This document shows positions 1 through 64,000 of a stretch of DNA of 64,000 bases, piece after piece; within the stretch, counting starts at the first letter, position 1, and each line of letters opens with the position of its first letter. The position numbers and the translations under genes were made by a program. Source of the stretch: Geodermatophilus sabuli (GTDB taxonomy: Bacteria > Actinomycetota > Actinomycetes > Mycobacteriales > Geodermatophilaceae); assembly GCF_900215145.1 (NCBI RefSeq), contig NZ_OBDO01000003.1:341305-405304 (forward strand), written 5' to 3'. The notes beneath the pieces were generated by a model that saw only the letters and a list, made by a program, of their open reading frames with translations, made no database searches and was not told where the DNA came from.

Positions 1-1178
1 ATGACGACGAGCGCAACCACGCCGTAGAGGCGGCCTGGATCGGCGAACTCGACGGAGTTCAGGGCGTACGCCAGGTAGTACACCGAGCCGATTCCGCGCA
101 CGCCGAAGAACCCGACGGCGGCCCGCTCCGCGCGCGTGCCGGCTCCACCGACGAGCGCCACGGCGGCTGCCGCTGGACGCAGCACGAGCAGGATCGCGGC
201 CGCCACTGCGACCTCCCGCCAGCCGACGTCGGCCAGCAGTCCGTCGGCCACCGCCGCACCGAGAAGGAGCAGCACGAGCACCGTGAGCAGTCGTTCCACC
301 TGCTCGACGAAGTGGTGCAGCACCCGGTGGTAGCCGTGGAACCGCTCGGAAGACCGGATGGTCACCGCCGCCACGAAGACGGCCACGAACCCGTAGCCCT
401 GGGCCAGTTCGGTCGCCCCGTAGGCGAGGAACGTGGCGGCGAGCGCGACGAATCCCTCGCGGTGTTCCGCCAGCCGCAGTGAGTGGTGCCGGGTCGAGAA
501 GAACAGCCGTCCGAGCAGCCAGCCCACCGCCAGCCCGCCGAGCGCGCCCACCACGAGCCGGTACACCACGTCGACGGCAAGCCACCGGGCGAACCAGTCC
601 TGCACCTGCGTGCCCTGCTCGGCCATCGTGATGGCGAAGTACACGAACGGGAAGGCGAGCGCATCGTTGAGGCCGGCCTCGCTCGTCAGACTGAACCGGA
701 CCTCGTCCTCGGCGACGTCAGGATCGACCGGCTCACTGGCCGGCTCTCCGACCTGCACTTCGCCGGCCAGCACAGGATCGGTTGGGGCTAGGACCGCTCC
801 CAGCAGTGCCGCCGCGGCCGGTGCCAGTCCGAGAGCCCACCACCCCAGCAGGGCAACGGCCACGATGGTCAGCGGCATCGCCACGGCCAGCAGACGCCAG
901 GTGTTGCGCCAGCGGCGCCACCCGATCATGCGGTCGAGGCCGAGCCCGGCCCCCATGATCGCGATGATGATCACGACCTCGGTGAAATGCTCCAGGAAGG
1001 TCGTGTGCCCGGCTGGGCCGGCATCCACCGGCAGGAGCGGCAGGGTGCCGAGCAGAACGCCGAGAGCCAGGAACACGATCGGCAGCGAGAAGGGTCGCCC
1101 CTCCAGGACCCGCGGCAGCAGGGAGGCCAGCAGGGCGCCGACCCCCACGACGGCGAACATCAGGTCGGGGAGGTCCAC
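1..1178 (-). CDS. Cation:proton antiporter (CPA family), 3' end beyond window
   Basis: Reading leftwards from a GTG at 1178 gives about 392 residues without a stop, running off the left edge, so the C-terminus is missing. The protein is a chain of hydrophobic helices with features of Na+/H+ antiporters: an acidic APTDPVLAGEV segment near residue 145, the SEAGLNDALAFPF motif near 180 that carries the ion-binding Asp region, and a late GVRGIGSVYYLAYAL helix. It should exchange monovalent cations for protons at the cytoplasmic membrane. The start is chosen because the only in-frame upstream codons before a stop are not ATG or GTG; no strong ribosome site is visible, and an ATG at residue 7 is an alternative. 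Substrate (Na+ or K+) cannot be told. Confidence 0.85.
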   Translation of the reverse strand, partial: MDLPDLMFAVVGVGALLASLLPRVLEGRPFSLPIVFLALGVLLGTLPLLPVDAGPAGHTTFLEHFTEVVIIIAIMGAGLGLDRMIGWRRWRNTWRLLAVAMPLTIVAVALLGWWALGLAPAAAALLGAVLAPTDPVLAGEVQVGEPASEPVDPDVAEDEVRFSLTSEAGLNDALAFPFVYFAITMAEQGTQVQDWFARWLAVDVVYRLVVGALGGLAVGWLLGRLFFSTRHHSLRLAEHREGFVALAATFLAYGATELAQGYGFVAVFVAAVTIRSSERFHGYHRVLHHFVEQVERLLTVLVLLLLGAAVADGLLADVGWREVAVAAAILLVLRPAAAAVALVGGAGTRAERAAVGFFGVRGIGSVYYLAYALNSVEFADPGRLYGVVALVV

Positions 1179-1441
1179 CCCACGGGTATGGCCACCGTCG
1201 AGCTGATCAACCCTTCCGCGGACCGGTGAAGTTCAAACGCCCGACAATGGTTGCCGGCACGACCATCAGGCCCTGGACGAGGTTGCCTCATCCAGGCGTC
1301 CAGCCGGGGCACCACATCTCCCTGCACGATCGGGGGGCGTTGGGTTCGCCGACCGCGCGGACCCGTTCCCCGGGGTCGCGCCCGTTCCGCCACCCGATCC
1401 CTGGGCGATCGCCCCCGGGGCGATACCTCCCCTGCGAGTGT

Positions 1442-1555
1442 TCAGCTGCTTCGTTGACGCATGTGCTGGTCGAGCACCATCCCGATCAGCAGCGCGAGCG
1501 GGTGCCGAGCAGCTCGTCGGCCGGCGGCGTCCTGGGTGATGCGGATTTCAGGCAC
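1442..1555 (-). pseudogene. Remnant of HhH-GPD-type base-excision repair gene (N-terminal scrap)
   Basis: A 37-codon GTG-to-TGA reading frame encodes PEIRITQD near its start and HPLALLIGMVLDQ near its end. From memory of the family, these match the first about 35 residues of actinobacterial HhH-GPD DNA-repair proteins. Between them the expected A-D-E-L-L-G stretch is found in another frame, so the scrap carries compensating indels, and after the DQ it ends abruptly instead of continuing for the usual about 190 residues. This looks like a decayed gene. The rest of the 458-base gap between 1179 and 1636 shows nothing recognisable. Confidence 0.5.
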
Positions 1556-1636
1556 GGCGAAGATCGTGCCTCATCCCCGTCCGTGGTCAGTCACCGGAGA
1601 CCCCGAGGGGAGACGATGCGCGGAAGGCGACAGCGT

Positions 1637-4033
1637 TCACGTCGGTTCCTCGACCGTGACCGTCCCCGCGGCACCGTCGACGATGATCAGCTGTCCGGTT
1701 CTGATGCGCTCGGTGGCGCCCGGGACGCAGATCACCGCTGGGATGCCGTACTCCCGTGCCACGGTCGGCCCGTGCGCCATCACTGCGCCGGTCTCGGTGA
1801 CGAGCCCGCCGGCGGTGAGGAACAGCGGTGTCCAGCCCGGGTCGGTCGTGGGCGCGACGAGGATCTCGCCCGGCTCGATGGTCGCGCTCGACGGGTCGCG
1901 GACGATGCGGGCGCGGCCACGAACCCGGCCGGATGCCGCTCCCCTGCCGGTGAGCGTGCGGTCGTCCGACGCTCGGGCCGGCAGCAGCGTCTCCACGTCG
2001 GTGCCGTCGGACAGCAGGGCGACCGGTACGTTCCGGCGCCGCAGCTCCCGCACGTACTCGGACCGACGTCCAGCGACCACCTCGCGCAGGTCGTCGGCAC
2101 GCTCCACTGCCGTGCGCAGCTCGGGCATCGTCAGGAACATGACGTCGTCCGCGCGCTCGAGGAGCCCGTTCTCCTGGAGCTGGGCACCGATGAGCAGGAG
2201 GCGTCGGCGCCGATCGCGCAGCGCATACAGCCCGACGAACTTGCCGGCCTCACGCAGCCCGCTCAACTCCCGCGCCCGGCGCAGGAAGAAGCCGGCGATC
2301 CGACCACGCACGCGCCGGTTGCGGCGTGCCCGCTGAGCCAGCTCGGCGACCTTCGCCTCGGCCTGGGCCGCGGCGCGCTCGAACCGCTGGTCAGGAGCCT
2401 GTTGGGGATCGGTGACGCGCAGGTGGTTGGCGAGCATCGCGAACACCGGCGTCGGGTCCTCCGACCAGCGCGGTACGCCGACGTCGACCTCTCCGGCAGC
2501 CCTCACGCCGTACCGGTCCAGGAACGCGCGCAGGCCGAAGTCCGGCAGCTCGCCCGCCAGGTGGGCTGCGGCGAGCTCGTCGGGTGGCGTGTCCAGCAGG
2601 ACCTCGCGGTACGGCGCCGCCCGTTCGGCCACCTGCCAGAGCGCGAGGTCCATCTCGATCGTGACGTTGTAGGGCATGCCGGCGAGCACCGCGCGCACCT
2701 CGTCGTCGCTCGCGATCCCCCGGAGCAGCGGCGGCAACGCTGCGGACACCAGGAGTCCGCTGACGACGGGCCAGGTGATCCAGTCGATGCGCTCGCTGGC
2801 AGCGGTTTCTCCCTCCACCTGGTCCAGCAGCTGCGCAGGTGTGGACGGGGCGGGGATCGGCTGCCTCCGGAGGCGCTCGATCTCGCCGAACACCCGTGCG
2901 CGCGCCGCCGCAGGCCGGGCCAACGCGCCCAGGATCCCGGCCACCGCCTGCGGCGCCGTCTTCAGCGCGGCGGTGTTGCGCCGGCGGGGGCCCTTCTCCG
3001 GGGCGAACCGCGGGTCGTCCAGCAGGTGCTCGACCACCGCCTGCGCGCGCGGCCCGAAGTCGACCGCCATGAGCTTCACCAGCCGCTGGCGGGTCGACGG
3101 GTCGCGCATCGCGTCGGTCAGGTCGCCGTACAGCCGCCCGCCGATGTCGACGATCTCGACCGTGAGGCCGAACGACGCGAGCATGCCCGCCAGCATCGAC
3201 TTCAGCGTCGACATGCCCATCGGCGTGACCGGCTGGAGCATGCCCTGGACATGACCGAACTCGACGTAGAGCCGCGTTCCCGGCTCCCCACTCTCCGGAG
3301 GGGCGGGGAACAGCGTGGTGATCGGCCGCGACTGCAGCAGCCACAACGTGCCGTCACGGTCGTAGGCCCACTCGAGATCCTGGGGCGCACCGAGCTGGTG
3401 CTGGAGCCGCTGTCCGACGTCTCGGAGTTCCACCAGCCGGGCCGGGGTGAGGCAGCCACGCTCCTCCGGGGCTGCGCCGTCCAGCACGTAGTGGTCGGCC
3501 GCCGTCGTCCCCTCGACGACCGCCGTGCCGGGTCCCGGTGCGGCATCGACGACGGTCTCCCTCCGCGAGCCGGTGAGCGGGTTGGCGGTGAACAGCACGC
3601 CGGCGACCTCGGCGTCGACCATCCGCTGGACGACGACCGCCATGCGTACGGCGTCGTGCGGCACTCCGGCGGCTTCGCGGTAGGCCGTGGCACGCTCGGT
3701 GTGCAAGGAGTCCCAGCAGGCGCGGATCGCCTCGAGCAGCGCCTCGGCGCCCGTGACCGCGAGGTACGTCTCGTACTGGCCGGCGGAGCTCGCCTCCGGC
3801 AGGTCCTCGGCGGTGGCACTGGATCGGACCGCCACCGGGCCACGCCCGAGTCGGTCGTACGCCGCGAGCACCTCAGCCTGCGGGACCTCGCCGCGGTGAT
3901 GTGCCTCGGTCGTGATGCAGAAACCGTCGGGCACGCGCTCGCCGGACTCGATCAGCTCGGCGAGGCCGGCGGCCTTCCCGCCCACCAGGTCCCGCCAGGC
4001 CGCATCGATCGCCGTCAACTCCAGCACCTGCAT
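1637..4033 (-). CDS. PEP synthase / rifampicin phosphotransferase-like enzyme
   Basis: About 798 residues. The N-terminal ATP-grasp domain (about 1-300) shows GGKAAGLAEL, VAVRSSATAEDLPEAS and LWLLQSRPITT, all typical of pyruvate/PEP-binding enzymes. A divergent central domain follows, and the C-terminal swivelling domain contains a phospho-acceptor His near residue 754 in AHGPTVAREYGIPAV. There is no PEP-binding TIM barrel. The order ATP-grasp, unknown substrate domain, His domain is that of rifampicin phosphotransferases rather than true PEP synthase, so it may phosphorylate a small molecule using both ATP phosphates. The start ATG at 4033 is preceded by a GGGGG ribosome site; a further ATG upstream would run through the promoter. 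It is divergent from a TetR gene that probably controls it. The substrate is unknown. Confidence 0.8.
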   Translation of the reverse strand: MQVLELTAIDAAWRDLVGGKAAGLAELIESGERVPDGFCITTEAHHRGEVPQAEVLAAYDRLGRGPVAVRSSATAEDLPEASSAGQYETYLAVTGAEALLEAIRACWDSLHTERATAYREAAGVPHDAVRMAVVVQRMVDAEVAGVLFTANPLTGSRRETVVDAAPGPGTAVVEGTTAADHYVLDGAAPEERGCLTPARLVELRDVGQRLQHQLGAPQDLEWAYDRDGTLWLLQSRPITTLFPAPPESGEPGTRLYVEFGHVQGMLQPVTPMGMSTLKSMLAGMLASFGLTVEIVDIGGRLYGDLTDAMRDPSTRQRLVKLMAVDFGPRAQAVVEHLLDDPRFAPEKGPRRRNTAALKTAPQAVAGILGALARPAAARARVFGEIERLRRQPIPAPSTPAQLLDQVEGETAASERIDWITWPVVSGLLVSAALPPLLRGIASDDEVRAVLAGMPYNVTIEMDLALWQVAERAAPYREVLLDTPPDELAAAHLAGELPDFGLRAFLDRYGVRAAGEVDVGVPRWSEDPTPVFAMLANHLRVTDPQQAPDQRFERAAAQAEAKVAELAQRARRNRRVRGRIAGFFLRRARELSGLREAGKFVGLYALRDRRRRLLLIGAQLQENGLLERADDVMFLTMPELRTAVERADDLREVVAGRRSEYVRELRRRNVPVALLSDGTDVETLLPARASDDRTLTGRGAASGRVRGRARIVRDPSSATIEPGEILVAPTTDPGWTPLFLTAGGLVTETGAVMAHGPTVAREYGIPAVICVPGATERIRTGQLIIVDGAAGTVTVEEPT

Positions 4034-4050
4034 GCCCGGCCCCCTGTCTG

Positions 4051-4089
4051 ATACGACTGCAATGTATGTGGAATGACAATACAGTTGCA
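4051..4089. promoter_or_regulatory. Divergent promoter with TetR operator candidate
   Basis: Between the phosphotransferase-like gene and the TetR gene lies an inverted repeat: TGCAATGTAT at 4058-4067 and ATACAGTTGCA at 4079-4089, ten paired bases with one bulged G and an 11-base centre. On the minus strand a TTGTCA (4074-4079) is followed after 17 bases by TCGTAT (4051-4056), a plausible promoter for the leftward gene that lies within the palindrome. This fits repression by the adjacent TetR protein. The pairing is seen; the function is inferred. Confidence 0.55.
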
Positions 4090-4104
4090 ACGCAAAGGAG
4101 TCGC

Positions 4105-4680
4105 ATGGCCCGCAGGGTGGACCCCCACGAACGGCGGGAGCTGCTCGCCGACGCGCTGATGCGGCTCGCGGCCGAGCGAGGCCTGGAAGCGGTCAGCTTG
4201 CGGCACGTGGCGGCCGAGGCGGGGGTCTCGACCGGGATGGTGCAGCACTACTTCCGCACGAAGGACGAGATGATGACGTTCGCCCTCGGGATGGTCATGG
4301 ACCGGATCCGCCGGCGGTCCCAGGCCCTGTCCGTGCCGGCGACGCCGCGCGAACTCGTCCGCGGTCTGCTGCTCCAGGTGCTGCCGCTCGACGAGACCCG
4401 TCGGCTGGAGAACCACGTCGTGCTCGCGTTCCTCGCGTACGCCGCGGTGAAGCCTGCACTCGCGTCAGGCCTGCGCGAGTCCGCCGCGGAGATGCGCACG
4501 TTCCTCGCCGACCAGTTGCGAGCAGCTGGAGCGGACGGCGTCGGCCACGAGCAGGCGGCGGCCGGGCTCCTCGCGCTCGTCGACGGATTGGGCCTCCAGC
4601 TGCTGTCGCGGCAGTACGCCGACGAGGACGCGGTCGCCGCCCTCGACGCGCAGCTCGCGCTGCTCTTCGGCCGACGCTAG
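4105..4680 (+). CDS. TetR/AcrR family regulator
   Basis: 191 residues. The N-terminal helix-turn-helix covers about residues 15-60 (VSLRHVAAEAGVSTGMVQHYF with the usual TGMVQHYFRTKDEM recognition helix), followed by an all-helical ligand-binding domain like the BetI-type TetR C-terminal domain. The start ATG at 4105 is chosen because AAAGGAG sits six bases upstream; an earlier in-frame ATG at 4066 would place the N-terminus inside the operator palindrome. It is divergent from the PEP-synthase-like gene and most likely represses it and itself. The ligand is not evident. Confidence 0.85.
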   Translation: MARRVDPHERRELLADALMRLAAERGLEAVSLRHVAAEAGVSTGMVQHYFRTKDEMMTFALGMVMDRIRRRSQALSVPATPRELVRGLLLQVLPLDETRRLENHVVLAFLAYAAVKPALASGLRESAAEMRTFLADQLRAAGADGVGHEQAAAGLLALVDGLGLQLLSRQYADEDAVAALDAQLALLFGRR

Positions 4681-4929
4681 AGGTGCATCCGGTGATCGCG
4701 CTCAGGCCCTCCAGCTCGGCGATCAGCCGCGGAGCATCTCCCGCGCGATCCCCCGGTTGTGCTGCGGACGCGGCAGTACCGAGGTGACCGGCCCACCACC
4801 AGTGCGGTACGGCACGAGAGCTGCCGGGAGGACGCCACCGCGGGCCGCCCGTCCTAGAGTGACCGACGAGCGCGCGAGGCCCCTCCGGCCACCGCCGGCC
4901 CGGGAGCGGCGCCTGGCCGAGGACTGGAT

Positions 4930-6132
4930 GTGCAGGGTCGACCGTCTCCACCGACGACGCCGGGTGTCGGCCGCGCACGCCGTCGGGTCGGCTCGCGATG
5001 GGCCACCGTCACCCTGGATGCCGGCGTGGCTGCCGCGGCAGCCCTGACGTCGGTCGGTGCGCTGTTCTCCGCCGAGGAGGCGGGCAGCCGAGCGCCGGAC
5101 GCGGTCGCTGTGGTCCTGCTCGTCACGGCCGCTGCCTCCCTGCTGCTGCGCCGGCACCGGCCGCGGACCGCGCTGTTCGGGACGATCGGCCTGACGCTGT
5201 CCTACCTGGCTCTCGACTACCCCGGCGGGCCGGAGCTGCCGGTGTTGATGGTGGCCTTCTACAGCGTCGCGGCGGCGGGCCAGCGGTGGGAGACCGTGCT
5301 CGTCGTCCTGCTGTTCGGCGGCGGGGGCGCGCTGTACCGGGCGTTCGTGGAGCGGGAGCCCTTCCTCGAGATCGCCCTGACGGTCGCGCTCCTGGTGCTC
5401 GCCTTCCTGCTCGGGGACAGCGTGTCGACCCGGCGGCGGCTACGGGCTGAGGTCCGCGAGCGGCTGCGCGCCGCGGCGGTCGAGAAGGAGCTCGAAGCAC
5501 AGAGCCGGGTCAGCGGGGAACGCGTACGCATCGCGCAGGAGCTGCACGACGTCCTCGCGCACACGATCACCACGATGACGGTGCACGCCGGGGTCGCGGC
5601 TGACCTGCTGTCCGATCGACCGGAGCAGGCCCGCAACTCGCTGGCGACGCTGCGCGCCTGCGGCCGCGAGGCGATGGCGGAGCTGCGCGCGACGATCGCC
5701 GTGCTCCGATCGGGTGCCGAGGGGCCGACGCGGGAGGCCACACCGGGACTGGCTCAGCTGGACCCCCTGGTGCGCGGTGTCGAGGAGGCCGGCCTGCCGG
5801 TCGACCTGGAGGTCCGGGGTGAGCGCCGGGACCTGCCGGCCGCCGTGGAGCTGACCGCGTACCGGATCGTGCAGGAGGCCCTGACCAACGTCATCCGGCA
5901 TGCCCGGGCCACACGGGCGACGGTGTGCGTGAGCGTGGGGCGATCGGCGGTCGAGGTGACCGTGGCGGACGACGGCGCGGGCCGCGCGGATGCGCCTGCA
6001 CATCGCGGCTCCGGTCTGCTGGGCCTCACCGAGCGGGCACGCGCCCTCGGCGGCGTGCTCTCCGCGGGCAACCGCCCGGGCGGCGGCTTCCGAGTGCAGG
6101 CGACGCTGCCGGCTCCGGAGGCGGATCGATGA
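4930..6132 (+). CDS. NarL-type sensor histidine kinase
   Basis: 400 residues with GTG start. A short variable N-terminus is followed by four to five hydrophobic segments (about residues 25-165), a coiled linker, then the HisKA_3 dimerisation region with phospho-acceptor His in RIAQELHDVLAHTITTM near residue 205, and a HATPase_c domain with the N-box EALTNVIRHA and glycine-rich GSGLLGLTERARALGG. There is no separate periplasmic sensor, so it probably senses a membrane or intramembrane signal. It overlaps the response regulator by ATGA, so the two are translationally coupled. A TAGAGT hexamer about 75 bases upstream of the GTG, in the 249-base gap after the TetR gene, could be its -10 box. Confidence 0.9.
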   Translation: MQGRPSPPTTPGVGRARRRVGSRWATVTLDAGVAAAAALTSVGALFSAEEAGSRAPDAVAVVLLVTAAASLLLRRHRPRTALFGTIGLTLSYLALDYPGGPELPVLMVAFYSVAAAGQRWETVLVVLLFGGGGALYRAFVEREPFLEIALTVALLVLAFLLGDSVSTRRRLRAEVRERLRAAAVEKELEAQSRVSGERVRIAQELHDVLAHTITTMTVHAGVAADLLSDRPEQARNSLATLRACGREAMAELRATIAVLRSGAEGPTREATPGLAQLDPLVRGVEEAGLPVDLEVRGERRDLPAAVELTAYRIVQEALTNVIRHARATRATVCVSVGRSAVEVTVADDGAGRADAPAHRGSGLLGLTERARALGGVLSAGNRPGGGFRVQATLPAPEADR

Positions 6133-6812
6133 CCGGCGCGGACGTCGGCGGCCTCGTCCGGGTGCTGCTCGCCGACGACCAGTCGCTGGTGCGCGCGGGA
6201 TTCCGGCTGGTTCTCGAGCGGGACGAGCGCATCGAGGTGGTCGCCGAGGCTGCCGACGGCGCGTCAGCGGTCGCGCTGACCGAGCAGCATCGCCCCGACG
6301 TCGTCGTCATGGACATCCGCATGCCGGTCGTGGACGGCATCGAGGCCACCCGGCGGATCCTCGCCGCAGGCCGGCCCGACGCCCCGCGGGTCATCATGCT
6401 GACCACCTACGAGCAGGACGACTACATCGCCGACGCCCTCCGGGCGGGAGCGAGCGGCTTCATGCTCAAGGACGTCGAACCCGAGGACCTCCGCCGGGCG
6501 GTGCACGTCGTCGCCGCCGGCGACGCACTGTTGTCCCCTACCGTCACCCGTCGGCTGCTCGACACCTTCCGGTCCCGGCCCGACGAGCGGCCCAAGCAGC
6601 CCGAACGCCTCGACGTGCTCACCCCGCGCGAGCGCGAGGTCGTCGCTCTGGTGGGCCGGGGGCTGAGTACCACCGAGATCGGCCGGGCCCTGTTCATGAG
6701 CCCGGCCACCGCCAAGACCCACGTGAACCGGGCGATGAGCAAGTTGCACGCCCGAGACCGGGCCCAGCTGGTCGTGATCGCCCACGAGACGGGCCTGGTC
6801 GCACCCGACTGA
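6129..6812 (+). CDS. NarL/LuxR-type response regulator
   Basis: 227 residues. Receiver domain with acidic pocket LLADDQ (D16/D17), phospho-acceptor D62 in VVMDIRMP, conserved T in MLTTYE and K in MLKDVEP, then a LuxR-type HTH (LTPREREVVALVGRGLSTTEI and the KTHVNRAMSKL recognition helix). The ATG overlaps the kinase stop as ATGA, making a kinase-regulator pair. The downstream monooxygenase/multicopper oxidase operon on the same strand has a palindrome in its promoter region and is the most likely target. Confidence 0.92.
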   Translation: MTGADVGGLVRVLLADDQSLVRAGFRLVLERDERIEVVAEAADGASAVALTEQHRPDVVVMDIRMPVVDGIEATRRILAAGRPDAPRVIMLTTYEQDDYIADALRAGASGFMLKDVEPEDLRRAVHVVAAGDALLSPTVTRRLLDTFRSRPDERPKQPERLDVLTPREREVVALVGRGLSTTEIGRALFMSPATAKTHVNRAMSKLHARDRAQLVVIAHETGLVAPD

Positions 6813-6862
6813 CCGCCGGGCCGGCAGGGTCCGCCGACCGCGGCAGCCGGGCCCCGTCCCAC

Positions 6863-6880
6863 CTACCGCGGATGCGGTAG
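6863..6880. promoter_or_regulatory. Palindrome, candidate response-regulator binding site
   Basis: A perfect inverted repeat CTACCGC - ggat - GCGGTAG lies 50 bases after the response regulator stop and 138 bases before the monooxygenase start. About 40 bases downstream is CCTAGCGT, resembling an actinobacterial -10 region. Seven-base arms with a short centre are the size expected for a NarL-type dimer site, so the site may control the downstream oxidase operon. The function is inferred. Confidence 0.45.
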
Positions 6881-7017
6881 CGAGGTCGCACCGTCGCGCC
6901 GATGGCCCACGGGCCTCGCGTTCCTAGCGTCGTTGCCGTCGGTGACCCCGTGCCCGCTGCCGGGAGCGGCCGCCGGCATCTCCGACGGATCCCACGAACC
7001 CACGTGCGGGAGACAGC

Positions 7018-8250
7018 ATGAGCGGAGTACGGACAGCAGTCGTGATCGGCGGTGGCATCGCTGGACAGGTGGCCGCCGTGGCCCTGCAACGCGCCGGCAT
7101 CGAGCCGACCGTCCACGAGGCCCATGACCGCGACGCCGACGGCGTTGGCGCCTTCCTCGGCCTCGGCCTCAACGGCATCGACGCCCTACGGACCGTCGGG
7201 ATGGAGGCCCCGGTCATCGCCCGGGGCATCGCCACCCCGCGCATGGTGCTGCTCAACGGGCGGGGCAGGGTGCTGGCCGACGTGCCCAACGGCGGAGTGC
7301 TGCACGACGGCACTTCCGCCATCACCATCCGGCGGCCGGACCTCTACGCGGCGCTGCGGGACGAGGCCGAGCGGCGCAGCATCCCCACCGAGTACGGCAT
7401 GCGGCTCACCGGCATCCGGCACACCGACGGTGGGGTGCAGGCGCAGTTCGCCGACGGCAGGACCGCGGAGGCCGACGTGCTCGTCGGCGCGGACGGGATC
7501 CGGTCGACCACCCGGCGGCTGCTGGATCCGAAGGCCCCCGACGCCAGCTACGTGGGCTTCCTGAACACCGGCGGCCACGCCCGCGGCGTCGACGTGCCGG
7601 GGCCGGCGGGGGTGAACCACCTCTGCTTCGGCCGGCGCGCGTTCTTCGGCTGGGTCAAGGCCCCCGACGGCGAGGTGTGGTGGTTCGCCAATCCTCCGGC
7701 ACCCCACGAGCCCGACCCGGGCGGGCTCGCCGCCATCCCAGCCGAGCTGTGGCGGGCCCGGTTGCTGGATCTGTTCGCCGACGACCGGACTCCGGCCGTC
7801 GACCTGATCCGGGCGACCGACGATGTGTTCTCCCCGTGGATCACGTACGACCTGCCGTCAGTGCCCACCTGGCACGACCGGCGCACGGTGGTCATCGGGG
7901 ATGCCGCGCATGCCGTCTCCCCCTCGGCCGGCCAGGGCGCGGCGATGGCGATCGAGGACGCCGTGGTCCTCGCCCGCTGCCTCCGCGATCTCGACGACGC
8001 GCCCGTCGCACTGGCCCGGTACGAGCAGTTGCGTCGCGAGCGCGTGGAGCGGGTCAGAGCCCAGGGACGCCGCAACGGGACAGGGAAGACCGTCGGCCCG
8101 CTCGGCCGCGTCGTCCGCGACCTCGTCCTTCCCCTCGTGATGCGCCAGCTGTTCCGGAACGGCCGCGACCCGCTCCGCTGGATGTGGGACCACCACATCG
8201 ACTGGGACACCTCCGTGACCCTCTCCGCCGCGACGGCGGTGGCCCGGTGA
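7018..8250 (+). CDS. FAD-dependent monooxygenase
   Basis: 410 residues. The N-terminal dinucleotide fold is VVIGGGIAGQVAAVALQRAG; the FAD/NAD(P)H DG motif is DVLVGADGIRS near residue 160; and the GD motif is VVIGDAAHAVSPSAGQGAA near 295. These define the group A flavoprotein aromatic hydroxylase family, which uses NAD(P)H and oxygen to hydroxylate small organic substrates. The ATG is preceded by a GGGAG site. It is followed without a gap by the multicopper oxidase (GTGA overlap), so the two oxidative enzymes are made together, probably under the two-component pair upstream. The substrate cannot be read from sequence. Confidence 0.88.
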   Translation: MSGVRTAVVIGGGIAGQVAAVALQRAGIEPTVHEAHDRDADGVGAFLGLGLNGIDALRTVGMEAPVIARGIATPRMVLLNGRGRVLADVPNGGVLHDGTSAITIRRPDLYAALRDEAERRSIPTEYGMRLTGIRHTDGGVQAQFADGRTAEADVLVGADGIRSTTRRLLDPKAPDASYVGFLNTGGHARGVDVPGPAGVNHLCFGRRAFFGWVKAPDGEVWWFANPPAPHEPDPGGLAAIPAELWRARLLDLFADDRTPAVDLIRATDDVFSPWITYDLPSVPTWHDRRTVVIGDAAHAVSPSAGQGAAMAIEDAVVLARCLRDLDDAPVALARYEQLRRERVERVRAQGRRNGTGKTVGPLGRVVRDLVLPLVMRQLFRNGRDPLRWMWDHHIDWDTSVTLSAATAVAR

Positions 8251-10487
8251 TCGCCCCCATGACCGGCGCCGTCGGGCGGGTCCCGACCCGGGGGCGCCGG
8301 CACTGGATCGCCCGGGTGCTGGTCGCCGCACTGGGGCTCGTGATCGCCGGGTCCGGCGCGCTGGCTCTGACGTGGTCGCGCGCCGCGACCGACACCACCG
8401 GCCAGGTCGCCTTCGACCGGCCGCTGGCCATCCCGCCGCTCGCCCCGTCCCGCATGGAGAACGGCATCCGGATCTTCGACCTGCGGGCCGCCACCGGCAC
8501 CACTGACTTCGGTGTCGGAGACGGCGCCACCCGCACCTGGGGCTTCAACGGCGCCCACCTCGGCCCGACGTTGCGAGCCGAACGGGAGGAGCAGGTGCGG
8601 ATCAACGTCACGAACGACCTCGACGAGAGCACGACCGTGCACTGGCACGGCCATGAACTGCCGGCGCAGATGGACGGCGGACCGCACCAGGTGATCGAAC
8701 CCGGGCAGACCTGGTCGCCGACCTGGACGATCGACCAGCCCGCCGCGACGACCTGGTACCACCCGCATCCGCACGGCGTGACCGCCGAACACGTCTACCG
8801 GGGACTGGCCGGCCTGTTCCTCATCGACGACGAGAACAGCCGGACGCTCGACCTGCCCTCCGACTACGGCGTCGACGACCTCCCGGTCATCGTCCAGGAC
8901 AAGGCCTTCACCGCCGACGGCCAACTCGACCACCGCAGCGGGCTGTTCAGCCCCACCGGCCTGCTGGGTGACACCATCCTCGTCAACGGCACCATCGGGC
9001 CATACCTCGAGGTCGACCGGGAGAAGGTCCGTCTGCGGCTGCTCAACGCCTCCGAAGCCCGGATCTACGACTTCGGGCTGGTCGATGACGACGGCAACGA
9101 CCAGGAGTTCGCCGTCATCGCCAGCGACGGTGGGCTCCTTCCCCACCCGGTGACGGACGACCGCATCCGGCTGTCACCCGGGGAGCGCGTCGAGATCGTG
9201 GTCGGCCTGCAGCCAGGGCGGGACGTCGTCCTCCGCAGCCACCACACGGACCTGGGCACCGACTTCTGGAACCAGCGGTTCTCCGGCGGGGACGACCGCC
9301 TCGACATCCTCCAGCTGCGTGCCGCCGACCGCCTCAGCCCCGGCCCGGACCTCCCGGAGGACCTCGCCCCGGCCCCCGACCTCGACCCGGCGGACGCCAG
9401 TGTGATCCGGACGTTCCGACTCAGCGGCACGAACGTCAACGGTCTGGACATGGACATGAACCGCATCGACCACGTCGTCACGGCCGGGGAGACCGAGGTG
9501 TGGGAGGTCACCAACGCCGGCAACACCCCGCACGACTTCCACGTCCACGGCGTGCAGTTCCATGTCGTCGACGTCGACGGTCGTCGCCCGTCGTCCCCGC
9601 TGGGAGGCCGGAAGGACACGGTCCACGTCGCGCCGGGGACGACGGTCCGGCTCCTCCTGTCCTTCCCCGGCCACACCGACCCGGACTCGCCATACGTGTT
9701 CCACTGCCACTTCCTGCAGCACGAGGACCGCGGGATGATGGGTCAGTTCCTGGTGCTGGAGCCCGGACCGGGACCCGGACGGCTCTCAGCGGCAGACCGC
9801 GACGCGCACACCCTCCACGATGGTTGGCGGCGGGCGCGGCAACCGAGTGCAGCTGCCGGTGGCCGCCACGAGAACCTGCGCGGTCGACGGTGGTCAGAGG
9901 ATGCCGAGCTGGCGAGCCCGCCGCACCGCTGCGGCTCGTCCGGGGACGGCGAGCTTGCGCAGGATGCTGCGGATGTGCGTGCGCACCGTGTTCACCGAGA
10001 TGAACAGGGCGGCGGCGATCTCCGCGGTGGACAGCATCGCCGCGATGTGCTCCAGGACCTCCAGCTCCCGTGCGCTGAGCTCGCCGACGAGCGGCGGTGC
10101 GGGGGCCGGCGTCCGCGGCAGGCCGGATCCCTCGGCTGGCCGCTGCGGCGTCGGCGCGGGCGCCGCGGTCGGGTCCAGCCAGGAACCGGCGGCGGTCAGC
10201 GCCGGATGGGTGCGCAGCAGCGGACGCAGCTGCGGTGGCGCATCGAGGAAGGGCCGGCGCAGCCGCTCCGGCGCGGCCAGGCGCAGCGCCAGCTCGAGGG
10301 TGGCCACCGCACCCGAGACGTCCGAGGTCGCGGCGAGCAGGCAGGTCCGGACGACGGCGTCCTCGACGGCGAGCACCGGCGACAGCCGGCCGCTGCGGAT
10401 CGCGACCGGCCCGGGGGACTCCTCACCGAGGCCGAGGGCGGCAGCGGTGGCGCGCAGCACCGCGGCCCGCGGCGAGGCGGCGGGTAG
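8247..10487 (+). CDS. Multicopper oxidase with an abnormal open 3' end
   Basis: GTG start overlapping the monooxygenase stop. A single N-terminal hydrophobic helix (about residues 22-45) suggests export or membrane anchoring. Three cupredoxin domains carry all four copper motifs: HWHG near residue 134, HPHPHG near 172, PHDFHVHGVQFHV near 430 and HCHFLQHEDRGMM near 488. This is the CueO/bilirubin-oxidase/spore-coat CotA type, which oxidises phenols or Cu(I) with oxygen. The recognisable protein ends near base 9770, but no stop follows in this frame until 10487, so about 235 extra residues are read antisense through the convergent LuxR gene. An ATG at 8259 is an alternative start. Either the long tail is real or a nearby frameshift or sequence error removed the stop. 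Confidence 0.8.
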   Translation: MIAPMTGAVGRVPTRGRRHWIARVLVAALGLVIAGSGALALTWSRAATDTTGQVAFDRPLAIPPLAPSRMENGIRIFDLRAATGTTDFGVGDGATRTWGFNGAHLGPTLRAEREEQVRINVTNDLDESTTVHWHGHELPAQMDGGPHQVIEPGQTWSPTWTIDQPAATTWYHPHPHGVTAEHVYRGLAGLFLIDDENSRTLDLPSDYGVDDLPVIVQDKAFTADGQLDHRSGLFSPTGLLGDTILVNGTIGPYLEVDREKVRLRLLNASEARIYDFGLVDDDGNDQEFAVIASDGGLLPHPVTDDRIRLSPGERVEIVVGLQPGRDVVLRSHHTDLGTDFWNQRFSGGDDRLDILQLRAADRLSPGPDLPEDLAPAPDLDPADASVIRTFRLSGTNVNGLDMDMNRIDHVVTAGETEVWEVTNAGNTPHDFHVHGVQFHVVDVDGRRPSSPLGGRKDTVHVAPGTTVRLLLSFPGHTDPDSPYVFHCHFLQHEDRGMMGQFLVLEPGPGPGRLSAADRDAHTLHDGWRRARQPSAAAGGRHENLRGRRWSEDAELASPPHRCGSSGDGELAQDAADVRAHRVHRDEQGGGDLRGGQHRRDVLQDLQLPCAELADERRCGGRRPRQAGSLGWPLRRRRGRRGRVQPGTGGGQRRMGAQQRTQLRWRIEEGPAQPLRRGQAQRQLEGGHRTRDVRGRGEQAGPDDGVLDGEHRRQPAAADRDRPGGLLTEAEGGSGGAQHRGPRRGGG

Positions 10488-12572
10488 CCGACCGACCAAC
10501 CGCCGGCTGCCCGGACCGTCGCGGCGGGCGAGGCGGACCCGCGCCGCTTCGGCGACGACCTGCTCGCGCACCCAGCGCGGCACGGCGGGGAGGTCGAGGG
10601 CAGGTTGCAGCGCCTGGTCGGCGGCGTCGAGGTCGCCGCGGGCCCGCTGCAGCCGGCTGTGGAGCACGACCCGCAGCGCGCCGGTGCCCGCGGCATCTGC
10701 CGGGCGGCCCTGGGCCCGGCCGAGCCAGCGGCGGGCGTCGCCGAGCTCGTGGCGTTCCAGGCACGTCCAGGCGGCGGCGGTCGCCGCCGCGCCCTCCCGC
10801 CGGGCCTCCGGCAGGAGGTGCTGCTCGGCGAGGGCCTCGTAGTCGCTCACCAGCTCCGCCGCCTGGCTCAGCCGCCCGGCCAAGGCCTCCAGCAGAGCGA
10901 GGTCGGCCAAGCACCGGGCGCGCAGCCGGGACCCGGCGTCGGCGGTGGTGGTCGCGGTGAGCGCGCCGCGGAACGCGTCGAGCAGCGTGTCGTCGGAGGC
11001 GTCGGTGTGCAACAGGGCGGTGGCCCGTTCGGCGGCCAGGACGGCACCCAGTGCGGCCCGCCGCGGCTCCTGCTCCTCCGGCACCTCCGCCAGGAGGCTC
11101 TCGGCGTGGGCAGCCGCGGCCTGTACGTCGTCGTCGGCCGGGCCGGCGGCCGCGGCGGCGCAGGTGACCGCGGCGGCGACGCGCAGCGCCGAACGGGTCT
11201 GGGTGTCGACAGCGGCGGCCGCGGCAAGGGTCAGGTCGGCCGCCGCGGCCGCGACCCCGGAGCCGAGCGAGGCCGCGGCGCGCAGCACCGCCGCGTCCGG
11301 CCCGCCCGCGCCGGTCGGTACGGATTCGGCGGCTGTTCCGTCCGCCAGCAGCCCGGCGACGGCCAGATCGTCGATCAGCAGACGGGCGGTGAGCTCCCGG
11401 TCGCCGGCGGCGCCCGCGTGCGCGACCGCCCGCGGCAGGTCCCCGGCGGCGGCGTACCAGCCGGCGCAGGCGCGGTGCAGGGCGGTGAATGCGCCCGGGT
11501 CCTCATAGGCCAGCTGGGCCTGCAGCAGCTCGCGGAACAGTGCGTGGATCCGGTAGCCGCCAGCCGCGCCGATGGCGCGCTCGACGAAGGCGTTCGCGGC
11601 GGCCAGAGACGCCAGTACCCGCGTGCTCGGGTGCCGGCCGGTGAGCCGCTCGAGCAGGTCGGGCCACAGTTGGTCGGTGACGCTGATCCGCAGCAGGAAG
11701 CGGCGCACCGCCGCGGGCTGGCGGGTCAGCACCTCGGCGGACAGGTACTGGGCGACGCCGCCGTCGTCGTCGACGAGGGCGGCGACCAGTTGCTCCGGCG
11801 GGGTGCCACGGGTGAGCAGTGCCGCGGCCAGCCGCAGCGCGACGGCCCAGCCCTCGGTGGCTGCACACAGCGCGGCGGCGATGTCCTCGGGGACCGGTGC
11901 GCCAAGCGCGGCGAGCAGCACGCCGGTCTCCTCGGCGGTGAACGCCAGCCGGTCCGCGCGGATCTCGGTCAGTGCGTCGGTGAGTCGGTACCGGTGCAGC
12001 GGCAGCGGCGGATCGGCGCGGGCGCAGAGCACCAGCCGCAGCCGCGTCCCGGCGTAGCGGACGAGCAGGTCGAGGCCGCCGATGAGATCCCGATGGGTCA
12101 GGCAGTCGGCGTTGTCGAGGATCAGCACGAGCGGCCTGGGCCGCGCGAGCAGGACCGAGGCCAGCCGGGTCTGCGGCGTCGGCGCGTGCTCACCCGGTCC
12201 CGGCGCGACCGGCTCGGGCAGTTCGATCCCGGCGTGTCGCAGCGCCGCGGCCACGTGGGCCCAGAAGGCGGCCGGTGCATTGTCGGACTCCTCCAGGGAC
12301 AGCCACGCGACATGCTGCCGGTCGCCCTGTGCCCGCAGCCAGGACGCGGCGAGCACCGTCTTCCCCGCGCCGGCCGGTCCGCTCACCAGTGTCACCGGCG
12401 TGGCGGCCACCCTGCGGGTGAGCAGGGTCAGCAGCCGCGGGCGGGGCACCGGGGGGAAGCCCAGCGGCGGTGGGGCCAGCTTGCTCTCCAGCACCACGGC
12501 ACCGGGCCGGCGGGGTGAACCGGCTGAGCCGGCATGGCTCGACTCTCCTGCGGCTGCTGTCAGCTCGGACAT
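9894..12572 (-). CDS. Large MalT-like LuxR transcriptional regulator (LAL type)
   Basis: 892 residues. After a short leader, a STAND/AAA-type ATPase domain has Walker A SGPAGAGKTVLAA near residue 66 and Walker B LVLILDNAD near 152. It is followed by a long helical, alanine-rich repeat region (about 350-800) resembling the MalT TPR-like superhelix, and a C-terminal LuxR HTH (LSARELEVLEHIA, VNTVRTHIRSILRKL). Such proteins are ATP-dependent activators switched on by a small ligand. AAGGAAGGG precedes the ATG. It lies 172 bases downstream of a small LuxR-HTH gene on the same strand, and its 3' end is overlapped by the readthrough frame of the multicopper oxidase. Confidence 0.88.
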   Translation of the reverse strand: MSELTAAAGESSHAGSAGSPRRPGAVVLESKLAPPPLGFPPVPRPRLLTLLTRRVAATPVTLVSGPAGAGKTVLAASWLRAQGDRQHVAWLSLEESDNAPAAFWAHVAAALRHAGIELPEPVAPGPGEHAPTPQTRLASVLLARPRPLVLILDNADCLTHRDLIGGLDLLVRYAGTRLRLVLCARADPPLPLHRYRLTDALTEIRADRLAFTAEETGVLLAALGAPVPEDIAAALCAATEGWAVALRLAAALLTRGTPPEQLVAALVDDDGGVAQYLSAEVLTRQPAAVRRFLLRISVTDQLWPDLLERLTGRHPSTRVLASLAAANAFVERAIGAAGGYRIHALFRELLQAQLAYEDPGAFTALHRACAGWYAAAGDLPRAVAHAGAAGDRELTARLLIDDLAVAGLLADGTAAESVPTGAGGPDAAVLRAAASLGSGVAAAAADLTLAAAAAVDTQTRSALRVAAAVTCAAAAAGPADDDVQAAAAHAESLLAEVPEEQEPRRAALGAVLAAERATALLHTDASDDTLLDAFRGALTATTTADAGSRLRARCLADLALLEALAGRLSQAAELVSDYEALAEQHLLPEARREGAAATAAAWTCLERHELGDARRWLGRAQGRPADAAGTGALRVVLHSRLQRARGDLDAADQALQPALDLPAVPRWVREQVVAEAARVRLARRDGPGSRRLVGRLPAASPRAAVLRATAAALGLGEESPGPVAIRSGRLSPVLAVEDAVVRTCLLAATSDVSGAVATLELALRLAAPERLRRPFLDAPPQLRPLLRTHPALTAAGSWLDPTAAPAPTPQRPAEGSGLPRTPAPAPPLVGELSARELEVLEHIAAMLSTAEIAAALFISVNTVRTHIRSILRKLAVPGRAAAVRRARQLGIL

Positions 12573-12744
12573 CGGGGGCCCTTCCTTCCTCGCCCGCGGC
12601 CAACGGCACGGGCTCTGAGGGTGACCTCGTCGCGCTGGAGGCTGTCCGGATGGAAGACCTCCGAGCAGGGAGGTCCGGGGGTGCGATCAGGGCCGGGGTG
12701 CCCCTCCGTGCTGGGGGCCGGGCCGGCGCGGGCCACCCCGCCCG

Positions 12745-12984
12745 TCACAGCACTCCCAGCGCGCGGGCGCGCGGCACCACCTGGTCGCGGGCCGGCGCGT
12801 CGAGCTTGCTCTGCAGGCGGTGGATGCGGGTGCGGACGGTGTTGGTCGAGACGGACATGGCCGCGGCGATGGCGGCGGTCGACCGGCCGGCGGCGAGATG
12901 ACGGAGCGCCTCGAGGTCGCGCCCGGTCAGCGACGACCTGGGGCGGACGCCGGCCGTCGGGGTGGTCGATGGCGGGCTGGGCAT
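12745..12984 (-). CDS. Stand-alone LuxR-type HTH mini-protein
   Basis: 79 residues. After about 18 low-complexity residues the whole protein is one GerE/LuxR HTH: LTGRDLEALRHLAAGRSTAA and TNTVRTRIHRLQSKL. There is no receiver, ATPase or ligand domain. The ATG at 12984 is chosen because GGAGGAGG lies about eight bases upstream; longer starts have no ribosome site. Its C-terminus resembles that of the large LuxR regulator encoded next (RARALGVL here, RARQLGIL there), suggesting that it is a duplicated and shortened relative that could compete for its sites or dimerise with it. Confidence 0.75.
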   Translation of the reverse strand: MPSPPSTTPTAGVRPRSSLTGRDLEALRHLAAGRSTAAIAAAMSVSTNTVRTRIHRLQSKLDAPARDQVVPRARALGVL

Positions 12985-13181
12985 GGCCGACCTCCTCCCG
13001 GGCACGTCGCGGCGCCCGGCGCAGCCTCGAGTCGACACGATCGGTGACGCATCGCAGAGTTGTTGACGCTGTCTCGTCGCGCCGCGCCGGGGCATGGCCA
13101 CGGTAGGTGCGGGACGGGGAGCGCGCTTTCCGGTTTCGGACGATTCACTTGCGCCGTTCGGACACCGCTGAGGGGACGCCG

Positions 13182-14231
13182 ATGGACCGGTTCGTGCGCT
13201 ATGCCGTCCTGATCGGCTATCCACAGCTGGCCCACTCCCTCGGGTTGGATCCCGAGCGGCTGCTGGCGGCCGAGGGCCTGGATGCCGCCGAGCTCATCCA
13301 CCAGGACCGGTGGACCCCGGCCCCGCCGGTCGCGCGGCTGCTGGAACGGTCCGCGGCCGAGTCCGGCCAGGAGGACTTCGCCGTGCGGCTCGCGGCGATG
13401 CGCCGGTTCTCCGCGCTGGGTCCGCTGAGCGTGGTGCTGCGTGAGGAGCCCGACCTGCGCAGCGCATTGGAGCTGTTGATCCGATATCAGCACGCCTACA
13501 GCGGCATCCTGGACATGCGGCTCATCGAGGCCGATGGGCTGGCCACGGTGCAGGCGTGGCTGGAGTTCGGCGAGCCGGTCCCGATCCGGCAGGCGGTGGA
13601 CCACACGATGACCGCCCTGCTGTTGATCATCCGCACCCTGGTGCGCGCGGACTGGGAGCCCCTGGCGGTCTACTTCTCCCATCCCGCCCCCGCCGACCTG
13701 ACCGTGTTCCACCAGGTGTTCGGCACTGCGCTGCGGTTCGACCACGAGTTCACCGGCGTGAGCTTCCCCGCTCGCGATCTGGACACCCCGACGGTGACCG
13801 CGGACCCAGCGCTGCGGACGTACACCCGGCAACTGCTGCAGTCCCTTCCGGCTCCCCGCGTGGCAACCACGGCCGACGAGGTCGCCACGCTGGTGGAGTT
13901 CCTGCTCCCGCTCGGTCGCTGCTCGATGCCCCACGTGAGCCGAGACCTCGGCGTACAGCCGCGCACCCTGCACCGGCGTCTGGCCGCCGAGGGGCAGACC
14001 TTCTCGGGGATCGTGCAGTCCACTCGCGCCCGGCTCGCCCCGCGCCACCTGGCCGACGCGCGGCTCACGCTCACCCAGATCTCCTGTCTGCTCGGCTTCG
14101 CCACGCCCAGCGCCTTCTCCACGTGGTTCCGCCAGTCCTTCGGGACCAGCGCCAGCGACTGGCGGGCTCGCACCTGCACGGGGCCCGCAGCCCAAGAGCA
14201 GCAGGGGGTCGAGGTCGGGCAGGGTGGGTGA
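13182..14231 (+). CDS. AraC family regulator with arabinose-binding-like N-domain
   Basis: 349 residues. The N-terminal region (about 1-200) matches the ligand-binding domain found in OruR/ArgR-like AraC regulators (YPQLAHSLGLDPERLLAAEGL, then the aromatic-rich HHT-like QAVDHTMTALLL segment). The C-terminal double HTH shows VSRDLGVQPRTLHRRLAAEG and LTQISCLLGFATPSAFSTWF. The ATG at 13182 follows GAGGGGAC; it starts 197 bases from the divergent mini-LuxR gene. Its end overlaps the MFS gene by eight bases, so the pair is co-translated and the regulator probably controls this transporter. Confidence 0.87.
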   Translation: MDRFVRYAVLIGYPQLAHSLGLDPERLLAAEGLDAAELIHQDRWTPAPPVARLLERSAAESGQEDFAVRLAAMRRFSALGPLSVVLREEPDLRSALELLIRYQHAYSGILDMRLIEADGLATVQAWLEFGEPVPIRQAVDHTMTALLLIIRTLVRADWEPLAVYFSHPAPADLTVFHQVFGTALRFDHEFTGVSFPARDLDTPTVTADPALRTYTRQLLQSLPAPRVATTADEVATLVEFLLPLGRCSMPHVSRDLGVQPRTLHRRLAAEGQTFSGIVQSTRARLAPRHLADARLTLTQISCLLGFATPSAFSTWFRQSFGTSASDWRARTCTGPAAQEQQGVEVGQGG

Positions 14232-15528
14232 GCGCGATCCGGTCGGCGCACCGCCCACCACCGTCCCCGCTCCGCCGGCCGGCGACCGTGGGCTCTTCCC
14301 GTGGCTGGTGCTGAGCCTGTTGTTCGCACTGCTGCTGTCGGACTTCATGTGCCGGCAGGTGCTGGTCGCGGTCTTTCCGTTGCTCAAGGCCCAGTGGGGG
14401 CTGACGGACACCCAGCTCGGCGCGCTGAGCAGCGTCGTGGCCGTCACCGTCGGCGTGCTCGCCCTGCCCCTGTCGATGCTCGCCGACCGCTTCGGCCGCC
14501 GCCGGGCGATCCTCGGCATGGCCGCGGTCTGGAGCCTCGCCACGCTCGCCTCGGCGCTGGCGGCCAACTACGGTCAGCTGCTCGCCGCCCGTGTGCTCAT
14601 CGGGGTCGGCGAGGCCGCCTATGGCAGCGTCGGCCTGGCCGTGGTGCTCTCGGTGTTCCCCGTGCATCGCCGGGCGTCGATGTCCGGGGCGTTCACCGCC
14701 GGCGGCACATTCGGCTCCGTGCTCGGCGTCGCGCTCGGTGGCGCGCTGGCCGTCCGGTACGGCTGGCGCTGGTCGGTCGCCGCGATGGCTGCGATCGGGC
14801 TCGTCCTCACCCTGCTCTACCAGCGGCTGGTCACCGACGCGAAGCTGGACCGGCACACCCAGCCCGAGCCCGGGCCCAACGCCACCCCCACCCACCCCGA
14901 GCGGTCGCGGCTGGCCACGCTGCTGTCCTCGCCCGCCGTCGTGTGCCTCTACCTCGGTGGGGGCCTGCAGCTGTTCGTCGCCGGGGCGCTGCTCGCCTGG
15001 CTGCCCAGCTATCTGAACCGCGCCTACGGCCTGCCCCCGGGCGCGGCGGCCGGGCTGGCGTCGCTGCTGCTCCTGGGCATGGCCGTCGGCATGGTCGGCT
15101 GCGGACTGCTCACCGACCGCCTCGCCCGAGCCGACCCCGTCCGCACGTGGACCGCGGCGATGGGCTACGTGGCGGCGTCCTTGCTGCTGCTCGGTGTCGG
15201 CTTCGCCCTCCCGGCGAGCCCGGCGCAGCTGGTCCTCATCGGTGCCGGCGCCTTCTTCACCGCCGGCACCACCGGCCCGGCCGGCGCCCTGGTGGCCGGC
15301 CTGGCCCCTCCTGCGGTCCGGGCCAGCGCGTTCGGCATGCTCGCCCTCGCCTACAACCTGCTCGGTCTGTCCACCGGACCGCTGGTCATCGGCATGCTCG
15401 CCGACCGGTTCGGCCTGATCACCGCGATGCAGCTGGCACCCGCCGTCTCCCTGGCCGTCATCGGCCTCCTCGCCGCCGGCCGCCGCTCCCACCGAGGCAG
15501 CGCCCGGCGTGCCGCGACTCGACCCTGA
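14224..15528 (+). CDS. MFS transporter (Spns-like)
   Basis: 434 residues, GTG start inside the end of the AraC gene. Twelve hydrophobic segments; the MFS signature LADRFGRRRA lies between helices 2 and 3, with a second weaker copy (LTDRLARADP) between helices 8 and 9. It resembles the Spinster-like branch of the major facilitator superfamily, which moves organic acids or lipids, but the substrate is unknown. Coupling to the upstream AraC regulator suggests inducible import or export of the regulator's ligand. Confidence 0.85.
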   Translation: MGERDPVGAPPTTVPAPPAGDRGLFPWLVLSLLFALLLSDFMCRQVLVAVFPLLKAQWGLTDTQLGALSSVVAVTVGVLALPLSMLADRFGRRRAILGMAAVWSLATLASALAANYGQLLAARVLIGVGEAAYGSVGLAVVLSVFPVHRRASMSGAFTAGGTFGSVLGVALGGALAVRYGWRWSVAAMAAIGLVLTLLYQRLVTDAKLDRHTQPEPGPNATPTHPERSRLATLLSSPAVVCLYLGGGLQLFVAGALLAWLPSYLNRAYGLPPGAAAGLASLLLLGMAVGMVGCGLLTDRLARADPVRTWTAAMGYVAASLLLLGVGFALPASPAQLVLIGAGAFFTAGTTGPAGALVAGLAPPAVRASAFGMLALAYNLLGLSTGPLVIGMLADRFGLITAMQLAPAVSLAVIGLLAAGRRSHRGSARRAATRP

Positions 15529-15690
15529 CGTCGGCTCCCCGACGCTGGCCACCAGCCGGCCTGCGACAACGGGCAAGCCCACAATCGCGTCGACCACGCT
15601 CACCAGTCCCGTCGTCGTAGCGCCGCCCCGGTGCACGGACGGCCGGTGACCTGCCCGTCCGGCGGGATCGGCCTCTGTGGGCGCGGGAGG

Positions 15691-16713
15691 TCAGACTGTG
15701 AGCAGCGTCTTGATCGCCCGCCGCTCGTCCATCGCCTGGTAGCCCTCGGCGGCCCGGTCCAGCGGCAGGGTGAGGTCGAAGACCCGGCCCGGGTCGATCG
15801 CGCGGTCGACGATCAGGTCGATCAGCTCGGGCAGGAACCGGCGCACCGGAGCGGGGCCGCCGTGCAGGTGCACGCCGGAGAAGAACAACTCGTCGCCGGG
15901 CAGTGCGACGTCGTGGGAGACGCCGACGTAGCCGACGTGCCCGCCGGGGCGGGTGGCGCGGATGGCCTGCAGCATCGACTCCTGGGTGCCGACGGCCTCG
16001 ATGACCGAGTGCGCACCCAGCCCGTCGGTCAGCTCCTTGATCGCGGCGACGCCGTCGTCGCCACGCTCGGCGACGACGTCGGTGGCGCCGAACTCCCGGG
16101 CCAGCTCCTGGCGCGGCGTGTGGCGGCTCATCGCGATGACCCGCTCCGCACCCAGCTGCCGGGCGGCCAGGACGCCGAGCAGGCCGACCGCGCCGTCGCC
16201 GACGACGGCGACCGTCCTGCCGGGGCCGGCTTCTGCGGCGACGGCGGCGAACCAGCCGGTGCCGAGCACGTCGGAGGCGGCCAGCAGGCTGGGCACGAGG
16301 TCGTCCGAGGGCGACTCGGGGGTGGCGACGAGGGTGCCGTCGGCGAGCGGGATGCGGGCGTACTCGGCCTGGGTGCCGATCGCCCCGACCGGCTCGGCGT
16401 GCACGCAGCGGGACTGGTAGCCGGCCCGGCAGATCTCGCAGGTGTTGTCCGAGGCGAAGAAGGAGCCGACGACGAACTGCCCGGGGCGGAGCGTCGTCAC
16501 CTCGCTGCCGACCTCCTCCACGACGCCGACGTACTCGTGACCCATCGGGGCCGGGCCGTCGACGGCCTCGATGCCGCGGTAGGGCCACAGGTCCGAGCCG
16601 CACACGCAGGTCGCGGCCAGCCGGATGACCGCGTCGGTGGGCCGCTCGATCCGCGGGTCGGGGCGCTGCTCGACGCGGATGTCGCCGGGGGCGTGGAGAA
16701 CTGCTCCTCGCAT
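15691..16713 (-). CDS. Zinc-dependent alcohol dehydrogenase (MDR family)
   Basis: 340 residues. GroES-like N-domain with the catalytic zinc site C-G-S-D and GHEYVGVVEEVG, a cysteine cluster CEICRAGYQSRC (three of the usual four structural-zinc cysteines), and a Rossmann NAD(P) domain VAVVGDGAVGLLGVLAARQLGA. It oxidises alcohols or reduces aldehydes and ketones in the cytoplasm. The ATG at 16713 is preferred because AGGAG is ten bases upstream; an ATG six codons earlier lacks a site. The gene stands alone between two minus-strand neighbours. The 162-base gap after it shows nothing clear. Confidence 0.88.
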   Translation of the reverse strand: MRGAVLHAPGDIRVEQRPDPRIERPTDAVIRLAATCVCGSDLWPYRGIEAVDGPAPMGHEYVGVVEEVGSEVTTLRPGQFVVGSFFASDNTCEICRAGYQSRCVHAEPVGAIGTQAEYARIPLADGTLVATPESPSDDLVPSLLAASDVLGTGWFAAVAAEAGPGRTVAVVGDGAVGLLGVLAARQLGAERVIAMSRHTPRQELAREFGATDVVAERGDDGVAAIKELTDGLGAHSVIEAVGTQESMLQAIRATRPGGHVGYVGVSHDVALPGDELFFSGVHLHGGPAPVRRFLPELIDLIVDRAIDPGRVFDLTLPLDRAAEGYQAMDERRAIKTLLTV

Positions 16714-16740
16714 GGTGGTGGTGCTCCTCATCGGGTCGTG

Positions 16741-16760
16741 CCGGTCCGGGTGCGGACCGG
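16741..16760. terminator. Short perfect hairpin between MFS and dehydrogenase genes
   Basis: CCGGTCCG - ggtg - CGGACCGG, eight-base arms with a four-base loop, in the 108-base gap downstream of the Bcr-type MFS gene and just before the dehydrogenase. It has no T-run. It may end transcription from the MFS gene or act as an operator for the dehydrogenase. Confidence 0.4.
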
Positions 16761-16821
16761 TGGTGGATGTGCAGGTGTGGTCAGTTGCCGCGGGAGACCC
16801 GTGTCAGTCGCGAGCGGCGGA

Positions 16822-18117
16822 TCACCGGCCCGCCGGCGTCAGGCCGGGCTCGACGTCGGCGGTGGGCGTCGGGGACGGGGCGGGGCGGCGCACGGCCGCC
16901 ACGTGTGCGGGACGGCGCACGGCCGCCGCGTGCGCGAGAGCGCCGAGGGCGGCCGCGGTGACGGTGACCAGCGCCAGCGGTGCGACCCCGGCTCCGAGCC
17001 CCACCAGGGGCGCGGCCAGGCCGCCGAAGGCGAAACGGGCGACGCCGAGCAGTGACGAGGCCGTGCCGGCGATGTCGGGGTGGTCGGCCAGGGCCAGCGA
17101 GGTCGCCGGCGGGGTCGTGACGGCCACGCCACTGACCAGGGTGACCAGCGAGACGAGCACGACCACCAGCGGGAGGTGCAGCACCGCGGTGGCGACCAGT
17201 CCGCCGGCGCCGGCTCCGCACATCACGATCCCGGCGAGCAGGGTGCCCTGCACCGACCACCGCTCCGACGTCCGCCCGGCGGTGAAGCCGAAGACCATGA
17301 AACCGAGGGAGTTGAGCCCGAACGCGTACGAGTAGCCCTGCGGGGACAGTCCGTAGACGCCCTGCAACACGAAGGTGGCACCGGACAGGTAGGCGAACAG
17401 GGCGGCGTTGACGAAGCCGGTGACCAGCACGGCGCCGAGGAACACGCGGTCCGACAGCAGGCGGTGCATGTCCCGCCCGGTCTGCGCGAGCCCGCCGCTG
17501 ACGCGCCGCTCGGCGGGGAGCGTCTCGCGGAAGACCAGCAGGCAGGCGATCAGGATCGCCGCACCGACCGCGGCGAGGAAGACGAAGATGCCGCGCCAGT
17601 CGGTGACCGCTGCCAGCTGGCCGCCGATCACCGGGCCGACGACGGCGGCCAGCCCGCCGAGCACGGTCAGCCGGCCGTAGTAGCGCAGCAGTCGTCCGCC
17701 GGAGTACAGGTCGCGGCCGGCCGCCTGGGCGATGACCACACCGACCCCACCGGCGAGGCCCTGGACGAACCGCGCGGCGACCAGCGTCTCGACCGTCGGG
17801 CTGACGGCGCACAGCAGCGAGACGGCGACGTAGGCGACGACGCCGACCAGCAGCGGGCGGCGTCGGCCGAAGCGGTCCGACAGCGGGCCGGCGACGAGCT
17901 GACCGAGGGCCAGCCCGAGCAGGCAGGCGGTGATGGTCAGCTGCGCGGTCGAGGTCGCGGCCCGCAGCTCGCCGGTCAGCGCCGGCAGGACCGGCAGGTA
18001 GAGGTCCATCGAGATCGGCCCGAAGACGGTCAGCAGGCTCAGGACCACGGCCAGCGCACGACCGACGGCCGGCGGAGCCGTCGACGGGGCGGTTCCGACG
18101 GTGTTCACAGGACTCAC
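16822..18117 (-). CDS. Bcr/CflA-type multidrug MFS efflux transporter
   Basis: 431 residues from a GTG at 18117; a second GTG three codons later is equally possible and neither has a strong ribosome site. Twelve hydrophobic segments with the DHA1 features of Bcr/CflA proteins: FGPISMDLYLPVLPAL in helix 1, GPLSDRFGRRRPLL between helices 2 and 3, and RFVQGLAGGVGVV in helix 4. It is a drug/proton antiporter. The tail holds a duplicated A-A-V-R-R-P repeat. It is divergent from an HTH regulator about 100 bases away, the usual layout for a locally controlled efflux pump. Confidence 0.87.
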   Translation of the reverse strand: MSPVNTVGTAPSTAPPAVGRALAVVLSLLTVFGPISMDLYLPVLPALTGELRAATSTAQLTITACLLGLALGQLVAGPLSDRFGRRRPLLVGVVAYVAVSLLCAVSPTVETLVAARFVQGLAGGVGVVIAQAAGRDLYSGGRLLRYYGRLTVLGGLAAVVGPVIGGQLAAVTDWRGIFVFLAAVGAAILIACLLVFRETLPAERRVSGGLAQTGRDMHRLLSDRVFLGAVLVTGFVNAALFAYLSGATFVLQGVYGLSPQGYSYAFGLNSLGFMVFGFTAGRTSERWSVQGTLLAGIVMCGAGAGGLVATAVLHLPLVVVLVSLVTLVSGVAVTTPPATSLALADHPDIAGTASSLLGVARFAFGGLAAPLVGLGAGVAPLALVTVTAAALGALAHAAAVRRPAHVAAVRRPAPSPTPTADVEPGLTPAGR

Positions 18118-18219
18118 GGGTTCGAGACAACCCCCGGCGGCGCGTGCGTGGCAGGGCCGGGTCATCCGGGTCCTGGCAGAACCCCCCTCGGCACCGCGGC
18201 CGGCCGTAGCGTGGACGGC

Positions 18220-19107
18220 GTGGACAACCGGACCGAGGTGCGCCAGTTCCTCGCCACGCGGCGCGCCAAGATCACTCCGGACCAGGCGGGGGTGCCGCTC
18301 TACGGGCAGCGCCGCCGCGTGCCCGGTCTCCGTCGCGAGGAGGTCGCCCAGCTCGCCGGGATGAGCACCGACTACTACACCCGCCTCGAGAAGGGCAACC
18401 TGCGCAGCGCCTCCGACGGCGTGCTCGACGCCATCGCCCGCGCGCTGCAGCTCGACGACGCCGAACGGGCACACCTGTACGACCTCGCCCGTGCCGCCCG
18501 GGCGGGCACCGCCCGCGCGCCCCGCCGCCGCGACCGGCCCCAGCAGGTGCGACCCACCGTGCAGCACCTGCTCGACGCGATGACCGCGGCCGCCGCGTTC
18601 GTCCGCAACGGGCGCCTGGACATCCTGGCGGTCAACCCGCTCGGGCTCGCCTTCTACTCGCCGCTGTACGCCGCCGCGGCACCTCCGGTGAACCTGGCCC
18701 GCTACTGCTTCCTCGACCCCAGCGCCCACGACTTCTACCCGGACTGGGAGGAGGCCGCCGACACCACGGTCGCCATCCTGCGCACCGAGGCCGGCCGCGA
18801 CCCGTACAACCGGGCGCTGACCGACCTCGTCGGGGAGCTGGCCACCCGCAGCGACGCCTTCCGCACCCGCTGGGCGGCACATGACGTCCGCCTGCACCAC
18901 ACCGGGACCAAACGCTTCCGCCACCCCGTCGTCGGCGACCTCACCGTCGGCTTCAACGCGACGGAGCTCGCCGCCGACATCGGCCTGACCCTGACCGTGT
19001 ACACCGCCGAGCCGGGCTCGGAGTCGGCGGAGAAGCTGGCGCTCCTCGCCAGCTGGGCGGCCGGCTCGATCCCGGCGCGGCCGGAGTCCTCGGCCGAGCG
19101 GGCCTGA
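18220..19107 (+). CDS. XRE-type HTH regulator with MmyB-like ligand domain
   Basis: 295 residues. The N-terminal HTH (about 10-80) shows VPGLRREEVAQLAGMSTDYYTRLEKG, the hallmark of the actinobacterial HTH_31/MmyB family. The C-terminal half (VNPLGLAFYSPLY, PDWEEAADTTVAILRTEAGRDP, FNATELAADIGLTLTVY) is the MmyB-like domain thought to bind fatty acids or other small ligands. A GTG at 18220 or one three codons earlier could start it. It is divergent from the MFS pump, so pump control is its likely role. Confidence 0.85.
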   Translation: MDNRTEVRQFLATRRAKITPDQAGVPLYGQRRRVPGLRREEVAQLAGMSTDYYTRLEKGNLRSASDGVLDAIARALQLDDAERAHLYDLARAARAGTARAPRRRDRPQQVRPTVQHLLDAMTAAAAFVRNGRLDILAVNPLGLAFYSPLYAAAAPPVNLARYCFLDPSAHDFYPDWEEAADTTVAILRTEAGRDPYNRALTDLVGELATRSDAFRTRWAAHDVRLHHTGTKRFRHPVVGDLTVGFNATELAADIGLTLTVYTAEPGSESAEKLALLASWAAGSIPARPESSAERA

Positions 19108-19209
19108 CCCTCCGCGGCGGACCGTGGCCGCGAGGTCCCGTGTGGGAGGTGCGCGTCTCCGTCGCCGCCGGGCTGCCCCTGTCGCCGATCCCGGAGGAGG
19201 GTGTCCGTC

Positions 19210-19554
19210 ATGACCGAGAACGCACCCCAGGTGGTGGACGCCCCGGAGGCCGGTCGCTTCGAGGTGCTGGTGGACGGCGAGGTCGCCGGGTTCGCCGAGT
19301 ACCGGAGGACGACGGCGGCGACGGCGTTCACCCACACCGTCATCGACCCGGCCTTCGAGGGCCGAGGGCTCGGCTCGGCGCTGGCCCGGGGCGCCCTCGA
19401 CGCCACCCGCGCGGCGGGGTCACCGGTGCTGCCGTTCTGCCCGTTCATCCGCCGCTACATCCAGCGCCACCCGGCCTACCTGGACCTGGTGCCGGACGAC
19501 CGCCGGTCCGAGTTCGGACTGACGCCCGGCGCCGGCCAGCCCGACCGCCCCTGA
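19210..19554 (+). CDS. GNAT-like N-acetyltransferase (short, YidJ/Gcn5-related)
   Basis: 114 residues from ATG 19210; GGAGGAGG lies nine bases upstream and would be too close for the GTG at 19201. The protein is a minimal acetyl-CoA-binding fold: EVLVDGEVAGFAEYR strand pair, IDPAFEGRGLGSALARGAL with the pyrophosphate loop, then CPFIRRYIQRHPAYLDLV. This short family (DUF1299-like N-acetyltransferases) has poorly known substrates. It is followed 42 bases later by an AhpD-like gene on the same strand. Confidence 0.82.
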   Translation: MTENAPQVVDAPEAGRFEVLVDGEVAGFAEYRRTTAATAFTHTVIDPAFEGRGLGSALARGALDATRAAGSPVLPFCPFIRRYIQRHPAYLDLVPDDRRSEFGLTPGAGQPDRP

Positions 19555-19596
19555 CCGGACGAGCCCCGACCAGCGCCCCACCCTCCTGGAGTCCCC

Positions 19597-20073
19597 GTGA
19601 GCCTCTCCCCGGAGTACGACCGGCTGTTCATCGACAAGCAGAGCCCCGACGTCTACCGGTCGATGTCCGCGGTGGCCGGGGAGGTGACGGCCACGGCGGA
19701 GGCCGCGGGCCTGGACCGGCTGCTCGTCGAACTGGTCAACATCCGGGTCTCCCAGCTCAACGGCTGCGGCTTCTGCCTGGACCTGCACGTGCGCCGGGCC
19801 GTCAAGAACGGCGAGACGCCGCAGCGCCTCGCCGTGCTGCCCGCGTGGCGGGACGTCGACCTGTTCTCACCGACGGAGCAGGCCGCCCTGGCCCTCGCCG
19901 AGGCCCTCACGACGTTGCCCGACCACCACGCGAGGGAACGTGAGCGGACCCGCGCCCGGGAGGCCCTGACCGCCGACCAGTTCTCCGCGGTCAGCTGGCT
20001 GGCCATCACGATGAACGCCTTCAACCGCATCTCCATCATCAGCGGGCACCCGGTCCGCCCACGGCCGGCCTGA
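19597..20073 (+). CDS. Carboxymuconolactone decarboxylase / AhpD-like protein
   Basis: 158 residues from GTG 19597. The CMD core contains the redox pair and proton relay NGCGFCLDLHVRRA (C-x2-C-x3-H), characteristic of AhpD-type alkylhydroperoxidase proteins rather than true decarboxylases. The C-terminal helix ITMNAFNRISIISGHPVR is also typical. It is probably a cytoplasmic disulfide-dependent peroxidase or reductant. It forms a likely two-gene unit with the preceding acetyltransferase. Confidence 0.87.
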   Translation: MSLSPEYDRLFIDKQSPDVYRSMSAVAGEVTATAEAAGLDRLLVELVNIRVSQLNGCGFCLDLHVRRAVKNGETPQRLAVLPAWRDVDLFSPTEQAALALAEALTTLPDHHARERERTRAREALTADQFSAVSWLAITMNAFNRISIISGHPVRPRPA

Positions 20074-20187
20074 CCACTCGCCGCGGACCATCGGCGGTGG
20101 TCGACCTCGTGACCCTGGCCGTGACGTCACGGCCCGCCCGGCCGGCAGCCGGAGCTGGGACGGCATCCCGCCACGCCGCGGTCCGGA

Positions 20188-21606
20188 TCAGTCCGGCCGG
20201 ATGTTCTGGTTCATCCGGAACACGTTCGTGGGGTCGTAGGCGCGCTTCAGCGACCGGAGCCGTTCGTACTTGGCGCCGCCGTACGCAGCCCGCACGCGGT
20301 CCTCGCCCTCCTCCATGAGGAAGTTGACGTAGACGCCGGTGTGGAACGGCGCGAGCGCGGACCAGTAGTCGCGCGCCCACTGGCGCTGCTCGTCGAACCC
20401 GTCCGCGGTCACCGTGTTGCCGTTGATGTTGAAGGTGAAGCCCGTGCTGCGGCCGTTGAAGGCCGTCTCGTCCTCACCGACCCGTGCCACCGCGCCGCCC
20501 ATCTGCCAGAGCGCGATGCTGCTCACCGGTGAGCTGATCCGCCGTCCGTGCTCGACGACGACGTCGATGACGTCGTCGCTCAACTCGGCGACGTCGCAGG
20601 AGCGGACGTAGTACCAGCAGCCGTGCCGGAAGGAGGGGTCGAACATCTGCTGGTGGGCCACGAACGGCTTGGCCCCGAACAGGTCCAGTACCGGTGAGCC
20701 GAACTCGCGCATCGGCCGCAGCACCCGCTCCCCCTCCGCCACGTCGCCGGCGTAGCACGCGGCCACCGCGATCACCGGCCGGCCGACCAGCTCGGTCGGG
20801 ACGGCGGGCAGCGGTGGGGCCAGCCGCTGCACGACCAGGGTCATCAGCTCGTCCGGGCAGCCGGCGATCCAGTCGCGGTAGCGGCGCAGCACCGACGCCG
20901 CCTGGTCGATCGGCCAGAACGCCGCGCCGGCCATGACCTGTGGCCCCACCGGGACGAGACGGAACCGGAAGTCGGTGACGATCCCGAAGTTGCCGCCGCC
21001 TCCGCGCAGGCCCCAGAACAGGTCGGTGTTCTCGTCCTCCGCGGCGCGCACGAAACTGCCGTCCGCGGTCACCACGTCGGCCGACGCCAGGGAGTCCACT
21101 GTGAGGCCGTACTTGCGCTGGACCCAGCCGATCCCCCCGCCGAGGGTCAGGCCGGTCAGCCCGGTGTGGGAGACGATGCCCGCCGGCACCGCGAGCCCGT
21201 GCTCCTGGGTCGCCGCGTCCAGCTCCCCGAGCAGCACCCCGGCCTGGACGCCGACCGTGCGGGCGTCGGGGTCGACGCGGACGCCGCTCATCAGCCGCAG
21301 GTCGATGAGCAGGCCGTCCTCGCAGGTCGACAGCCCGGGGAAGCTGTGGCCGCCGCTGCGGACGGCGATCGGCAGCTGCTGGTCGCGTCCGAAGCGGAGC
21401 GCGGCGCGGACGTCGTCGACACCCCGGCACCGGACGACGAGAGCCGGGTGCCGGTCGATCGACCCGTTCCACACCCGGCGGTGCTCGTCGTAGCCGTCGT
21501 CCGCCGGACCGAACACCTCCCCGGTCAGGACGCGGCGCAGCCCGGCGACCGCGGTCGCCTCGAGCCGGCGCGTGGGGGCGGGCTCGGCACTCGTCGCAAC
21601 GGCCAT
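20188..21606 (-). CDS. FAD-binding oxidoreductase, berberine-bridge type
   Basis: 472 residues. The PCMH-type FAD domain holds PIAVRSGGHSFPG with the His that usually binds FAD covalently, then LTGLTLGGGIGWVQRKYGLT and LRGGGGNFGIVTDFRF. The C-terminal berberine-bridge segment ends YDPTNVFRMNQNIRP. Such enzymes oxidise sugars, alcohols or secondary metabolites with oxygen. The V-S-H-T-G context has no second covalent Cys, so single covalent linkage is expected. It lies 15 bases downstream of the Crp-type gene on the same strand and is probably in its operon. Confidence 0.88.
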   Translation of the reverse strand: MAVATSAEPAPTRRLEATAVAGLRRVLTGEVFGPADDGYDEHRRVWNGSIDRHPALVVRCRGVDDVRAALRFGRDQQLPIAVRSGGHSFPGLSTCEDGLLIDLRLMSGVRVDPDARTVGVQAGVLLGELDAATQEHGLAVPAGIVSHTGLTGLTLGGGIGWVQRKYGLTVDSLASADVVTADGSFVRAAEDENTDLFWGLRGGGGNFGIVTDFRFRLVPVGPQVMAGAAFWPIDQAASVLRRYRDWIAGCPDELMTLVVQRLAPPLPAVPTELVGRPVIAVAACYAGDVAEGERVLRPMREFGSPVLDLFGAKPFVAHQQMFDPSFRHGCWYYVRSCDVAELSDDVIDVVVEHGRRISSPVSSIALWQMGGAVARVGEDETAFNGRSTGFTFNINGNTVTADGFDEQRQWARDYWSALAPFHTGVYVNFLMEEGEDRVRAAYGGAKYERLRSLKRAYDPTNVFRMNQNIRPD

Positions 21607-21621
21607 GCGGGCAGCCTCGGC

Positions 21622-22341
21622 TCAGCGCGAGGCCCTGGCAGGGACCCGGGTTCCACCCTGCTCCTGGCTGAGCCGGATCGGGTCGACGACGTCGATGTGG
21701 TCGGCGTGCGTGCGCACCACGCCCGCTGCCCGCAGGTCACGCAGCACCCGGACGACGACCTCGCGGACGGTGCCGACGGACTCCGCGAGCTGCCGCTGGG
21801 TGACCGGGACCGCCAGCACCGGCGGCGTCCCGCCGGGGACCCGCGCCTGCTGTGCCGCCAGGTCCAGCAGATGGCGGGCGACCCGCTGCCGCACGCTGGT
21901 GAACGCGCTCCCGGTGATCTCGTGGATGAAACCGAGGGCGCGGTCGGCCAGCTCGCGCAGGAGGGCGTCGGCCACGCGGGGGTCCTCGGCGGCGGCCCGG
22001 CGGACCACGTCCGGGCTCATCCGGAGCACGTCGGCGTCGACCACCGCCTGGATCCCCGCGGGCATGGAGAACCCGGTCGCGTACAGCGACACCGCGCCGA
22101 TCAGCGCGCCGCGCCGGCAGTAGCGCACGGTCATGGTCCGGCCGTCCGGCGCGGTCACGAAGGCCCGCACGAGACCGTCGACGACCAGTTCCAGGTGCTC
22201 TGCCGTCTCGCCCTCCCGGTGGGTGACCGAGCCGGCCGGGATCCGGACCAGCCGGGCCCCGGTGAGCAGCCGCTGGGCGACCGGAACGGGCAGGGGCGCG
22301 AGGCTCGATGCGGCCAGCGCGGCTCGCAGGCCGGCGTCCAC
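21622..22341 (-). CDS. Crp/Fnr family transcriptional regulator
   Basis: 239 residues from GTG 22341. Cyclic-nucleotide-binding-like beta roll (about 15-125) with REGETAEHLELVVDGLVRAF and RRGALIGAVSLYATG, long dimer helix, and a Crp HTH with VTQRQLAESVGTVREVVVRVLRDL. It lacks the arginine-containing PRSA cassette of classical cAMP binders, so the effector is uncertain. It is the first gene of an operon with the FAD oxidase and starts 145 bases from the divergent maleylacetate reductase gene, so it may control both directions. Confidence 0.85.
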   Translation of the reverse strand: MDAGLRAALAASSLAPLPVPVAQRLLTGARLVRIPAGSVTHREGETAEHLELVVDGLVRAFVTAPDGRTMTVRYCRRGALIGAVSLYATGFSMPAGIQAVVDADVLRMSPDVVRRAAAEDPRVADALLRELADRALGFIHEITGSAFTSVRQRVARHLLDLAAQQARVPGGTPPVLAVPVTQRQLAESVGTVREVVVRVLRDLRAAGVVRTHADHIDVVDPIRLSQEQGGTRVPARASR

Positions 22342-22486
22342 GGGCTCACCGTAGGGCCAGCCGCCTCGCGAGAGGGCGCCGACCGCCCTCCCGCCAGGTG
22401 GTTCAGTCTCTGTCGCTGCAGGTGCCGGCGACGGCAGGGTGGACGACACCGGACGGCGCCCGAGCCGACCGGAGTGGGAGCAACCG

Positions 22487-23584
22487 ATGACCATGGCCTT
22501 CGAGCACACGACGCTGGCCCAACGGGTGCTGTTCGGCGCCGGACGGGCCGCGGAGGACCTCGCCGGGGAGGTGCGGCGTCGCGCGGCCGGCCGGGTGATG
22601 GCGATCGCCTCACCGTCCGAGCGGCACCTGGCCGAGCAGGTCTGCCGGGACGTCGACGTCGCGGTGTGGTTCGACGACGTCGTCCAGCACGTGCCGGTGG
22701 AGAAGGCCGAGGCCGCCCGCACGGTGGCCGCCGCGCACGACGTCGAACTGCTGGTGTGCGTGGGCGGCGGGTCGACGACCGGGCTGGCGAAGGCGGTCGC
22801 CCTGACCACCGGCATCCCCATCGTGGCCGTGCCGACCACCTACGCCGGCTCCGAGGCCACCGACGTGTGGGGCCTGACCGAGGCGCGGACCAAGACCACC
22901 GGCGTCGACGGCCGCGTGCTGCCGGCCACCGTCGTCTACGACGCCACCCTGACCGTCTCCCTGCCGGTGGAGCTGTCGGTGGCCTCCGGCCTCAACAGCC
23001 TCGCCCACTGCGTGGACTCCCTGTGGGCGCCGAGGACCGACCCGATCAACCAGGCCCTGGCCCTGGAGGGTGCCCGGGCCCTGGCGCGCGCGCTGCCCGC
23101 CGTCGCCGCCGACCCGACCGGGCTGGCCGGGCGGGAGCAGGCGCTGTACGGCTGCTACCTGGCCGCGGTCGCCTTCGCCTCCGCCGGCTCCGGGCTGCAC
23201 CACAAGATCTGTCACGTCCTGGGCGGCACCTTCGACCTGCCGCACGCACCGACCCACGCCACGGTGCTGCCCCATGTGCTGGCGCTCAACGCGCCCGCCG
23301 TCCCCGAGCTGGCCGGCCGGCTGGCCGCCGCCCTCGGCTCCCCCGCCATCGACGGAGGGGACCCGGCCGCTGCGGCCGGAGCCGCGCTGGGCCGGCTCTA
23401 CGCCGGCCTGCCCACCCCATCCCGCCTGGCCGACCTCGGGTTCACCGAGGCCGACGTCCCCGAGGCGACCGCACGGGTGCTGGCCGCCGCACCCCCCTCC
23501 AACCCCGTGCCGGTCACCGACACGAACATCACGTCGCTGCTGACCGACGCCCTGACCGGCGCCATCCCAGCCCCTGCCGGCTGA
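22487..23584 (+). CDS. Maleylacetate reductase (iron-type alcohol dehydrogenase family)
   Basis: 365 residues from ATG 22487 after a GGGAG site. NAD(P)-binding GGGSTTGLAKA near residue 92, VPTTYAGSEATDVWG near 117 and the metal-binding HHKICHVLGGTFDLPHAPTH region near 245 are characteristic of maleylacetate reductases, which make 3-oxoadipate in aromatic ring catabolism (resorcinol, hydroxyquinol, chlorocatechol routes). No ring-cleavage dioxygenase or 3-oxoadipate genes are seen nearby, so the pathway partner is elsewhere or the enzyme has another role. It is divergent from the Crp-type regulator. Confidence 0.85.
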   Translation: MTMAFEHTTLAQRVLFGAGRAAEDLAGEVRRRAAGRVMAIASPSERHLAEQVCRDVDVAVWFDDVVQHVPVEKAEAARTVAAAHDVELLVCVGGGSTTGLAKAVALTTGIPIVAVPTTYAGSEATDVWGLTEARTKTTGVDGRVLPATVVYDATLTVSLPVELSVASGLNSLAHCVDSLWAPRTDPINQALALEGARALARALPAVAADPTGLAGREQALYGCYLAAVAFASAGSGLHHKICHVLGGTFDLPHAPTHATVLPHVLALNAPAVPELAGRLAAALGSPAIDGGDPAAAAGAALGRLYAGLPTPSRLADLGFTEADVPEATARVLAAAPPSNPVPVTDTNITSLLTDALTGAIPAPAG

Positions 23585-23621
23585 CCCGCTCGGCGACCCC
23601 GGCACGTCGGCTCGACCGGCG

Positions 23622-23652
23622 CGCTCGATGTGTACGCTTGTTCTCATGAGCG
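23622..23652. promoter_or_regulatory. Inverted repeat at the TetR unit start, possible autoregulatory operator
   Basis: CGCTCGATG at 23622-23630 and CATGAGCG at 23645-23652 pair over eight bases with one bulge. The repeat overlaps the first codons of the short frame in front of the TetR gene. Operators of this position are common for self-repressing TetR units; here it is inference only. Confidence 0.3.
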
Positions 23653-23789
23653 CAGGGCCCGACGTGGACGACTCCCGGACCATGCGCGAGCGGATGCTCG
23701 CCGGCGACCTCTACATCGCCGACGACCCCGAGCTCGCAGAGGACAACCCGGCTCGCGTCGTCCGCACGCTGGACGCGACCGGACGGTGA
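23646..23789 (+). pseudogene. Truncated maltose/galactoside O-acetyltransferase N-domain
   Basis: 47 codons, ATG to TGA. TMRERMLAGDLYIADDPELAE matches the N-terminal Mac domain of maltose/nodulation acetyltransferases (family pattern M-x-A-G-E-L-Y-x-A-x-D-P-E-L), but the left-handed beta-helix catalytic domain is absent: after about 25 domain residues the frame ends. Its TGA overlaps the GTG of the next TetR gene (GTGA), so it could still serve as a translated leader for that gene. Either a gene remnant or a small protein coupled to the regulator. Confidence 0.55.
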
Positions 23790-24349
23790 GTGCGCCTGCC
23801 ACGCCGGCGCGGCCGGCCCGCCGCCACGACCCGGGACGACGTGACCGGCTGGTGGACACCGCACTCGACGTCATCGCCGAGCGCGGGGTCACCGCCGCCA
23901 CCCACCGGGCGATCGCCCGGGCGGCCGACGTGCCCCTCGGGTCGCTGACCTACCACTTCGACTCGCTGACCGACCTGCTCGCCGCGGCGTTCAGCCGGCA
24001 CGTCGACACCGTCGCCGCCCGGTTCGACGAGCGCATGCGCGCCGCACCCGATCGGGCCGCGGCGCTCGAGATCCTCGTCGAGCACCTCACCGGCGACCTG
24101 CTCGGCTCTCCGCGCGACCTGGTGCTCGCCGTCGAGCTCTACGTCGCGGCGGCCAGGAACCCGGCCCTCCGCGCGGTCACCCAGGACTGGATGTCCCGCA
24201 GCCGCCGCAGCCTCGAGCGGCACCTCGACCCGGTGAATGCACGCGAGGTCGACGCGCTGGTCGAGGGCCTGGTCCTGCACAGCGCGCTGTCGACCGACCC
24301 GATGGACGCCGCCCAGATCCGCTCCGCCCTCCGCCGGCTCGCCGGCTGA
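23786..24349 (+). CDS. TetR family regulator
   Basis: 187 residues from a GTG overlapping the preceding stop. HTH: TAATHRAIARAADVPLGSLTYHF near residues 33-53, then a helical ligand domain with FDERMRAAPDRAAALEILVEHL. The PLGSLTYHF recognition helix is typical of regulators paired with transporters, and an MFS gene follows 24 bases later on the same strand, so the two form a likely efflux unit. A GTG start is chosen because it is coupled to the upstream stop; a downstream start would lose the basic leader. Confidence 0.82.
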   Translation: MSAPATPARPARRHDPGRRDRLVDTALDVIAERGVTAATHRAIARAADVPLGSLTYHFDSLTDLLAAAFSRHVDTVAARFDERMRAAPDRAAALEILVEHLTGDLLGSPRDLVLAVELYVAAARNPALRAVTQDWMSRSRRSLERHLDPVNAREVDALVEGLVLHSALSTDPMDAAQIRSALRRLAG

Positions 24350-24373
24350 GCCCGACCTCCCTGGATCCCCGCC

Positions 24374-25579
24374 ATGTCCGTCACCCTCGCGACCGTCGAC
24401 GCCGCGCGCCTGCGCCGCGCCCGTACCGCGGTCGCCACCTGCTTCTTCCTGAACGCCGTCTTCTACGCCAGCCTCGTGCCGCGACTGCCGGAGGTGAAGG
24501 CCCAGCTCGGGCTGAGCAGCACCGCGCTCGGCGCGGCGCTGGCGGCCGCGCCGCTGGGCGCCCTGCTGGCCGGCCTGTCCTCCGCGGCGCTCATGCGCCG
24601 GTTCGGCTCGGGTCGGGTCGCCTCCTCCGGCCTGGTGCTCCTCGGCATCACGGTGTGGACGGTGTCGGTGGCGCCCAACTGGCTCGGTCTGGCCGCGGCG
24701 CTGCTGGTCATGGGAGCGCTGGACGCGGTCATCGACGTCGCGCAGAACGCCCACGGGCTCCGCGTGCAGCGGCTCTACCAGCGCTCGATCCTCAACGCGT
24801 TCCACGGCGTCTGGAGCATCGGTGCGGTCGCGGGCGGGCTGCTCGGCTCGGCCGCGGCGGGGCTCGACGTGCCGCTCGTCGCGCAGCTCACCGGGACGGC
24901 CGTCGTCTTCGGCGCCGTCGCCCTGGTCGTCTCCCGGGCGCTGCTGCCCGGCCCCGACGAGCCCGAGTCGACTGCCGGCACGGCCCCCCGGGAGCGCCCG
25001 CGGCGGCGCGCCGCGATCCCGGCGCTGGCCGTGCTCGGCGTGCTGGCCGTCTGCGGTGCGGTCGTCGAGGACGCCGGCTCCTCGTGGAGCGCGCTCTACC
25101 TGCGCACCGAGCTGGACGCCGGCGCGGCCACCGCCGGGCTCGGTTTCGTCGCGCTGTCGGTGGCGATGACCGTCGGCCGGCTGACCGGCGACCGCGTGGT
25201 CGACCGGTTCGGCCAGCGCCGGGTGGCGCGGGCCGGGGGCGCGCTGGCCGCCGTCGGCACGGGCCTGGCCCTGGCACTGCCGTCGATCCCCACGACCCTG
25301 GCCGGCTTCGCCCTGGCCGGGCTCGGCGTCGCCACGCTGGTCCCGGCGGTGTACCACGCCGCGGATGAACTGCCCGGGCTACCGCACGGGCTCGGGCTCA
25401 CGGTGATCAACTGGCTGCTGCGGATCGGCTTCCTGCTCTCCCCGCCGCTCGTCGGCGCGCTGGCGGACGCGTTCGACCTGCGCGTCGCGCTGGTCACCGT
25501 CATGCTCGCCGGGATCGGCACCCTGGTGCTCGGCCGGGCCCTCCGGGGCCGGCCGGTCGCGGCCCGCCCCGGCGCCTGA
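24374..25579 (+). CDS. MFS transporter
   Basis: 401 residues from ATG 24374. Twelve hydrophobic segments; helix 1 is FFLNAVFYASLVPRLPEVKAQLGL, with LMRRFGSGRV in place of the canonical loop and a conserved NAHGLRVQRLYQRSILNAFHG segment near residue 118. This pattern is found in the fucose-permease/YbjJ-like branch. The substrate is unknown. Likely co-transcribed with the preceding TetR gene. It ends convergently only six bases from the siderophore ATPase gene. Confidence 0.85.
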   Translation: MSVTLATVDAARLRRARTAVATCFFLNAVFYASLVPRLPEVKAQLGLSSTALGAALAAAPLGALLAGLSSAALMRRFGSGRVASSGLVLLGITVWTVSVAPNWLGLAAALLVMGALDAVIDVAQNAHGLRVQRLYQRSILNAFHGVWSIGAVAGGLLGSAAAGLDVPLVAQLTGTAVVFGAVALVVSRALLPGPDEPESTAGTAPRERPRRRAAIPALAVLGVLAVCGAVVEDAGSSWSALYLRTELDAGAATAGLGFVALSVAMTVGRLTGDRVVDRFGQRRVARAGGALAAVGTGLALALPSIPTTLAGFALAGLGVATLVPAVYHAADELPGLPHGLGLTVINWLLRIGFLLSPPLVGALADAFDLRVALVTVMLAGIGTLVLGRALRGRPVAARPGA

Positions 25580-25589
25580 CCCGGGTCAG
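25576..25589. terminator. Palindrome containing both convergent stop codons
   Basis: CTGACCCGGGTCAG is a perfect 14-base palindrome; its TGA is the stop of the MFS gene and, on the other strand, the stop of the siderophore ATPase gene. With only six bases between the genes it is the only possible local terminator, though short and without a T-run. Confidence 0.35.
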
Positions 25590-26431
25590 CCGGCCCGGTC
25601 CCCGGTCACGCCGTGCAGGGCACCGGCCGGGGCCGCCGTGTGGTGGCGGCCGATCGGCAGCATCAGGGGCTTGCCCGACGTCGGGTCGGCGATGACCCGG
25701 CTGTCCAGACCGAAGACGGCGCGCACGCAGTCCTCGGTCAGCACGTCGGCGGGGTCGCCGGCGGCGTGGACCCGCCCGGCCGACAGCGCGACCAGGTGGT
25801 CGGCGTAGCGGGCAGCGAGGTTGAGGTCGTGCAGGACCATCACGATCGTCGTGCCGCGGGCCCGGTTGAGGTCGGTGAGCAGGTCGAGCACCTCGACCTG
25901 GTGGGCGACGTCGAGGAACGTGGTCGGCTCGTCCAGCAGCAGCAGGTCGGTCTGCTGGGCCAGCGCCATGGCGATCCACACCCGCTGGCGCTGCCCTCCG
26001 GAGAGCTCGTCGACGGCGCGGTCGGCCAGCGCCGTCGTGGCCGTCGCCTCGAGCGCAGCAGCGACGGCGGCGTCGTCGTCCCGGCTCCAGCGCGAGAAGA
26101 CGCCCTGGTGCGGGTGGCGACCGCGACCGACGAGATCGGCGACGGTGATGCCCTCCGGCGCGATCGGCGACTGCGGCAGCAGGCCGAGGGTGCGGGCCAG
26201 CTCCTTGGCGGGCACGCGGTGCACCGCCTTGCCGTCGAGCAGGACCCGGCCGCCGCGGGGGGCGAGCAGTCGCGACATCGAGCGGAGCAGGGTGGACTTC
26301 CCGCAGGCGTTCGCACCGACGATCGCGGTGATCCTGCCGGGCGGCACGACGAGGTCGAGGCCCTCGATGACGGTGCGCTCGCCGTAGGCCAGCGTGAGGT
26401 CCTCGGCGGTGAGCGAGTGGGTGGCGGTCAC
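25586..26431 (-). CDS. Iron-siderophore ABC transporter ATP-binding protein
   Basis: 281 residues. Walker [12 protein letters not shown] near residue 39, Q-loop [11 protein letters not shown], signature [17 protein letters not shown] near 142 and Walker [13 protein letters not shown] near 163 are those of FecE/FhuC-type ATPases that power import of ferric siderophores, haem or cobalamin. Last gene of a four-gene operon (substrate binder, two permeases, ATPase), 52 bases after the second permease. GTG start with CGGAGAA upstream. The IdeR box upstream of the first gene suggests iron as cargo. Confidence 0.92.
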
Positions 26432-26483
26432 GGTGTTCTCCGTTCGCTCGCGTGCAGCGCAGCCGCCGGGACGGCAGCGCCGC

Positions 26484-27536
26484 TCACAGCGAGCCCCCGG
26501 CCCGGTTGGTGCGGACGATCAGGTAGATCAGGTACGGGGCGCCCAGCACGCCGGTGACGACACCGACCGGGAAGCGGGTGCCGAGGGCGAACTGACCGAC
26601 CAGGTCCGCCACCCCCACCAGCAGGGCTCCGACCAGCGCGGCGGGCACCAGCAACGACCCGGTGGGGCCCACGATGCGCGCTGCGATCGGGCCCGAGAGG
26701 AAGGCGACGAACGCGATCGGCCCGCAGGCGGAGGTGGCGAAGGCGATCAGGCCGACCGCGGCGACGATCGCGACCAGGCGGGTGCGCTCGACCCGGACGC
26801 CCAGCGCCGCGGCGGTGTCGTCGCCGAGCTGGAGCGCGGAGAGGTTCCTCGCCTGACCCAGCAGCACCGGCGCCAGCACCAGCAGGGCGACGAGCGCGGG
26901 CACGACCGCCGTCCAGGTGGCGCCGTTGAGGCTGCCGGTCAGCCAGCGCAGCGCCTCCTGGTAGTCCCAGGCCCCCGCCCGGGACAGCACGTAGTACACG
27001 ACGCTGTTCAGCATCGCGCCGACACCGATGCCGATGAGGATCAGCCGGGTGCCGGCGACGCCGTCCGTGAACGCCAGCGTGTAGACCACCAGCGCGACGC
27101 CGAGCGCCGCGGCGACCGCCAGGGCGGACACCGCCGTCCCGTCCAGCGACAGGACCACGATGCCGAAGACGGCCGCCGCACTGGCCCCGGAGCTGATCCC
27201 GATGACGTCGGGACTGGCCAGCGGGTTGCGGAGCATCGTCTGGAAGGTGACGCCGGCCAGACCGAAGCACAGGCCCGCCACCACCGCGAGGACCGCGCGC
27301 GGCAGCCGCAGCCGCCCGACCGTGAAGGACGCCCCCGGCACCTGCTCGCCGAGCACCACCCGGAGGACGTCGCCGGGTGGGTAGAAGGTCCGCCCGACCA
27401 TGAGCGTGACGGCGAAGGTGACGACCACGAGCACCGCGAGCACGGTGACCACCAGGCGCCGGCGGGACGAGCGACGGACCCGGCTCCGGGCGACCGCGTC
27501 GACGGACGAGGCCGGGAACGGGACGACGGCGGTCAC
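26484..27536 (-). CDS. Iron-siderophore ABC transporter permease (FecCD family), second
   Basis: 350 residues. Nine to ten hydrophobic segments; family motifs [23 protein letters not shown] near residue 75, [20 protein letters not shown] near 100, and the ATPase-contacting [20 protein letters not shown] near 270. GTG start overlaps the stop of the first permease by four bases, so the two halves of the membrane channel are made in equal amounts. It pairs with the neighbouring FecCD permease as a heterodimer. Confidence 0.92.
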
Positions 27537-28576
27537 AGCTCGCGCAGCTTCTGCCGGCGCACGATGGCGATGAAGAACGGGGCGCCGACCAGCGCGGTGA
27601 TGATGCCGACGTCGAGCTCGGACGGGCGGGCGGCGATGCGGCCGAGCACGTCGGAGGCGGTGAGCAGGCAGGCCCCGGTCAGCGCCGAGAACGGCAGCAT
27701 CCACCGGTGGTCCACGCCCACCAGCAGCCGGCACAGATGCGGCACGACCAGCCCCACGAACCAGATCGGGCCGGCGACCGCGGTGGCCGCCCCGCACAGC
27801 AGGACGGAGCCGAACGCGGCGACGCCGCGGGCCAGGGCCACCCGCTCGCCGAGGCCCGCGGCGAGCTCGTCGCCCAGCGCCAGGGAGTTCAGGCTGCGCG
27901 CCGACAGCAGGCTGATCACCAGGCCGGCCACCAGGAAGGGCAGCACCGGGGTGATCGTCCCGCTGGTCGCGCCGCCGACGCCGCCGACCTGCCACGACTG
28001 CACGTCGGCGGCGATGTCGCCGCGGGGCAGGGCGATGGCGGTGATGAAGGACGTGAGGGCCGCCGACGTCGCGGCGCCGGCGAGGGCGAGCTTGAGCGGC
28101 GTCGGGCCGCCGCGACCGAGCGAGCCGACGGCGTAGACGAACACCGCGGCCAGGGCGGCGCCGGCGATCGCCGTCCAGATTTTGCTGGTCGCCGAGAACA
28201 GGCCGAACCAGGCGAGGCCGGCGACCACGGCGAGCGAGGCGCCCATGTTGATCCCGAGGACGCCGGGATCGGCCAGCGGGTTGCGGGTCACGCCCTGCAT
28301 GACCGCGCCGGACAGCCCGAGCGCCGCGCCCACGAGCACCGCGAGGACGGTCCGGGGGATCCGCTTGGTCACCGCCGCCTCCTCGATCGTGTCCGAGGAG
28401 CCACCGAGGGCGGCGAGGACGTCGGACCAGCCGACGCCGCGGGAGCCGATCGCCACGGAGGCGGCCATCAGCAGGACGAGGACCGCGACGACGACCAGCA
28501 GCCACAGCAACCGGACCGACCCCGGGCGCCGCGCGACGGCGGCGTCCGGGGCCGGGATGGGGTGGAGCGCTGTCAC
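27533..28576 (-). CDS. Iron-siderophore ABC transporter permease (FecCD family), first
   Basis: 347 residues with GTG start that overlaps the substrate-binding gene stop by four bases. Hydrophobic throughout; RIPRTVLAVLVGAALGLSGAV near residue 70, TRNPLADPGVLGINMGASLA near 95 and GPIWFVGLVVPHLCRLLVG near 270 identify the BtuC/FecCD fold. Forms the transmembrane channel with the next permease. The strict overlaps through the operon indicate translational coupling. Confidence 0.92.
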   Translation of the reverse strand: MTALHPIPAPDAAVARRPGSVRLLWLLVVVAVLVLLMAASVAIGSRGVGWSDVLAALGGSSDTIEEAAVTKRIPRTVLAVLVGAALGLSGAVMQGVTRNPLADPGVLGINMGASLAVVAGLAWFGLFSATSKIWTAIAGAALAAVFVYAVGSLGRGGPTPLKLALAGAATSAALTSFITAIALPRGDIAADVQSWQVGGVGGATSGTITPVLPFLVAGLVISLLSARSLNSLALGDELAAGLGERVALARGVAAFGSVLLCGAATAVAGPIWFVGLVVPHLCRLLVGVDHRWMLPFSALTGACLLTASDVLGRIAARPSELDVGIITALVGAPFFIAIVRRQKLREL

Positions 28577-29595
28577 TGCGACTTGTCAGCTGCCTCGGCG
28601 AGCATCGAGACGTACTCCTCGAGCACCCAGGAGATCGCCAGCGGGGTCGGGTTCGCCGCGGTGCCCAGCGGGGTGTCGGGCAGCAGGACGAGGGCCCCGT
28701 TGCGGACCGCGGGGATCTGCGACAGCAGCGGGTCGGCGTTGAGCGCGTCGACCAGCTCCTGGTCGCCGTAGGTCACGATGATGTCGACGTCGTCGAACGC
28801 GTCGACCTGCTCGGCGCTCACCGTCCCCGAGAACTGCTCGGGATCGGTGGACGCCGCGGTGACGCTCGCGGGGGTCGAGAGCCCGAGGTCCTCGAAGAAG
28901 GCGCTGCGGGTGTCGAACGGGGTGTAGAAGCTGACCTCGCTCAGGTCGGTCGTGTCGACGTGGGTGAGGAACATCGTCGACTCGTCCGCGAGCTGGGGGT
29001 GTGCACCGACGGCGTCGGCGATCTCCTGCTCGATGCTCGCGACCAGCTCCTCGCCCTCCTCGGCCATGCCCATCCCCGCGGCGTTGACCTCGATCATCTC
29101 CCGCCACGGCGTCGCCCAGGGCGCCTCCGGGTAGGCCACGACCGGCGCGATCTCGCTCAGCGTGTCGTAGTCCTCCTGGGTCAGCCCCGAGTACGCGGCG
29201 AGGATGACGTCGGGGTCGGTGTCGGCGACCGCCTCGAAGTCGATCCCGTCGGTCTCGTCGAACAGGACCGGCGTCTGGCCGCCGAGCTCCTCGAGCCGCT
29301 CGGAGACCCACGGCAGCAGGCCGTCGCCGTCGTCGTCACCGAAGTTGGCGGCGGCCATGCCGACGGGGACGACGCCGAGGGCCAACGGCACCTCGTGGTT
29401 GGCCCAGTTCACCGTGGCCACCCGCTCGGGCTTCGACTCCAGCGTCGTGGTGCCGAAGGCGTGCTCGACGGTGACCGGCGCGAAGTCGCCGGCGGCCTCC
29501 GCCTCGGTGTTGCCCGACGAGGACGAGCAGGCGGCGAGCCCGCCCGCGAGCAGGGCGGCCGTGGAGAGTGCGACCAGTCTCGGTGCGCGACGCAT
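28573..29595 (-). CDS. Iron-siderophore ABC transporter substrate-binding lipoprotein
   Basis: 340 residues from ATG 29595, which has GGAAGG ten bases upstream. The lipoprotein signal peptide ends in a lipobox L-A-A-C with Cys23 followed by a serine-rich linker. The mature part is a FecB/FhuD-type helical-backbone binder with TTTLESKPERVATVNWANHE and DPDVILAAYSGLTQEDY. It captures ferric siderophore outside the membrane and hands it to the two permeases. First gene of the operon; the IdeR box and promoter lie 150-200 bases upstream, leaving a leader of about 160 bases. Confidence 0.92.
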   Translation of the reverse strand: MRRAPRLVALSTAALLAGGLAACSSSSGNTEAEAAGDFAPVTVEHAFGTTTLESKPERVATVNWANHEVPLALGVVPVGMAAANFGDDDGDGLLPWVSERLEELGGQTPVLFDETDGIDFEAVADTDPDVILAAYSGLTQEDYDTLSEIAPVVAYPEAPWATPWREMIEVNAAGMGMAEEGEELVASIEQEIADAVGAHPQLADESTMFLTHVDTTDLSEVSFYTPFDTRSAFFEDLGLSTPASVTAASTDPEQFSGTVSAEQVDAFDDVDIIVTYGDQELVDALNADPLLSQIPAVRNGALVLLPDTPLGTAANPTPLAISWVLEEYVSMLAEAADKSQ

Positions 29596-29745
29596 GGTGT
29601 CCTTCCGGTGGTGGTGCGGCGCCGTGTGGGCGGCGCCGCCGGGGTCCGGCGCCGGGCGAGGCCGTGGCGCAGCCACGCGACAGCCGGTGCCCGGCCGGCG
29701 GACGTCCCGCACGGTGCGTCGCCGGAGCCGGTGGTGGGGCAGAAC

Positions 29746-29791
29746 TAAGGTTTGGCTAACAGAACTTAGGGTCTGCTCGGTTCGTTGACAA
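29746..29791 (-). promoter_or_regulatory. IdeR/DtxR-box overlapping the siderophore operon promoter
   Basis: TAAGGTTTGGCTAACAGAA at 29746-29764 matches 15 of 19 positions of the remembered IdeR consensus TTAGGTTAGGCTAACCTAA. On the minus strand TTGTCA (29786-29791) and TAAGTT (29763-29768) are spaced by 17 bases, so the box begins inside the -10 element and extends downstream, a classic repressor position. The ideR gene itself is at 37606-38313. Direct match plus established regulatory role of IdeR. Confidence 0.75.
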
Positions 29792-29869
29792 TCACGAGGG
29801 GGTCACGACGTCCCCGCAGGTCGGTACACGGGTGATCCCGTCCCACGAGGCGCGGGCAGGATCGTCGGC

Positions 29870-30301
29870 GTGCGGGCGGTGGTGAGCAGGGTCGCGACGG
29901 CGGCGGTCACGGTGGACGGCGACGTCGTCGGCGAGATCGGCCGAGGACTGCTCGCACTGGTCGGCGCGGGCCGCGACGACGACGCCGCCCGCGCCCGCGC
30001 ACTGGCCCGCAAGATCCACGAGCTGCGGGTGTTCCCCACCGACGACGGCGCCCGGTCGGCGTCCGACCTCGACCTCCCGGTGCTGGTGGTCAGCCAGTTC
30101 ACCCTCTACGCCGACACCCGCAAGGGCCGCCGCCCCTCCTGGCAGGACGCCGCCCCCGGCGAGCTGGCCGAACCCCTGGTGGACGAGGTGGTGGCCGAGC
30201 TGCGCCGGCGGGGCGGCGAGGTGGCCACCGGCGTCTTCGGTGCCCGGATGCTCGTCTCGTCGGTCAACGAGGGACCGATGACCTTGCTGCTGGAGGTCTG
30301 A
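29870..30301 (+). CDS. dtd: D-aminoacyl-tRNA deacylase
   Basis: 143 residues from GTG 29870. The two catalytic signatures of DTD are present: SQFTLYADTRKGRRPSW near residue 77 and N-x-G-P-M-T near 135 (NEGPMT; the usual form is N-x-G-P-V/M-T). The enzyme removes D-amino acids or glycine wrongly attached to tRNA, keeping protein synthesis chirally clean. Length is normal for the family. Divergent from the siderophore operon and 255 bases before the sigma factor gene. Confidence 0.95.
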   Translation: MRAVVSRVATAAVTVDGDVVGEIGRGLLALVGAGRDDDAARARALARKIHELRVFPTDDGARSASDLDLPVLVVSQFTLYADTRKGRRPSWQDAAPGELAEPLVDEVVAELRRRGGEVATGVFGARMLVSSVNEGPMTLLLEV

Positions 30302-30374
30302 GCCCCGGGCTCCCGGGGTATCGCAGGGTGACACAACACACGCCCTGTGCGTTTGCTGGGAACCCGGCATTCGT

Positions 30375-30404
30375 GGAACACACAACCCGGTTGCGGCCGT
30401 TGTG
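30375..30404 (+). promoter_or_regulatory. ECF-type promoter and palindrome upstream of sigB
   Basis: GGAAC (30375-30379) is followed after 19 bases by GTTG (30399), the layout of SigH/SigR/SigE-type ECF promoters (GGAAY-N18/19-GTT). The same stretch contains an inverted repeat CACAAC (30381) / GTTGTG (30399), so the -35/-10 spacer is partly palindromic. It lies about 150 bases before the sigma factor start. In mycobacteria sigB is known to be transcribed by such stress sigma factors. Identification by motif only. Confidence 0.5.
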
Positions 30405-30556
30405 CAGGGCGTACCACAACGGATCCCTGAGCGAGGGCTGAGGTCGGCTGACGGAGCCGGCCGCGCGAGCCCCCACCCACGACGCCCGGATGCGCGCCAC
30501 CGCCACCGACGACCAGCGGTGCGCATCCGAACCGAAGGCAAGGACGAAGACAGATC

Positions 30557-31549
30557 GTGACGCTGCTGCAGTCTTCCCCCACCGACACCCTCGAGGTGCG
30601 CTCGCGCTCGACGCGGCGCGAGCCCGACACCACCGGGCTGGTCTCCACCGACCTCGTGCGCGTGTACCTGAACACCATCGGCAAGACCGCGCTGCTCACC
30701 GCCGAGCAGGAGGTCGAGCTCGCCAAGCGGATCGAGGCCGGCCTGTACGCCGAGCGACTGCTCGCCGAGAAGCAGGGCCTCTCCCCCAGCTACCAGCGGG
30801 ACTACAAGGCGCTGGCCATCGACGGCAAGGCCGCCAAGCGGCACCTGCTCGAGGCGAACCTGCGGCTGGTCGTCTCCGTCGCCAAGCGCTACACCGGCCA
30901 CGGCATGACGTTCCTGGACCTCATCCAGGAGGGGAACGTCGGCCTGATCCGCGCGGTGGAGAAGTTCGACTACACCAAGGGCTTCAAGTTCTCGACCTAC
31001 GCGACGTGGTGGATCCGCCAGGCGATCACCCGTGCGATGGCCGACTCCGGCCGCACCATCCGGCTGCCCGTGCACCTGGCCGAGCAGGTCAACAAGGTGG
31101 TCCGCACCCGGCGCCGGATCCACCAGGAGCTCGAGCGCGAGCCCACCCCGGAGGAGCTCGGCCTCGAGCTCGACATGACCCCCGAGCGGATCACCGAGCT
31201 GCTCGAGTACTCCCGCGACCTGGTCAGCCTCGACCAGACCGTCGGCGCCGACGAGGAGTCCCGCCTGGGCGACTTCATCGAGGACGCCGACGCCGCGGTC
31301 GCCGAGGACGCCGTCGCCTTCCAGATGATGAAGGGCGACGTCCGCACCGTGCTGTCCACGCTGGAGGAGCGGGAGCGCGACGTCGTCGTCCTCCGCTTCG
31401 GCCTGGACGGCGGCCAGCCGCGGACCCTGGAGCAGATCGGCAAGCAGTTCGGCCTCTCCCGCGAGCGGGTCCGCCAGATCGAGCGCGAGACGATGGCCAA
31501 GCTCCGCGACCCCGAGCGCGCCGACGCTCTGCGCGACTATCTGGCCTGA
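30557..31549 (+). CDS. sigB: Principal-like RNA polymerase sigma factor, SigB/HrdB group
   Basis: 330 residues from GTG 30557. It has region 1.2 ([28 protein letters not shown]), region 2 ([40 protein letters not shown]), region 3 and region 4 ([27 protein letters not shown]), but no long acidic N-terminal extension. That is the mycobacterial SigB type, a group 2 sigma factor recognising near-housekeeping promoters in stress and stationary phase. A perfect hairpin 42 bases after the stop should end the transcript, and an ECF-type promoter lies upstream. HrdB-like naming is possible. Confidence 0.9.
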
Positions 31550-31591
31550 GGTCCTCCGGACCCCACCGCGGCCGGAGGGCCGTGGTCACCA

Positions 31592-31627
31592 CCGAGAGCC
31601 GGCCACCCCAGGGTGGCCGGCTCTCGG
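31592..31627 (+). terminator. Hairpin terminator after sigB
   Basis: Perfect 17-base arms beginning CCGAGAGCCGGCCACCC, with a two-base apex, 42 bases after the sigma factor stop. It is followed by CGTCTCTG rather than a T-tract, typical of actinobacterial L-shaped terminators. Confidence 0.75.
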
Positions 31628-31707
31628 CGTCTCTGCCGCGCGGTGACCTGGTGACGGGAGCGGCCGGCGGGTGGATCCTCAGGGCGCACCGCACCCGGGA
31701 GCGCGTC

Positions 31708-32526
31708 ATGACGACACCGCGATCCGCGACCGAGACCTTCCAGATCAGTGCCGAGGCGGCCGAGCTCTACGAGGCGCGCTTCGTGCCGGCGATCTTCGCC
31801 GAGTGGGCGCCGCTGCTCGCCGACGCCGCCGGCGTCCGCCCCGGGCAGGCCGTCCTCGACGTCGCCTGCGGGACCGGCATCGTCGCCCGCACCGTCGCCG
31901 ACCGGCTCGGCGGTACGGGCCGGGTGGTCGGGGTGGACCTCAACGAGGCCATGCTCGGCGTGGCCCGCCGGGTCCGGCCGGACCTCGAGTGGCGCCAGGG
32001 GGACGTCGCCGCCCTGCCGTTCCCCGAGCGGACCTTTGACGCGGTGCTGTGCTCGATGGCGCTGATGTTCTTCCCCGACCGCACGGCCGCGTTGCGCGAG
32101 ATGGCCCGGGTGATCCGCCCCGGCGGGGTGGTCGCGCTGTGCGTGCCGGCCGCGCTGGACGACCAGCCCGCCTACGGGCCCTTCGTCGAGATGGCCGTGC
32201 AGCACGCCGGACCCGAGGCCCGCTCGCTGCTGGGCGCGTACTGGGCCTGCGGCGACGTCGACGAGCTCCGCGCGGCCGTCACCGCCGCCGGGCTGACCCG
32301 GGTCGGGACGCGCACGCACCTCGGCACGGCCGCCTTCGACTCGGCCGAGGCGCTCGCGGTCACCGAGGTCGAGGGCTCGCCGCTGGCGCAGCGGATCACC
32401 CCGGAGGTCTACGAGCGGATCCGTGCCGGCGCCCGCGACGTGCTGGCCCCCTTCGCCACACCGGACGGCACGCTGCCCGCCCCCTTCCGGGGGCACCTGG
32501 TGGCCGCGCGGACGCCGGGGAGCTGA
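31708..32526 (+). CDS. Class I SAM-dependent methyltransferase
   Basis: 272 residues from ATG 31708 after a CGGGAG site. SAM-binding motif I VLDVACGTGIVARTVADR near residue 49, acidic VVGVDLNEAML, motif II-like PFPERTFDAVLCSMALMFFPD and IRPGGVVALCVPA. This is the UbiE/MenG-like Methyltransf_11/25 family; the substrate is not indicated by neighbours. A single gene between the sigB terminator and DUF899. Confidence 0.87.
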   Translation: MTTPRSATETFQISAEAAELYEARFVPAIFAEWAPLLADAAGVRPGQAVLDVACGTGIVARTVADRLGGTGRVVGVDLNEAMLGVARRVRPDLEWRQGDVAALPFPERTFDAVLCSMALMFFPDRTAALREMARVIRPGGVVALCVPAALDDQPAYGPFVEMAVQHAGPEARSLLGAYWACGDVDELRAAVTAAGLTRVGTRTHLGTAAFDSAEALAVTEVEGSPLAQRITPEVYERIRAGARDVLAPFATPDGTLPAPFRGHLVAARTPGS

Positions 32527-32650
32527 ACGGGCCCCCAGCCGGCTCGGCCGAGGCCCCCTGACGCGATGAGTTCCGGCCGGCTCGCGGGTCTGCCCTGGTG
32601 TCTCCGGACGTCGCACGCCGCTGCCCGCACGACATCCCACGGAGGACGCC

Positions 32651-33466
32651 ATGACGACCACGCCGAGTGCCCCGGCCACCGCGCTGCCCGGCCGCCCGCC
32701 CGTCGTGGACCTGGCCACCTGGCAGGCCGCCCGGAACGAGCTACTGGTCCGCGAGAAGGCCCACACCCGAGAGGGGGACGCCATCGCCGCGGCCCGCCGC
32801 CGGCTGCCGATGGTGGAGGTCGACGGGACGGTCCGGGTCGTCGGCCCCGACGGCCCGGTCCCGTTCCTGGACCTGTTCGAGGGTCGCGACGAGCTCGTGG
32901 TCTACCACTCCATGTGGTACGACGGCGCCCCGCACCAAGGGCAGTGCGAGGGCTGCACCTTCAACCTCTGGCACATGCGGGACACCGTCTACCTCGACGC
33001 CCGGGGCGTCTCGTTCGCCGTCCTGACCTCGGGCCCGTGGGACGAGGTGGCCTCCTACGTCGAGTTCATGGGGTATGCCCAGCCCTGGTACTCGGTGCGG
33101 GGCGTGGAGGCGCCGATCGCCACAGAGGAGGGGCACATCGTCTGCTACCTGCGCGACGGCGACCGCGCGTTCCTCACCTACTCGACGACGGGACGGGGCA
33201 ACGAGCCGGCCGACGGTTCCCTCGGCCTGCTCGACATGACGCCCTACGGCCGCCGCGAGGCGTGGCAGGACGATCCCGAGGGCTGGCCCGCGGCCCCGGA
33301 CGCCGGCTCGCCGGTCGGTGGGCACGGCGCGCCGATCTCCTGGTACTGGCGCACGGACGCCGGCGGGACCGCCACCTGGGGCCCGACCAGCCGCCCCACG
33401 CCGCAGTGGACCCGCCCCGGCGCGACCCCCGCGGAGTCCCTCGGCCGGCACGGTCCCCACCACTGA
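32651..33466 (+). CDS. DUF899 thioredoxin-like family protein
   Basis: 271 residues with an ACGGAGGA site before ATG 32651. Matches the DUF899 family: LVVYHSMWYDGAPHQGQCEGCTFNLWHM near residues 80-110 (a C-x2-C pair in a thioredoxin-like fold) and GRGNEPADGSLGLLDMTPYGRREAW near 185. The fold suggests a redox or peroxiredoxin-like role, but no reaction is established for the family. Convergent with the acetyltransferase gene 19 bases away. Confidence 0.87.
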   Translation: MTTTPSAPATALPGRPPVVDLATWQAARNELLVREKAHTREGDAIAAARRRLPMVEVDGTVRVVGPDGPVPFLDLFEGRDELVVYHSMWYDGAPHQGQCEGCTFNLWHMRDTVYLDARGVSFAVLTSGPWDEVASYVEFMGYAQPWYSVRGVEAPIATEEGHIVCYLRDGDRAFLTYSTTGRGNEPADGSLGLLDMTPYGRREAWQDDPEGWPAAPDAGSPVGGHGAPISWYWRTDAGGTATWGPTSRPTPQWTRPGATPAESLGRHGPHH

Positions 33467-33485
33467 CGCCGTCCCAGGCGCTCGC

Positions 33486-36263
33486 TCAGACGCCGGGGAC
33501 CCGCATCCGCCGGGGGCCGGGCTCCACCCGTGCCGTCGGCGGGCCGACACGCACCGCGGCCCCCGCGACCACCAGCGAGCGCCCTCCGTGCCAGGGGTTC
33601 GGCGGGCCGACGATCACCGGTTCCAGCCGCAGCTGCAGCACCTCGGGCAGGTCGTCGGCCAGCCGCGCCACCCGCAGCAGGAGGTCCTCCAGCGCCGCGA
33701 CGTCGACCGGCTCGGACCCGCGGTAGCCGTCGAGCAGCGGCCACGCCCGCGGCGCACGGACCAGCTCGGCGGCGTCCAGGTCGGTGAGCGGGAGGGTCCG
33801 GTAGGCGCGGTCACCGAGCAGGTCGGTGGCCACGCCGCCGAGGCCGAAGCTCACCAGCGCCCCGAAGGACGGGTCGTCGACGACCTCCACGACGGTGGCC
33901 ACGCCGGGGGCGGCCATCTCCTGCACGATCACCGGGTCGCCGGAGGGGATGGCGGCGAAGGCGGTCCGGACGGCGTCGGCGTCGGCCAGGTCCAGCCGCA
34001 CCCCGCCGAGGTCGGAGCGGTGCCGCAGCCACGGCGCCGTCGACTTGAGCACCACCGGGTAGCCGACGGCGTCGGCCGCGGCCACGGCGGCCTCGGCGTC
34101 GGTCACCGTGCGGGTGCCCAGCAGCGGCACGCCGTAGGCGGCCAGCAGGGCGATCGTCTCCTCGTCTGTGAGCGACCGCCCGCCGGGCTGTCCGTCCAGC
34201 ACGGACAGGACGACGTCGCGCGCCGCCCGCTCGTCGACGCCGGCCAGCTCGGGCACCTCCCCCACCGGACGGCGCCGCCAGCGGGCGTACTGCGCCACCT
34301 TCGCCAGGGCGATGACGGCGCGCTCCGGCGTGGAGTACGAGGGCACCGAGCCACGGTCGGGCATCCCCTCCTCGCCGGGGACGGCCAGCTCCGGCGGGAT
34401 GCCCTCGGTGGAGAGGAAGGTCGCGACGACCGGCTTGCCGGCGTCCCGGGCCACCTCCCGCAGCGCCCGACCGAACTCATCCGACCTGCGGCTCAGCGGA
34501 GGCAGGAACACCGCGATCACGGCATCGACCCCGGGGTCGCCGACGGCGTCCTGCAGGGCGGCGCGGAACTCCTCCGCCGTGCCACCGGCCCCGATGTCGG
34601 CGGGCGCCTCCCGGGCCAGCTGCAGCCCCTCCTCCAGGACCGCGTCGGCGACCAGCACGCCCATCGCGGTGGAGTTGCCGACCACGGCGACCCGGTCGCC
34701 CTCCGGCAGGGGCTGGTGGGCCAGCAGCGTGCCGACGTCGAACAGCTGCGCCAGGGTGTCCACGCGGATGACGCCGGCGGAGGCGAACAGCGCCGCCACC
34801 GACTCCTCCGGCACCGCCACCGACGTCCCGGCCAGGCCCTCGGTCATGCGGACGTGCCGGCCGCTCTTGACCGCCACCACCGGCTTGTCACGCCCCACCC
34901 GGCGGGCCAGCCGGGCGAACTTGCGGGGGTTCCCGAAGCTCTCCAGGTGCAGCATCACGACCTCGGTCCCGGGGTCGGTGGCCCAGTACTGCAGCAGGTC
35001 GTTGCCGCTGACGTCGGCGCGGTTGCCGGCGGAGACGAAGCTGGACAGGCCGATGTTGCGGGTGCGCGCCTGCTCCATCAGGGCCGACCCGAGCGCACCG
35101 GACTGCGCGAAGAAGCCCACCCGGCCGCGCCCCGGGATCCGCGGCGCCAGGCTGGCGTTGAGCCGCACCGAGGTGTCGGTGTTCACGATGCCCAGGCAGT
35201 TGGGCCCGACCACCCGCATCCCCGACGCCCGGGCGCTGGCCACCAGGGCCCGCTCGGCGACCCGCCCCTCCGGGCCGGACTCGCCGAACCCGCCGGAGAT
35301 GACCACCAGCCCGCGGACCCGCTTGCGCCGGCAGGCCTCCACCACGTCGGCCACCTCGTCGGCGGGCACCGCCAGGACGGCGAGGTCGACGTCGTCGGGG
35401 ATGGCCTCGATCGACGCGTACGCCGGGACGCCCCGGACATGCCGGGCGCCGGGGTTGACCGGGTACACCGGACCACGGAAGCCGTAGTCCAGCAGGTGCA
35501 GCAGGACGGCGTGGCCGATCTTGTCCGCGTCGTTGCTCGCCCCCACCACGGCGACCGACGACGGCGTCAGAAGCCGGGCGATCGAGCGGGACTCGCTGCG
35601 CTGCTCGCGCTCGTAGAGCACCGCGAGCGCGGTCTCGGTGGGCGCGATCGGGAAGGTCAGGTGGACCACGCCCTCCTCGTACGTGCGCTTCGGCGTGTAC
35701 CCGGCGTCGAGGAAGACCCGGACCATCCGGTTGTTCTGCGCCAGCACCTCGGCGACGAACCGCTCGATGCCCCGCTCCCGTGCCGCGGCGGCCAGGTGCT
35801 CCAGCAGCACCGAGCCCAGGCCGCGGCCCTGGTGGGCGTCCTCGATGAGGAAGGCCACCTCGGCGTCACTGGTGTCCGGGTACCGGTCGTAGCGGCCGAC
35901 GCCGATGACCTGGTCGCCGAGGACCAGCACGAAGGCCACCCGGGAGTCGTGGTCGACGTGGGTGAACCGGTGCAGGTCGCGGTCGGACAGCCGCTTCATC
36001 GGGCCGAAGAAGCGGTAGTAGCGGGTCTGGTCGGAGCTGCGGTCCATGAGCCCGACCAGCGCCTCGGCGTCGTCGGGACGGATCGGGCGCAGGTGCAGCG
36101 TGCCGCCGTCGGCGGCGATGATGTCGGCCTCCCAGTGGGCGGGGGACTGCGGCGCGGCGGGCTCGTCGGGGCCGGACGGCCCCCCAGCAGCGCCCGCGGC
36201 CCCGTCCAGAGGCTCGCCACGAGCCTGCGAGTGGTGAGGAGGACGGGGTCCTTTCTCAGTCAC
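33486..36263 (-). CDS. PatA-like protein lysine acetyltransferase (GNAT plus acyl-CoA synthetase-like domains)
   Basis: 925 residues. After an N-terminal segment derived from a hairpin repeat (about 5-21), a GNAT domain (about 50-215) shows EVAFLIEDAHQGRGLGSVLLEHLA. Next is a CoA-binding Rossmann domain (VAVVGASNDADKIGHAVL) and succinyl-CoA-ligase-like domains, ending in an ATP-grasp domain (GVPLLGTRTVTDAEAA, HRSDLGGVRLDL). The catalytic His motif S-H-T-G of ADP-forming acetyl-CoA synthetases appears lost: the aligned stretch reads MTEGLAGTSVAV. That is typical of Pat acetyltransferases, whose large domain is regulatory. The expected role is to acetylate and switch off acetyl-CoA synthetase. 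GTG start overlaps the acuC stop by eight bases. Confidence 0.85.
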   Translation of the reverse strand: MTEKGPRPPHHSQARGEPLDGAAGAAGGPSGPDEPAAPQSPAHWEADIIAADGGTLHLRPIRPDDAEALVGLMDRSSDQTRYYRFFGPMKRLSDRDLHRFTHVDHDSRVAFVLVLGDQVIGVGRYDRYPDTSDAEVAFLIEDAHQGRGLGSVLLEHLAAAARERGIERFVAEVLAQNNRMVRVFLDAGYTPKRTYEEGVVHLTFPIAPTETALAVLYEREQRSESRSIARLLTPSSVAVVGASNDADKIGHAVLLHLLDYGFRGPVYPVNPGARHVRGVPAYASIEAIPDDVDLAVLAVPADEVADVVEACRRKRVRGLVVISGGFGESGPEGRVAERALVASARASGMRVVGPNCLGIVNTDTSVRLNASLAPRIPGRGRVGFFAQSGALGSALMEQARTRNIGLSSFVSAGNRADVSGNDLLQYWATDPGTEVVMLHLESFGNPRKFARLARRVGRDKPVVAVKSGRHVRMTEGLAGTSVAVPEESVAALFASAGVIRVDTLAQLFDVGTLLAHQPLPEGDRVAVVGNSTAMGVLVADAVLEEGLQLAREAPADIGAGGTAEEFRAALQDAVGDPGVDAVIAVFLPPLSRRSDEFGRALREVARDAGKPVVATFLSTEGIPPELAVPGEEGMPDRGSVPSYSTPERAVIALAKVAQYARWRRRPVGEVPELAGVDERAARDVVLSVLDGQPGGRSLTDEETIALLAAYGVPLLGTRTVTDAEAAVAAADAVGYPVVLKSTAPWLRHRSDLGGVRLDLADADAVRTAFAAIPSGDPVIVQEMAAPGVATVVEVVDDPSFGALVSFGLGGVATDLLGDRAYRTLPLTDLDAAELVRAPRAWPLLDGYRGSEPVDVAALEDLLLRVARLADDLPEVLQLRLEPVIVGPPNPWHGGRSLVVAGAAVRVGPPTARVEPGPRRMRVPGV
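36198..36251 (-). repeat. Hairpin repeat, copy A (in the PatA-like gene)
   Basis: 54 bases with outer stem CCCCGTCC (read on the minus strand) paired with GGACGGGG and the shared core CACCACTCGCAGGCTCG. It lies four codons inside the acetyltransferase gene and is translated as PPHHSQARGEPLDG. Copies B and C are at 46980 and 48958. The stem sequence differs from the other copies yet remains paired. Confidence 0.75.
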
Positions 36264-37437
36264 GGGGGTCGTCCGGGTCGAGGCCGAAGTACGGGAAGGC
36301 CGCCCGCCGGGTGCGGGAGATGGCGCGGTCGACCCGGGACTCGGTGAACGGGTCCCAGCGCGAGAAGCCGGTGTAGCCGCCCTCGGTCATGTGCGTCGGC
36401 GGCCGCGCGCGCAGGCCACGCCGGACGACGTCCTCCCGCCACGACTCGGGGATCTCCGTGGCCGGGTCCAGCCGGTCGCCGCTGGCCTCCGCGATCAGGT
36501 GGGTCCAGGCGCGGGGCACGCACCGGACCAGGCCGTACCCGCCCCCGCCCAGGGCCAGCCAGCGGCCGTCGCAGATCTCGTGGGCCAGCTCGTGCAGGAC
36601 GCGGTAGCTGGCCCGCTGGCCGTCGACGGTGAGGGAGAGGTCGGCGAGAGGGTCCTCGTGGTGGGCGTCGCACCCGCACTGGGTCACGATGATCTCCGGC
36701 TGGAACGCCTTCAGCACGCTGGGCACCACGGCGTGGAAGGCCCGCAGCCAGCCGGAGTCGTCGGTGCCGTTGGGCAGGGGCAGGTTGACCGCGCTGCCGA
36801 GTGCCTTCTCCGGGTCGCCGGTCTCCTCCGGGTAGCCGGTGCCGGGGAACAGGGTCAGCGGCGTCTGGTGGACGCTGACGGTGAGCACCCGCGGGTCGTC
36901 GTAGAAGGCGGCCTGGACGCCGTCCCCGTGGTGGACGTCGATGTCGACGTAGGCGATCCGCTGGTGGCCCTGCGCGAGCAGCCAGGCGATGGCGACCGCG
37001 GCGTCGTTGAAGACGCAGAACCCGGACGCGCGTTCGCGCATGGCGTGGTGCAGGCCCCCGGAGATGTTCACCGCGTGCTGGGCGGTGCCCGCGTGCACCT
37101 GCTGGGCGGCGAGCACACTCCCGCCGGTGATCAGCGCGGCGGCGTCGTACATGCGCTCGAAGATGGGGTTGTCCGCCGTCCCGAGGCCGAAGCCGATGTC
37201 GGGCTCGGCCGGGGCGCGCCGCACCGCGTCCAGGTAGGCCGGGTCGTGCACGAGCGTGAGCAGGTCCACGTCGGCCGGGGTCGGCTTCAGCACCCGCAGC
37301 CGGTCGGAGGCCAGGACGCCGAGTGAGTCGGCCAGTCGCATCGTGAGGTCCAGCCGGACCGGGTGGAGGGGGTGGTCCCCGCCCATCGTGTAGCCGAGCA
37401 GCGCGTCGTCCCAGACGACCGCGATCGAGTCACTCAC
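36256..37437 (-). CDS. acuC: Acetoin utilization protein AcuC, class II-like protein deacetylase
   Basis: 393 residues from GTG 37437. Histone-deacetylase fold with [21 protein letters not shown] near residue 127, the zinc site [13 protein letters not shown] (Asp and His ligands) near 164, [14 protein letters not shown] near 245 and LGGGGYGLV near 285. AcuC removes acetyl groups from acetyl-CoA synthetase, restoring its activity. The gene overlaps the PatA-like acetyltransferase by eight bases, so writer and eraser of the same modification are made from one transcript. Confidence 0.92.
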
Positions 37438-37605
37438 CAGCTCTCCTCGCTGACGCGCGGGACGGGCGGGGCCGCCGGCGACCCCCGGACCGCTTCGGGT
37501 GCGACGCTACCGCCGGCGCACCGTTCCCGACCTCTGAGCGTGCCGCCGCGTGACCCGGTCCACGAGCGCTCCCCCGTACCATCAGGGGAGACACGGAGGA
37601 GAGCT

Positions 37606-38313
37606 GTGAACGACCTCATCGACACCACCGAGATGTACCTCCGGACGATCTTCGAGCTGGAGGAGGAGGGGATCGTCCCCCTCCGCGCGCGCATCGCCGA
37701 GCGGCTGCACCAGAGCGGCCCGACCGTCAGCCAGACGGTCGCCCGGATGGAGCGCGACGGCCTGCTGACCGTCGAGGGCGACCGGCACCTGCAGCTGTCC
37801 GACCAGGGGCGGCAGCTGGCCACCGCGGTCATGCGCAAGCACCGGCTGGCCGAGTGCCTGCTCGTCGACGTCATCGGCCTGGACTACGCCGACGTCCACG
37901 AGGAGGCGTGCCGCTGGGAGCACGTCATGAGCGAGGCCGTGGAGCGCAAGCTGCTCAGCCTGCTCGGCAACCCGACCGTCTCGCCGTTCGGGAACCCGAT
38001 CCCGGGGCTGGACGCGCTCGGTGGCGAGACCTCGGCCGTGCTGGACTCGCTGACCCTGCTGTCCACCACGGCCACCCCCGACGGGCGCCGCGTGGAGATC
38101 AAGCGGATCAGCGAGCAGCTGCAGGAGGACTCCGACCTCATGCGCGCGCTCGCCGACCAGGGTCTGCGCCCCGGCGCGACCGTGGTGGCCCAGCTGGTCG
38201 CCGGCACGGTCAGCGTGGACGGAGAGTTGCTGCCCGCCGGCGTGGCCCAGCACGTGTTCGTCAGCGCGCTGGACGAGGAGCTCGCGCCCGTCGAGGCCGT
38301 ATCCCGGCTCTGA
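37606..38313 (+). CDS. ideR: Iron-dependent repressor IdeR (DtxR family)
   Basis: 235 residues from GTG 37606 after ACGGAGGA. The N-terminal winged HTH and dimer region is nearly the IdeR archetype: [71 protein letters not shown] and [14 protein letters not shown], carrying the metal-site Met, Cys, His and Glu residues. The C-terminal SH3-like domain is present ([20 protein letters not shown]). It binds Fe2+ and represses iron uptake; a matching operator is found 8 kb upstream at the siderophore transporter operon. Confidence 0.94.
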
Positions 38314-38404
38314 GCCGGCCCGGCCCGCGACGCGGGGACGGCGGGGCGGTCGGGCTCACTACGGTGGGCCCGACCGCCCGACCGGACCACCAGAGAGAGC
38401 CCGC

Positions 38405-40567
38405 GTGAGCCAGCCTCCGGCCCCGTTCCACCCGTCCTCCCCCACCCCGGACGACGCCGCCGCGGGCGCCCCCGCGCACGCCGCCCCGGGGGCCCCCGCG
38501 CACGCCGCCCCGGGGGCCGTCACCCCGCCCACCTCGCCGTTCGCTGATCTGGCCGCCTTCGTCGCCCTCCCCCGCGTGGCCGGCCTCGCGCTCTCGCCCG
38601 ACGGCCGGCGGCTGGCGATCTCGGTGCAGACGCTGGATCCCGAGGGCACGAAGTGGCAGTCGGCCCTGTGGGAGGTCGACCCGGAGGGCCGGCGCCCGGC
38701 CCGCCGGCTCACCCGCAGCGCGCCGGGCGAGTCCGCGCCGGCGTTCGCGCCGGACGGGTCGCTGCTGTTCACCTCCGCCCGGCCCGATCCCGGCGCCAAG
38801 CGCAACGGTGAGGACCCGAAGCCCGCGCTGTGGGCCCTGCCCCCCGACGGCGGCGAGGCCCGGCCGGTGGTGGTCCACCCGGCCGGGATCGGGGGCTTCG
38901 CGGTGGCGGCCGACACCGGCGAGGTCGTGGTCGTCGCCGCAGCCATGCCCGGTGCCGCGGACGCCGAGGCCGAGACCGCCCGCCGCGCGCAGCGCAAGGA
39001 GGCCGGGGTCAGCGCGATCCTGCACGAGGCCTATCCGGTCCGGCACTGGGACTCCGACCTCGGGCCCGCGGCGCCGCACCTGTTCTGGGCCGGCCGGCTG
39101 CCCGCGGACCCACCCGCCGGCGCGCCCGCCGAGCCCCCCGTCCTGCGCGACCTGACGCCGGACGTCGTCCCGCCGGACGAGGCCGGGGACTCCCCGGCGC
39201 TGTCCCCCGACGGCCGGCTGGTGGTCCGCGTCGAGCCGGTGCCCGACGGACCGGCCGGCCGCCGCGACCGTCTGGTCGTGCTCGAGACCGCCACCGGGGA
39301 GGCCCGCGTGCTGGTCGACGACCCGCTGGCCGACGTCCACCCGGCCCGCTTCTCCCCCGACGGGACCGCGGTGGTGTGCGTGCGGGAGCGGCACCCGACC
39401 CACGCGGAGCCGCCGGACTACACGCTGCTGCACGTCGACGTCGCCACCGGGGAGGCCCGCGACCTCACCGCGGGCTTCGACCGCTGGCCCAGCGCCCCAC
39501 AGTTCTCCGCCGACGGCTCGGCGGTGTACTTCCTCGCCGACGATGACGGCCGGCACGCCGTCTTCCGGGTGCCGGTGGCCGGTGGGACGCCGGTGCGCCT
39601 CACCACGGACGGCGCCTACAGCGACCTGCAGGTGGCCCGCGACGGCAGCGCCCTGTACGCGCTCCGGTCGGCCTACGACGAGCCGCCAGCGCCCGTGCGG
39701 CTGGACCCGGAGACCGCCGGCCAGCACCCCGAGCCGCTGCCCAACCCCGGCATCCTCGACGCCCTCCCCGGCACCCTGCACGAGCTGAGCGCGACCGCGG
39801 CCGACGGCACCCGGGTGCAGTCCTGGCTGGTGCTGCCCGAGGGGGCCTCGGCCGAGAGTCCGGCTCCCCTGCTGCTGTGGGTCCACGGCGGTCCGCTGAT
39901 GAGCTGGAACTCGTGGTCCTGGCGCTGGTGCCCCTGGGTCATGGCCGCCCGCGGCTACGCCGTGCTGCTGCCCAACCCGGCACTGTCGCAGGGCTTCGGC
40001 CAGGAGTTCGTGCGACGTGGCTGGGGTGCCTGGGGCGAGGCGCCCTACACCGACCTCATGGCCGCCGTCGACGCCGCCGAGCAGCGGCCGGAGGTCGACG
40101 CCACGCGCACCGCGGCGATGGGTGGGTCCTTCGGCGGCTACATGGCCAACTGGATCGCGACCCAGACCGACCGGTTCCGGGCGATCGTCACCCACGCGAG
40201 CCTGTGGCACATCGACTCCTTCGTCGGCACCACCGACGCGGCGTACTTCTGGGAGAAGGAGTGGGGCGACCCGCTGCAGCAGCCCAAGCGCTACGAGCAG
40301 AACTCGCCGCACCGGTTCGCCGACGCCATCCGGACGCCGATGCTGGTCATCCACGGCGACCACGACTACCGGGTGCCGATCGGCGAGGCCCTGCGGCTCT
40401 GGTACGACCTGCAGAAGCGCGGGGTGCCGTCGCGGTTCCTGTACTTACCCGACGAGAACCACTGGGTGCTGACCCCGGGCAACTCGCGCGTCTGGTACGA
40501 GACGGTGCTGGCGTTCCTCGCCGAGCACGTGCTCGGCCAGGAGTGGGAGCGGCCCGAGCTGCTCTGA
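38405..40567 (+). CDS. S9 family prolyl oligopeptidase-like peptidase
   Basis: 720 residues from GTG 38405. The low-complexity leader contains two tandem GAPAHAAP units. A beta-propeller-like region (about 45-480) carries repeated LSPDGRRLA, FSPDGTAVV and FSADGSAVYF blades, followed by an alpha/beta hydrolase domain with nucleophile GGSFGGYMANW near residue 580, Asp in HGDHDYRVP near 657 and His in DENHWVL near 690. This is an acylaminoacyl/dipeptidyl-peptidase type serine peptidase. No signal peptide, so cytoplasmic. Its stop is six bases from the convergent DUF4192 gene. Confidence 0.9.
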   Translation: MSQPPAPFHPSSPTPDDAAAGAPAHAAPGAPAHAAPGAVTPPTSPFADLAAFVALPRVAGLALSPDGRRLAISVQTLDPEGTKWQSALWEVDPEGRRPARRLTRSAPGESAPAFAPDGSLLFTSARPDPGAKRNGEDPKPALWALPPDGGEARPVVVHPAGIGGFAVAADTGEVVVVAAAMPGAADAEAETARRAQRKEAGVSAILHEAYPVRHWDSDLGPAAPHLFWAGRLPADPPAGAPAEPPVLRDLTPDVVPPDEAGDSPALSPDGRLVVRVEPVPDGPAGRRDRLVVLETATGEARVLVDDPLADVHPARFSPDGTAVVCVRERHPTHAEPPDYTLLHVDVATGEARDLTAGFDRWPSAPQFSADGSAVYFLADDDGRHAVFRVPVAGGTPVRLTTDGAYSDLQVARDGSALYALRSAYDEPPAPVRLDPETAGQHPEPLPNPGILDALPGTLHELSATAADGTRVQSWLVLPEGASAESPAPLLLWVHGGPLMSWNSWSWRWCPWVMAARGYAVLLPNPALSQGFGQEFVRRGWGAWGEAPYTDLMAAVDAAEQRPEVDATRTAAMGGSFGGYMANWIATQTDRFRAIVTHASLWHIDSFVGTTDAAYFWEKEWGDPLQQPKRYEQNSPHRFADAIRTPMLVIHGDHDYRVPIGEALRLWYDLQKRGVPSRFLYLPDENHWVLTPGNSRVWYETVLAFLAEHVLGQEWERPELL

Positions 40568-40573
40568 GAGCAC

Positions 40574-41653
40574 TCACCCCGCTGCCCACACCTCGTCGGG
40601 GTCCTGCGCCGTCGCGGTGATCATCGCCCGCAGCTCGCGGGGCGGCAGGCAGGCGGCCAGCCCCTGGGCCAGCAACTGGGCGAAGGTGTAGGTCGGCCGG
40701 CTCTCCAGCGCCCGCTCCAGCGCGACGTTGGCCATCGCGCCGTCCCCCCGCAGCCACGCGCTCACCGCGAGGAGGGTGGCCGGCGCGGCGTCGAGCGGCG
40801 CCGGCGCCCGCCGGGTGCACTCGGTCCACAGCGTCTCGGCCGCGGCGGCGTCGTCCCCCAGGGCGAAGGTGAGGGCGCGGTCGCGCACCCGGACGTCGGC
40901 CAGCGCCCACACGACCCGCGCGACGTCCCGGTCCGACAGCCGGGCGCCGCCGGGCCCGCAGCGGCCCAGGACCCGGACGACGGTGTCCCAGGAGCGGCGG
41001 GCCTCGGCGTCCCGGTCGGCCTGTGCCGCCCGCGCGCGGCGGTCGACGTGCCGCCAGGTCAGGGCCTCCATCTCCGCCGCAGCCGGCCCCGGGATGCGGG
41101 CGATCCGCTCCTCGAGCGCCGCCCGGTGGCGCTCCACGACCACACCGGAGGCCACGGAGGCGACCGTCAGCTCGGGCACCCCGCCGGGCAGCAGCGTCCC
41201 GGCCGCGGGGGCGCAGCAGGGTTCCGGGCAGTCGTAGGACCACCACCGGCCCCGGCGGACCAGGATCGCGTCGGCGACCGGGATGCCGAGATCGGCGAGC
41301 GCGACCACCGCGTCGTGCACGACGTCGCGGTGCGGCAGCCCGGCCACCGTCGCCCCGGGCGGCTGGCCGGGCAGGGGCAGCAGGTCGTCGGGCGCCTCGG
41401 ACACGACCGCGACGACCACCGCCGCGGGGTCGTCCGTGGCGACGCTCCGGGCGAGCAGCCGGGTGGCCGGCGCCGACGTCCCCCGGACCGGGAGGTCGGC
41501 GCGCACGGTGAGGCCGACCCGGCGGCCGCTCTCGCCCCCGAGGGCGACCAGCAGCACGGACTCGTGCGGGTGGAAGCCGATGAGGGCAGGCAGCGCCGCG
41601 GCCACCTCACCGAGCTGGGAGATGCGGACCTCGGGGCGCGGGGTGTCGTCCAT
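40574..41653 (-). CDS. DUF4192 family protein
   Basis: 359 residues from ATG 41653. The family pattern is clear: ALPALIGFHPHESVLLVALGG near the start, then repeated mixed alpha/beta segments, a CPEPCCAPA cysteine patch near residue 150, and the helical C-terminal part ALTFALGDDAAAAETLWTECTRRAPAPL. DUF4192 proteins are common in Actinobacteria and have no established function. An ATG nine codons upstream is an alternative start. Convergent with the S9 peptidase. Confidence 0.85.
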   Translation of the reverse strand: MDDTPRPEVRISQLGEVAAALPALIGFHPHESVLLVALGGESGRRVGLTVRADLPVRGTSAPATRLLARSVATDDPAAVVVAVVSEAPDDLLPLPGQPPGATVAGLPHRDVVHDAVVALADLGIPVADAILVRRGRWWSYDCPEPCCAPAAGTLLPGGVPELTVASVASGVVVERHRAALEERIARIPGPAAAEMEALTWRHVDRRARAAQADRDAEARRSWDTVVRVLGRCGPGGARLSDRDVARVVWALADVRVRDRALTFALGDDAAAAETLWTECTRRAPAPLDAAPATLLAVSAWLRGDGAMANVALERALESRPTYTFAQLLAQGLAACLPPRELRAMITATAQDPDEVWAAG

Positions 41654-41748
41654 GCCGCCGACCCTCGTGGCCGGCGGCACCCGACGGGGCCGCGCACGGA
41701 GGACTGTGGACGGCGGCCGGGTCTGTGGAGGGCGCCGGCCGCCCTGTC

Positions 41749-42549
41749 TCAGCCCAGTGCCTCGTCCTGCACGCGGTAGGCCTCCGCCAGCCGGCCGGCG
41801 AACGCCTGCTCGTCGAGCGCTCCACCCTCCAGCACGGTCGTGGCCAGGGACATCACCCGGTCGCCGTCCTGCACGAACGCGACGAGCACGGGCGCGGTCA
41901 CCTGCCGGCCGTCGGGAGCGGTGGCGTCGACGGTCGCTGCGACCTCGACGGCGGCGTCCCCGAGGTCGGGCCGGCGCACCTCGCCGACGGTGACGGTGGC
42001 CGCCCCGTGCTCGGGCACGCTCGCCGACGCGGTCCGGCAGCCCTCCAGCGCACCGGTCACCGTGGCCACGGCGTCCCCGGCGGCGGACCCGGCGACGAGC
42101 CCCTGCACGGTCGCCTGCGCGCCCTCCAGCACCGCCTGGCCGGCGGCGGCGTCGACGCCCGCGGCGGCCGCGGCCTGCAGCTGCGTCAGGAGCGCCGCGC
42201 AGTCACCCAGGTCGAGCTCGGTGCCCGGGGGGACGCCGCCGGCCGGCAGACCGGAGGAGCGCAGCAGTTCCTCGGTCAAGGGCAGCACCGTAGCGCCGGG
42301 GGCGAACGCCGAGGCCGGCAGCAGCCCCTCGGCGAGGTCGACCGCCGGAGCCGACGTCGCCGCGGCCGGGTCGACGGCCGGGTCGGGGGCGGCGGCCTCC
42401 TGGATGCCGCCGCCCTGCCCGCACCCGGCCAGGACGCCCCCGGCGAGGAGCCCGGCCGCGAGGACGGCGCCCCGGCGGGAGCGGCGGCCCACCCGCAGCG
42501 CCCCGCCGCGGGCTCGCGCGTGGCGGAGGACAGCAGCGGGCTCTCTCAT
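41749..42549 (-). CDS. Secreted lipoprotein of unknown function
   Basis: 266 residues from ATG 42549. A basic leader and hydrophobic stretch end in lipobox L-A-G-C (Cys43), followed by an alanine/proline linker. The mature domain has two spaced Cys residues (LGDCAALL and LEGCRTA) and an alpha/beta pattern reminiscent of PknH-type extracellular sensor domains of mycobacterial lipoproteins, which is a guess. No operon partner; 42 bases downstream of the Dabb gene on the same strand. The ribosome site is weak. Confidence 0.7.
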   Translation of the reverse strand: MREPAAVLRHARARGGALRVGRRSRRGAVLAAGLLAGGVLAGCGQGGGIQEAAAPDPAVDPAAATSAPAVDLAEGLLPASAFAPGATVLPLTEELLRSSGLPAGGVPPGTELDLGDCAALLTQLQAAAAAGVDAAAGQAVLEGAQATVQGLVAGSAAGDAVATVTGALEGCRTASASVPEHGAATVTVGEVRRPDLGDAAVEVAATVDATAPDGRQVTAPVLVAFVQDGDRVMSLATTVLEGGALDEQAFAGRLAEAYRVQDEALG

Positions 42550-42591
42550 GCCGCCGACGGTAGCCGCCCGCGGCGGCCGACGCACCGGCCC

Positions 42592-42885
42592 TCAGACCTC
42601 GTACTGGGCCGCGATCCGCTGGGCCAGGTAGGGGGTGACGTGCTCGGCGATGACCTGCAGGTGCACGGGGTGCTCGGCGTAGCGCCGCCACGCCTCGACG
42701 TCGGGGAAGTCGGCGACCAGGGCGGTGTGCGCGTTGCCCTCGCGGAGACCGGCGTCGGGGCCGACGGCGAAGGAGGTCATCCCACCCACCTCCTCGGGCA
42801 ACCGCCGGAGCGCGGCCAGGGTGGTGGACCGGCGCTCCGGGTCGGCGTCGTCGGACCAGGTGAAGAGCACGACGTGGCGCAGCAT
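42592..42885 (-). CDS. Dabb (stress-responsive alpha/beta barrel) protein
   Basis: 97 residues from ATG 42885, behind GGTGGTGGG. The pattern MLRHVVLFTWSDDADPERR, SFAVGPDAGLREGNAHTALVADF and YAEHPVHLQVIAEHV is that of Dabb ferredoxin-like dimeric barrels. Members act in polyketide cyclisation or stress protection; the role here is unknown. It is divergent from the glycosyltransferase cluster with an 87-base gap. Confidence 0.87.
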   Translation of the reverse strand: MLRHVVLFTWSDDADPERRSTTLAALRRLPEEVGGMTSFAVGPDAGLREGNAHTALVADFPDVEAWRRYAEHPVHLQVIAEHVTPYLAQRIAAQYEV

Positions 42886-42972
42886 GCCCACCACCCTGTC
42901 AGGAGTGGCTGGCCCGGCGCAGCCGGGGAACCGGGACCGGCGCGTTCCCGGCGGAAGTTAGAGTCGCCGACC

Positions 42973-44223
42973 ATGGGACGGTCGTTGCGCGTTGCACTGC
43001 TGTCCTACCGGAGCAAGCCGCACAGCGGCGGTCAGGGCGTGTACGTCCGGGCCCTGTCCCGCGAGCTCACCGCCCTCGGCCACACGGTGACGGTGTTCAG
43101 CGGGCAGCCGTACCCCGAGCTGGACGACGGTGTGCCGCTGGAGCGGCTGCCGAGCCTGGACCTCTACCGCGAGCCCGACCCGTTCCGCACCCCGCGGCCG
43201 TCGGAGTTCCGCGACTGGGTGGACCTCACCGAGTGGGCGCTGATGTGCACCGCCGGGTTCCCCGAACCGCTCACCTTCAGCCTGCGCGCGGCGCGCGAGC
43301 TGCTCCCCCGGGCCGCCGACTTCGACGTCGTCCACGACAACCAGAGCCTGGGCCTCGGGTTGCTGCGGCTGGTCCGCGCCGGCGTGCCCACCGTGGCGAC
43401 CGTGCACCACCCGGTCGCCATCGACCGCCGGCTGGAGCTCGCCGCCGCCCCCTCCCTGCGGCGACGCCTGACGCTGCGCCGCTGGTACGCCTTCACCGGC
43501 ATGCAGGCGCGGGTGGCGCCCCGGCTGAACGGCATCACCACGGTGTCGGAGAGCTCCCGCCGTGACATCGAGACCCACCTCGGCGTGCCCGCGGCGGGCG
43601 TCGACGTCATCCCCGTGGGCATCGACCCCGACGTCTTCACCCCACCCCCGCCCGGCCGGCCGCGCGACCGGCAGTCGATCGTGGTCACCACCAGCGCCGA
43701 CGTCCCGCTCAAGGGCCTGGTGCACCTGCTGGAGGCGGTGGCGAAGCTGCGCACCGAGCGCCCGGTGCGGCTGACCGTCGTCGGCACCGCGCGGCCCGGC
43801 GGGCCGGCCCAGGCGGCGCTGGACCGGCTGGGCCTGCGCGACGCGGTGCGGTTCACCGGCCCGCTGCCCGAGGCGGACCTGGTGGCCCTGCTGCAGGAGG
43901 CCGCCGTCGTCGCCATCCCGTCGCTCTACGAGGGCTTCTCCCTCCCCGCGATCGAGGCCATGGCCTGCGGCACGCCGCTGGTCACCACCGACGCCGGGGC
44001 GCTGCCGGAGGTCGTCGGCAGCAAGGCGGGACTGCGGGTGCCGGCCGGCGACGTCGGCGAGCTGACCGCGGCGCTGCAGCTGGTCCTCGACTCGCCGTCC
44101 CTCGGCGAGCAGCTGGGCCGGGCCGGGCGGCGCCGCGCGCTGGCCTCCTACACGTGGCGGGCCACCGCCGAGCGGACGGCGGAGTGGTACGCCGACGTCC
44201 TGGACCGGAAGGGGCGCTCGTGA
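42973..44223 (+). CDS. GT4 family glycosyltransferase
   Basis: 416 residues from ATG 42973. GT-B fold: N-domain with VALLSYRSKPHSGGQGVYVRAL (nucleotide-sugar glycine loop) and DVVHDNQSLGLGLLRL; C-domain with VTTVSESSRRDIE-like hinge, ADVPLKGLVHLLEAV and the donor-binding E-x7-E motif SLYEGFSLPAIEAMACGTPLVT. A retaining, metal-independent sugar transferase. First gene of a five-gene run (GT4, methyltransferase, toroid protein, two GT2). The product of the cluster is not known. Confidence 0.9.
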   Translation: MGRSLRVALLSYRSKPHSGGQGVYVRALSRELTALGHTVTVFSGQPYPELDDGVPLERLPSLDLYREPDPFRTPRPSEFRDWVDLTEWALMCTAGFPEPLTFSLRAARELLPRAADFDVVHDNQSLGLGLLRLVRAGVPTVATVHHPVAIDRRLELAAAPSLRRRLTLRRWYAFTGMQARVAPRLNGITTVSESSRRDIETHLGVPAAGVDVIPVGIDPDVFTPPPPGRPRDRQSIVVTTSADVPLKGLVHLLEAVAKLRTERPVRLTVVGTARPGGPAQAALDRLGLRDAVRFTGPLPEADLVALLQEAAVVAIPSLYEGFSLPAIEAMACGTPLVTTDAGALPEVVGSKAGLRVPAGDVGELTAALQLVLDSPSLGEQLGRAGRRRALASYTWRATAERTAEWYADVLDRKGRS

Positions 44224-44242
44224 CGACGGACGGGGTGCGGGC

Positions 44243-45019
44243 GTGCTGACCGTCGACTACGACCGGCTGGACCTGCGGCCGGGGATGACCGTGCTCGACC
44301 TCGGCTGCGGCGAGGGCCGGCACGCCTTCGAGGCCTACCGGCGCGGCGGCCGCGTGGTCGCCGTCGACTGGGGTGTCCCGGAGGTCGAGACGACGAAGCG
44401 CTGGCTGGGCGCCATCGCGGAGGCCGGCGAGGCGCCGGACGGCGCCCGCTACGAGGTGGTCCGCGGCGACCTCCGCGCCCTGCCGGTGCCCGACGCCAGC
44501 GTCGACCGGGTGATCGCCTCCGAGGTGCTCGAGCACATCCCCGACGACGCCGCCGCCCTGGCCGAGATCGCCCGCGTGCTCAAGCCCGGCGGGCGGGTCG
44601 CGGTGACCGTCCCCCGGTACTTCCCGGAGCGGGTGTGCTGGGCGCTGTCGGACGCCTACCACGCGAACGAGGGCGGGCACATCCGCATCTACCGCGCCGA
44701 CGAGCTGCGCACCCGCCTCGCCGCCGCGGGGCTGGTCCCGGGCGGGCAGCACCACGCGCACGCGCTGCACGCGCCGTTCTGGTGGCTCAAGTGCGCCGTC
44801 GGGGTGGACCGTGACAGCGCCGCCGTCCGGGCCTACCACCGGCTGCTCGTGTGGGACCTCGTGCAGCGGCCCTGGCTGACCCGGACCGCCGAGCGGCTGC
44901 TCGACCCGGTGCTCGGCAAGAGTCTCGTGGTCTACGCCGACAAGCCCGCCGTCCCCGGGCGGCCGGCGGCCCGCTCGTGGTCGCTCGACGGCCGGCACCG
45001 GGAGCGGTCCGCTGTCTGA
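44243..45019 (+). CDS. Class I SAM-dependent methyltransferase of the glycosyltransferase cluster
   Basis: 258 residues from GTG 44243, 19 bases after the GT4 stop. SAM motif I TVLDLGCGEGRHAFEAYRRG near residue 17, VVAVDWG, post-I RVIASEVLEHIPDDAAALAE and LKPGGRVAVTVPRYFPER. A long C-terminal part with HYHANEGGHIRIY-like residues (DAYHANEGGHIRIYRADEL) suggests a large substrate. It probably methylates the glycan or lipid made by this cluster; that is inference from position. Confidence 0.87.
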   Translation: MLTVDYDRLDLRPGMTVLDLGCGEGRHAFEAYRRGGRVVAVDWGVPEVETTKRWLGAIAEAGEAPDGARYEVVRGDLRALPVPDASVDRVIASEVLEHIPDDAAALAEIARVLKPGGRVAVTVPRYFPERVCWALSDAYHANEGGHIRIYRADELRTRLAAAGLVPGGQHHAHALHAPFWWLKCAVGVDRDSAAVRAYHRLLVWDLVQRPWLTRTAERLLDPVLGKSLVVYADKPAVPGRPAARSWSLDGRHRERSAV

Positions 45020-45041
45020 GCTGCTGCCCGAGCTCCCCGGC

Positions 45042-46106
45042 GTGCTGAGCGGGGGGCAGGTGGCCGCGACGGTCGCGGCGATCGCCGCGGAACAGGACGC
45101 CGACGGCGCGCTGCCGTGGTTCCGCGGCGGGCAGCTGGACCCGTGGGACTCGGTGGAGGCCGCGATGGCTCTCGACGTCGGTGGCGAGCACGAGCGGGCC
45201 GCGGCCGCCTATCGCTGGCTGGCCGGGCGGCAGCGGCCGGACGGGTCGTGGGCCGCGGAGTACCGCGCCGGCGTGGAGACCGCCCCGGAGGTGGAGAGCA
45301 ACCACGCCGGCTACCTCGCCGTGGGGCTGTGGCACAGCTGGCTGTGCACCGGCGACGAGGAGCTGGTCACCGGGTTGTGGCCGGTGGTCCGCCGCGGGCT
45401 CGACCTGGTCACCCGCATGCAGCTGCCCGGTGGCGCGGTCGGCTGGGCGCTGCGGCCGGACGGCACGCCCGACGACACCGCGCTGCTCACCGGCAACGCC
45501 AGCCTGTTCCAGGCGCTGCGCTGCGGCGTGGCGCTGGCCGCCCTCGCCGGGGAGCCCCAGCCGGACTGGGAGCTGGCCGCCGACGACCTGGGCACGGCGC
45601 TGCGCACCCGCCCGGAGGCGTTCGCCGACCGCTCCCGCTACTCGATGGACTGGTACTACCCCGTCCTCGGCGGTGCGCTGACCGGCCCCGCGGCGACCGA
45701 GCGGCTGGCCGCCGACTGGGACCGCTTCGTCGTCCCCGGCCTCGGCGCGCGGTGCGTGGCCGACCGCCCGTGGGTGACCGGCGCGGAGACCTGCGAGCTG
45801 GCGCTGGCGTTGGCCGCCGTCGGGCAGCGGGACGCCGCCGTGGAGCAGGTGGCCGCCATGCAGCACCTGCGCGCCGACGACGGCTCCTACTGGACGGGGT
45901 TCGTCTACCCCGACGACGCCCGCTGGCCGGTCGAGCGGACCACCTGGACGGCGGCGGCCGTCGTCCTCGCCGCGGATGCGCTGGCCGGGGCCACCCCGGC
46001 CTGCGGGCTGTTCACCTCGCCGGGGGCGCTGCCGGCCGCTGGCACGGAGAGGTCACACAGCGCGGTGGATTGGCTCGCGGGGGGCGCGGGCACGGTCCCG
46101 TCGTGA
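45042..46106 (+). CDS. Alpha/alpha-toroid protein (annotated in relatives as prenyltransferase-like)
   Basis: 354 residues from GTG 45042, the only ATG or GTG in frame after the methyltransferase. Repeating helix pairs with GALPWFRGG, PWDSVEAAMAL, ESNHAGYLAVGLWHSW, RYSMDWYYPVLGG and VERTTWTAAAVVLAADAL form an (alpha/alpha)6 toroid. This shape is shared by squalene/terpene cyclases, prenyltransferases and six-hairpin glycosidases, but the terpene-cyclase D-x-D-D motif is not seen. The aromatic-rich, acidic pocket suggests sugar binding. Its function is unknown; coupled by GTGA to the next GT2 gene. Confidence 0.75.
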   Translation: MLSGGQVAATVAAIAAEQDADGALPWFRGGQLDPWDSVEAAMALDVGGEHERAAAAYRWLAGRQRPDGSWAAEYRAGVETAPEVESNHAGYLAVGLWHSWLCTGDEELVTGLWPVVRRGLDLVTRMQLPGGAVGWALRPDGTPDDTALLTGNASLFQALRCGVALAALAGEPQPDWELAADDLGTALRTRPEAFADRSRYSMDWYYPVLGGALTGPAATERLAADWDRFVVPGLGARCVADRPWVTGAETCELALALAAVGQRDAAVEQVAAMQHLRADDGSYWTGFVYPDDARWPVERTTWTAAAVVLAADALAGATPACGLFTSPGALPAAGTERSHSAVDWLAGGAGTVPS

Positions 46107-46975
46107 CCTCGCCCCAGCCCTCCGCCCGCACCGCACCCCCGGTCACCGTCGTGGTGGCCAGCCGCAACCGGCGGGACGAGCTGCTCGCCTCACTGGCCCG
46201 GCACGAGGCCCCGGTGGTGCTGGTCGACAACGGCTCCACCGACGGCACCGTGGACGCCGTCCGGGCGGTGCACCCCGAGGTGACCGTGCTGCCCCTGGAG
46301 CACAACCTCGGTGCCCGGGCCCGGACGCTCGGCGCCGAGCAGGCGGGGACGCCGTTCGTCGCGTTCGCCGACGACGACTCGTGGTGGGCCCCCGGCGACC
46401 TGGCGCGCGCGGTGGAGGTCATGCGCGCGCACCCGCGGCTGGCGCTGCTCAACGCCCGCATCCTCGTCGGCCCCGAGGAGCGGCTGGACCCGGTCTGCGC
46501 CGAGATGGCCGACAGCCCGCTGGGCACCGCTCCGGACCTGCCCGGCCCGTCGCTGCTGGGCTTCGTCGCCTGCGCGGCGCTGGTGCGCACCGAGGCGTTC
46601 GCTGCCGTCGGCGGGTTCGACGCCGTGGTCCGCTTCCCCGGCGAGGAGGAGCGGGTGGCGCTCGACCTCGCGGCCGCCGGCTGGGGGCTGGCCTATGTCG
46701 ACACGGTGACCATCCACCACCACCCGTCACCGCGGCGGGACGCCCCGGCCCGCCGGCAGGCCGCGATCTGGCGCAGCCGGGTGCTCACCGCCCTCATGCG
46801 CCACCCGCTGCCTGCCCTGCCCGGGCTGGTGGAGTCCGCGGTCCGCGCCGGGCGCCCGGGGCTGCGGGGGTTGCTGCGGGCCGTCCCGGACGTGCCGGCG
46901 GCGCTGCGCGCCCGCCGCCGGGTGCCCGACGAGGTGTGGGCCGACGTCCGGCGGCTCGCTGGGGACGCGGCATGA
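46103..46975 (+). CDS. GT2 family glycosyltransferase, first of a tandem pair
   Basis: 290 residues from a GTG overlapping the toroid gene stop. GT-A fold with VTVVVASRNRRDELLASLA, VVLVDNGSTDGTVDAV and the metal/UDP motif FADDDSWWAPGD near residue 88; acceptor region with FPGEEERVALDLAAAGWGL. An inverting rhamnosyl-like transferase is plausible. Clearly paralogous to the next gene, with which it overlaps by ATGA. Confidence 0.9.
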   Translation: MTSPQPSARTAPPVTVVVASRNRRDELLASLARHEAPVVLVDNGSTDGTVDAVRAVHPEVTVLPLEHNLGARARTLGAEQAGTPFVAFADDDSWWAPGDLARAVEVMRAHPRLALLNARILVGPEERLDPVCAEMADSPLGTAPDLPGPSLLGFVACAALVRTEAFAAVGGFDAVVRFPGEEERVALDLAAAGWGLAYVDTVTIHHHPSPRRDAPARRQAAIWRSRVLTALMRHPLPALPGLVESAVRAGRPGLRGLLRAVPDVPAALRARRRVPDEVWADVRRLAGDAA

Positions 46976-47931
46976 GGCAGCACCCTCCTGCCACCCACCA
47001 CTCGCAGGCTCGCGGCGGGCGCCTGCAGGAGGGCCGACCCGACGCGCGGGTGGCCGTCGTCGTCATCACGCACCAGCGCCGGGACGAGGTGCTGGTGGCG
47101 CTGTCCCGGCTGCGCGCGCTGCCCGAGCAACCGCACGTCGTGGTGGTCGACAACGGGTCGACCGACGGGACGGCGGCGGCGATCGCGGAGCGGTTCCCGG
47201 AGGTCGAGCTCATCGCCAGCCCGGCGAACCTGGGCGCCGTCGGCCGCAACGTGGGCGTGGCCCGGGTGTCGGCCCCCTACGTGGCCTTCTGCGACGACGA
47301 CACCTGGTGGGACCCGGGGTCGCTGCGCACCGCCGCCGACGCCTTCGACACCCACCCGCGCCTGGCCGTCGTCACCGCGCGGATCCTGGTGGAGCCCGGC
47401 GGCCGCGAGGACCCCATCGTCCCGGAGCTGCGCGACTCACCGGTCCGCGGCGCCGACTGGCTGCCCGGACCGGCGCTGGGGTCCTTCCTCGCGGGCGCCT
47501 CGGTGCTGCGACGGGCGGCGTTCGACGACGTCGGCGGCTTCTGCGAGCGGTTGTGGCTGGGGGGCGAGGAGGAGCTCATGGCCGGCGACCTCGCCGCCCG
47601 TGGCTGGGAACTGTGCTACCTGCCCGAGCTCACCGTGCACCACCAGGCGAGCACCGCCCGCGACCCGCACAAGCGCCGCCGCGACGGCATCCGCAACACC
47701 CTGTGGACGACGTGGCTGCGGCGCCCGCTGCGCCCGGCGCTGCGCCGCACCGGGCACCTGCTGCGCACCGTCCCCCGCGACCGGCTGAGCCTGCTCGGCG
47801 TGCTGGACGCGCTGCGCGGCCTGCCCTGGGTGCTGCGCGAACGGCGGGTGCTGCCGCCGCACGCCGAGGCCCGCTTCGCCGCACTGGAGCACGCCCAGCG
47901 GACCTCCACCGCCCGCCGATACGTCAGCTGA
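46972..47931 (+). CDS. GT2 family glycosyltransferase, second of the pair, with repeat-derived N-terminus
   Basis: 319 residues from ATG 46972, overlapping the previous stop. The first about 21 residues (THHSQARGGRLQEG) are the translated hairpin repeat. The catalytic domain begins with VAVVVITHQRRDEVLVAL, then VVVDNGSTDGT, FCDDDTWWDPGS and LGGEEELMAGDLAARGWEL, aligning along its length with the preceding GT2. The extra N-terminus is absent from the paralogue. A GTG close to residue 27 could also start it. The last gene of the run; 77 bases later comes the convergent DksA-like gene. Confidence 0.88.
   Translation: MRQHPPATHHSQARGGRLQEGRPDARVAVVVITHQRRDEVLVALSRLRALPEQPHVVVVDNGSTDGTAAAIAERFPEVELIASPANLGAVGRNVGVARVSAPYVAFCDDDTWWDPGSLRTAADAFDTHPRLAVVTARILVEPGGREDPIVPELRDSPVRGADWLPGPALGSFLAGASVLRRAAFDDVGGFCERLWLGGEEELMAGDLAARGWELCYLPELTVHHQASTARDPHKRRRDGIRNTLWTTWLRRPLRPALRRTGHLLRTVPRDRLSLLGVLDALRGLPWVLRERRVLPPHAEARFAALEHAQRTSTARRYVS
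46980..47035 (+). repeat. Hairpin repeat, copy B (in second GT2 gene)
   Basis: 56 bases; outer stem CCCTCCTGC (46983) pairs perfectly with GCAGGAGGG (47025); core CACCACTCGCAGGCTCG is identical to copy A over 17 bases. Translated in the same frame as copy A, sharing HHSQARG. The element directly follows the ATGA junction of two glycosyltransferase genes. Confidence 0.8.
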
Positions 47932-48008
47932 CGGTCACCCCGTGACGTAGGAGAGCGTGCCCGTCGCGTCCGCCAGGAAGCCACCGGTCGCGCCCGGTGA
48001 GGGGCAGC

Positions 48009-48338
48009 TCAGCGTGCGCAGTCGATGCAGGTGCGGGCGGCGGGGCGGGCGGCCAGGCGTTCGGGGGCGATCGGCCGGCCACAGTCCTCGCAGGTGCCGT
48101 AGTCGCCGGTCTCCCGCCGGGCCAGCGCGGCGTCGACGTCGGCCAGCCGGCGCCGGGCCGCGTCGAGCAGGGCGGCGACCTGCTGCCGCTCGAAGGCGAT
48201 CGTGGCGCCCTCGGGGTCGTGCTCGTCGTCGGCGTTGGACGACCGCGACGCGGCGACGACGGCGTCGAACTCGGCCGTCAGCGCCGCGATCTGGGCGAGG
48301 ACGGCGGCCCGCTCCTCCGCCAGCCGCTCAGCGCTCAC
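48009..48338 (-). CDS. DksA/TraR-type zinc-finger protein
   Basis: 109 residues from GTG 48338. An N-terminal coiled-coil helical hairpin (about 1-75) with DEHDPEGATIAFERQQVAALLDAARRRLADVDAAL and a C4 zinc finger CEDCGRPIAPERLAARPAARTCIDC at the end. DksA-family proteins enter the RNA polymerase secondary channel; short actinobacterial ones may act in general transcription control. The start overlaps the preceding methyltransferase by 11 bases, making a coupled three-gene unit with YibE/F. Confidence 0.9.
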   Translation of the reverse strand: MSAERLAEERAAVLAQIAALTAEFDAVVAASRSSNADDEHDPEGATIAFERQQVAALLDAARRRLADVDAALARRETGDYGTCEDCGRPIAPERLAARPAARTCIDCAR

Positions 48339-49035
48339 GGCGCAGCAGCCGCAGCGAGCCGGTCCCCGGCAGCTCGGTGAACTCCCCCGAGTCCAGCACC
48401 CGCCGGTAGACGCCGTAGGGCGCCTGGCCGCCGTCGGCCGGGTCGGGGAAGACGTCGTGGATGGCCAGCGTGCCGCCGACGGCGAGCTTGGCGACCCACG
48501 CGTCCTGGTCACGGCGGGCGGACTCCTCGGTGTGGCTGCCGTCGAGGAACAGCAGCGCCAGCGACGTCGACCACAGCGGGGCGAGGACCTCCGACCGCGC
48601 GACGACGGCGATGACGACGTCCTCGGCGCCGGCGTCGGCGATGGTGCGGCGGAACCGTGGCAGCGTGTCGAGCCGCCCGACGGCGGGGTCGACCAACGAG
48701 GGGTCGTGGTACTCCCACCCCGGCTGGTGCTCCTCGGAGCCGCGGTGGTGGTCGACGGTCACCACCTGCCGGCCGGTCTCCCGTGCGGCGGCGGCCAGGT
48801 AGAGCGCCGACCTCCCCATCCAGCTGCCCACCTCCAGCAGCGGGCCGGGGACGGCGATGGTGCGGGCGGCGTCGTACAGCGCCGTCCCCTCGTCGTCGGG
48901 CATGAAGCCGGGCGCGGCCCGGGCCGCCGCGAGGAGTTGACGGACCCCGTCCCCTTCGGCCCCCTGCAGGGGCCCGCCGCGAGCGTGCGAGCGGTGGGGG
49001 GCAGGGGGTCCTTCCTGGGGCCGATCCGCGCTCAC
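48328..49035 (-). CDS. Class I SAM-dependent methyltransferase (Methyltransf_24-like) with repeat-derived N-terminus
   Basis: 235 residues from a GTG overlapping the YibE/F stop (GTGA). Residues about 9-27 are hairpin repeat copy C (HRSHARGGPLQG). The catalytic part has LLEVGSWMGRSALYLAAAARE, VVTVDHHRGSEEHQPGW, ALLFLDGSHTEESARRD and GGTLAIHDVFPDPADGG, resembling CmcI/macrolide-type and glycan O-methyltransferases. An ATG at FMPDDEG, past the repeat, is an alternative start. Faces the glycosyltransferase cluster and could act on its product. Confidence 0.85.
   Translation of the reverse strand: MSADRPQEGPPAPHRSHARGGPLQGAEGDGVRQLLAAARAAPGFMPDDEGTALYDAARTIAVPGPLLEVGSWMGRSALYLAAAARETGRQVVTVDHHRGSEEHQPGWEYHDPSLVDPAVGRLDTLPRFRRTIADAGAEDVVIAVVARSEVLAPLWSTSLALLFLDGSHTEESARRDQDAWVAKLAVGGTLAIHDVFPDPADGGQAPYGVYRRVLDSGEFTELPGTGSLRLLRRER
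48958..49011 (-). repeat. Hairpin repeat, copy C (in methyltransferase gene)
   Basis: 54 bases; outer stem CCCCCTGC / GCAGGGGG (48960-48967 with 49001-49008); core CACCGCTCGCACGCTCG differs from copies A and B by two bases. Translated in the same frame as the others (H-R-S-H-A-R-G). Located 24 bases inside the gene, just behind the GTGA overlap with YibE/F. Confidence 0.75.
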
Positions 49036-50309
49036 CGGGCGAGCCGGGCGGTCATCCGCCGGTCGGTCGCCACCCCCGCGTCGGTGCCGGCGGCCTTGGC
49101 GAAGAACGCGCCGGCCGCCGTCGTCACCGGGACGGCGAGGACGAGCGCGATCGCACCGACGAAGGTGCGGATGACCTCCTCGGCCATCGCCGAGCTGGTG
49201 AGCACGACGGTCCACGGCTGGGCGTAGAGCTCGAAGAGCAGCAGCAGCGGCAGCGCCGCGCCGGCGTAGGCGAAGACGATCGTGTAGACGGTCGAGGCGA
49301 TGTGATCGCGGCCGACGGCCATCCCGCGGGAGTACAGCTCGCGCCAGCTCATGTCGGAGTCGACCTCGTTCAACTGCCACACCGCCGAGGCCTGGGTGAT
49401 GGTGACGTCGTTGAGCACGCCCAGCCCGGCGACGACGACACCGGCGAGGACCAGGCCGGAGAAGTCCAGCGTGGGGTCGAAGCCCAGCAGCGTGTTGGTC
49501 TCCTCGCTGGTCAGCCCGGTCAGCCGGGCCGTGGCGACGGCGACCTCGCCGAGGACGGCGACGAGGGTCAGCCCGAACAGGGTGCCCACCAGCGCCGTCG
49601 TGGTCCGCGCGGAGAAGCCGTGCGCGAGGTAGAGGACGACGAACATGATCGCCGCCGACCCGACCAGGCTGGTCAGCACCGGCGACTGGTCGGTGAGCAG
49701 GCCCGGCAGGACGAACTGCAGGAGCACGAAGAACGCGAACGCCAGCCCGACCAGCGAGGCCAGGCCACGCAGCCGGGCCACCAGGCCGACGACGACGGCG
49801 AAGGCGATGGTCAGGACGACGATGGGCACGTCCCGGTCGTAGTCGAAGAACGCGTACGCTGCAGGGCCCTCCGCACCGGCGTCCCGGGTGAGGACGAGGA
49901 CGTCGCCCTCGTCGACCCCGGCGGCGAACACCTCGGCCGGGAGATCCACCTGCACGAACTCCCCGGCACCCGAGCCGTCGAGCACCTCGGTGACCACCGT
50001 GGCGCAGGTGAGCTGCTGCGCCGGCTGCCCTTCACCGCCGGGCAGCGAGCAGTCGAACGGCGCCACCGAGGCCACCCGGGCGTCGTGGTAGGTCGTCCCC
50101 GGGGGGACGTACAGCTCCGCGGCCTGCCGGGCCCGCGACGGCTCGTCCCCCGGCCAGAGTGCGACCAGCCCCACGACGGTGGCCAGGCCGACCGGTACGA
50201 GCAGCAGCATCATCAGCCGGACCGCGCGGCGCCGGCGGAGCAGTACCTCCGCGCTCGGCGGGGGCGCGTCGGGATCGGGACCGTGACTGTGGGGGTGGCT
50301 GGGCGGCAC
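49032..50309 (-). CDS. YibE/F family integral membrane protein
   Basis: 425 residues from GTG 50309. One N-terminal helix (about 30-50), an extracytoplasmic beta-rich domain (about 55-160: YHDARVASVAPFDCSLPGG, EFVQVDLPAEVFAAGVDEGDVLVL), then seven or so helices with LGVLNDVTITQASAVWQL and YSRGMAVGRDHIASTVYTIVFAYAGAALPLLL, the family signature. YibE/F proteins are of unknown function, possibly transporters. First gene of a coupled unit with the methyltransferase and DksA-like gene. Histidine-rich N-terminal PPSHPHSHG is noted. Confidence 0.9.
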   Translation of the reverse strand: MPPSHPHSHGPDPDAPPPSAEVLLRRRRAVRLMMLLLVPVGLATVVGLVALWPGDEPSRARQAAELYVPPGTTYHDARVASVAPFDCSLPGGEGQPAQQLTCATVVTEVLDGSGAGEFVQVDLPAEVFAAGVDEGDVLVLTRDAGAEGPAAYAFFDYDRDVPIVVLTIAFAVVVGLVARLRGLASLVGLAFAFFVLLQFVLPGLLTDQSPVLTSLVGSAAIMFVVLYLAHGFSARTTTALVGTLFGLTLVAVLGEVAVATARLTGLTSEETNTLLGFDPTLDFSGLVLAGVVVAGLGVLNDVTITQASAVWQLNEVDSDMSWRELYSRGMAVGRDHIASTVYTIVFAYAGAALPLLLLFELYAQPWTVVLTSSAMAEEVIRTFVGAIALVLAVPVTTAAGAFFAKAAGTDAGVATDRRMTARLAR

Positions 50310-50374
50310 CCGACCAGGCTAAGAGGTGCCGCCGGGTGTCCCGCCGGCCCGCGCCGGTCCGCGCGGGCCGGCGT

Positions 50375-50752
50375 TCACTCCTCGACGGGGAACCGCAGCC
50401 ACAGGCCGGACAGCTGCAACGGCCGGGCGACCGCCGCCGGTGGGGCGACCAGCACCAGCTCCACCCCGCGCGGCTGCCCCAGCTTCTGCAGCTGCACCAG
50501 CACGGCCATGCCCGCGGAGTTCACGTACGAGACCGCGCGGGTGTCCAGGCGCACCCGACGCAGCCCCGGCTCGGCGAGCAGCAGGTCGGTCATCGTGCGG
50601 ACCAGCGGCCGCCGCGCCTCCTCGGTGAGCTCGCCGGTGACGGTGAGGGTCGCGACGTCCCCCTCGAGGGCGGTGGTGACCTCCGTCGTCCCGCCGGTGC
50701 CGTGCTCCTGCCCCGTTCCCCCCTGCGCTCGGGGGGCTGTCGTCTCGTCCAC
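50375..50752 (-). CDS. STAS domain protein, anti-sigma factor antagonist-like
   Basis: 125 residues from GTG 50752. A disordered leader of about 25 residues precedes the STAS fold: VATLTVTGELTEEARRPLVRTM and VRLDTRAVSYVNSAGMAVLVQLQKLGQ, where Ser in N-S-A-G is the position phosphorylated in SpoIIAA/RsbV proteins. This suggests a partner-switching role in sigma factor control. No kinase is next to it. Transcribed away from the hsp20 gene. Confidence 0.87.
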   Translation of the reverse strand: MDETTAPRAQGGTGQEHGTGGTTEVTTALEGDVATLTVTGELTEEARRPLVRTMTDLLLAEPGLRRVRLDTRAVSYVNSAGMAVLVQLQKLGQPRGVELVLVAPPAAVARPLQLSGLWLRFPVEE

Positions 50753-50837
50753 GGCTCAACCCTGCCGCACGTGCCGTCGGATCGCGCGCGCAGGAGCCGC
50801 CGCACACCCGGCCGGGAACAAACTCGGCGGATGGATG

Positions 50838-50864
50838 TTTACACAGGTGCATGCCAGAGATAAT
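50838..50864 (+). promoter_or_regulatory. Promoter of the hsp20 gene
   Basis: TTTACA (50838) and GATAAT (50859) are spaced by 15 bases (16 with GTTTAC), in an unusually AT-rich stretch for this genome, about 75 bases before the Hsp20 start. GATAATCTC is followed by TCTCAAG, resembling one half of an HspR HAIR site, but no second half is present. Confidence 0.5.
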
Positions 50865-50935
50865 CTCAAGTTGCTACTAGAGGTTCACCCTCGGGCAGCG
50901 AACACCACAGGAACACGCACAGGAGGTTGCCAGCC

Positions 50936-51430
50936 ATGGCGATGCTGACCGCCTACGACCCGTTCGCCGCCACGTCCGCCGCCTTCCGGGCGCTGGACCA
51001 GCTCACCGGCCGCGGCGGGATGACCGCCCGCCCGCTGTCCGGCATGCCGATGGACGCCTACCGGGTCGGGGACAACTTCGTCGCCCACTTCGACCTGCCC
51101 GGCGTCGACCCCGGCTCGATCGACCTGTCCGTCGAGGGCACGACGCTGACCATCACGGCCGAGCGCTCGGTGCCCCAGCTCGAGAACGCCGAGTGGAGCA
51201 TCGCCGAGCGGCCCTACGGCAGCTACACCCGGCAGCTGGTCCTCGGCCGGAGCCTCGACACCGACCGGCTCGAGGCGAGCTACCACGACGGCGTGCTCAC
51301 CGTGAGCATCCCGGTCGCCGAGAAGGCGCGGGCCCGCAAGATCCAGGTCACCCGCGCCGACACCCCGGTCGCGGTCGAGGGTCGCACCATCGAGGGCGAG
51401 TCGCCCGAGGCGAAGGCCGTCGAGAGCTGA
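50936..51430 (+). CDS. Hsp20 family small heat-shock protein
   Basis: 164 residues from ATG 50936 behind AGGAGG. An alpha-crystallin domain (about 35-135): DAYRVGDNFVAHFDLPGVDPGSI, VEGTTLTITAERS and SYHDGVLTVSIPVAEKARARKIQV; the C-terminal I-x-I/V-like segment is weak. A holdase chaperone binding unfolded proteins in stress. A perfect hairpin after the stop ends the gene; a MerR/HspR-like regulator follows. Confidence 0.92.
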   Translation: MAMLTAYDPFAATSAAFRALDQLTGRGGMTARPLSGMPMDAYRVGDNFVAHFDLPGVDPGSIDLSVEGTTLTITAERSVPQLENAEWSIAERPYGSYTRQLVLGRSLDTDRLEASYHDGVLTVSIPVAEKARARKIQVTRADTPVAVEGRTIEGESPEAKAVES

Positions 51431-51479
51431 TCTGCTCGGCACGGCCGGTGGTCCGCGAGGCCGGCCGACCGCCGCACCC

Positions 51480-51509
51480 AGGGGCCGGGTCCGCACGGAC
51501 CCGGCCCCT
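51480..51509 (+). terminator. Hairpin terminator after hsp20
   Basis: Perfect 14-base arms (AGGGGCCGGGTCCG at 51480-51493 and its complement at 51496-51509) around a two-base apex, 50 bases after the Hsp20 stop and 21 before the next start. Confidence 0.75.
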
Positions 51510-51530
51510 GCGCACTCCAGGAGGACGGCC

Positions 51531-51968
51531 ATGACCGACCAGCACCGCGAGCAGCCCGCCCCCGGGGGCGAGGCGCTCCGGCGCCTGGACGACCCCGACT
51601 TCCCCGCGCTCACCATGAGCCAGGCCGCGGGCCTGCTCGGCGTCCAGGCCGCCTTCCTGCGCAGCCTGGACAGCGCGGGCGTCCTCCAGCCGCACCGCTC
51701 CCCCGGCGGCCACCGCCGCTACTCCCGTCACCAGCTCAGCCTGGCCGCGCGACTGCGCGTGCTCCTCGACGACGGGCACACCCTGGCCTCGGCCGAGGTG
51801 ATCCTGGGCCTGCAGGACGAGCTGGCCGACGCGCGAGCCGACACCGAGCGACTGCGGGCGACGGTCGACCGGCTGCGCGCCGGTGACGGCCGCCCCGCAC
51901 GGGACGGGGACGACCGGCGGCGCCCGGCGGACGGGCGTGAGCGACCCCACCGGGAAGATAGACCCTAG
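51531..51968 (+). CDS. MerR-family (HspR-like) regulator
   Basis: 145 residues from ATG 51531 with CAGGAGGA upstream. The winged HTH (about 28-95) reads TMSQAAGLLGVQAAFLRSLDSAGVL, RSPGGHRRYSRHQLSLAARL, very close to HspR, followed by a coiled coil (LADARADTERLRATVDRL) and a charged tail. No metal-binding cysteines. By context between Hsp20 and the copper operon it may control the chaperone. The CsoR operator of the next operon overlaps its stop codon. Confidence 0.82.
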   Translation: MTDQHREQPAPGGEALRRLDDPDFPALTMSQAAGLLGVQAAFLRSLDSAGVLQPHRSPGGHRRYSRHQLSLAARLRVLLDDGHTLASAEVILGLQDELADARADTERLRATVDRLRAGDGRPARDGDDRRRPADGRERPHREDRP

Positions 51969-51977
51969 GGGGGTATC
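51957..51977. promoter_or_regulatory. CsoR operator upstream of the copper operon
   Basis: An interrupted palindrome with GATAGACCC and GGGGGGTATC around TA, the G/C-tract flanked by GAT/ATC typical of CsoR-family sites. It overlaps the stop codon of the MerR-like gene and lies about 40 bases before the csoR start, suggesting copper-relieved autorepression of csoR-copZ-copA. Confidence 0.65.
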
Positions 51978-52015
51978 GTCCCTGGGCGAGAGACCGGACC
52001 GCCGAGAGGAACCCC

Positions 52016-52309
52016 GTGGAGAGCGCTCCGCACGGCTACATCCAGCGCAAGGACGACTACCTCAAGCGCCTGCGGCGCATCGAGGGGCAGGCACGCGGCC
52101 TGCAGCGGATGGTCGAGGACGAGAAGTACTGCATCGACATCCTCACCCAGGTGTCGGCGATGACGAAGGCGCTCCAGTCGGTCGCCCTCGGGCTGCTCGA
52201 GGAGCACATGTCGCACTGCGTCGTCCAGGCGGCGCAGGCCGGCGGCCGCGAGGCCGACGAGAAGGTCCGCGAGGCCTCCGAGGCGATCGCCCGGCTGGTC
52301 CGTTCCTGA
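52016..52309 (+). CDS. csoR: Copper-sensing repressor CsoR
   Basis: 97 residues from GTG 52016. All-helical DUF156 fold (YLKRLRRIEGQARGLQRMVED) with the Cu(I) triad Cys39, His64 and Cys68 in EKYCIDIL and EEHMSHCV, the spacing of mycobacterial CsoR. Copper binding releases DNA and switches on the downstream chaperone and pump. It begins the copper operon; its operator is just upstream. Confidence 0.94.
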   Translation: MESAPHGYIQRKDDYLKRLRRIEGQARGLQRMVEDEKYCIDILTQVSAMTKALQSVALGLLEEHMSHCVVQAAQAGGREADEKVREASEAIARLVRS

Positions 52310-52333
52310 CCCGGAGACCCGAGAGGACCCGCC

Positions 52334-52543
52334 ATGAGCACCGCCACGTACACCGTCGTCGGCATGACCTGCAGCCACTGCGTCACCGCCGTCACCGAGG
52401 AGGTCTCCGCCGTCCCCGGCGTGACCGCCGTCGACGTCGACCTGCCGACCGGCGGCCTGACCGTCACCAGCACCGACCTGGTCGACGACGGCGCCGTGCG
52501 CGCGGCCGTCGAGGAGGCCGGCTACGAGGTGTCCGGCAGCTGA
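52334..52543 (+). CDS. copZ: Copper chaperone CopZ (HMA domain)
   Basis: 69 residues with a GAGAGGA site. Single ferredoxin-like HMA domain with M-T-C-S-H-C at residues 11-16, which carries one Cu(I), and the typical C-terminal [10 protein letters not shown] helix. It should hand copper to CopA or CsoR. 24 bases after csoR. Confidence 0.93.
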
Positions 52544-52593
52544 CCGGCCGGGGCCGACCGCCCCATGCCCTCGTCGCCCACGAGAGGACCGTC

Positions 52594-53517
52594 ATGGACA
52601 CGCCGGCGCGACTGGCCGTCGTCGCCCTCGGCCTGGCCGCCGTCTTCGGCGCGGCCGTCGGGGTGGGCGCCGCGGTGGGGCCGATGGGGGCACCCGAGCC
52701 GCACGCGGGCGCCACGCCCACGCCCGGCGCCCCGGCCGGGGTCCCGACCGGAGCCGGCTACGGCGGTCTCGCCGTCGCCGACTCCGGGTACGTCCTCGAC
52801 CTGCTCGACGAGCAGCTGCCCGCCGGGACGGCGACCCTCGCGTTCCGGGTCCTCGGTCCCGACGGCGCCCCGGTGGTCGACTACGACGTCGAGCACGTGG
52901 AGGACCTGCACCTGATCGCCGTCCGCCGGGACCTCTCCGGCTACCAGCGCGCCTACCCCGTGCTCGGTCCCGACGGCACGTGGCAGGTGCCGCTGGAGCT
53001 GACGCCGGGCAGCTGGCGGGTGGTCACCGACTCCACCCCGAGCGCCCTCGGCCGCAACCTGACCCTGGGCAGCGACCTGAGCGTGCCCGGCGAGCTGGCG
53101 CCCGCGCCCCTGCCGGATCCGGCCGCCGTCGCGGAGGTCGACGGCTACACCGTCGTCCTGACCGGGGAGCCGGTCGCCGGCGGCGAGTCCGAGCTGACCT
53201 TCAGCGTCAGCCGGGACGGCCGACCGGTCACCGACCTGCAGCCCTACCTCGGCTCGTTCGGCACCCTGGTGGCGCTGCGCGCCGGGGACCTGGCCTACCT
53301 GCACGTCCACCCGACCGAGCCACCGGAGGGCACCACCGCCACCGCGGGACCGCACAAGACCTTCGTCGCGACGGTGCCGTCCGCGGGGACCTACCGGCTG
53401 TTCCTCGACTTCCGGCACGGCGGCGCCGTGCACACCGCCGCCTTCACCGTCCGCGTCGGGACGAGCGAGGCGTCGACCACCCCCGACCAGCCGGCCGGCC
53501 ACGGTCACGGCGGCTGA
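52594..53517 (+). CDS. Secreted or membrane-anchored copper-operon protein of unknown function
   Basis: 307 residues from ATG 52594 after GAGAGGA. One hydrophobic N-terminal helix (about 8-30) then a proline/threonine linker and two beta-rich repeats, each holding a [11 protein letters not shown] or [15 protein letters not shown] strand followed by [16 protein letters not shown] or [19 protein letters not shown]. It ends in a His-rich HGHGG tail. Similar proteins occur in actinobacterial copper operons; the histidines (H-V-H-P, tail) could bind copper outside the membrane. No enzyme motif is seen. Confidence 0.75.
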
Positions 53518-53528
53518 GGAGACCCTCG

Positions 53529-55823
53529 TTGAGCACCGCCACCCAGCCCTCCGCCGGTGAGGTCGAGCTCGCCATCGGCGGGATGACGTGCGCCTCGTGC
53601 GCCGCCCGCATCGAGAAGAAGCTCAACAAGCTCGACGGCGTCACCGCGACGGTGAACTACGCAACGGAGAAGGCGAAGGTCAGCTACGGCGGGGACGTCA
53701 CCCCCGCGGACCTGATCGCCACCGTCGAGAAGACCGGGTACACCGCGACCCTGCCGCAGCCGGCCGCCCCCGAGGCGTCCGAGGAGGACACGGCCCTCCG
53801 AACACTGCGCACCCGGCTGCTGGTGTCCACCCTGCTCACCGTGCCGGTGGTCGCCATGGCGATGGTGCCGGCGCTGCAGGTCGAGTACTGGCAGTGGCTG
53901 TCGCTGACGCTGGCCGCGCCGGTGGTGGTGTGGGGCGGGCTGCCGTTCCACCGCGCCGCCTGGACCAACCTGCGCCACGGCGCCGCGACCATGGACACCC
54001 TCGTCTCGCTGGGCACCGGAGCGGCGTTCCTGTGGTCGCTGTACGCGCTGTTCCTCGGCACCGCGGGCGAGCCCGGCATGACCCACCCCTTCGAGTTCAC
54101 GATCGCCCGGGGCGACGGCAACGCTGACATCTACCTCGAGGCCGCCGCCGGGGTCACCACCTTCCTGCTGGCCGGGCGGTACGTCGAGGCCCGGTCCAAG
54201 CGGCGCTCCGGCGCCGCCCTCCGGGCGTTGATGGAGCTGGGCGCCAAGGAGGTCTCGGTCCTGCGCGGCGGTACCGAGCGGCGGGTGCCGGTCGAGCAGC
54301 TCGTCGTGGGCGACCTGTTCGTCGTCCGGCCCGGGGAGAAGATCGCCGCGGACGGCGAGGTGACCGAGGGCGCCTCCGCGGTCGACGCCTCGATGCTCAC
54401 CGGCGAGTCGGTGCCGGTCGAGGTCGGGCCGGGGGACGTCGTCGTCGGGTCGACCGTGAACGCCGGCGGCCGGCTGGTCGTGCGCGCCACCCGGATCGGC
54501 GCGGAGACCCAGCTGGCACAGATGGCCCGGCTGGTCGAGGAGGCGCAGAACGGCAAGGCCGAGGTGCAGCGGCTGGCCGACCGGGTGTCCGGCGTCTTCG
54601 TGCCGGTCGTGCTGGCGCTGGCGGTGGCGACCCTCGGCTTCTGGATCGGCGCCGGCGCGGGCCTCCCGGCCGCCTTCACCGCGGCGGTGGCGGTGCTGAT
54701 CATCGCCTGCCCTTGCGCCCTCGGGCTGGCCACGCCGACCGCGCTCATGGTCGGCACCGGGCGCGGCGCGCAGCTGGGCATCCTCATCAGGGGCCCGGAG
54801 GTGCTGGAGTCCACCCGCGCCGTCGACACCGTCGTCCTGGACAAGACCGGCACCGTCACCATCGGCCGGATGACGCTGGCCGACGTCGTCGCCGCCCCCG
54901 GCGCGGACGCCGACCGGGTGCTGCGGCTGGCCGGCGCCCTGGAGGACGGCTCGGAGCACCCGATCGCCCGGGCGGTCGCCGCGGCCGCCGCCGAGCGGGT
55001 CGGCCCGCTGCCGGCGGTGGCGGGTTTCGCGAACGTCACCGGACTCGGGGTGCAGGGCGTCGTCGAGGGCGCCGCGGTGCTCGTCGGGCGGCCCCGATTG
55101 CTGGCCGACCGGTCGGTGCCCGTGCCGGAGCCGCTGGCCGCCGCGCAGGCCGCCGCCGAGGCGCGGGGCCGCACGGCGGTGCTGGTCGCGGTCGACGGCG
55201 CGGCGGTCGGCCTGCTGGTCGTCGCCGACGCGGTCAAGCCGACCTCGGCCGCCGCGATCGCCCAGCTGCGGGACCTCGGCCTGGACCCGGTCCTGCTGAC
55301 CGGCGACAACGCGGCCGTCGCCCGGACGGTGGCCGCGGAGGTGGGCATCGACGAGGTGGTCGCCGAGGTGCTGCCCCAGGAGAAGGTGGACGTCGTCCGG
55401 CGGCTGCAGGACGAGGGGCGGGTCGTGGCCATGATCGGCGACGGCGTGAACGACGCCGCCGCGCTGGCCCAGGCCGACCTGGGGCTGGCCATGGGCACCG
55501 GCACCGACGTCGCGATCCAGGCTTCCGACCTGACCCTGGTGCGCGGCGACCTGCGGGCGGCGGCCGACGCGATCCGGCTGGCCCGCCGCACCCTGGCGGT
55601 CATCAAGGGCAACCTGTTCTGGGCGTTCGCCTACAACGTGGCCGCGATCCCGCTGGCCGCCGCGGGGCTGCTCAACCCGATGATCGCCGGCGCGGCGATG
55701 GCGCTCAGCTCCGTCTTCGTGGTCACCAACAGCCTGCGGCTGCGCCGGTTCGCCCCCCTGCCGGGCAACACCGGCGCGACCACCGCCGTCCCCTCCGACT
55801 CCCGCGCGACCGCCCCTGCGTGA
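53529..55823 (+). CDS. copA: Copper-translocating P-type ATPase CopA
   Basis: 764 residues from TTG 53529, the best start because GAGGAG is about nine bases before it and it follows the previous stop by 11 bases. N-terminal HMA domain with M-T-C-A-S-C; actuator TGES; transmembrane C-P-C in [12 protein letters not shown]; phosphorylation site DKTGT; ATP-site SEHPIARA; hinge [12 protein letters not shown]; final helix pair with YN in [10 protein letters not shown] Cu(I) efflux pump of the P1B-1 group. Last gene of the csoR operon; a small hairpin follows. Confidence 0.94.
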
Positions 55824-55852
55824 GCATCCACGGTCGTCGATCACGGGGTTGT

Positions 55853-55869
55853 TGCCGGTGACACCGGCA
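55853..55869. terminator. Short hairpin between convergent copA and M56 gene
   Basis: TGCCGGTG and CACCGGCA arms around a single A in the 106-base gap between the convergent copA and M56 peptidase genes. No T-run; weak terminator candidate for both. Confidence 0.4.
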
Positions 55870-55929
55870 GACACGCCGCGCGCGGCGGCAACGAGCCCAT
55901 GATCGACAGCGGGTGGAGCGGCGGCACCC

Positions 55930-56862
55930 CTAGAGGGCGGCGGGGAGGAGCAGCAGCGCGGTCGGGACGAGCAGGAGCGCGACGGCGGACAGCAGCGCCG
56001 CCGTCCGGACCCAGCCCGGCAGCGGGGACGGCGGCTCGAGCAGCCGGGCCACCCGCTCCCCGAGCGCGCTGCCGGTGACCGCGAGCGCGCCGTCGGGCAC
56101 GCCCGCTCCCCCGCTCCCGCCCGCGGCGACGACGATCGCCTGGGCCAGGGTGCGCCGCGGCGCCGCCCCGGTCAGCGAGCCGAGCGCCACGTCGTCGGCG
56201 CGCATCTCGACCAGGGCGCGCACCGCGGCGTGCGCCCGGCCGGCCGCGGGCAGCACGGGCAGCGCCGCCTCCCAGGCGACGAACGGCAGCAGCAGCAGGT
56301 GGTGGTGCTCGCGCAGGTGCGCCCGCTCGTGCGCGACGACGGCGGCCAGCTGCTCCTCGTCGAGCTCGGCGACCATCCCCGACGACAACACCAGCAGCGG
56401 CTTCGCGCCGGGGATGCAGAAGGCGACCGGCGCGGGGTGGTCGAGCAGCCGGGCGTCGGGGACGGCGGCCGGCTCCACGACCAGCTCCAGCAGGTCCCGG
56501 TGCCGGCGGCGGGTGCGGGCGGTACGGACCCAGGACAGCACCAGGACGCCGAGCAGCTCGGCGGCGAGCACGGCGGCCAGCGTCTGGGTGACCCAGTGGT
56601 CGCCTCGCACCGGCGCCTCGGCGGGGTGCCGGGTGACCCAGTGCCACCAGGCCTCCGGGAGCGAGTGACCCCACGGCGCGAGGCCGTGCACCAGCAGCGC
56701 CCCGATGATCGACAGGCCGCCGGCCAGGCCGATCGCCTGCCAGCAGACGAGGGCGACCAGCGGGTCCCGTCGCGGCCAGCGGGCCCGGGACAGCCACGCC
56801 GGCACCGGCCACGCCAGCAGCGCGGCCAGCACGGCGAGGGCGGCCGCGGTGGCGGGGAGCAC
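55930..56862 (-). CDS. M56 family membrane metallopeptidase (BlaR1-like, no sensor domain)
   Basis: 310 residues from GTG 56862, seven bases after the blaI stop. Four hydrophobic segments and the zinc motif H-E-R-A-H in AAVVAHERAHLREHHHLLLL near residue 200, with ARLLDHPAPVAFCIPGAKPLL before it. It lacks the C-terminal penicillin-binding sensor of true BlaR1. Such proteins are thought to cleave or inactivate the partner BlaI repressor. Operon partner of the upstream BlaI gene. Confidence 0.87.
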   Translation of the reverse strand: MLPATAAALAVLAALLAWPVPAWLSRARWPRRDPLVALVCWQAIGLAGGLSIIGALLVHGLAPWGHSLPEAWWHWVTRHPAEAPVRGDHWVTQTLAAVLAAELLGVLVLSWVRTARTRRRHRDLLELVVEPAAVPDARLLDHPAPVAFCIPGAKPLLVLSSGMVAELDEEQLAAVVAHERAHLREHHHLLLLPFVAWEAALPVLPAAGRAHAAVRALVEMRADDVALGSLTGAAPRRTLAQAIVVAAGGSGGAGVPDGALAVTGSALGERVARLLEPPSPLPGWVRTAALLSAVALLLVPTALLLLPAAL

Positions 56863-56869
56863 GGGGAGG

Positions 56870-57238
56870 TCAGGCGGGGGTGGCGTCCGGACCGGCGGCG
56901 GCGGCCAGGAGCTCGCGCAGCAGCCGCGCCTCGTCGGCGTCGACGCTGCCGACGAAGCGGGCCAGCACCGCCTGCCGGTCCCCGGCAGCACCGAGCACCT
57001 CGTGCATCAGCTCGGCGGCGTGCTCCTCGCGGGTGGCCCGCGGCCGGAACCGCCGCGGCCGCGCGTCGTCGTGGACGACGAAGCCCTTCTGCTCCAGCCG
57101 GGTCAGCACCGTGTGCACGGTGGTCAGCGCCAGGCCACGGTCGGCGAGCCCGTCGCGCAGCTCGGTCGCCGAGACGGCACCGTCGGCCGACCACAGCCGG
57201 TCCATGACGGCCCGCTCCAGCTCACCCAACGACGCCAC
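56870..57238 (-). CDS. BlaI/MecI/CopY family repressor
   Basis: 122 residues from GTG 57238, chosen because AGGAG lies six bases upstream; a GTG eight codons earlier lacks it. A winged HTH: SLGELERAVMDRLW, TTVHTVLTRLEQKGFVVHDD and FRPRATREEHAAELM, then a dimerisation helix. The M56 peptidase follows. Two palindromes lie between this gene and cydA, so it probably represses itself and the cytochrome bd operon. Confidence 0.9.
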   Translation of the reverse strand: MASLGELERAVMDRLWSADGAVSATELRDGLADRGLALTTVHTVLTRLEQKGFVVHDDARPRRFRPRATREEHAAELMHEVLGAAGDRQAVLARFVGSVDADEARLLRELLAAAAGPDATPA

Positions 57239-57268
57239 CGCTGCTCCTGTCTCCCGTCTCACACCCCA

Positions 57269-57315
57269 CTTCTTCTACGTGTCGTAGAAGAAGTCTTCTA
57301 CCCCGCGTAGAAAGA
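57269..57315. promoter_or_regulatory. Twin palindromes between blaI and cydA, BlaI operator candidate
   Basis: First site 57269-57293 is perfect: arms CTTCTTCTACG and CGTAGAAGAAG around TGT. The second, at 57296-57312, repeats the core TTCTAC - ccc gc - GTAGAA. The two cores are spaced by about 25 bases (roughly two to two and a half helical turns) and sit 30-60 bases before both the blaI and cydA start regions. They are the only strong dyads in the gap. Confidence 0.7.
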
Positions 57316-57354
57316 GGTGGACCGATCGTACGTCGCCCAGTGAGGAGAGCGGCC

Positions 57355-58920
57355 GTGGACGTCCTGGACGTGGCACGCTGGCAGTTCGGGATCACGACCG
57401 TCTACCACTTCCTGATGGTCCCGCTGACCATCGGCCTGGGGATCCTGGTCGCGGTCATGCACACCATGTGGGTGCGGACCGACAAGCCCGAGTGGCTGCG
57501 GATGACCCGCTTCTGGGGTCGCATCTACCTGATCAACTTCGTGCTCGGCGTCGCCACCGGCCTGGTGCAGGAGTTCCAGTTCGGCCTGGCCTGGAGCGAG
57601 TACAGCCGGTTCGTCGGCGACGTCTTCGGCTCGCTGCTGGCCCTCGAGGCGCTGCTGGCGTTCTTCCTCGAGTCGACGTTCCTCGGCCTGTGGATCTTCG
57701 GCTGGGGCCGGATCCCGAAGAAGCTGCACCTGGCCGCACTGTGGGCGGCGGTGATCGGCTCGATCGTGAGCGCGTACTTCATCATCGCGGCCAACTCCTG
57801 GATGCAGCACCCGGTCGGGGTGGTGACCGACGACGCCACAGGCCGCCCCGTGCAGGTCGACTTCCTCGCGGTGCTGACCAACAACACCGCCCTGGCCGCG
57901 TTCAGCCACGCGATCGTCGCCGCGCTCATGGTCGCGGGCGCCCTGCTGGTCGGCATCGGCCTGTGGCACCTGCGGAAGCGGGAGCTGGCGCAGCAGCCGA
58001 CCACCGACGTCGACCACCGGGTGTGGCGCCGCTCGGTGCGGCTCGGCGGCTGGGTGTCGCTGGCTGCGTTCGTCCTCGTCGCCCTGACCGGCGACTGGCA
58101 GGGCAAGCTGATGTACCAGCAGCAGCCGCTGAAGATGAGCTCGGCCGAGGCGCTGTGCGAGACCGAGGCGCCGGCGTCCTTCTCGGTCTTCGCCTGGGGC
58201 AAGGTCGGCAACAACGAGTGCGACGACGTCCACTCGATCACCGTCCCGTACCTGCTCTCCTACCTCGCGCACGGCGACTTCTCGACCGCCGTACCGGGCG
58301 TCAACGAGCTGCAGGAGGAGTACGGCGCCGTCTACGGCGAGACCTACCCCGACGACCCGTCGCGCTTCGGCGCCCTGGCCGGCGAGGGGATCGACTACAC
58401 CCCGCTGCTCGCGGTGACCTACTGGAGCTTCCGGCTCATGATCGGCATGGGCGCGGTGTCGGCCGGCGTCGCCGCCTACGCGCTGTGGGCCACACGGAAG
58501 GGCCGGGTGCCGACGTCGCGGATCGGCGTCTACGGCGCGCTGCTCGCCGTCGCGGCGCCCTTCGTGGCCAACGCGACCGGCTGGATCTTCACCGAGATGG
58601 GCCGCCAGCCCTTCGTCGTCTACCCGAACCCCGACGTCCCCGTCGACGAGCAGGTGTGGTTCTTCACCGCCCAGGCCGTCTCCCCTGGCATCAGCGCCGC
58701 CGAGGTCTGGACCTCGCTGTCCGTGCTGACCCTCGTCTACGGCGCGCTGGCCGTCGTCGAGCTGTGGCTCGTCACCCGCTTCGTCCGCCGCGGCGTCACC
58801 ACCGGGGACGGCGCCCCGACGCCCGGCTCCACCCCCGAGGGGACGCCGGACGACGACCTGCCCGCCGGCCGCGACGGCACCCGTCGCGACACCGACGACG
58901 TCCTGTCCTTCGCGTACTGA
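57355..58920 (+). CDS. cydA: Cytochrome bd ubiquinol oxidase subunit I
   Basis: 521 residues from GTG 57355 (GAGGAG seven bases upstream; an earlier GTG is less well placed). Nine helices with haem-ligand His in TTVYHFLMVPLTIG, AFSHAIVAALM and Met in the LMYQQQPLKMSSAEALC Q-loop area; quinol site with GRQPF in TEMGRQPFVVYPN (usually GRQPW). Catalyses quinol oxidation by oxygen with high affinity, supporting low-oxygen respiration. First gene of cydA-cydB-cydDC, divergent from the BlaI repressor. Confidence 0.94.
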   Translation: MDVLDVARWQFGITTVYHFLMVPLTIGLGILVAVMHTMWVRTDKPEWLRMTRFWGRIYLINFVLGVATGLVQEFQFGLAWSEYSRFVGDVFGSLLALEALLAFFLESTFLGLWIFGWGRIPKKLHLAALWAAVIGSIVSAYFIIAANSWMQHPVGVVTDDATGRPVQVDFLAVLTNNTALAAFSHAIVAALMVAGALLVGIGLWHLRKRELAQQPTTDVDHRVWRRSVRLGGWVSLAAFVLVALTGDWQGKLMYQQQPLKMSSAEALCETEAPASFSVFAWGKVGNNECDDVHSITVPYLLSYLAHGDFSTAVPGVNELQEEYGAVYGETYPDDPSRFGALAGEGIDYTPLLAVTYWSFRLMIGMGAVSAGVAAYALWATRKGRVPTSRIGVYGALLAVAAPFVANATGWIFTEMGRQPFVVYPNPDVPVDEQVWFFTAQAVSPGISAAEVWTSLSVLTLVYGALAVVELWLVTRFVRRGVTTGDGAPTPGSTPEGTPDDDLPAGRDGTRRDTDDVLSFAY

Positions 58921-58931
58921 GGAGCTGACCC

Positions 58932-59948
58932 GTGGACCTGCAGACGCTCTGGTTCGCCGCCGTCGCGGTGCTCTGGACCGGGTTCCTGCTGCTGGAGGGG
59001 TTCGACTTCGGCGTCGCCGCGCTGCTGCCGGTGCTCGGCCGCCGCCCCGCCGACCGGCACCTCATGCTGCGCACCATCGGCCCGCTGTGGGACGGCAACG
59101 AGGTCTGGCTGATCACCGCCGTCGGCGCGGTGTTCGCCGCCTTCCCCGGCTGGTACGCCACCTGGCTGCCGGCGCTGTACCTGCCGTTCGTGCTCGTGCT
59201 GTTCGGGCTGATCATCCGGGCGGTCGCGTTCGAGTGGCGGCACTCCCACCACACCGAGGCCTGGGACGCGACCTGGACGCGGGTCATCACCGCCGGCTCG
59301 CTGATCGCCGCCGCCGGGATCGGGGCCGCGCTGGGGGCGACCACCCTCGGCCTGCCCATCGACGCCGACGGCACGCGCGTGGGCGGCGCCTTCTCCGGGC
59401 TCGGCTGGCCGGCGCTGCTCGGCGCGGTCGCGGTGCCGGCCTTCTCCGTCGTGCACGGCGCCCTCTTCCTCGCGCTGAAGACCGACGGGCCGGTGCGGGA
59501 CGCCGCCCGCCGCTTCGCCGGGCGCTGGGCACCCGTGGCCGCGCTGCCGCTGCTGGCATGGGCCGGCGTGGTGCACCTGCGCCACGGGACCCCGGTCAGC
59601 GCGCTGCTGTGGCTGGTCGCGGCGCTGGCCGTGGCAGTCGCGTGGACGCGCACCCGGGTCGGGCGCGAGGGGCAGGCTTTCGCCGCCTGGGGGGTGCTGC
59701 TGGTGGCGGCCGTCGCCACGGTCTTCGGGGCCGCCTACCCGGTCGTCGTCCCCTCGACGATCGACCCCGCCTTCGACGTGCTGGTCTCCGACGCCTCGGT
59801 CAGCGACTACACGCTCACCGTCATGACCTGGGCGGCCGGGATCGGCCTGCCCGTGGTGCTGGGCTACCAGGCGTGGACCTACTGGGTCTTCCGGAAGCGG
59901 CTGACCTCCGAGCCCCAGCACGAGGCGCCCGCCGAGGTGCCCGCGTGA
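58932..59948 (+). CDS. cydB: Cytochrome bd ubiquinol oxidase subunit II
   Basis: 338 residues from GTG 58932 with GAGGAG before it. Eight to nine helices with the starting LWFAAVAVLWTGFLLLEGFDFGVAALL, GPLWDGNEVWLITAVGAVFAAFP and YLPFVLVLFGLIIRAVAFEWR typical of CydB. Partner of CydA in the bd oxidase. Its stop overlaps the CydDC start by four bases. Confidence 0.94.
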   Translation: MDLQTLWFAAVAVLWTGFLLLEGFDFGVAALLPVLGRRPADRHLMLRTIGPLWDGNEVWLITAVGAVFAAFPGWYATWLPALYLPFVLVLFGLIIRAVAFEWRHSHHTEAWDATWTRVITAGSLIAAAGIGAALGATTLGLPIDADGTRVGGAFSGLGWPALLGAVAVPAFSVVHGALFLALKTDGPVRDAARRFAGRWAPVAALPLLAWAGVVHLRHGTPVSALLWLVAALAVAVAWTRTRVGREGQAFAAWGVLLVAAVATVFGAAYPVVVPSTIDPAFDVLVSDASVSDYTLTVMTWAAGIGLPVVLGYQAWTYWVFRKRLTSEPQHEAPAEVPA

Positions 59949-62900
59949 CCACCCAGCCCGGCGGTTCCCGCGGAGACCGCCGGGGGCGCGGGCCGCTCGC
60001 GGCGCTGGCCGGGGTGCCGGGGCTGACCGGCGCGCTGGTCCGGCAGGGGGTGGCCGCGCTCGGTCAGGTGGGCGGGCTGGTGCTGCTGGCCGCCGGGCTG
60101 GCGCACGCGGTCGCCCGCGCGGCCGGGCACGCCGAGGGCGCGCTCGCCGGTCCGCTGCTGGTGGCCGTCGCGGGGGCGGGGCTGCGCGCGGTCACCGGGT
60201 GGGCCGGGGAGGTGCTGGCCGCCCGCGACGCCCGGCGCGCCGAGGAGGAGCTGCGCGCCCGGCTGGTCGCCCGACTCGCCGCCTCCCCGGCCGCGGTCGA
60301 GGCCGCGGGCGGCCCCGGGCCCGCGGCGGTGCTGGCCACCACCCGGCTGGCCGACCTCGGCCCCGGCGTGGCCACCCGCCTGCCCGCGCTGGCCCAGACG
60401 CTGGTCGTCCCGCCGGTGCTGCTCGTCGTCCTGGCCTGGACCGACCTGCTGTCGGCCGCCCTCGTCGCGGTCACCCTGCCGCTGGTGCCGCTGTTCATGG
60501 TGCTGGTCGGCCTCACCACCCGGGACGGCACGACCGCCGCCGCCCGCGCCCTGGACCGCATCGCCGCCCACGTCGCCGAGCTGGTGCGCGGGCTGCCCGT
60601 GCTGGTCGGGCTGGGTCGCGCCGCCGAGCAGGCCGCGGCCCTGGCCGAGCTCGGCGACGCGTCCCGCCGCCGCACCCTGGCCACGCTGCGGCTGGCGTTC
60701 CTGTCCTCGCTGGTCCTGGAGCTGCTCGCCACCCTGTCGGTCGCCCTCGTCGCGGTGACCGTGGGCCTGCGGCTGGTGCACGGCGACCTGGCACTGGCCG
60801 TCGGGCTGACCGCGCTGCTGCTCGCGCCGGAGGCGTTCGCCCCGCTGCGTGCGCTGGGCAGCGCCCACCACGCCGGCGAGGACGCGGAGCTGGCCGCCGC
60901 CGAGGCCCGCGCGGTGCTCGCCGCGCCGCTCGCGCCGGCCGCCGTCCCCGGGCCGGACGACGACCCGCGCGGCGCCGACGTCGCCGTCCGCGGGCTGACC
61001 GTCGCCTTCCCCGGCCGGACCTCGCCCGCGCTGCCGGCGGTGGACCTCGACGTGCGGCCCGGTGAGCTGGTCGCCGTCCGCGGTGCCAGCGGCTCGGGCA
61101 AGTCGACCCTGCTGGCGGTCCTGGCCGGGCTGGTGCCACCGTCCGCGGTGGTCGGGGGGTCGGTCACCGGCGTCCCGGCGGGTGGCGTGGCGTACGTGCC
61201 GCAGCACCCGCGGACGACCGGGGAGACCGTCGTCGACGAGCTGCGCCGGCACGCGGGCGCGGCACCGGGCGGGGGGTCCGCCGTCGACGAGGCCGCCGTC
61301 GGCGAGGCGTTCGTCGTCGAGGCGCTCGCCCGGGTGGGCGCGGCCGCGCTGGCGGGCCGGGTCTGCAGCACCCTCTCCCCCGGCGAGCTGCAGCGGGTGG
61401 CGCTGGCCCGCGCGCTGGTGCGGATCCGCCGCGGCGCCCGGCTGCTGCTGCTCGACGAGCCGACCGCCCACCTGGACGACGACGCCGCCGCCCGGGTGAC
61501 CGCGGTGCTCGCCGCGCTGCGCGGGACCGTGACGGTGCTGGTGGTGACCCACGACGCCGCTCTGGCCGCCCTCGCCGACCGGGCCACCACCCTGGCCGCA
61601 GCGGCTCCCACCCCGGCCGCACCGACGACATCGCCGATCTCGGCGGCATCCGCTCCCCGGGCTGCCGAGATCGCCGATCTCGCCGCCGACGGAGAGGGGC
61701 TCTCGGCCCCGGCGCCCCGGGACGCGGACCGGACAGCGGGTGCGGACCAGGCAGCGCGCTGGCCGCGGCGGGCGCTGGCGCGGGCCGTGGCCGCCGGGGT
61801 CGCGTCGGCCGGCGCGGGGGTGGCCCTCACCGCCGTCTCGGGCTGGCTGATCGTGCGGGCGGCGGAGATGCCGCCGGTGCTGACCCTGATGGTCGCGATC
61901 GTCGGGGTGCGCGCCTTCGGGCTGGGCCGGGCCGGCCTGCGCTGGGTCGAGCGGATGGCCGCGCACGACGCCGCGCTGCGGATGGCCGCCGACCTGCGGG
62001 TGCGCATCTGGGCCGCGCTGTCCCGGCAGGGCATCGCCGCCGACCGGACCCCGGGCTCCGCGCTGGCCCGCGTGGTCGGCGACGTGGGCCTGGTGCAGGA
62101 CCTGTCGGTGCGGGTGGTCCCGCCGGCGCTGGTCGCCGGTGTGGTCACCGCCGGCACCGTGGGGGCGCTGGCGCTGGTCTCCCCGTCCGCGGCCGGCGCG
62201 ACCGGCCTGGTCCTGCTGGCCACGGTCGCCCTGGTCCTCGTCGCGCACCGGCGGGTGGACGCCGGCGCCGCCCGGACCGAGGCGGCGCTGCGGGTGGCGG
62301 CGCTGCGGGACACGACGACGGCGCTGGAGGGGGCCGCCGACCTCCGGGCGCACGGCCTCGCCGCGCACACCGCCGCCGACCTCACCGCCCTCGCCGCCCG
62401 CCGCAGCACCGCCGACCGCACCGGCACCGCCGCCCGTGCGCTCGGCACCGGCCTGGTCGTGCTCGGCACCGGGCTGGCCGCGGTGGCCGGCGCCGCCGTC
62501 GGGGCGGCGTCCGGGGTGACCGGTCCGGCGATCGCCGTGCTCGCGCTGGCCCCGCTCTCGCTGGCCGAGCCGCTGACCGGGCTGGTGGGTGCGCTGCAGC
62601 GGCGGGGCGCGCTCGCCGACGCCCGCGCCCGCCTCGACGCCGTCCTCACCGCGCCGGTGCCGGCCGACCCCGCCGACCCGCTGCCCGTCCCGGCGCCGGT
62701 GCGGTCGCTGGCGACCGACGGCCTCACGGCCGGCTGGCCGGGCGGTCCCGACGTGCTGCGCGGGCTGACCGTCCAGGCGCGCGCCGACGAGGGGTGGCTG
62801 GTCGTGCGCGGCCGGTCGGGTGCGGGCAAGTCGACGTTCCTCGCGGTGCTGCTGGCGGCGCTGCGTCCCCGCTCGGGGAGCTACGAGCTCGGGGACGTCC

Positions 62901-63382
62901 CGGCCGACCGGCTGACCGGCGACGGCGTCCGGTCACGGATGGCGTGGCTGCCGCAGGAGGCGCACGTCTTCGCCTCGACGATCCGCGCCAACCTCGCCGT
63001 CGCCACCCCCCGTGGCGAGCTCACCGGGCCGGACGGCGAGGAGCGCATGCGCGCGGCGCTCACCGCGACCGGGCTCGGCGGGCTGCTGGCCGGCCTCCCG
63101 GACGGCCTGGACACCCCGGTCGGCGCCGGCGGGGCGGGGCTGTCGGGCGGCGAGCGCCGGCGGCTGGCCGCGGCCCGCGCCCTGCTGGCCGACCGGGACG
63201 TCGTGCTGCTCGACGAGCCGACCGCCCACCTGGACCCGCCGACCGCCGCCGCGCTGGTGCGTGACCTGCGGGCCGCACTGGCCGGCCGGGTGGTCGTCTG
63301 CGTGACCCACGACGACGACGTCGAGCGGCCCGGCGACACCGTCGTCCGACTCGGGGAACCGGTCGCCAGCCTGCGGAGCTGA
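59945..63382 (+). CDS. cydDC: Fused CydD-CydC thiol ABC exporter
   Basis: 1145 residues from a GTG overlapping the cydB stop. Two complete ABC-exporter halves in one polypeptide: first half TMD (about 20-320), Walker A GASGSGKST near 381, degenerate signature LSPGELQRVALARAL and Walker [13 protein letters not shown]; linker about 545-600 with a nucleotide repeat; second half TMD then Walker A GRSGAGKST, signature LSGGERRRLAAARALL, Walker B VVLLDEPTAHLD. In E. coli CydDC exports glutathione or cysteine and is needed for bd oxidase assembly; here the halves are fused. No other gene follows in the operon. Confidence 0.93.
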   Translation: MTTQPGGSRGDRRGRGPLAALAGVPGLTGALVRQGVAALGQVGGLVLLAAGLAHAVARAAGHAEGALAGPLLVAVAGAGLRAVTGWAGEVLAARDARRAEEELRARLVARLAASPAAVEAAGGPGPAAVLATTRLADLGPGVATRLPALAQTLVVPPVLLVVLAWTDLLSAALVAVTLPLVPLFMVLVGLTTRDGTTAAARALDRIAAHVAELVRGLPVLVGLGRAAEQAAALAELGDASRRRTLATLRLAFLSSLVLELLATLSVALVAVTVGLRLVHGDLALAVGLTALLLAPEAFAPLRALGSAHHAGEDAELAAAEARAVLAAPLAPAAVPGPDDDPRGADVAVRGLTVAFPGRTSPALPAVDLDVRPGELVAVRGASGSGKSTLLAVLAGLVPPSAVVGGSVTGVPAGGVAYVPQHPRTTGETVVDELRRHAGAAPGGGSAVDEAAVGEAFVVEALARVGAAALAGRVCSTLSPGELQRVALARALVRIRRGARLLLLDEPTAHLDDDAAARVTAVLAALRGTVTVLVVTHDAALAALADRATTLAAAAPTPAAPTTSPISAASAPRAAEIADLAADGEGLSAPAPRDADRTAGADQAARWPRRALARAVAAGVASAGAGVALTAVSGWLIVRAAEMPPVLTLMVAIVGVRAFGLGRAGLRWVERMAAHDAALRMAADLRVRIWAALSRQGIAADRTPGSALARVVGDVGLVQDLSVRVVPPALVAGVVTAGTVGALALVSPSAAGATGLVLLATVALVLVAHRRVDAGAARTEAALRVAALRDTTTALEGAADLRAHGLAAHTAADLTALAARRSTADRTGTAARALGTGLVVLGTGLAAVAGAAVGAASGVTGPAIAVLALAPLSLAEPLTGLVGALQRRGALADARARLDAVLTAPVPADPADPLPVPAPVRSLATDGLTAGWPGGPDVLRGLTVQARADEGWLVVRGRSGAGKSTFLAVLLAALRPRSGSYELGDVPADRLTGDGVRSRMAWLPQEAHVFASTIRANLAVATPRGELTGPDGEERMRAALTATGLGGLLAGLPDGLDTPVGAGGAGLSGGERRRLAAARALLADRDVVLLDEPTAHLDPPTAAALVRDLRAALAGRVVVCVTHDDDVERPGDTVVRLGEPVASLRS
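61630..61687. repeat. Direct and inverted repeat in the CydD-CydC linker
   Basis: ATCGCCGATCTCG occurs at 61630 and again at 61670; between them CGATCTCGGCGGC (61635) and GCTGCCGAGATCG (61661) form an inverted repeat with one mismatch over 13 bases. The repeat encodes part of the weakly conserved linker between the two transporter halves, so it is tolerated there. Confidence 0.6.
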
Positions 63383-63400
63383 CCCGGGACGCCGCCTCGG

Positions 63401-63811
63401 TCAGGCCGCGGCGGCGTGCGACGGGCCGCCGGCGGCCGGCCAGGCGGGGGCGTGCGGCGCGCTCGGCAGGGCGCGGACCACCTCGAAACCGGGGCAGCCG
63501 GGCAGCTCCCGGTCGACGACGAGGGGAACGCCGGCCAGTCCCCCGAGGGCACCGTGCTCGACCACGGCCGCGCGGTCCCCCGGTGCGAGGTCGGCCAGCA
63601 GACGCTGGTACAGCTCGGGCCGGATGCGGATCTCCCGCGGCGGCGCCGCACGAGGATCACGGGCGGCGGCGAGCACGTCACCGGCGATGTCCGGCCGGGC
63701 CCAGTGCGTGTGGTGTGCGGGAACGGGAGCCGGCCCGCTCTGCCTGGAGCGGTCGGTGACCTCCGGCGGTACGTCGGAGGCCGGTCCCCTGGGGACGATG
63801 GCCTCGAACAT
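63401..63811 (-). CDS. Hypothetical protein
   Basis: 136 residues from ATG 63811 after CAGGAGGG. It starts MFEAIVPRGPASDVPPEV, has a proline-rich middle, then a compact segment REIRIRPELYQRLLADLAPGDRAAVVEHGALGGLAGVPLVVDRELPGCPGFEVVRALP. This end resembles small actinobacterial proteins of unknown function with a beta-rich fold; no family is recognised. Convergent with cydDC, 18 bases away, and no operon partner is visible. Confidence 0.65.
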   Translation of the reverse strand: MFEAIVPRGPASDVPPEVTDRSRQSGPAPVPAHHTHWARPDIAGDVLAAARDPRAAPPREIRIRPELYQRLLADLAPGDRAAVVEHGALGGLAGVPLVVDRELPGCPGFEVVRALPSAPHAPAWPAAGGPSHAAAA

Positions 63812-63957
63812 GGTGGCCCTCCTGGGCGCTTGCCCCGTGCTGTTGTCAACGCCGGGGGTGGTGCAGGTATTGCGTACTCCAGAGGGCTGACGGTTCCGGC
63901 GTGATACGTCACGCCGGATCACCGACTCTCGTCGGCACCCTCGGGCAGGCTGCCGGC

Positions 63958-64000
63958 ATGGATGCCTCCTTCACCGGTTCCGTGTTCCTCGGCATGAGCG
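63958..64000 (+). CDS. Possible gene start cut by the window edge
   Basis: ATG followed by 13 more open codons (DASFTGSVFLGMS) to the edge, with no clear ribosome site. Too short to judge; recorded because it lies after a 146-base gap with the divergent hypothetical gene. Confidence 0.2.
   Translation, partial: MDASFTGSVFLGMS

Follow-up and report, generated by a model that had tools for sequence, protein, structure and literature searches.

Palindromic Repeats at Gene Ends

The closest described counterparts of the repeat reported here are the REPs tagged with GTAG or CGTC, palindromes dispersed in large numbers close to gene 3' ends, the majority of them with co-directional or convergent genes on either side (Di Nocera et al., 2013, PMC3733652). 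In that study, GTAG REPs often provide TAG stop codons, some REPs lie inside genes, and stems vary with complementary changes. E. coli REPs no more than 15 nt from a stop codon are reported to stall ribosomes (PMC12306157), and the Rickettsia palindromic elements (RPEs), of ~150 bp, are found mostly within open reading frames (PMC10969869).

How does the hairpin family of Geodermatophilus sabuli compare with these systems? As with REPs, it is dispersed, palindromic and high-copy (at least 147 copies), and lies mostly outside genes near 3' ends (84 of 114 copies at a co-oriented stop). It differs from the GTAG/CGTC REPs described in PMC3733652 in the size of its unit, 55–58 nt as against 20–40, and in its long fixed loop, and from GTAG REPs in a foot that is mostly TGA plus 4 nt, in the lack of a detectable RAYT in 112 genomes and in its bacterial group; neither Geodermatophilus nor Blastococcus is named in the text of that paper. 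Palindromic repeats carried in frame within unrelated genes recall the RPEs (PMC10969869), but most hairpin copies are stop-anchored and outside genes (138 of the 147 outside gene calls), and the in-frame cases are at the N-termini of overlapping genes. The position directly behind stops is shared with the E. coli REPs of PMC12306157, whereas the three window copies lie inside the frame of the next gene. Like MITEs, the copies are short, non-coding and numerous, with nested insertions (PMC10969869), yet neither a target duplication nor a parent transposon was found at the loci examined. The searched literature, which was mostly open without subscription and included PMC9686282, gave no account of a repeat like this one from Geodermatophilaceae. 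The hairpins are probably mobile elements of a REP-like, non-autonomous kind that would land by preference 4 nt downstream of stop codons, a reading to which we give a probability of roughly two in three.

Three Copies in the Window and Their Family

Within the window, by which is meant the whole 64-kb stretch of DNA analyzed, the three copies are present where the initial annotation had placed them, and the gene overlaps that it described (GTGACTGA, ATGA and GTGA) are confirmed (Table 1). A 25-base degenerate core has three matches in the window as against none in 100 shuffles, and no Rfam 15 model matches the 64 kb at its gathering score. Copies 1 and 2 are both located at TGA plus 4 nt: copy 1 follows the stop of the deacetylase gene and lies within the frame of the acetyltransferase, and copy 2 follows the stop of the first GT2 gene and lies within the frame of the second GT2 gene. 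Copy 3 is located 20 nt behind the YibE/F stop, in sequence that looks like what is left of an earlier, inverted element.

Table 1. Hairpin copies and adjoining genes, with positions in the window.
Feature	Position	Strand	Evidence and remarks
PatA-like protein	33486..36263	-	Pfam: GNAT, CoA-binding, Succ_CoA_lig, ATP-grasp domains; start is the GTG of GTGACTGA; copy 1 at N-terminus
Copy 1	36198..36255	-	R1 match 77.5 bits; CCCCGTCC-type outer stem
Histone-deacetylase-family protein, upstream of copy 1	36256..37437	-	Pfam PF00850, 4.1e-87
GT2 glycosyltransferase, upstream of copy 2	46103..46975	+	Pfam PF00535
GT2 glycosyltransferase, copy 2 at N-terminus	46972..47931	+	Pfam PF00535; ATGA-overlap start
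Copy 2	46977..47034	+	R1 match 75.9 bits; CCCTCCTGC-type outer stem
Methyltransferase (Methyltransf_24), copy 3 at N-terminus	48328..49035	-	Pfam PF13578; GTGA-overlap start
Copy 3	48958..49015	-	R1 match 78.7 bits; CCCCCTGC-type outer stem
YibE/F-like protein, upstream of copy 3	49032..50213	-	Pfam PF07907; start by codon-usage call

The search model R1 was built on 17 of the 25 copies of a first alignment, the other 8 being left out with stems out of register; one match that looks like coding sequence (L025) and several copies that were duplicated or damaged had been excluded before that alignment. Its counts are lower bounds, with the 147 copies in the G. sabuli genome accompanied by matches in at least 102 of the 112 genomes of Geodermatophilaceae searched. 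The named carriers are Geodermatophilus, Blastococcus and Modestobacter. Strict-core counts per genome range from 0 to 224; three species that belong to carrier genera have none, and some species of these genera hold next to no copies. About ten cases of an element within an element were read by eye in the G. sabuli genome, "nested" and "inverted" here and below being interpretations from reading sequences; nested elements occur in either orientation, and copies nested in a loop have a common junction, and part of the outer loop and arm is missing. A fixed right-hand tail was also sought, and GTTCC follows 14 of 130 copies in G. sabuli and 3 of 119 elsewhere.

Hairpin Structure

Both stems of the hairpin covary. 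The outer stems differ between copies and yet pair, as had been claimed: among 17 genome copies, both sides are changed in 27 cells as against 8.6 in shuffles, while further pair types, one of five measures in the covariation test, do not rise above shuffles (262/500). In mRNA sense, none of the three window copies folds clearly better than its own shuffles (z = -0.34, 0.49 and -1.27), and the structure therefore rests on covariation and not on single-copy energy. The strand opposite the mRNA folds better in 134 of 142 copies, an advantage that is less clear once shuffles control for composition (z = -1.9 vs. -1.32), and the number of copies that form a single long hairpin is almost the same for the two strands (111 and 110 of 142). 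The loop is nearly fixed (TCGCANGCTC). In some other actinobacteria the loop CTCGCANGCTCG is enriched on hairpins with different arms.

Placement Relative to Stop Codons

Of the 147 G. sabuli copies, 79 have both a recognizable foot and a co-oriented stop within reach; among these, a TGA stop is followed by exactly 4 nt and GGACC in 58 of 69 TGA cases, and the same placement recurs in 50 of 67 cases from other named genomes. True stops are far above other TGAs (58 of 66), the background being DNA centred on elements. A TAG plus 2 nt rule holds for 7 of 9 cases in G. sabuli but was not repeated in other genomes, where 2 of 6 cases follow it and the other 4 have a spacing of 5 nt. The 84 copies at a co-oriented stop begin -4 to +2 nt from it.

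The anchor of the hairpin is the upstream stop codon, and coupled gene junctions are not the rule. By codon-usage gene calls, as distinct from annotation, the neighbouring genes are co-directional for 61 of the 147 copies and convergent for 53, the upstream gene is on the opposite strand for 24, and 9 copies are inside gene calls; the upstream gene is co-oriented for 114 of the 138 copies outside genes. The initial annotation had proposed a mobile element that inserts at coupled gene junctions; mobility is supported by patchiness, nesting, inversion and tandem copies, whereas junction targeting is not, an in-frame start overlapping the upstream stop being present in only 10 of 64 co-directional cases. 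Against its own reading it had set absent covariation, random frames and random positions among genome-wide copies: covariation is present, positions are not random, and frames are random in part.

Orthologous gene ends often bear some hairpin with different stems, which can stand at the same offset; a functional role could also explain this. The comparison is biased, since the presence of elements was the criterion by which its loci were chosen. Between orthologous copies, both arms change together.

Orthologous Junctions

At orthologous junctions relatives differ, with filled, empty, inverted, nested and tandem states, and a single junction shows gain, loss or replacement among species of one genus. 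The copy-1 junction is filled in 13 of 26 genus genomes. At the copy-2 junction an R1 element is present in 9 of the 25 genomes placed, and a right-arm remnant also in L315. The copy-3 junction holds an inverted element alone in five genomes (L316, L317, L319, L328 and L330; read by eye, with R1 matches), and inserts at the copy-2 junction likewise include inverted ones. Empty sites with intact ancestral-looking sequence occur. In the closest filled/empty pair (L346 and L366), ~11 nt are replaced by ~80, and neither a target duplication nor a clean insertion junction was found in the filled/empty pairs examined. Presence in some close relatives and absence from others makes mobile DNA the likely explanation, and nesting, inversion, tandem copies and the wide range of copy number lend it further support. 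GTCC-type alleles of the copy-1 junction have a right flank common to both main clades, so part of the patchiness reflects loss or exchange and not fresh insertion. On the tree, presence labels are no more clustered than shuffled labels, and only 4 of 8 presence changes are required by branches with good support.

In-Frame Carriage at Overlapping Genes

What follows for the next gene? At overlapping genes the TGA+4 spot falls inside the next reading frame because the next gene starts within the upstream stop. Across the three window junctions an in-frame start overlapping the upstream stop is kept in 73 of 73 junction-genomes, with or without a hairpin: the GTGACTGA start in all 26 genomes of the genus at the copy-1 junction, and an ATGA or GTGA start in 25 of 25 and 22 of 22 genomes placed at the copy-2 and copy-3 junctions, respectively. 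The inserts are thus predicted to be translated, and the hairpin to form an extra start of the next protein. The initial annotation had also described a core read in one frame. This stands for the three window copies but not beyond them, as the H-x-S-x-A-R-G frame is read in 6 of the 13 genomes filled at the copy-1 junction and not in the other 7, and some inserts at the other two junctions are inverted.

The same frame and similar peptide of the three window copies could in principle mark an ordinary conserved protein segment common to the three genes. Most family copies are outside genes, however, and orthologues without the insert, or with it in another frame, inverted or nested, lead us to reject this explanation, whose probability is negligible; as the sequences read, the shared N-terminal peptide is a by-product. 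A translation-control hairpin, the other reading suggested earlier, finds no support either. At the window junctions the frame is open in all 73 cases and either orientation is tolerated, the opposite strand folds better, less clearly so with composition controlled, and a control hairpin on the sense strand is disfavoured.

Origin and Spread

Could the hairpins be kept at stops for function, as a host RNA element at mRNA 3' ends acting as terminator, stabilizer or ribosome-release brake? Their position behind stops, their orientation with the upstream gene and the different stems that orthologous gene ends can hold at the same offset are all consistent with such a role, for which the reported ribosome stalling by E. 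coli REPs (PMC12306157) offers a precedent. The window copies nevertheless lie inside the next open frame, with either orientation at the same junction, the complementary strand is the one that folds better, and some species of carrier genera are nearly without copies. For a terminator in particular, the T-run of intrinsic terminators is missing behind the hairpins in the listed downstream flanks, which are GC-rich (by eye), and an E. coli terminator several bp behind a gene is reported to be almost fully repressed (PMC4824070); according to the same paper, a terminator near the beginning of a coding region can be functional. A host element is on balance unlikely. Spread without a transposase is a doubtful alternative, with replication template switching, gene conversion or recombination among hairpins copying the arms and overwriting sites. 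This would account for the joint change of both arms in orthologous copies, for the failure to find clean insertion junctions or a Y1 transposase, and for the common junction and missing outer parts of copies nested in loops, but alone it leaves unexplained both new sites at exactly TGA+4 and empty sites with intact ancestral-looking sequence. A classical REP mobilized by a RAYT (Y1 transposase) would agree in size, copy number and place behind genes, and TAG does stand at the foot of 16 of 130 anchored copies, in ~11 of them as GTAG. Most feet are TGA+4 and not GTAG, and the REP transposase family (Y1_Tnp, PF01797) was detected in 0 of 112 family genomes as against 5 of 14 controls, in a search where a very divergent Y1 would be beyond the reach of the profile; this very improbable candidate is rejected.

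For the mobile element that we favour, the hairpin would spread by insertion guided by its own structure, via a factor other than a Y1/RAYT transposase. At overlaps of the type ATGA, GTGA or GTGACTGA, in which the upstream stop contains the start of the next gene, the landing spot would lie within the next frame and only frame-keeping inserts would survive, giving the next protein a longer, low-complexity N-terminus; the hairpin-coded peptide would have no function of its own. A bolder and tentative version holds that the hairpin belongs to a new class of mobile hairpins that read stop codons, inserting at a distance of 4 nt from true TGA stops through a non-RAYT mechanism, being recognized by way of the apical loop CTCGCANGCTCG and grafting itself in frame onto protein starts at overlaps, and that the same loop on unrelated arms in other actinobacterial families may mark a shared mobilization factor.

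If the mobile-element reading is right, a palindromic repeat has become widespread across an entire bacterial family with no RAYT to move it, and its distance from stop codons is exact to one base. Alleles that occur naturally in filled and empty form would then allow gene-by-gene tests of a hairpin behind a stop or of an N-terminal graft, and protein starts in these genomes should be read with the warning that they can contain repeat-derived peptides.

A mobilizing gene beside the copies was not found among 650 predicted proteins of the G. sabuli stretches, a weak search with the families unannotated; the top three families by size contain 10, 8 and 6 proteins, and identity is above 75% in only 3 of the pairs formed across loci. 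By sequence motif, HNH-like genes near copies occur at 2 loci in all fetched DNA and at none in the G. sabuli stretches. A phage, plasmid or viral source has no support, a 71-base query being unmatched in phages or plasmids and one exact pattern occurring in no viral contig.

Alignment A3 takes in 100 of 109 G. sabuli stretches and, being fitted to R1, leans to the R1 structure. A.C cells exceed G.T cells (222 vs. 34); since three column pairs contribute most of the excess and the letters at pair 28-51 fit independence, this is a mere hint of strand preference.

A Large Repeat Family in Geodermatophilaceae

The three window hairpins described in the initial annotation are confirmed and belong to a large repeat family. 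The window holds three matches to a 25-base core pattern, and its shuffled versions hold none. In the Geodermatophilus sabuli genome a relaxed core search (two mismatches) gave 366 matches vs. 262 with the reversed control. Twenty-five copies from this search were aligned, and the 17 with stems in one register were made into a covariance model of 58 positions (hereafter R1). At E ≤ 0.1, R1 marks at least 147 places in this genome (among 150 candidates scored), and its direct application to 100 of the 109 G. sabuli stretches gave 142 matches at E ≤ 1e-4, several of them additional to the 147-place list. Rfam gave no matches within the window.

R1 matches are present in all 24 same-genus relatives and in 102 of 112 Geodermatophilaceae genomes, and in none of 16 genomes from other families of the order. 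Across 296 genomes of the class Actinomycetes they were limited to G. sabuli itself and to two genomes from a single further family, each with one weak match. In a pattern scan of named genomes, all 113 contigs among the matches listed came from Geodermatophilus, Blastococcus, Modestobacter or unclassified Geodermatophilaceae, a statement that holds for those matches and leaves room for other carriers. Strict-core counts range from 0 to 224 per genome (reversed controls 0 or 1), and are zero in three genomes (G041, G057, and G069) whose genera otherwise carry the element; R1 finds 0, 2, and 1 matches there, respectively.

Features of the window and related loci
Feature	Location	Strand	Setting
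Copy 1	36198-36255	-	deacetylase-family gene / PatA-like acetyltransferase
Copy 2	46977-47034	+	GT2 gene / GT2 gene
Copy 3	48958-49015	-	YibE/F gene / methyltransferase
Three-gene run	52016-55823		97, 307, and 764 aa
Tandem hairpin units (L278)	G000 (G. sabuli):C14:253071-253397		behind single gene
Loop-sharing repeats	L369-L404		other actinobacterial families; G129, G405, G264, G211, G379, G152, G251, G348

Hairpin Anatomy and Covariation

Read in the orientation of the upstream gene, a unit starts with a purine-rich foot and GGACC. Its outer stem is 8-9 bp long, the inner stem covers about 8 positions, usually with one mismatch, and the hairpin loop, TCGCANGCTC, is nearly invariant. In the downstream flanks inspected by eye, which are GC-rich, the hairpins lack the T-run of an intrinsic terminator. 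Covariation holds for both outer and inner stems: double-sided changes occupy 27 cells in the 17-copy set vs. 8.6 in shuffles, and 284 vs. 88.9 (slid partners 17-43) in the 142-copy set, an alignment that leans to the R1 model. The number of further pair types among the 17 copies is no higher than in shuffles.

On the mRNA strand, single window copies fold no clearly better than shuffles. As RNA, the complementary strand folds better in 134 of 142 copies, and as DNA in 126; its z is the lower one in 103, and base composition accounts for part of this advantage (-4.96 kcal/mol observed, -3.05 in shuffles). Since one long hairpin is formed by near-equal numbers of the 142 copies on either strand (111 and 110), the strand preference is a hint only. 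Stop codons are absent from all six frames in 96 of 142 G. sabuli copies (all ≥50 nt) vs. 69 expected from shuffles, the highest count among 100 shuffles being 81.

About one in ten G. sabuli copies is trailed by GTTCCAG..CGTCACC (e.g., in the right flanks of loci L252, L258, L304, and L352), with GTTCC directly after 14 of 130; this tail may mark an extended version of the element. One locus carries five hairpin units in tandem at 67 nt spacing.

Placement at Stop Codons

The position of the family is anchored to stop codons. All 147 places were fetched with their flanks and genes called by codon usage; 138 copies lie outside gene calls and 9 inside. The 138 comprise 61 between co-directional genes, 53 in convergent settings and 24 whose upstream gene is on the opposite strand. 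Co-oriented upstream genes number 114, and for 84 of them the model starts -4 to +2 nt from the stop. The spacing from stop to GGACC foot is exactly 4 nt for TGA in 58/69 G. sabuli cases and exactly 2 nt for TAG in 7/9. Among 133 copies from named genomes the TGA spacing recurs in 50/67, and for TAG 2 nt is seen in only 2/6 and 5 nt in 4/6.

Could any TGA serve as the landing point? The intergenic landing points of the G. sabuli stretches comprise 905 non-stop and 407 stop TGAs, a background that predicts about 20 of 66 copies at a called stop vs. 58 of 66 observed, and this excess rules out bare TGA as the placement rule. Six of the 16 copies in the TAG class have the upstream gene opposite and lie away from gene ends, and TAG may therefore be part of the junction in this class. 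GTAG-type REPs are likewise reported to supply TAG stops in a passage of PMC3733652.

In-Frame Carriage at Overlapping Genes

Orthologous junctions were taken from 26 genus genomes, G. sabuli included, and both flanks were placed in 26, 25, and 22 of them for copies 1, 2, and 3, giving 73 junction-genomes. R1 finds the element in 13, 9, and 11, respectively (33/73; these are not 33 independent events), and in relatives without the insert the downstream gene starts at the overlap. The initial annotation was right to place the hairpins in frame at N-termini, because all 73 junction-genomes keep an in-frame start overlapping the upstream stop, with the frame open through the intervening sequence. 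Judged from these sequences, the insert is carried in frame at overlapping genes. Genome-wide, such a start accompanies 10 of 64 co-directional copies, the three window copies included.

The single shared frame encoding H-x-S-x-A-R-G stands for the window copies but not as a family rule, since relatives use other frames and inverted or nested inserts: the copy 1 junction has this peptide in 6 of 13 filled genomes and another frame in 7, and at the copy 2 and 3 junctions the insert is inverted or nested in several relatives. One genome has three tandem units at the copy 1 junction and still stays in frame. An ordinary conserved protein segment was rejected, the peptide varying in frame and orientation among orthologous junctions. 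The sequence around copy 3 appears to be what is left of an older element in inverted orientation, and in our reading of the sequences that element stands alone in five relatives.

Probable Mobility and Possible Drivers

The hairpins are likely a REP-like, mobile family of Geodermatophilaceae. At a single nucleotide offset in the copy 1 junction, relatives have no element, a GTCC-type stem, CTGC-type stems (with differing right flanks), ACCGC or CTCC stems, or a nested form, and differing stems can occupy an identical offset at orthologous gene ends. On the flank tree the no-element label needs 8 changes, 4 of them forced by well-supported branches, and all labels together need 11 where the minimum possible is 5; labels cluster no more than shuffled ones. 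Elements lie within elements at about 10 G. sabuli places; the inner element interrupts the loop after CTCG in some cases and the left stem in others, and inverted nesting is present in relatives. Part of the presence pattern reflects loss or exchange instead, because GTCC alleles have a right flank common to both main clades. No clean insertion with duplication was found, the closest filled and empty pair swapping about 11 nt for about 80.

A mobile family of this kind resembles REP or RPE repeats in how it works. A GTAG REP with its RAYT was excluded: none of the 112 genomes has the REP-associated Y1 transposase (PF01797), which was detected in 5 of the 14 control genomes. A weak search for other drivers, in which protein families beside G. 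sabuli copies were compared by sequence alone and HNH-like motifs were sought by pattern only, gave no candidate.

When the loop CTCGCANGCTCG alone was searched for across the 296 class genomes, a handful of scattered genomes from other families held it in strong excess over the reversed control (e.g., 99 vs. 7, 97 vs. 4, and 68 vs. 3). In 30 loci from six such genomes it lies, by eye, at the tip of intergenic repeats whose arms are unrelated, and its distance from gene ends varies. The occurrence of one loop with unrelated arms would be consistent with a common recognition factor.

The three-gene run in the window has same-order paralogues at locus L247, two of which are 78% and 81% identical to the window genes. 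The 764 aa product reads as a putative P-type ATPase that carries a metal-binding domain.
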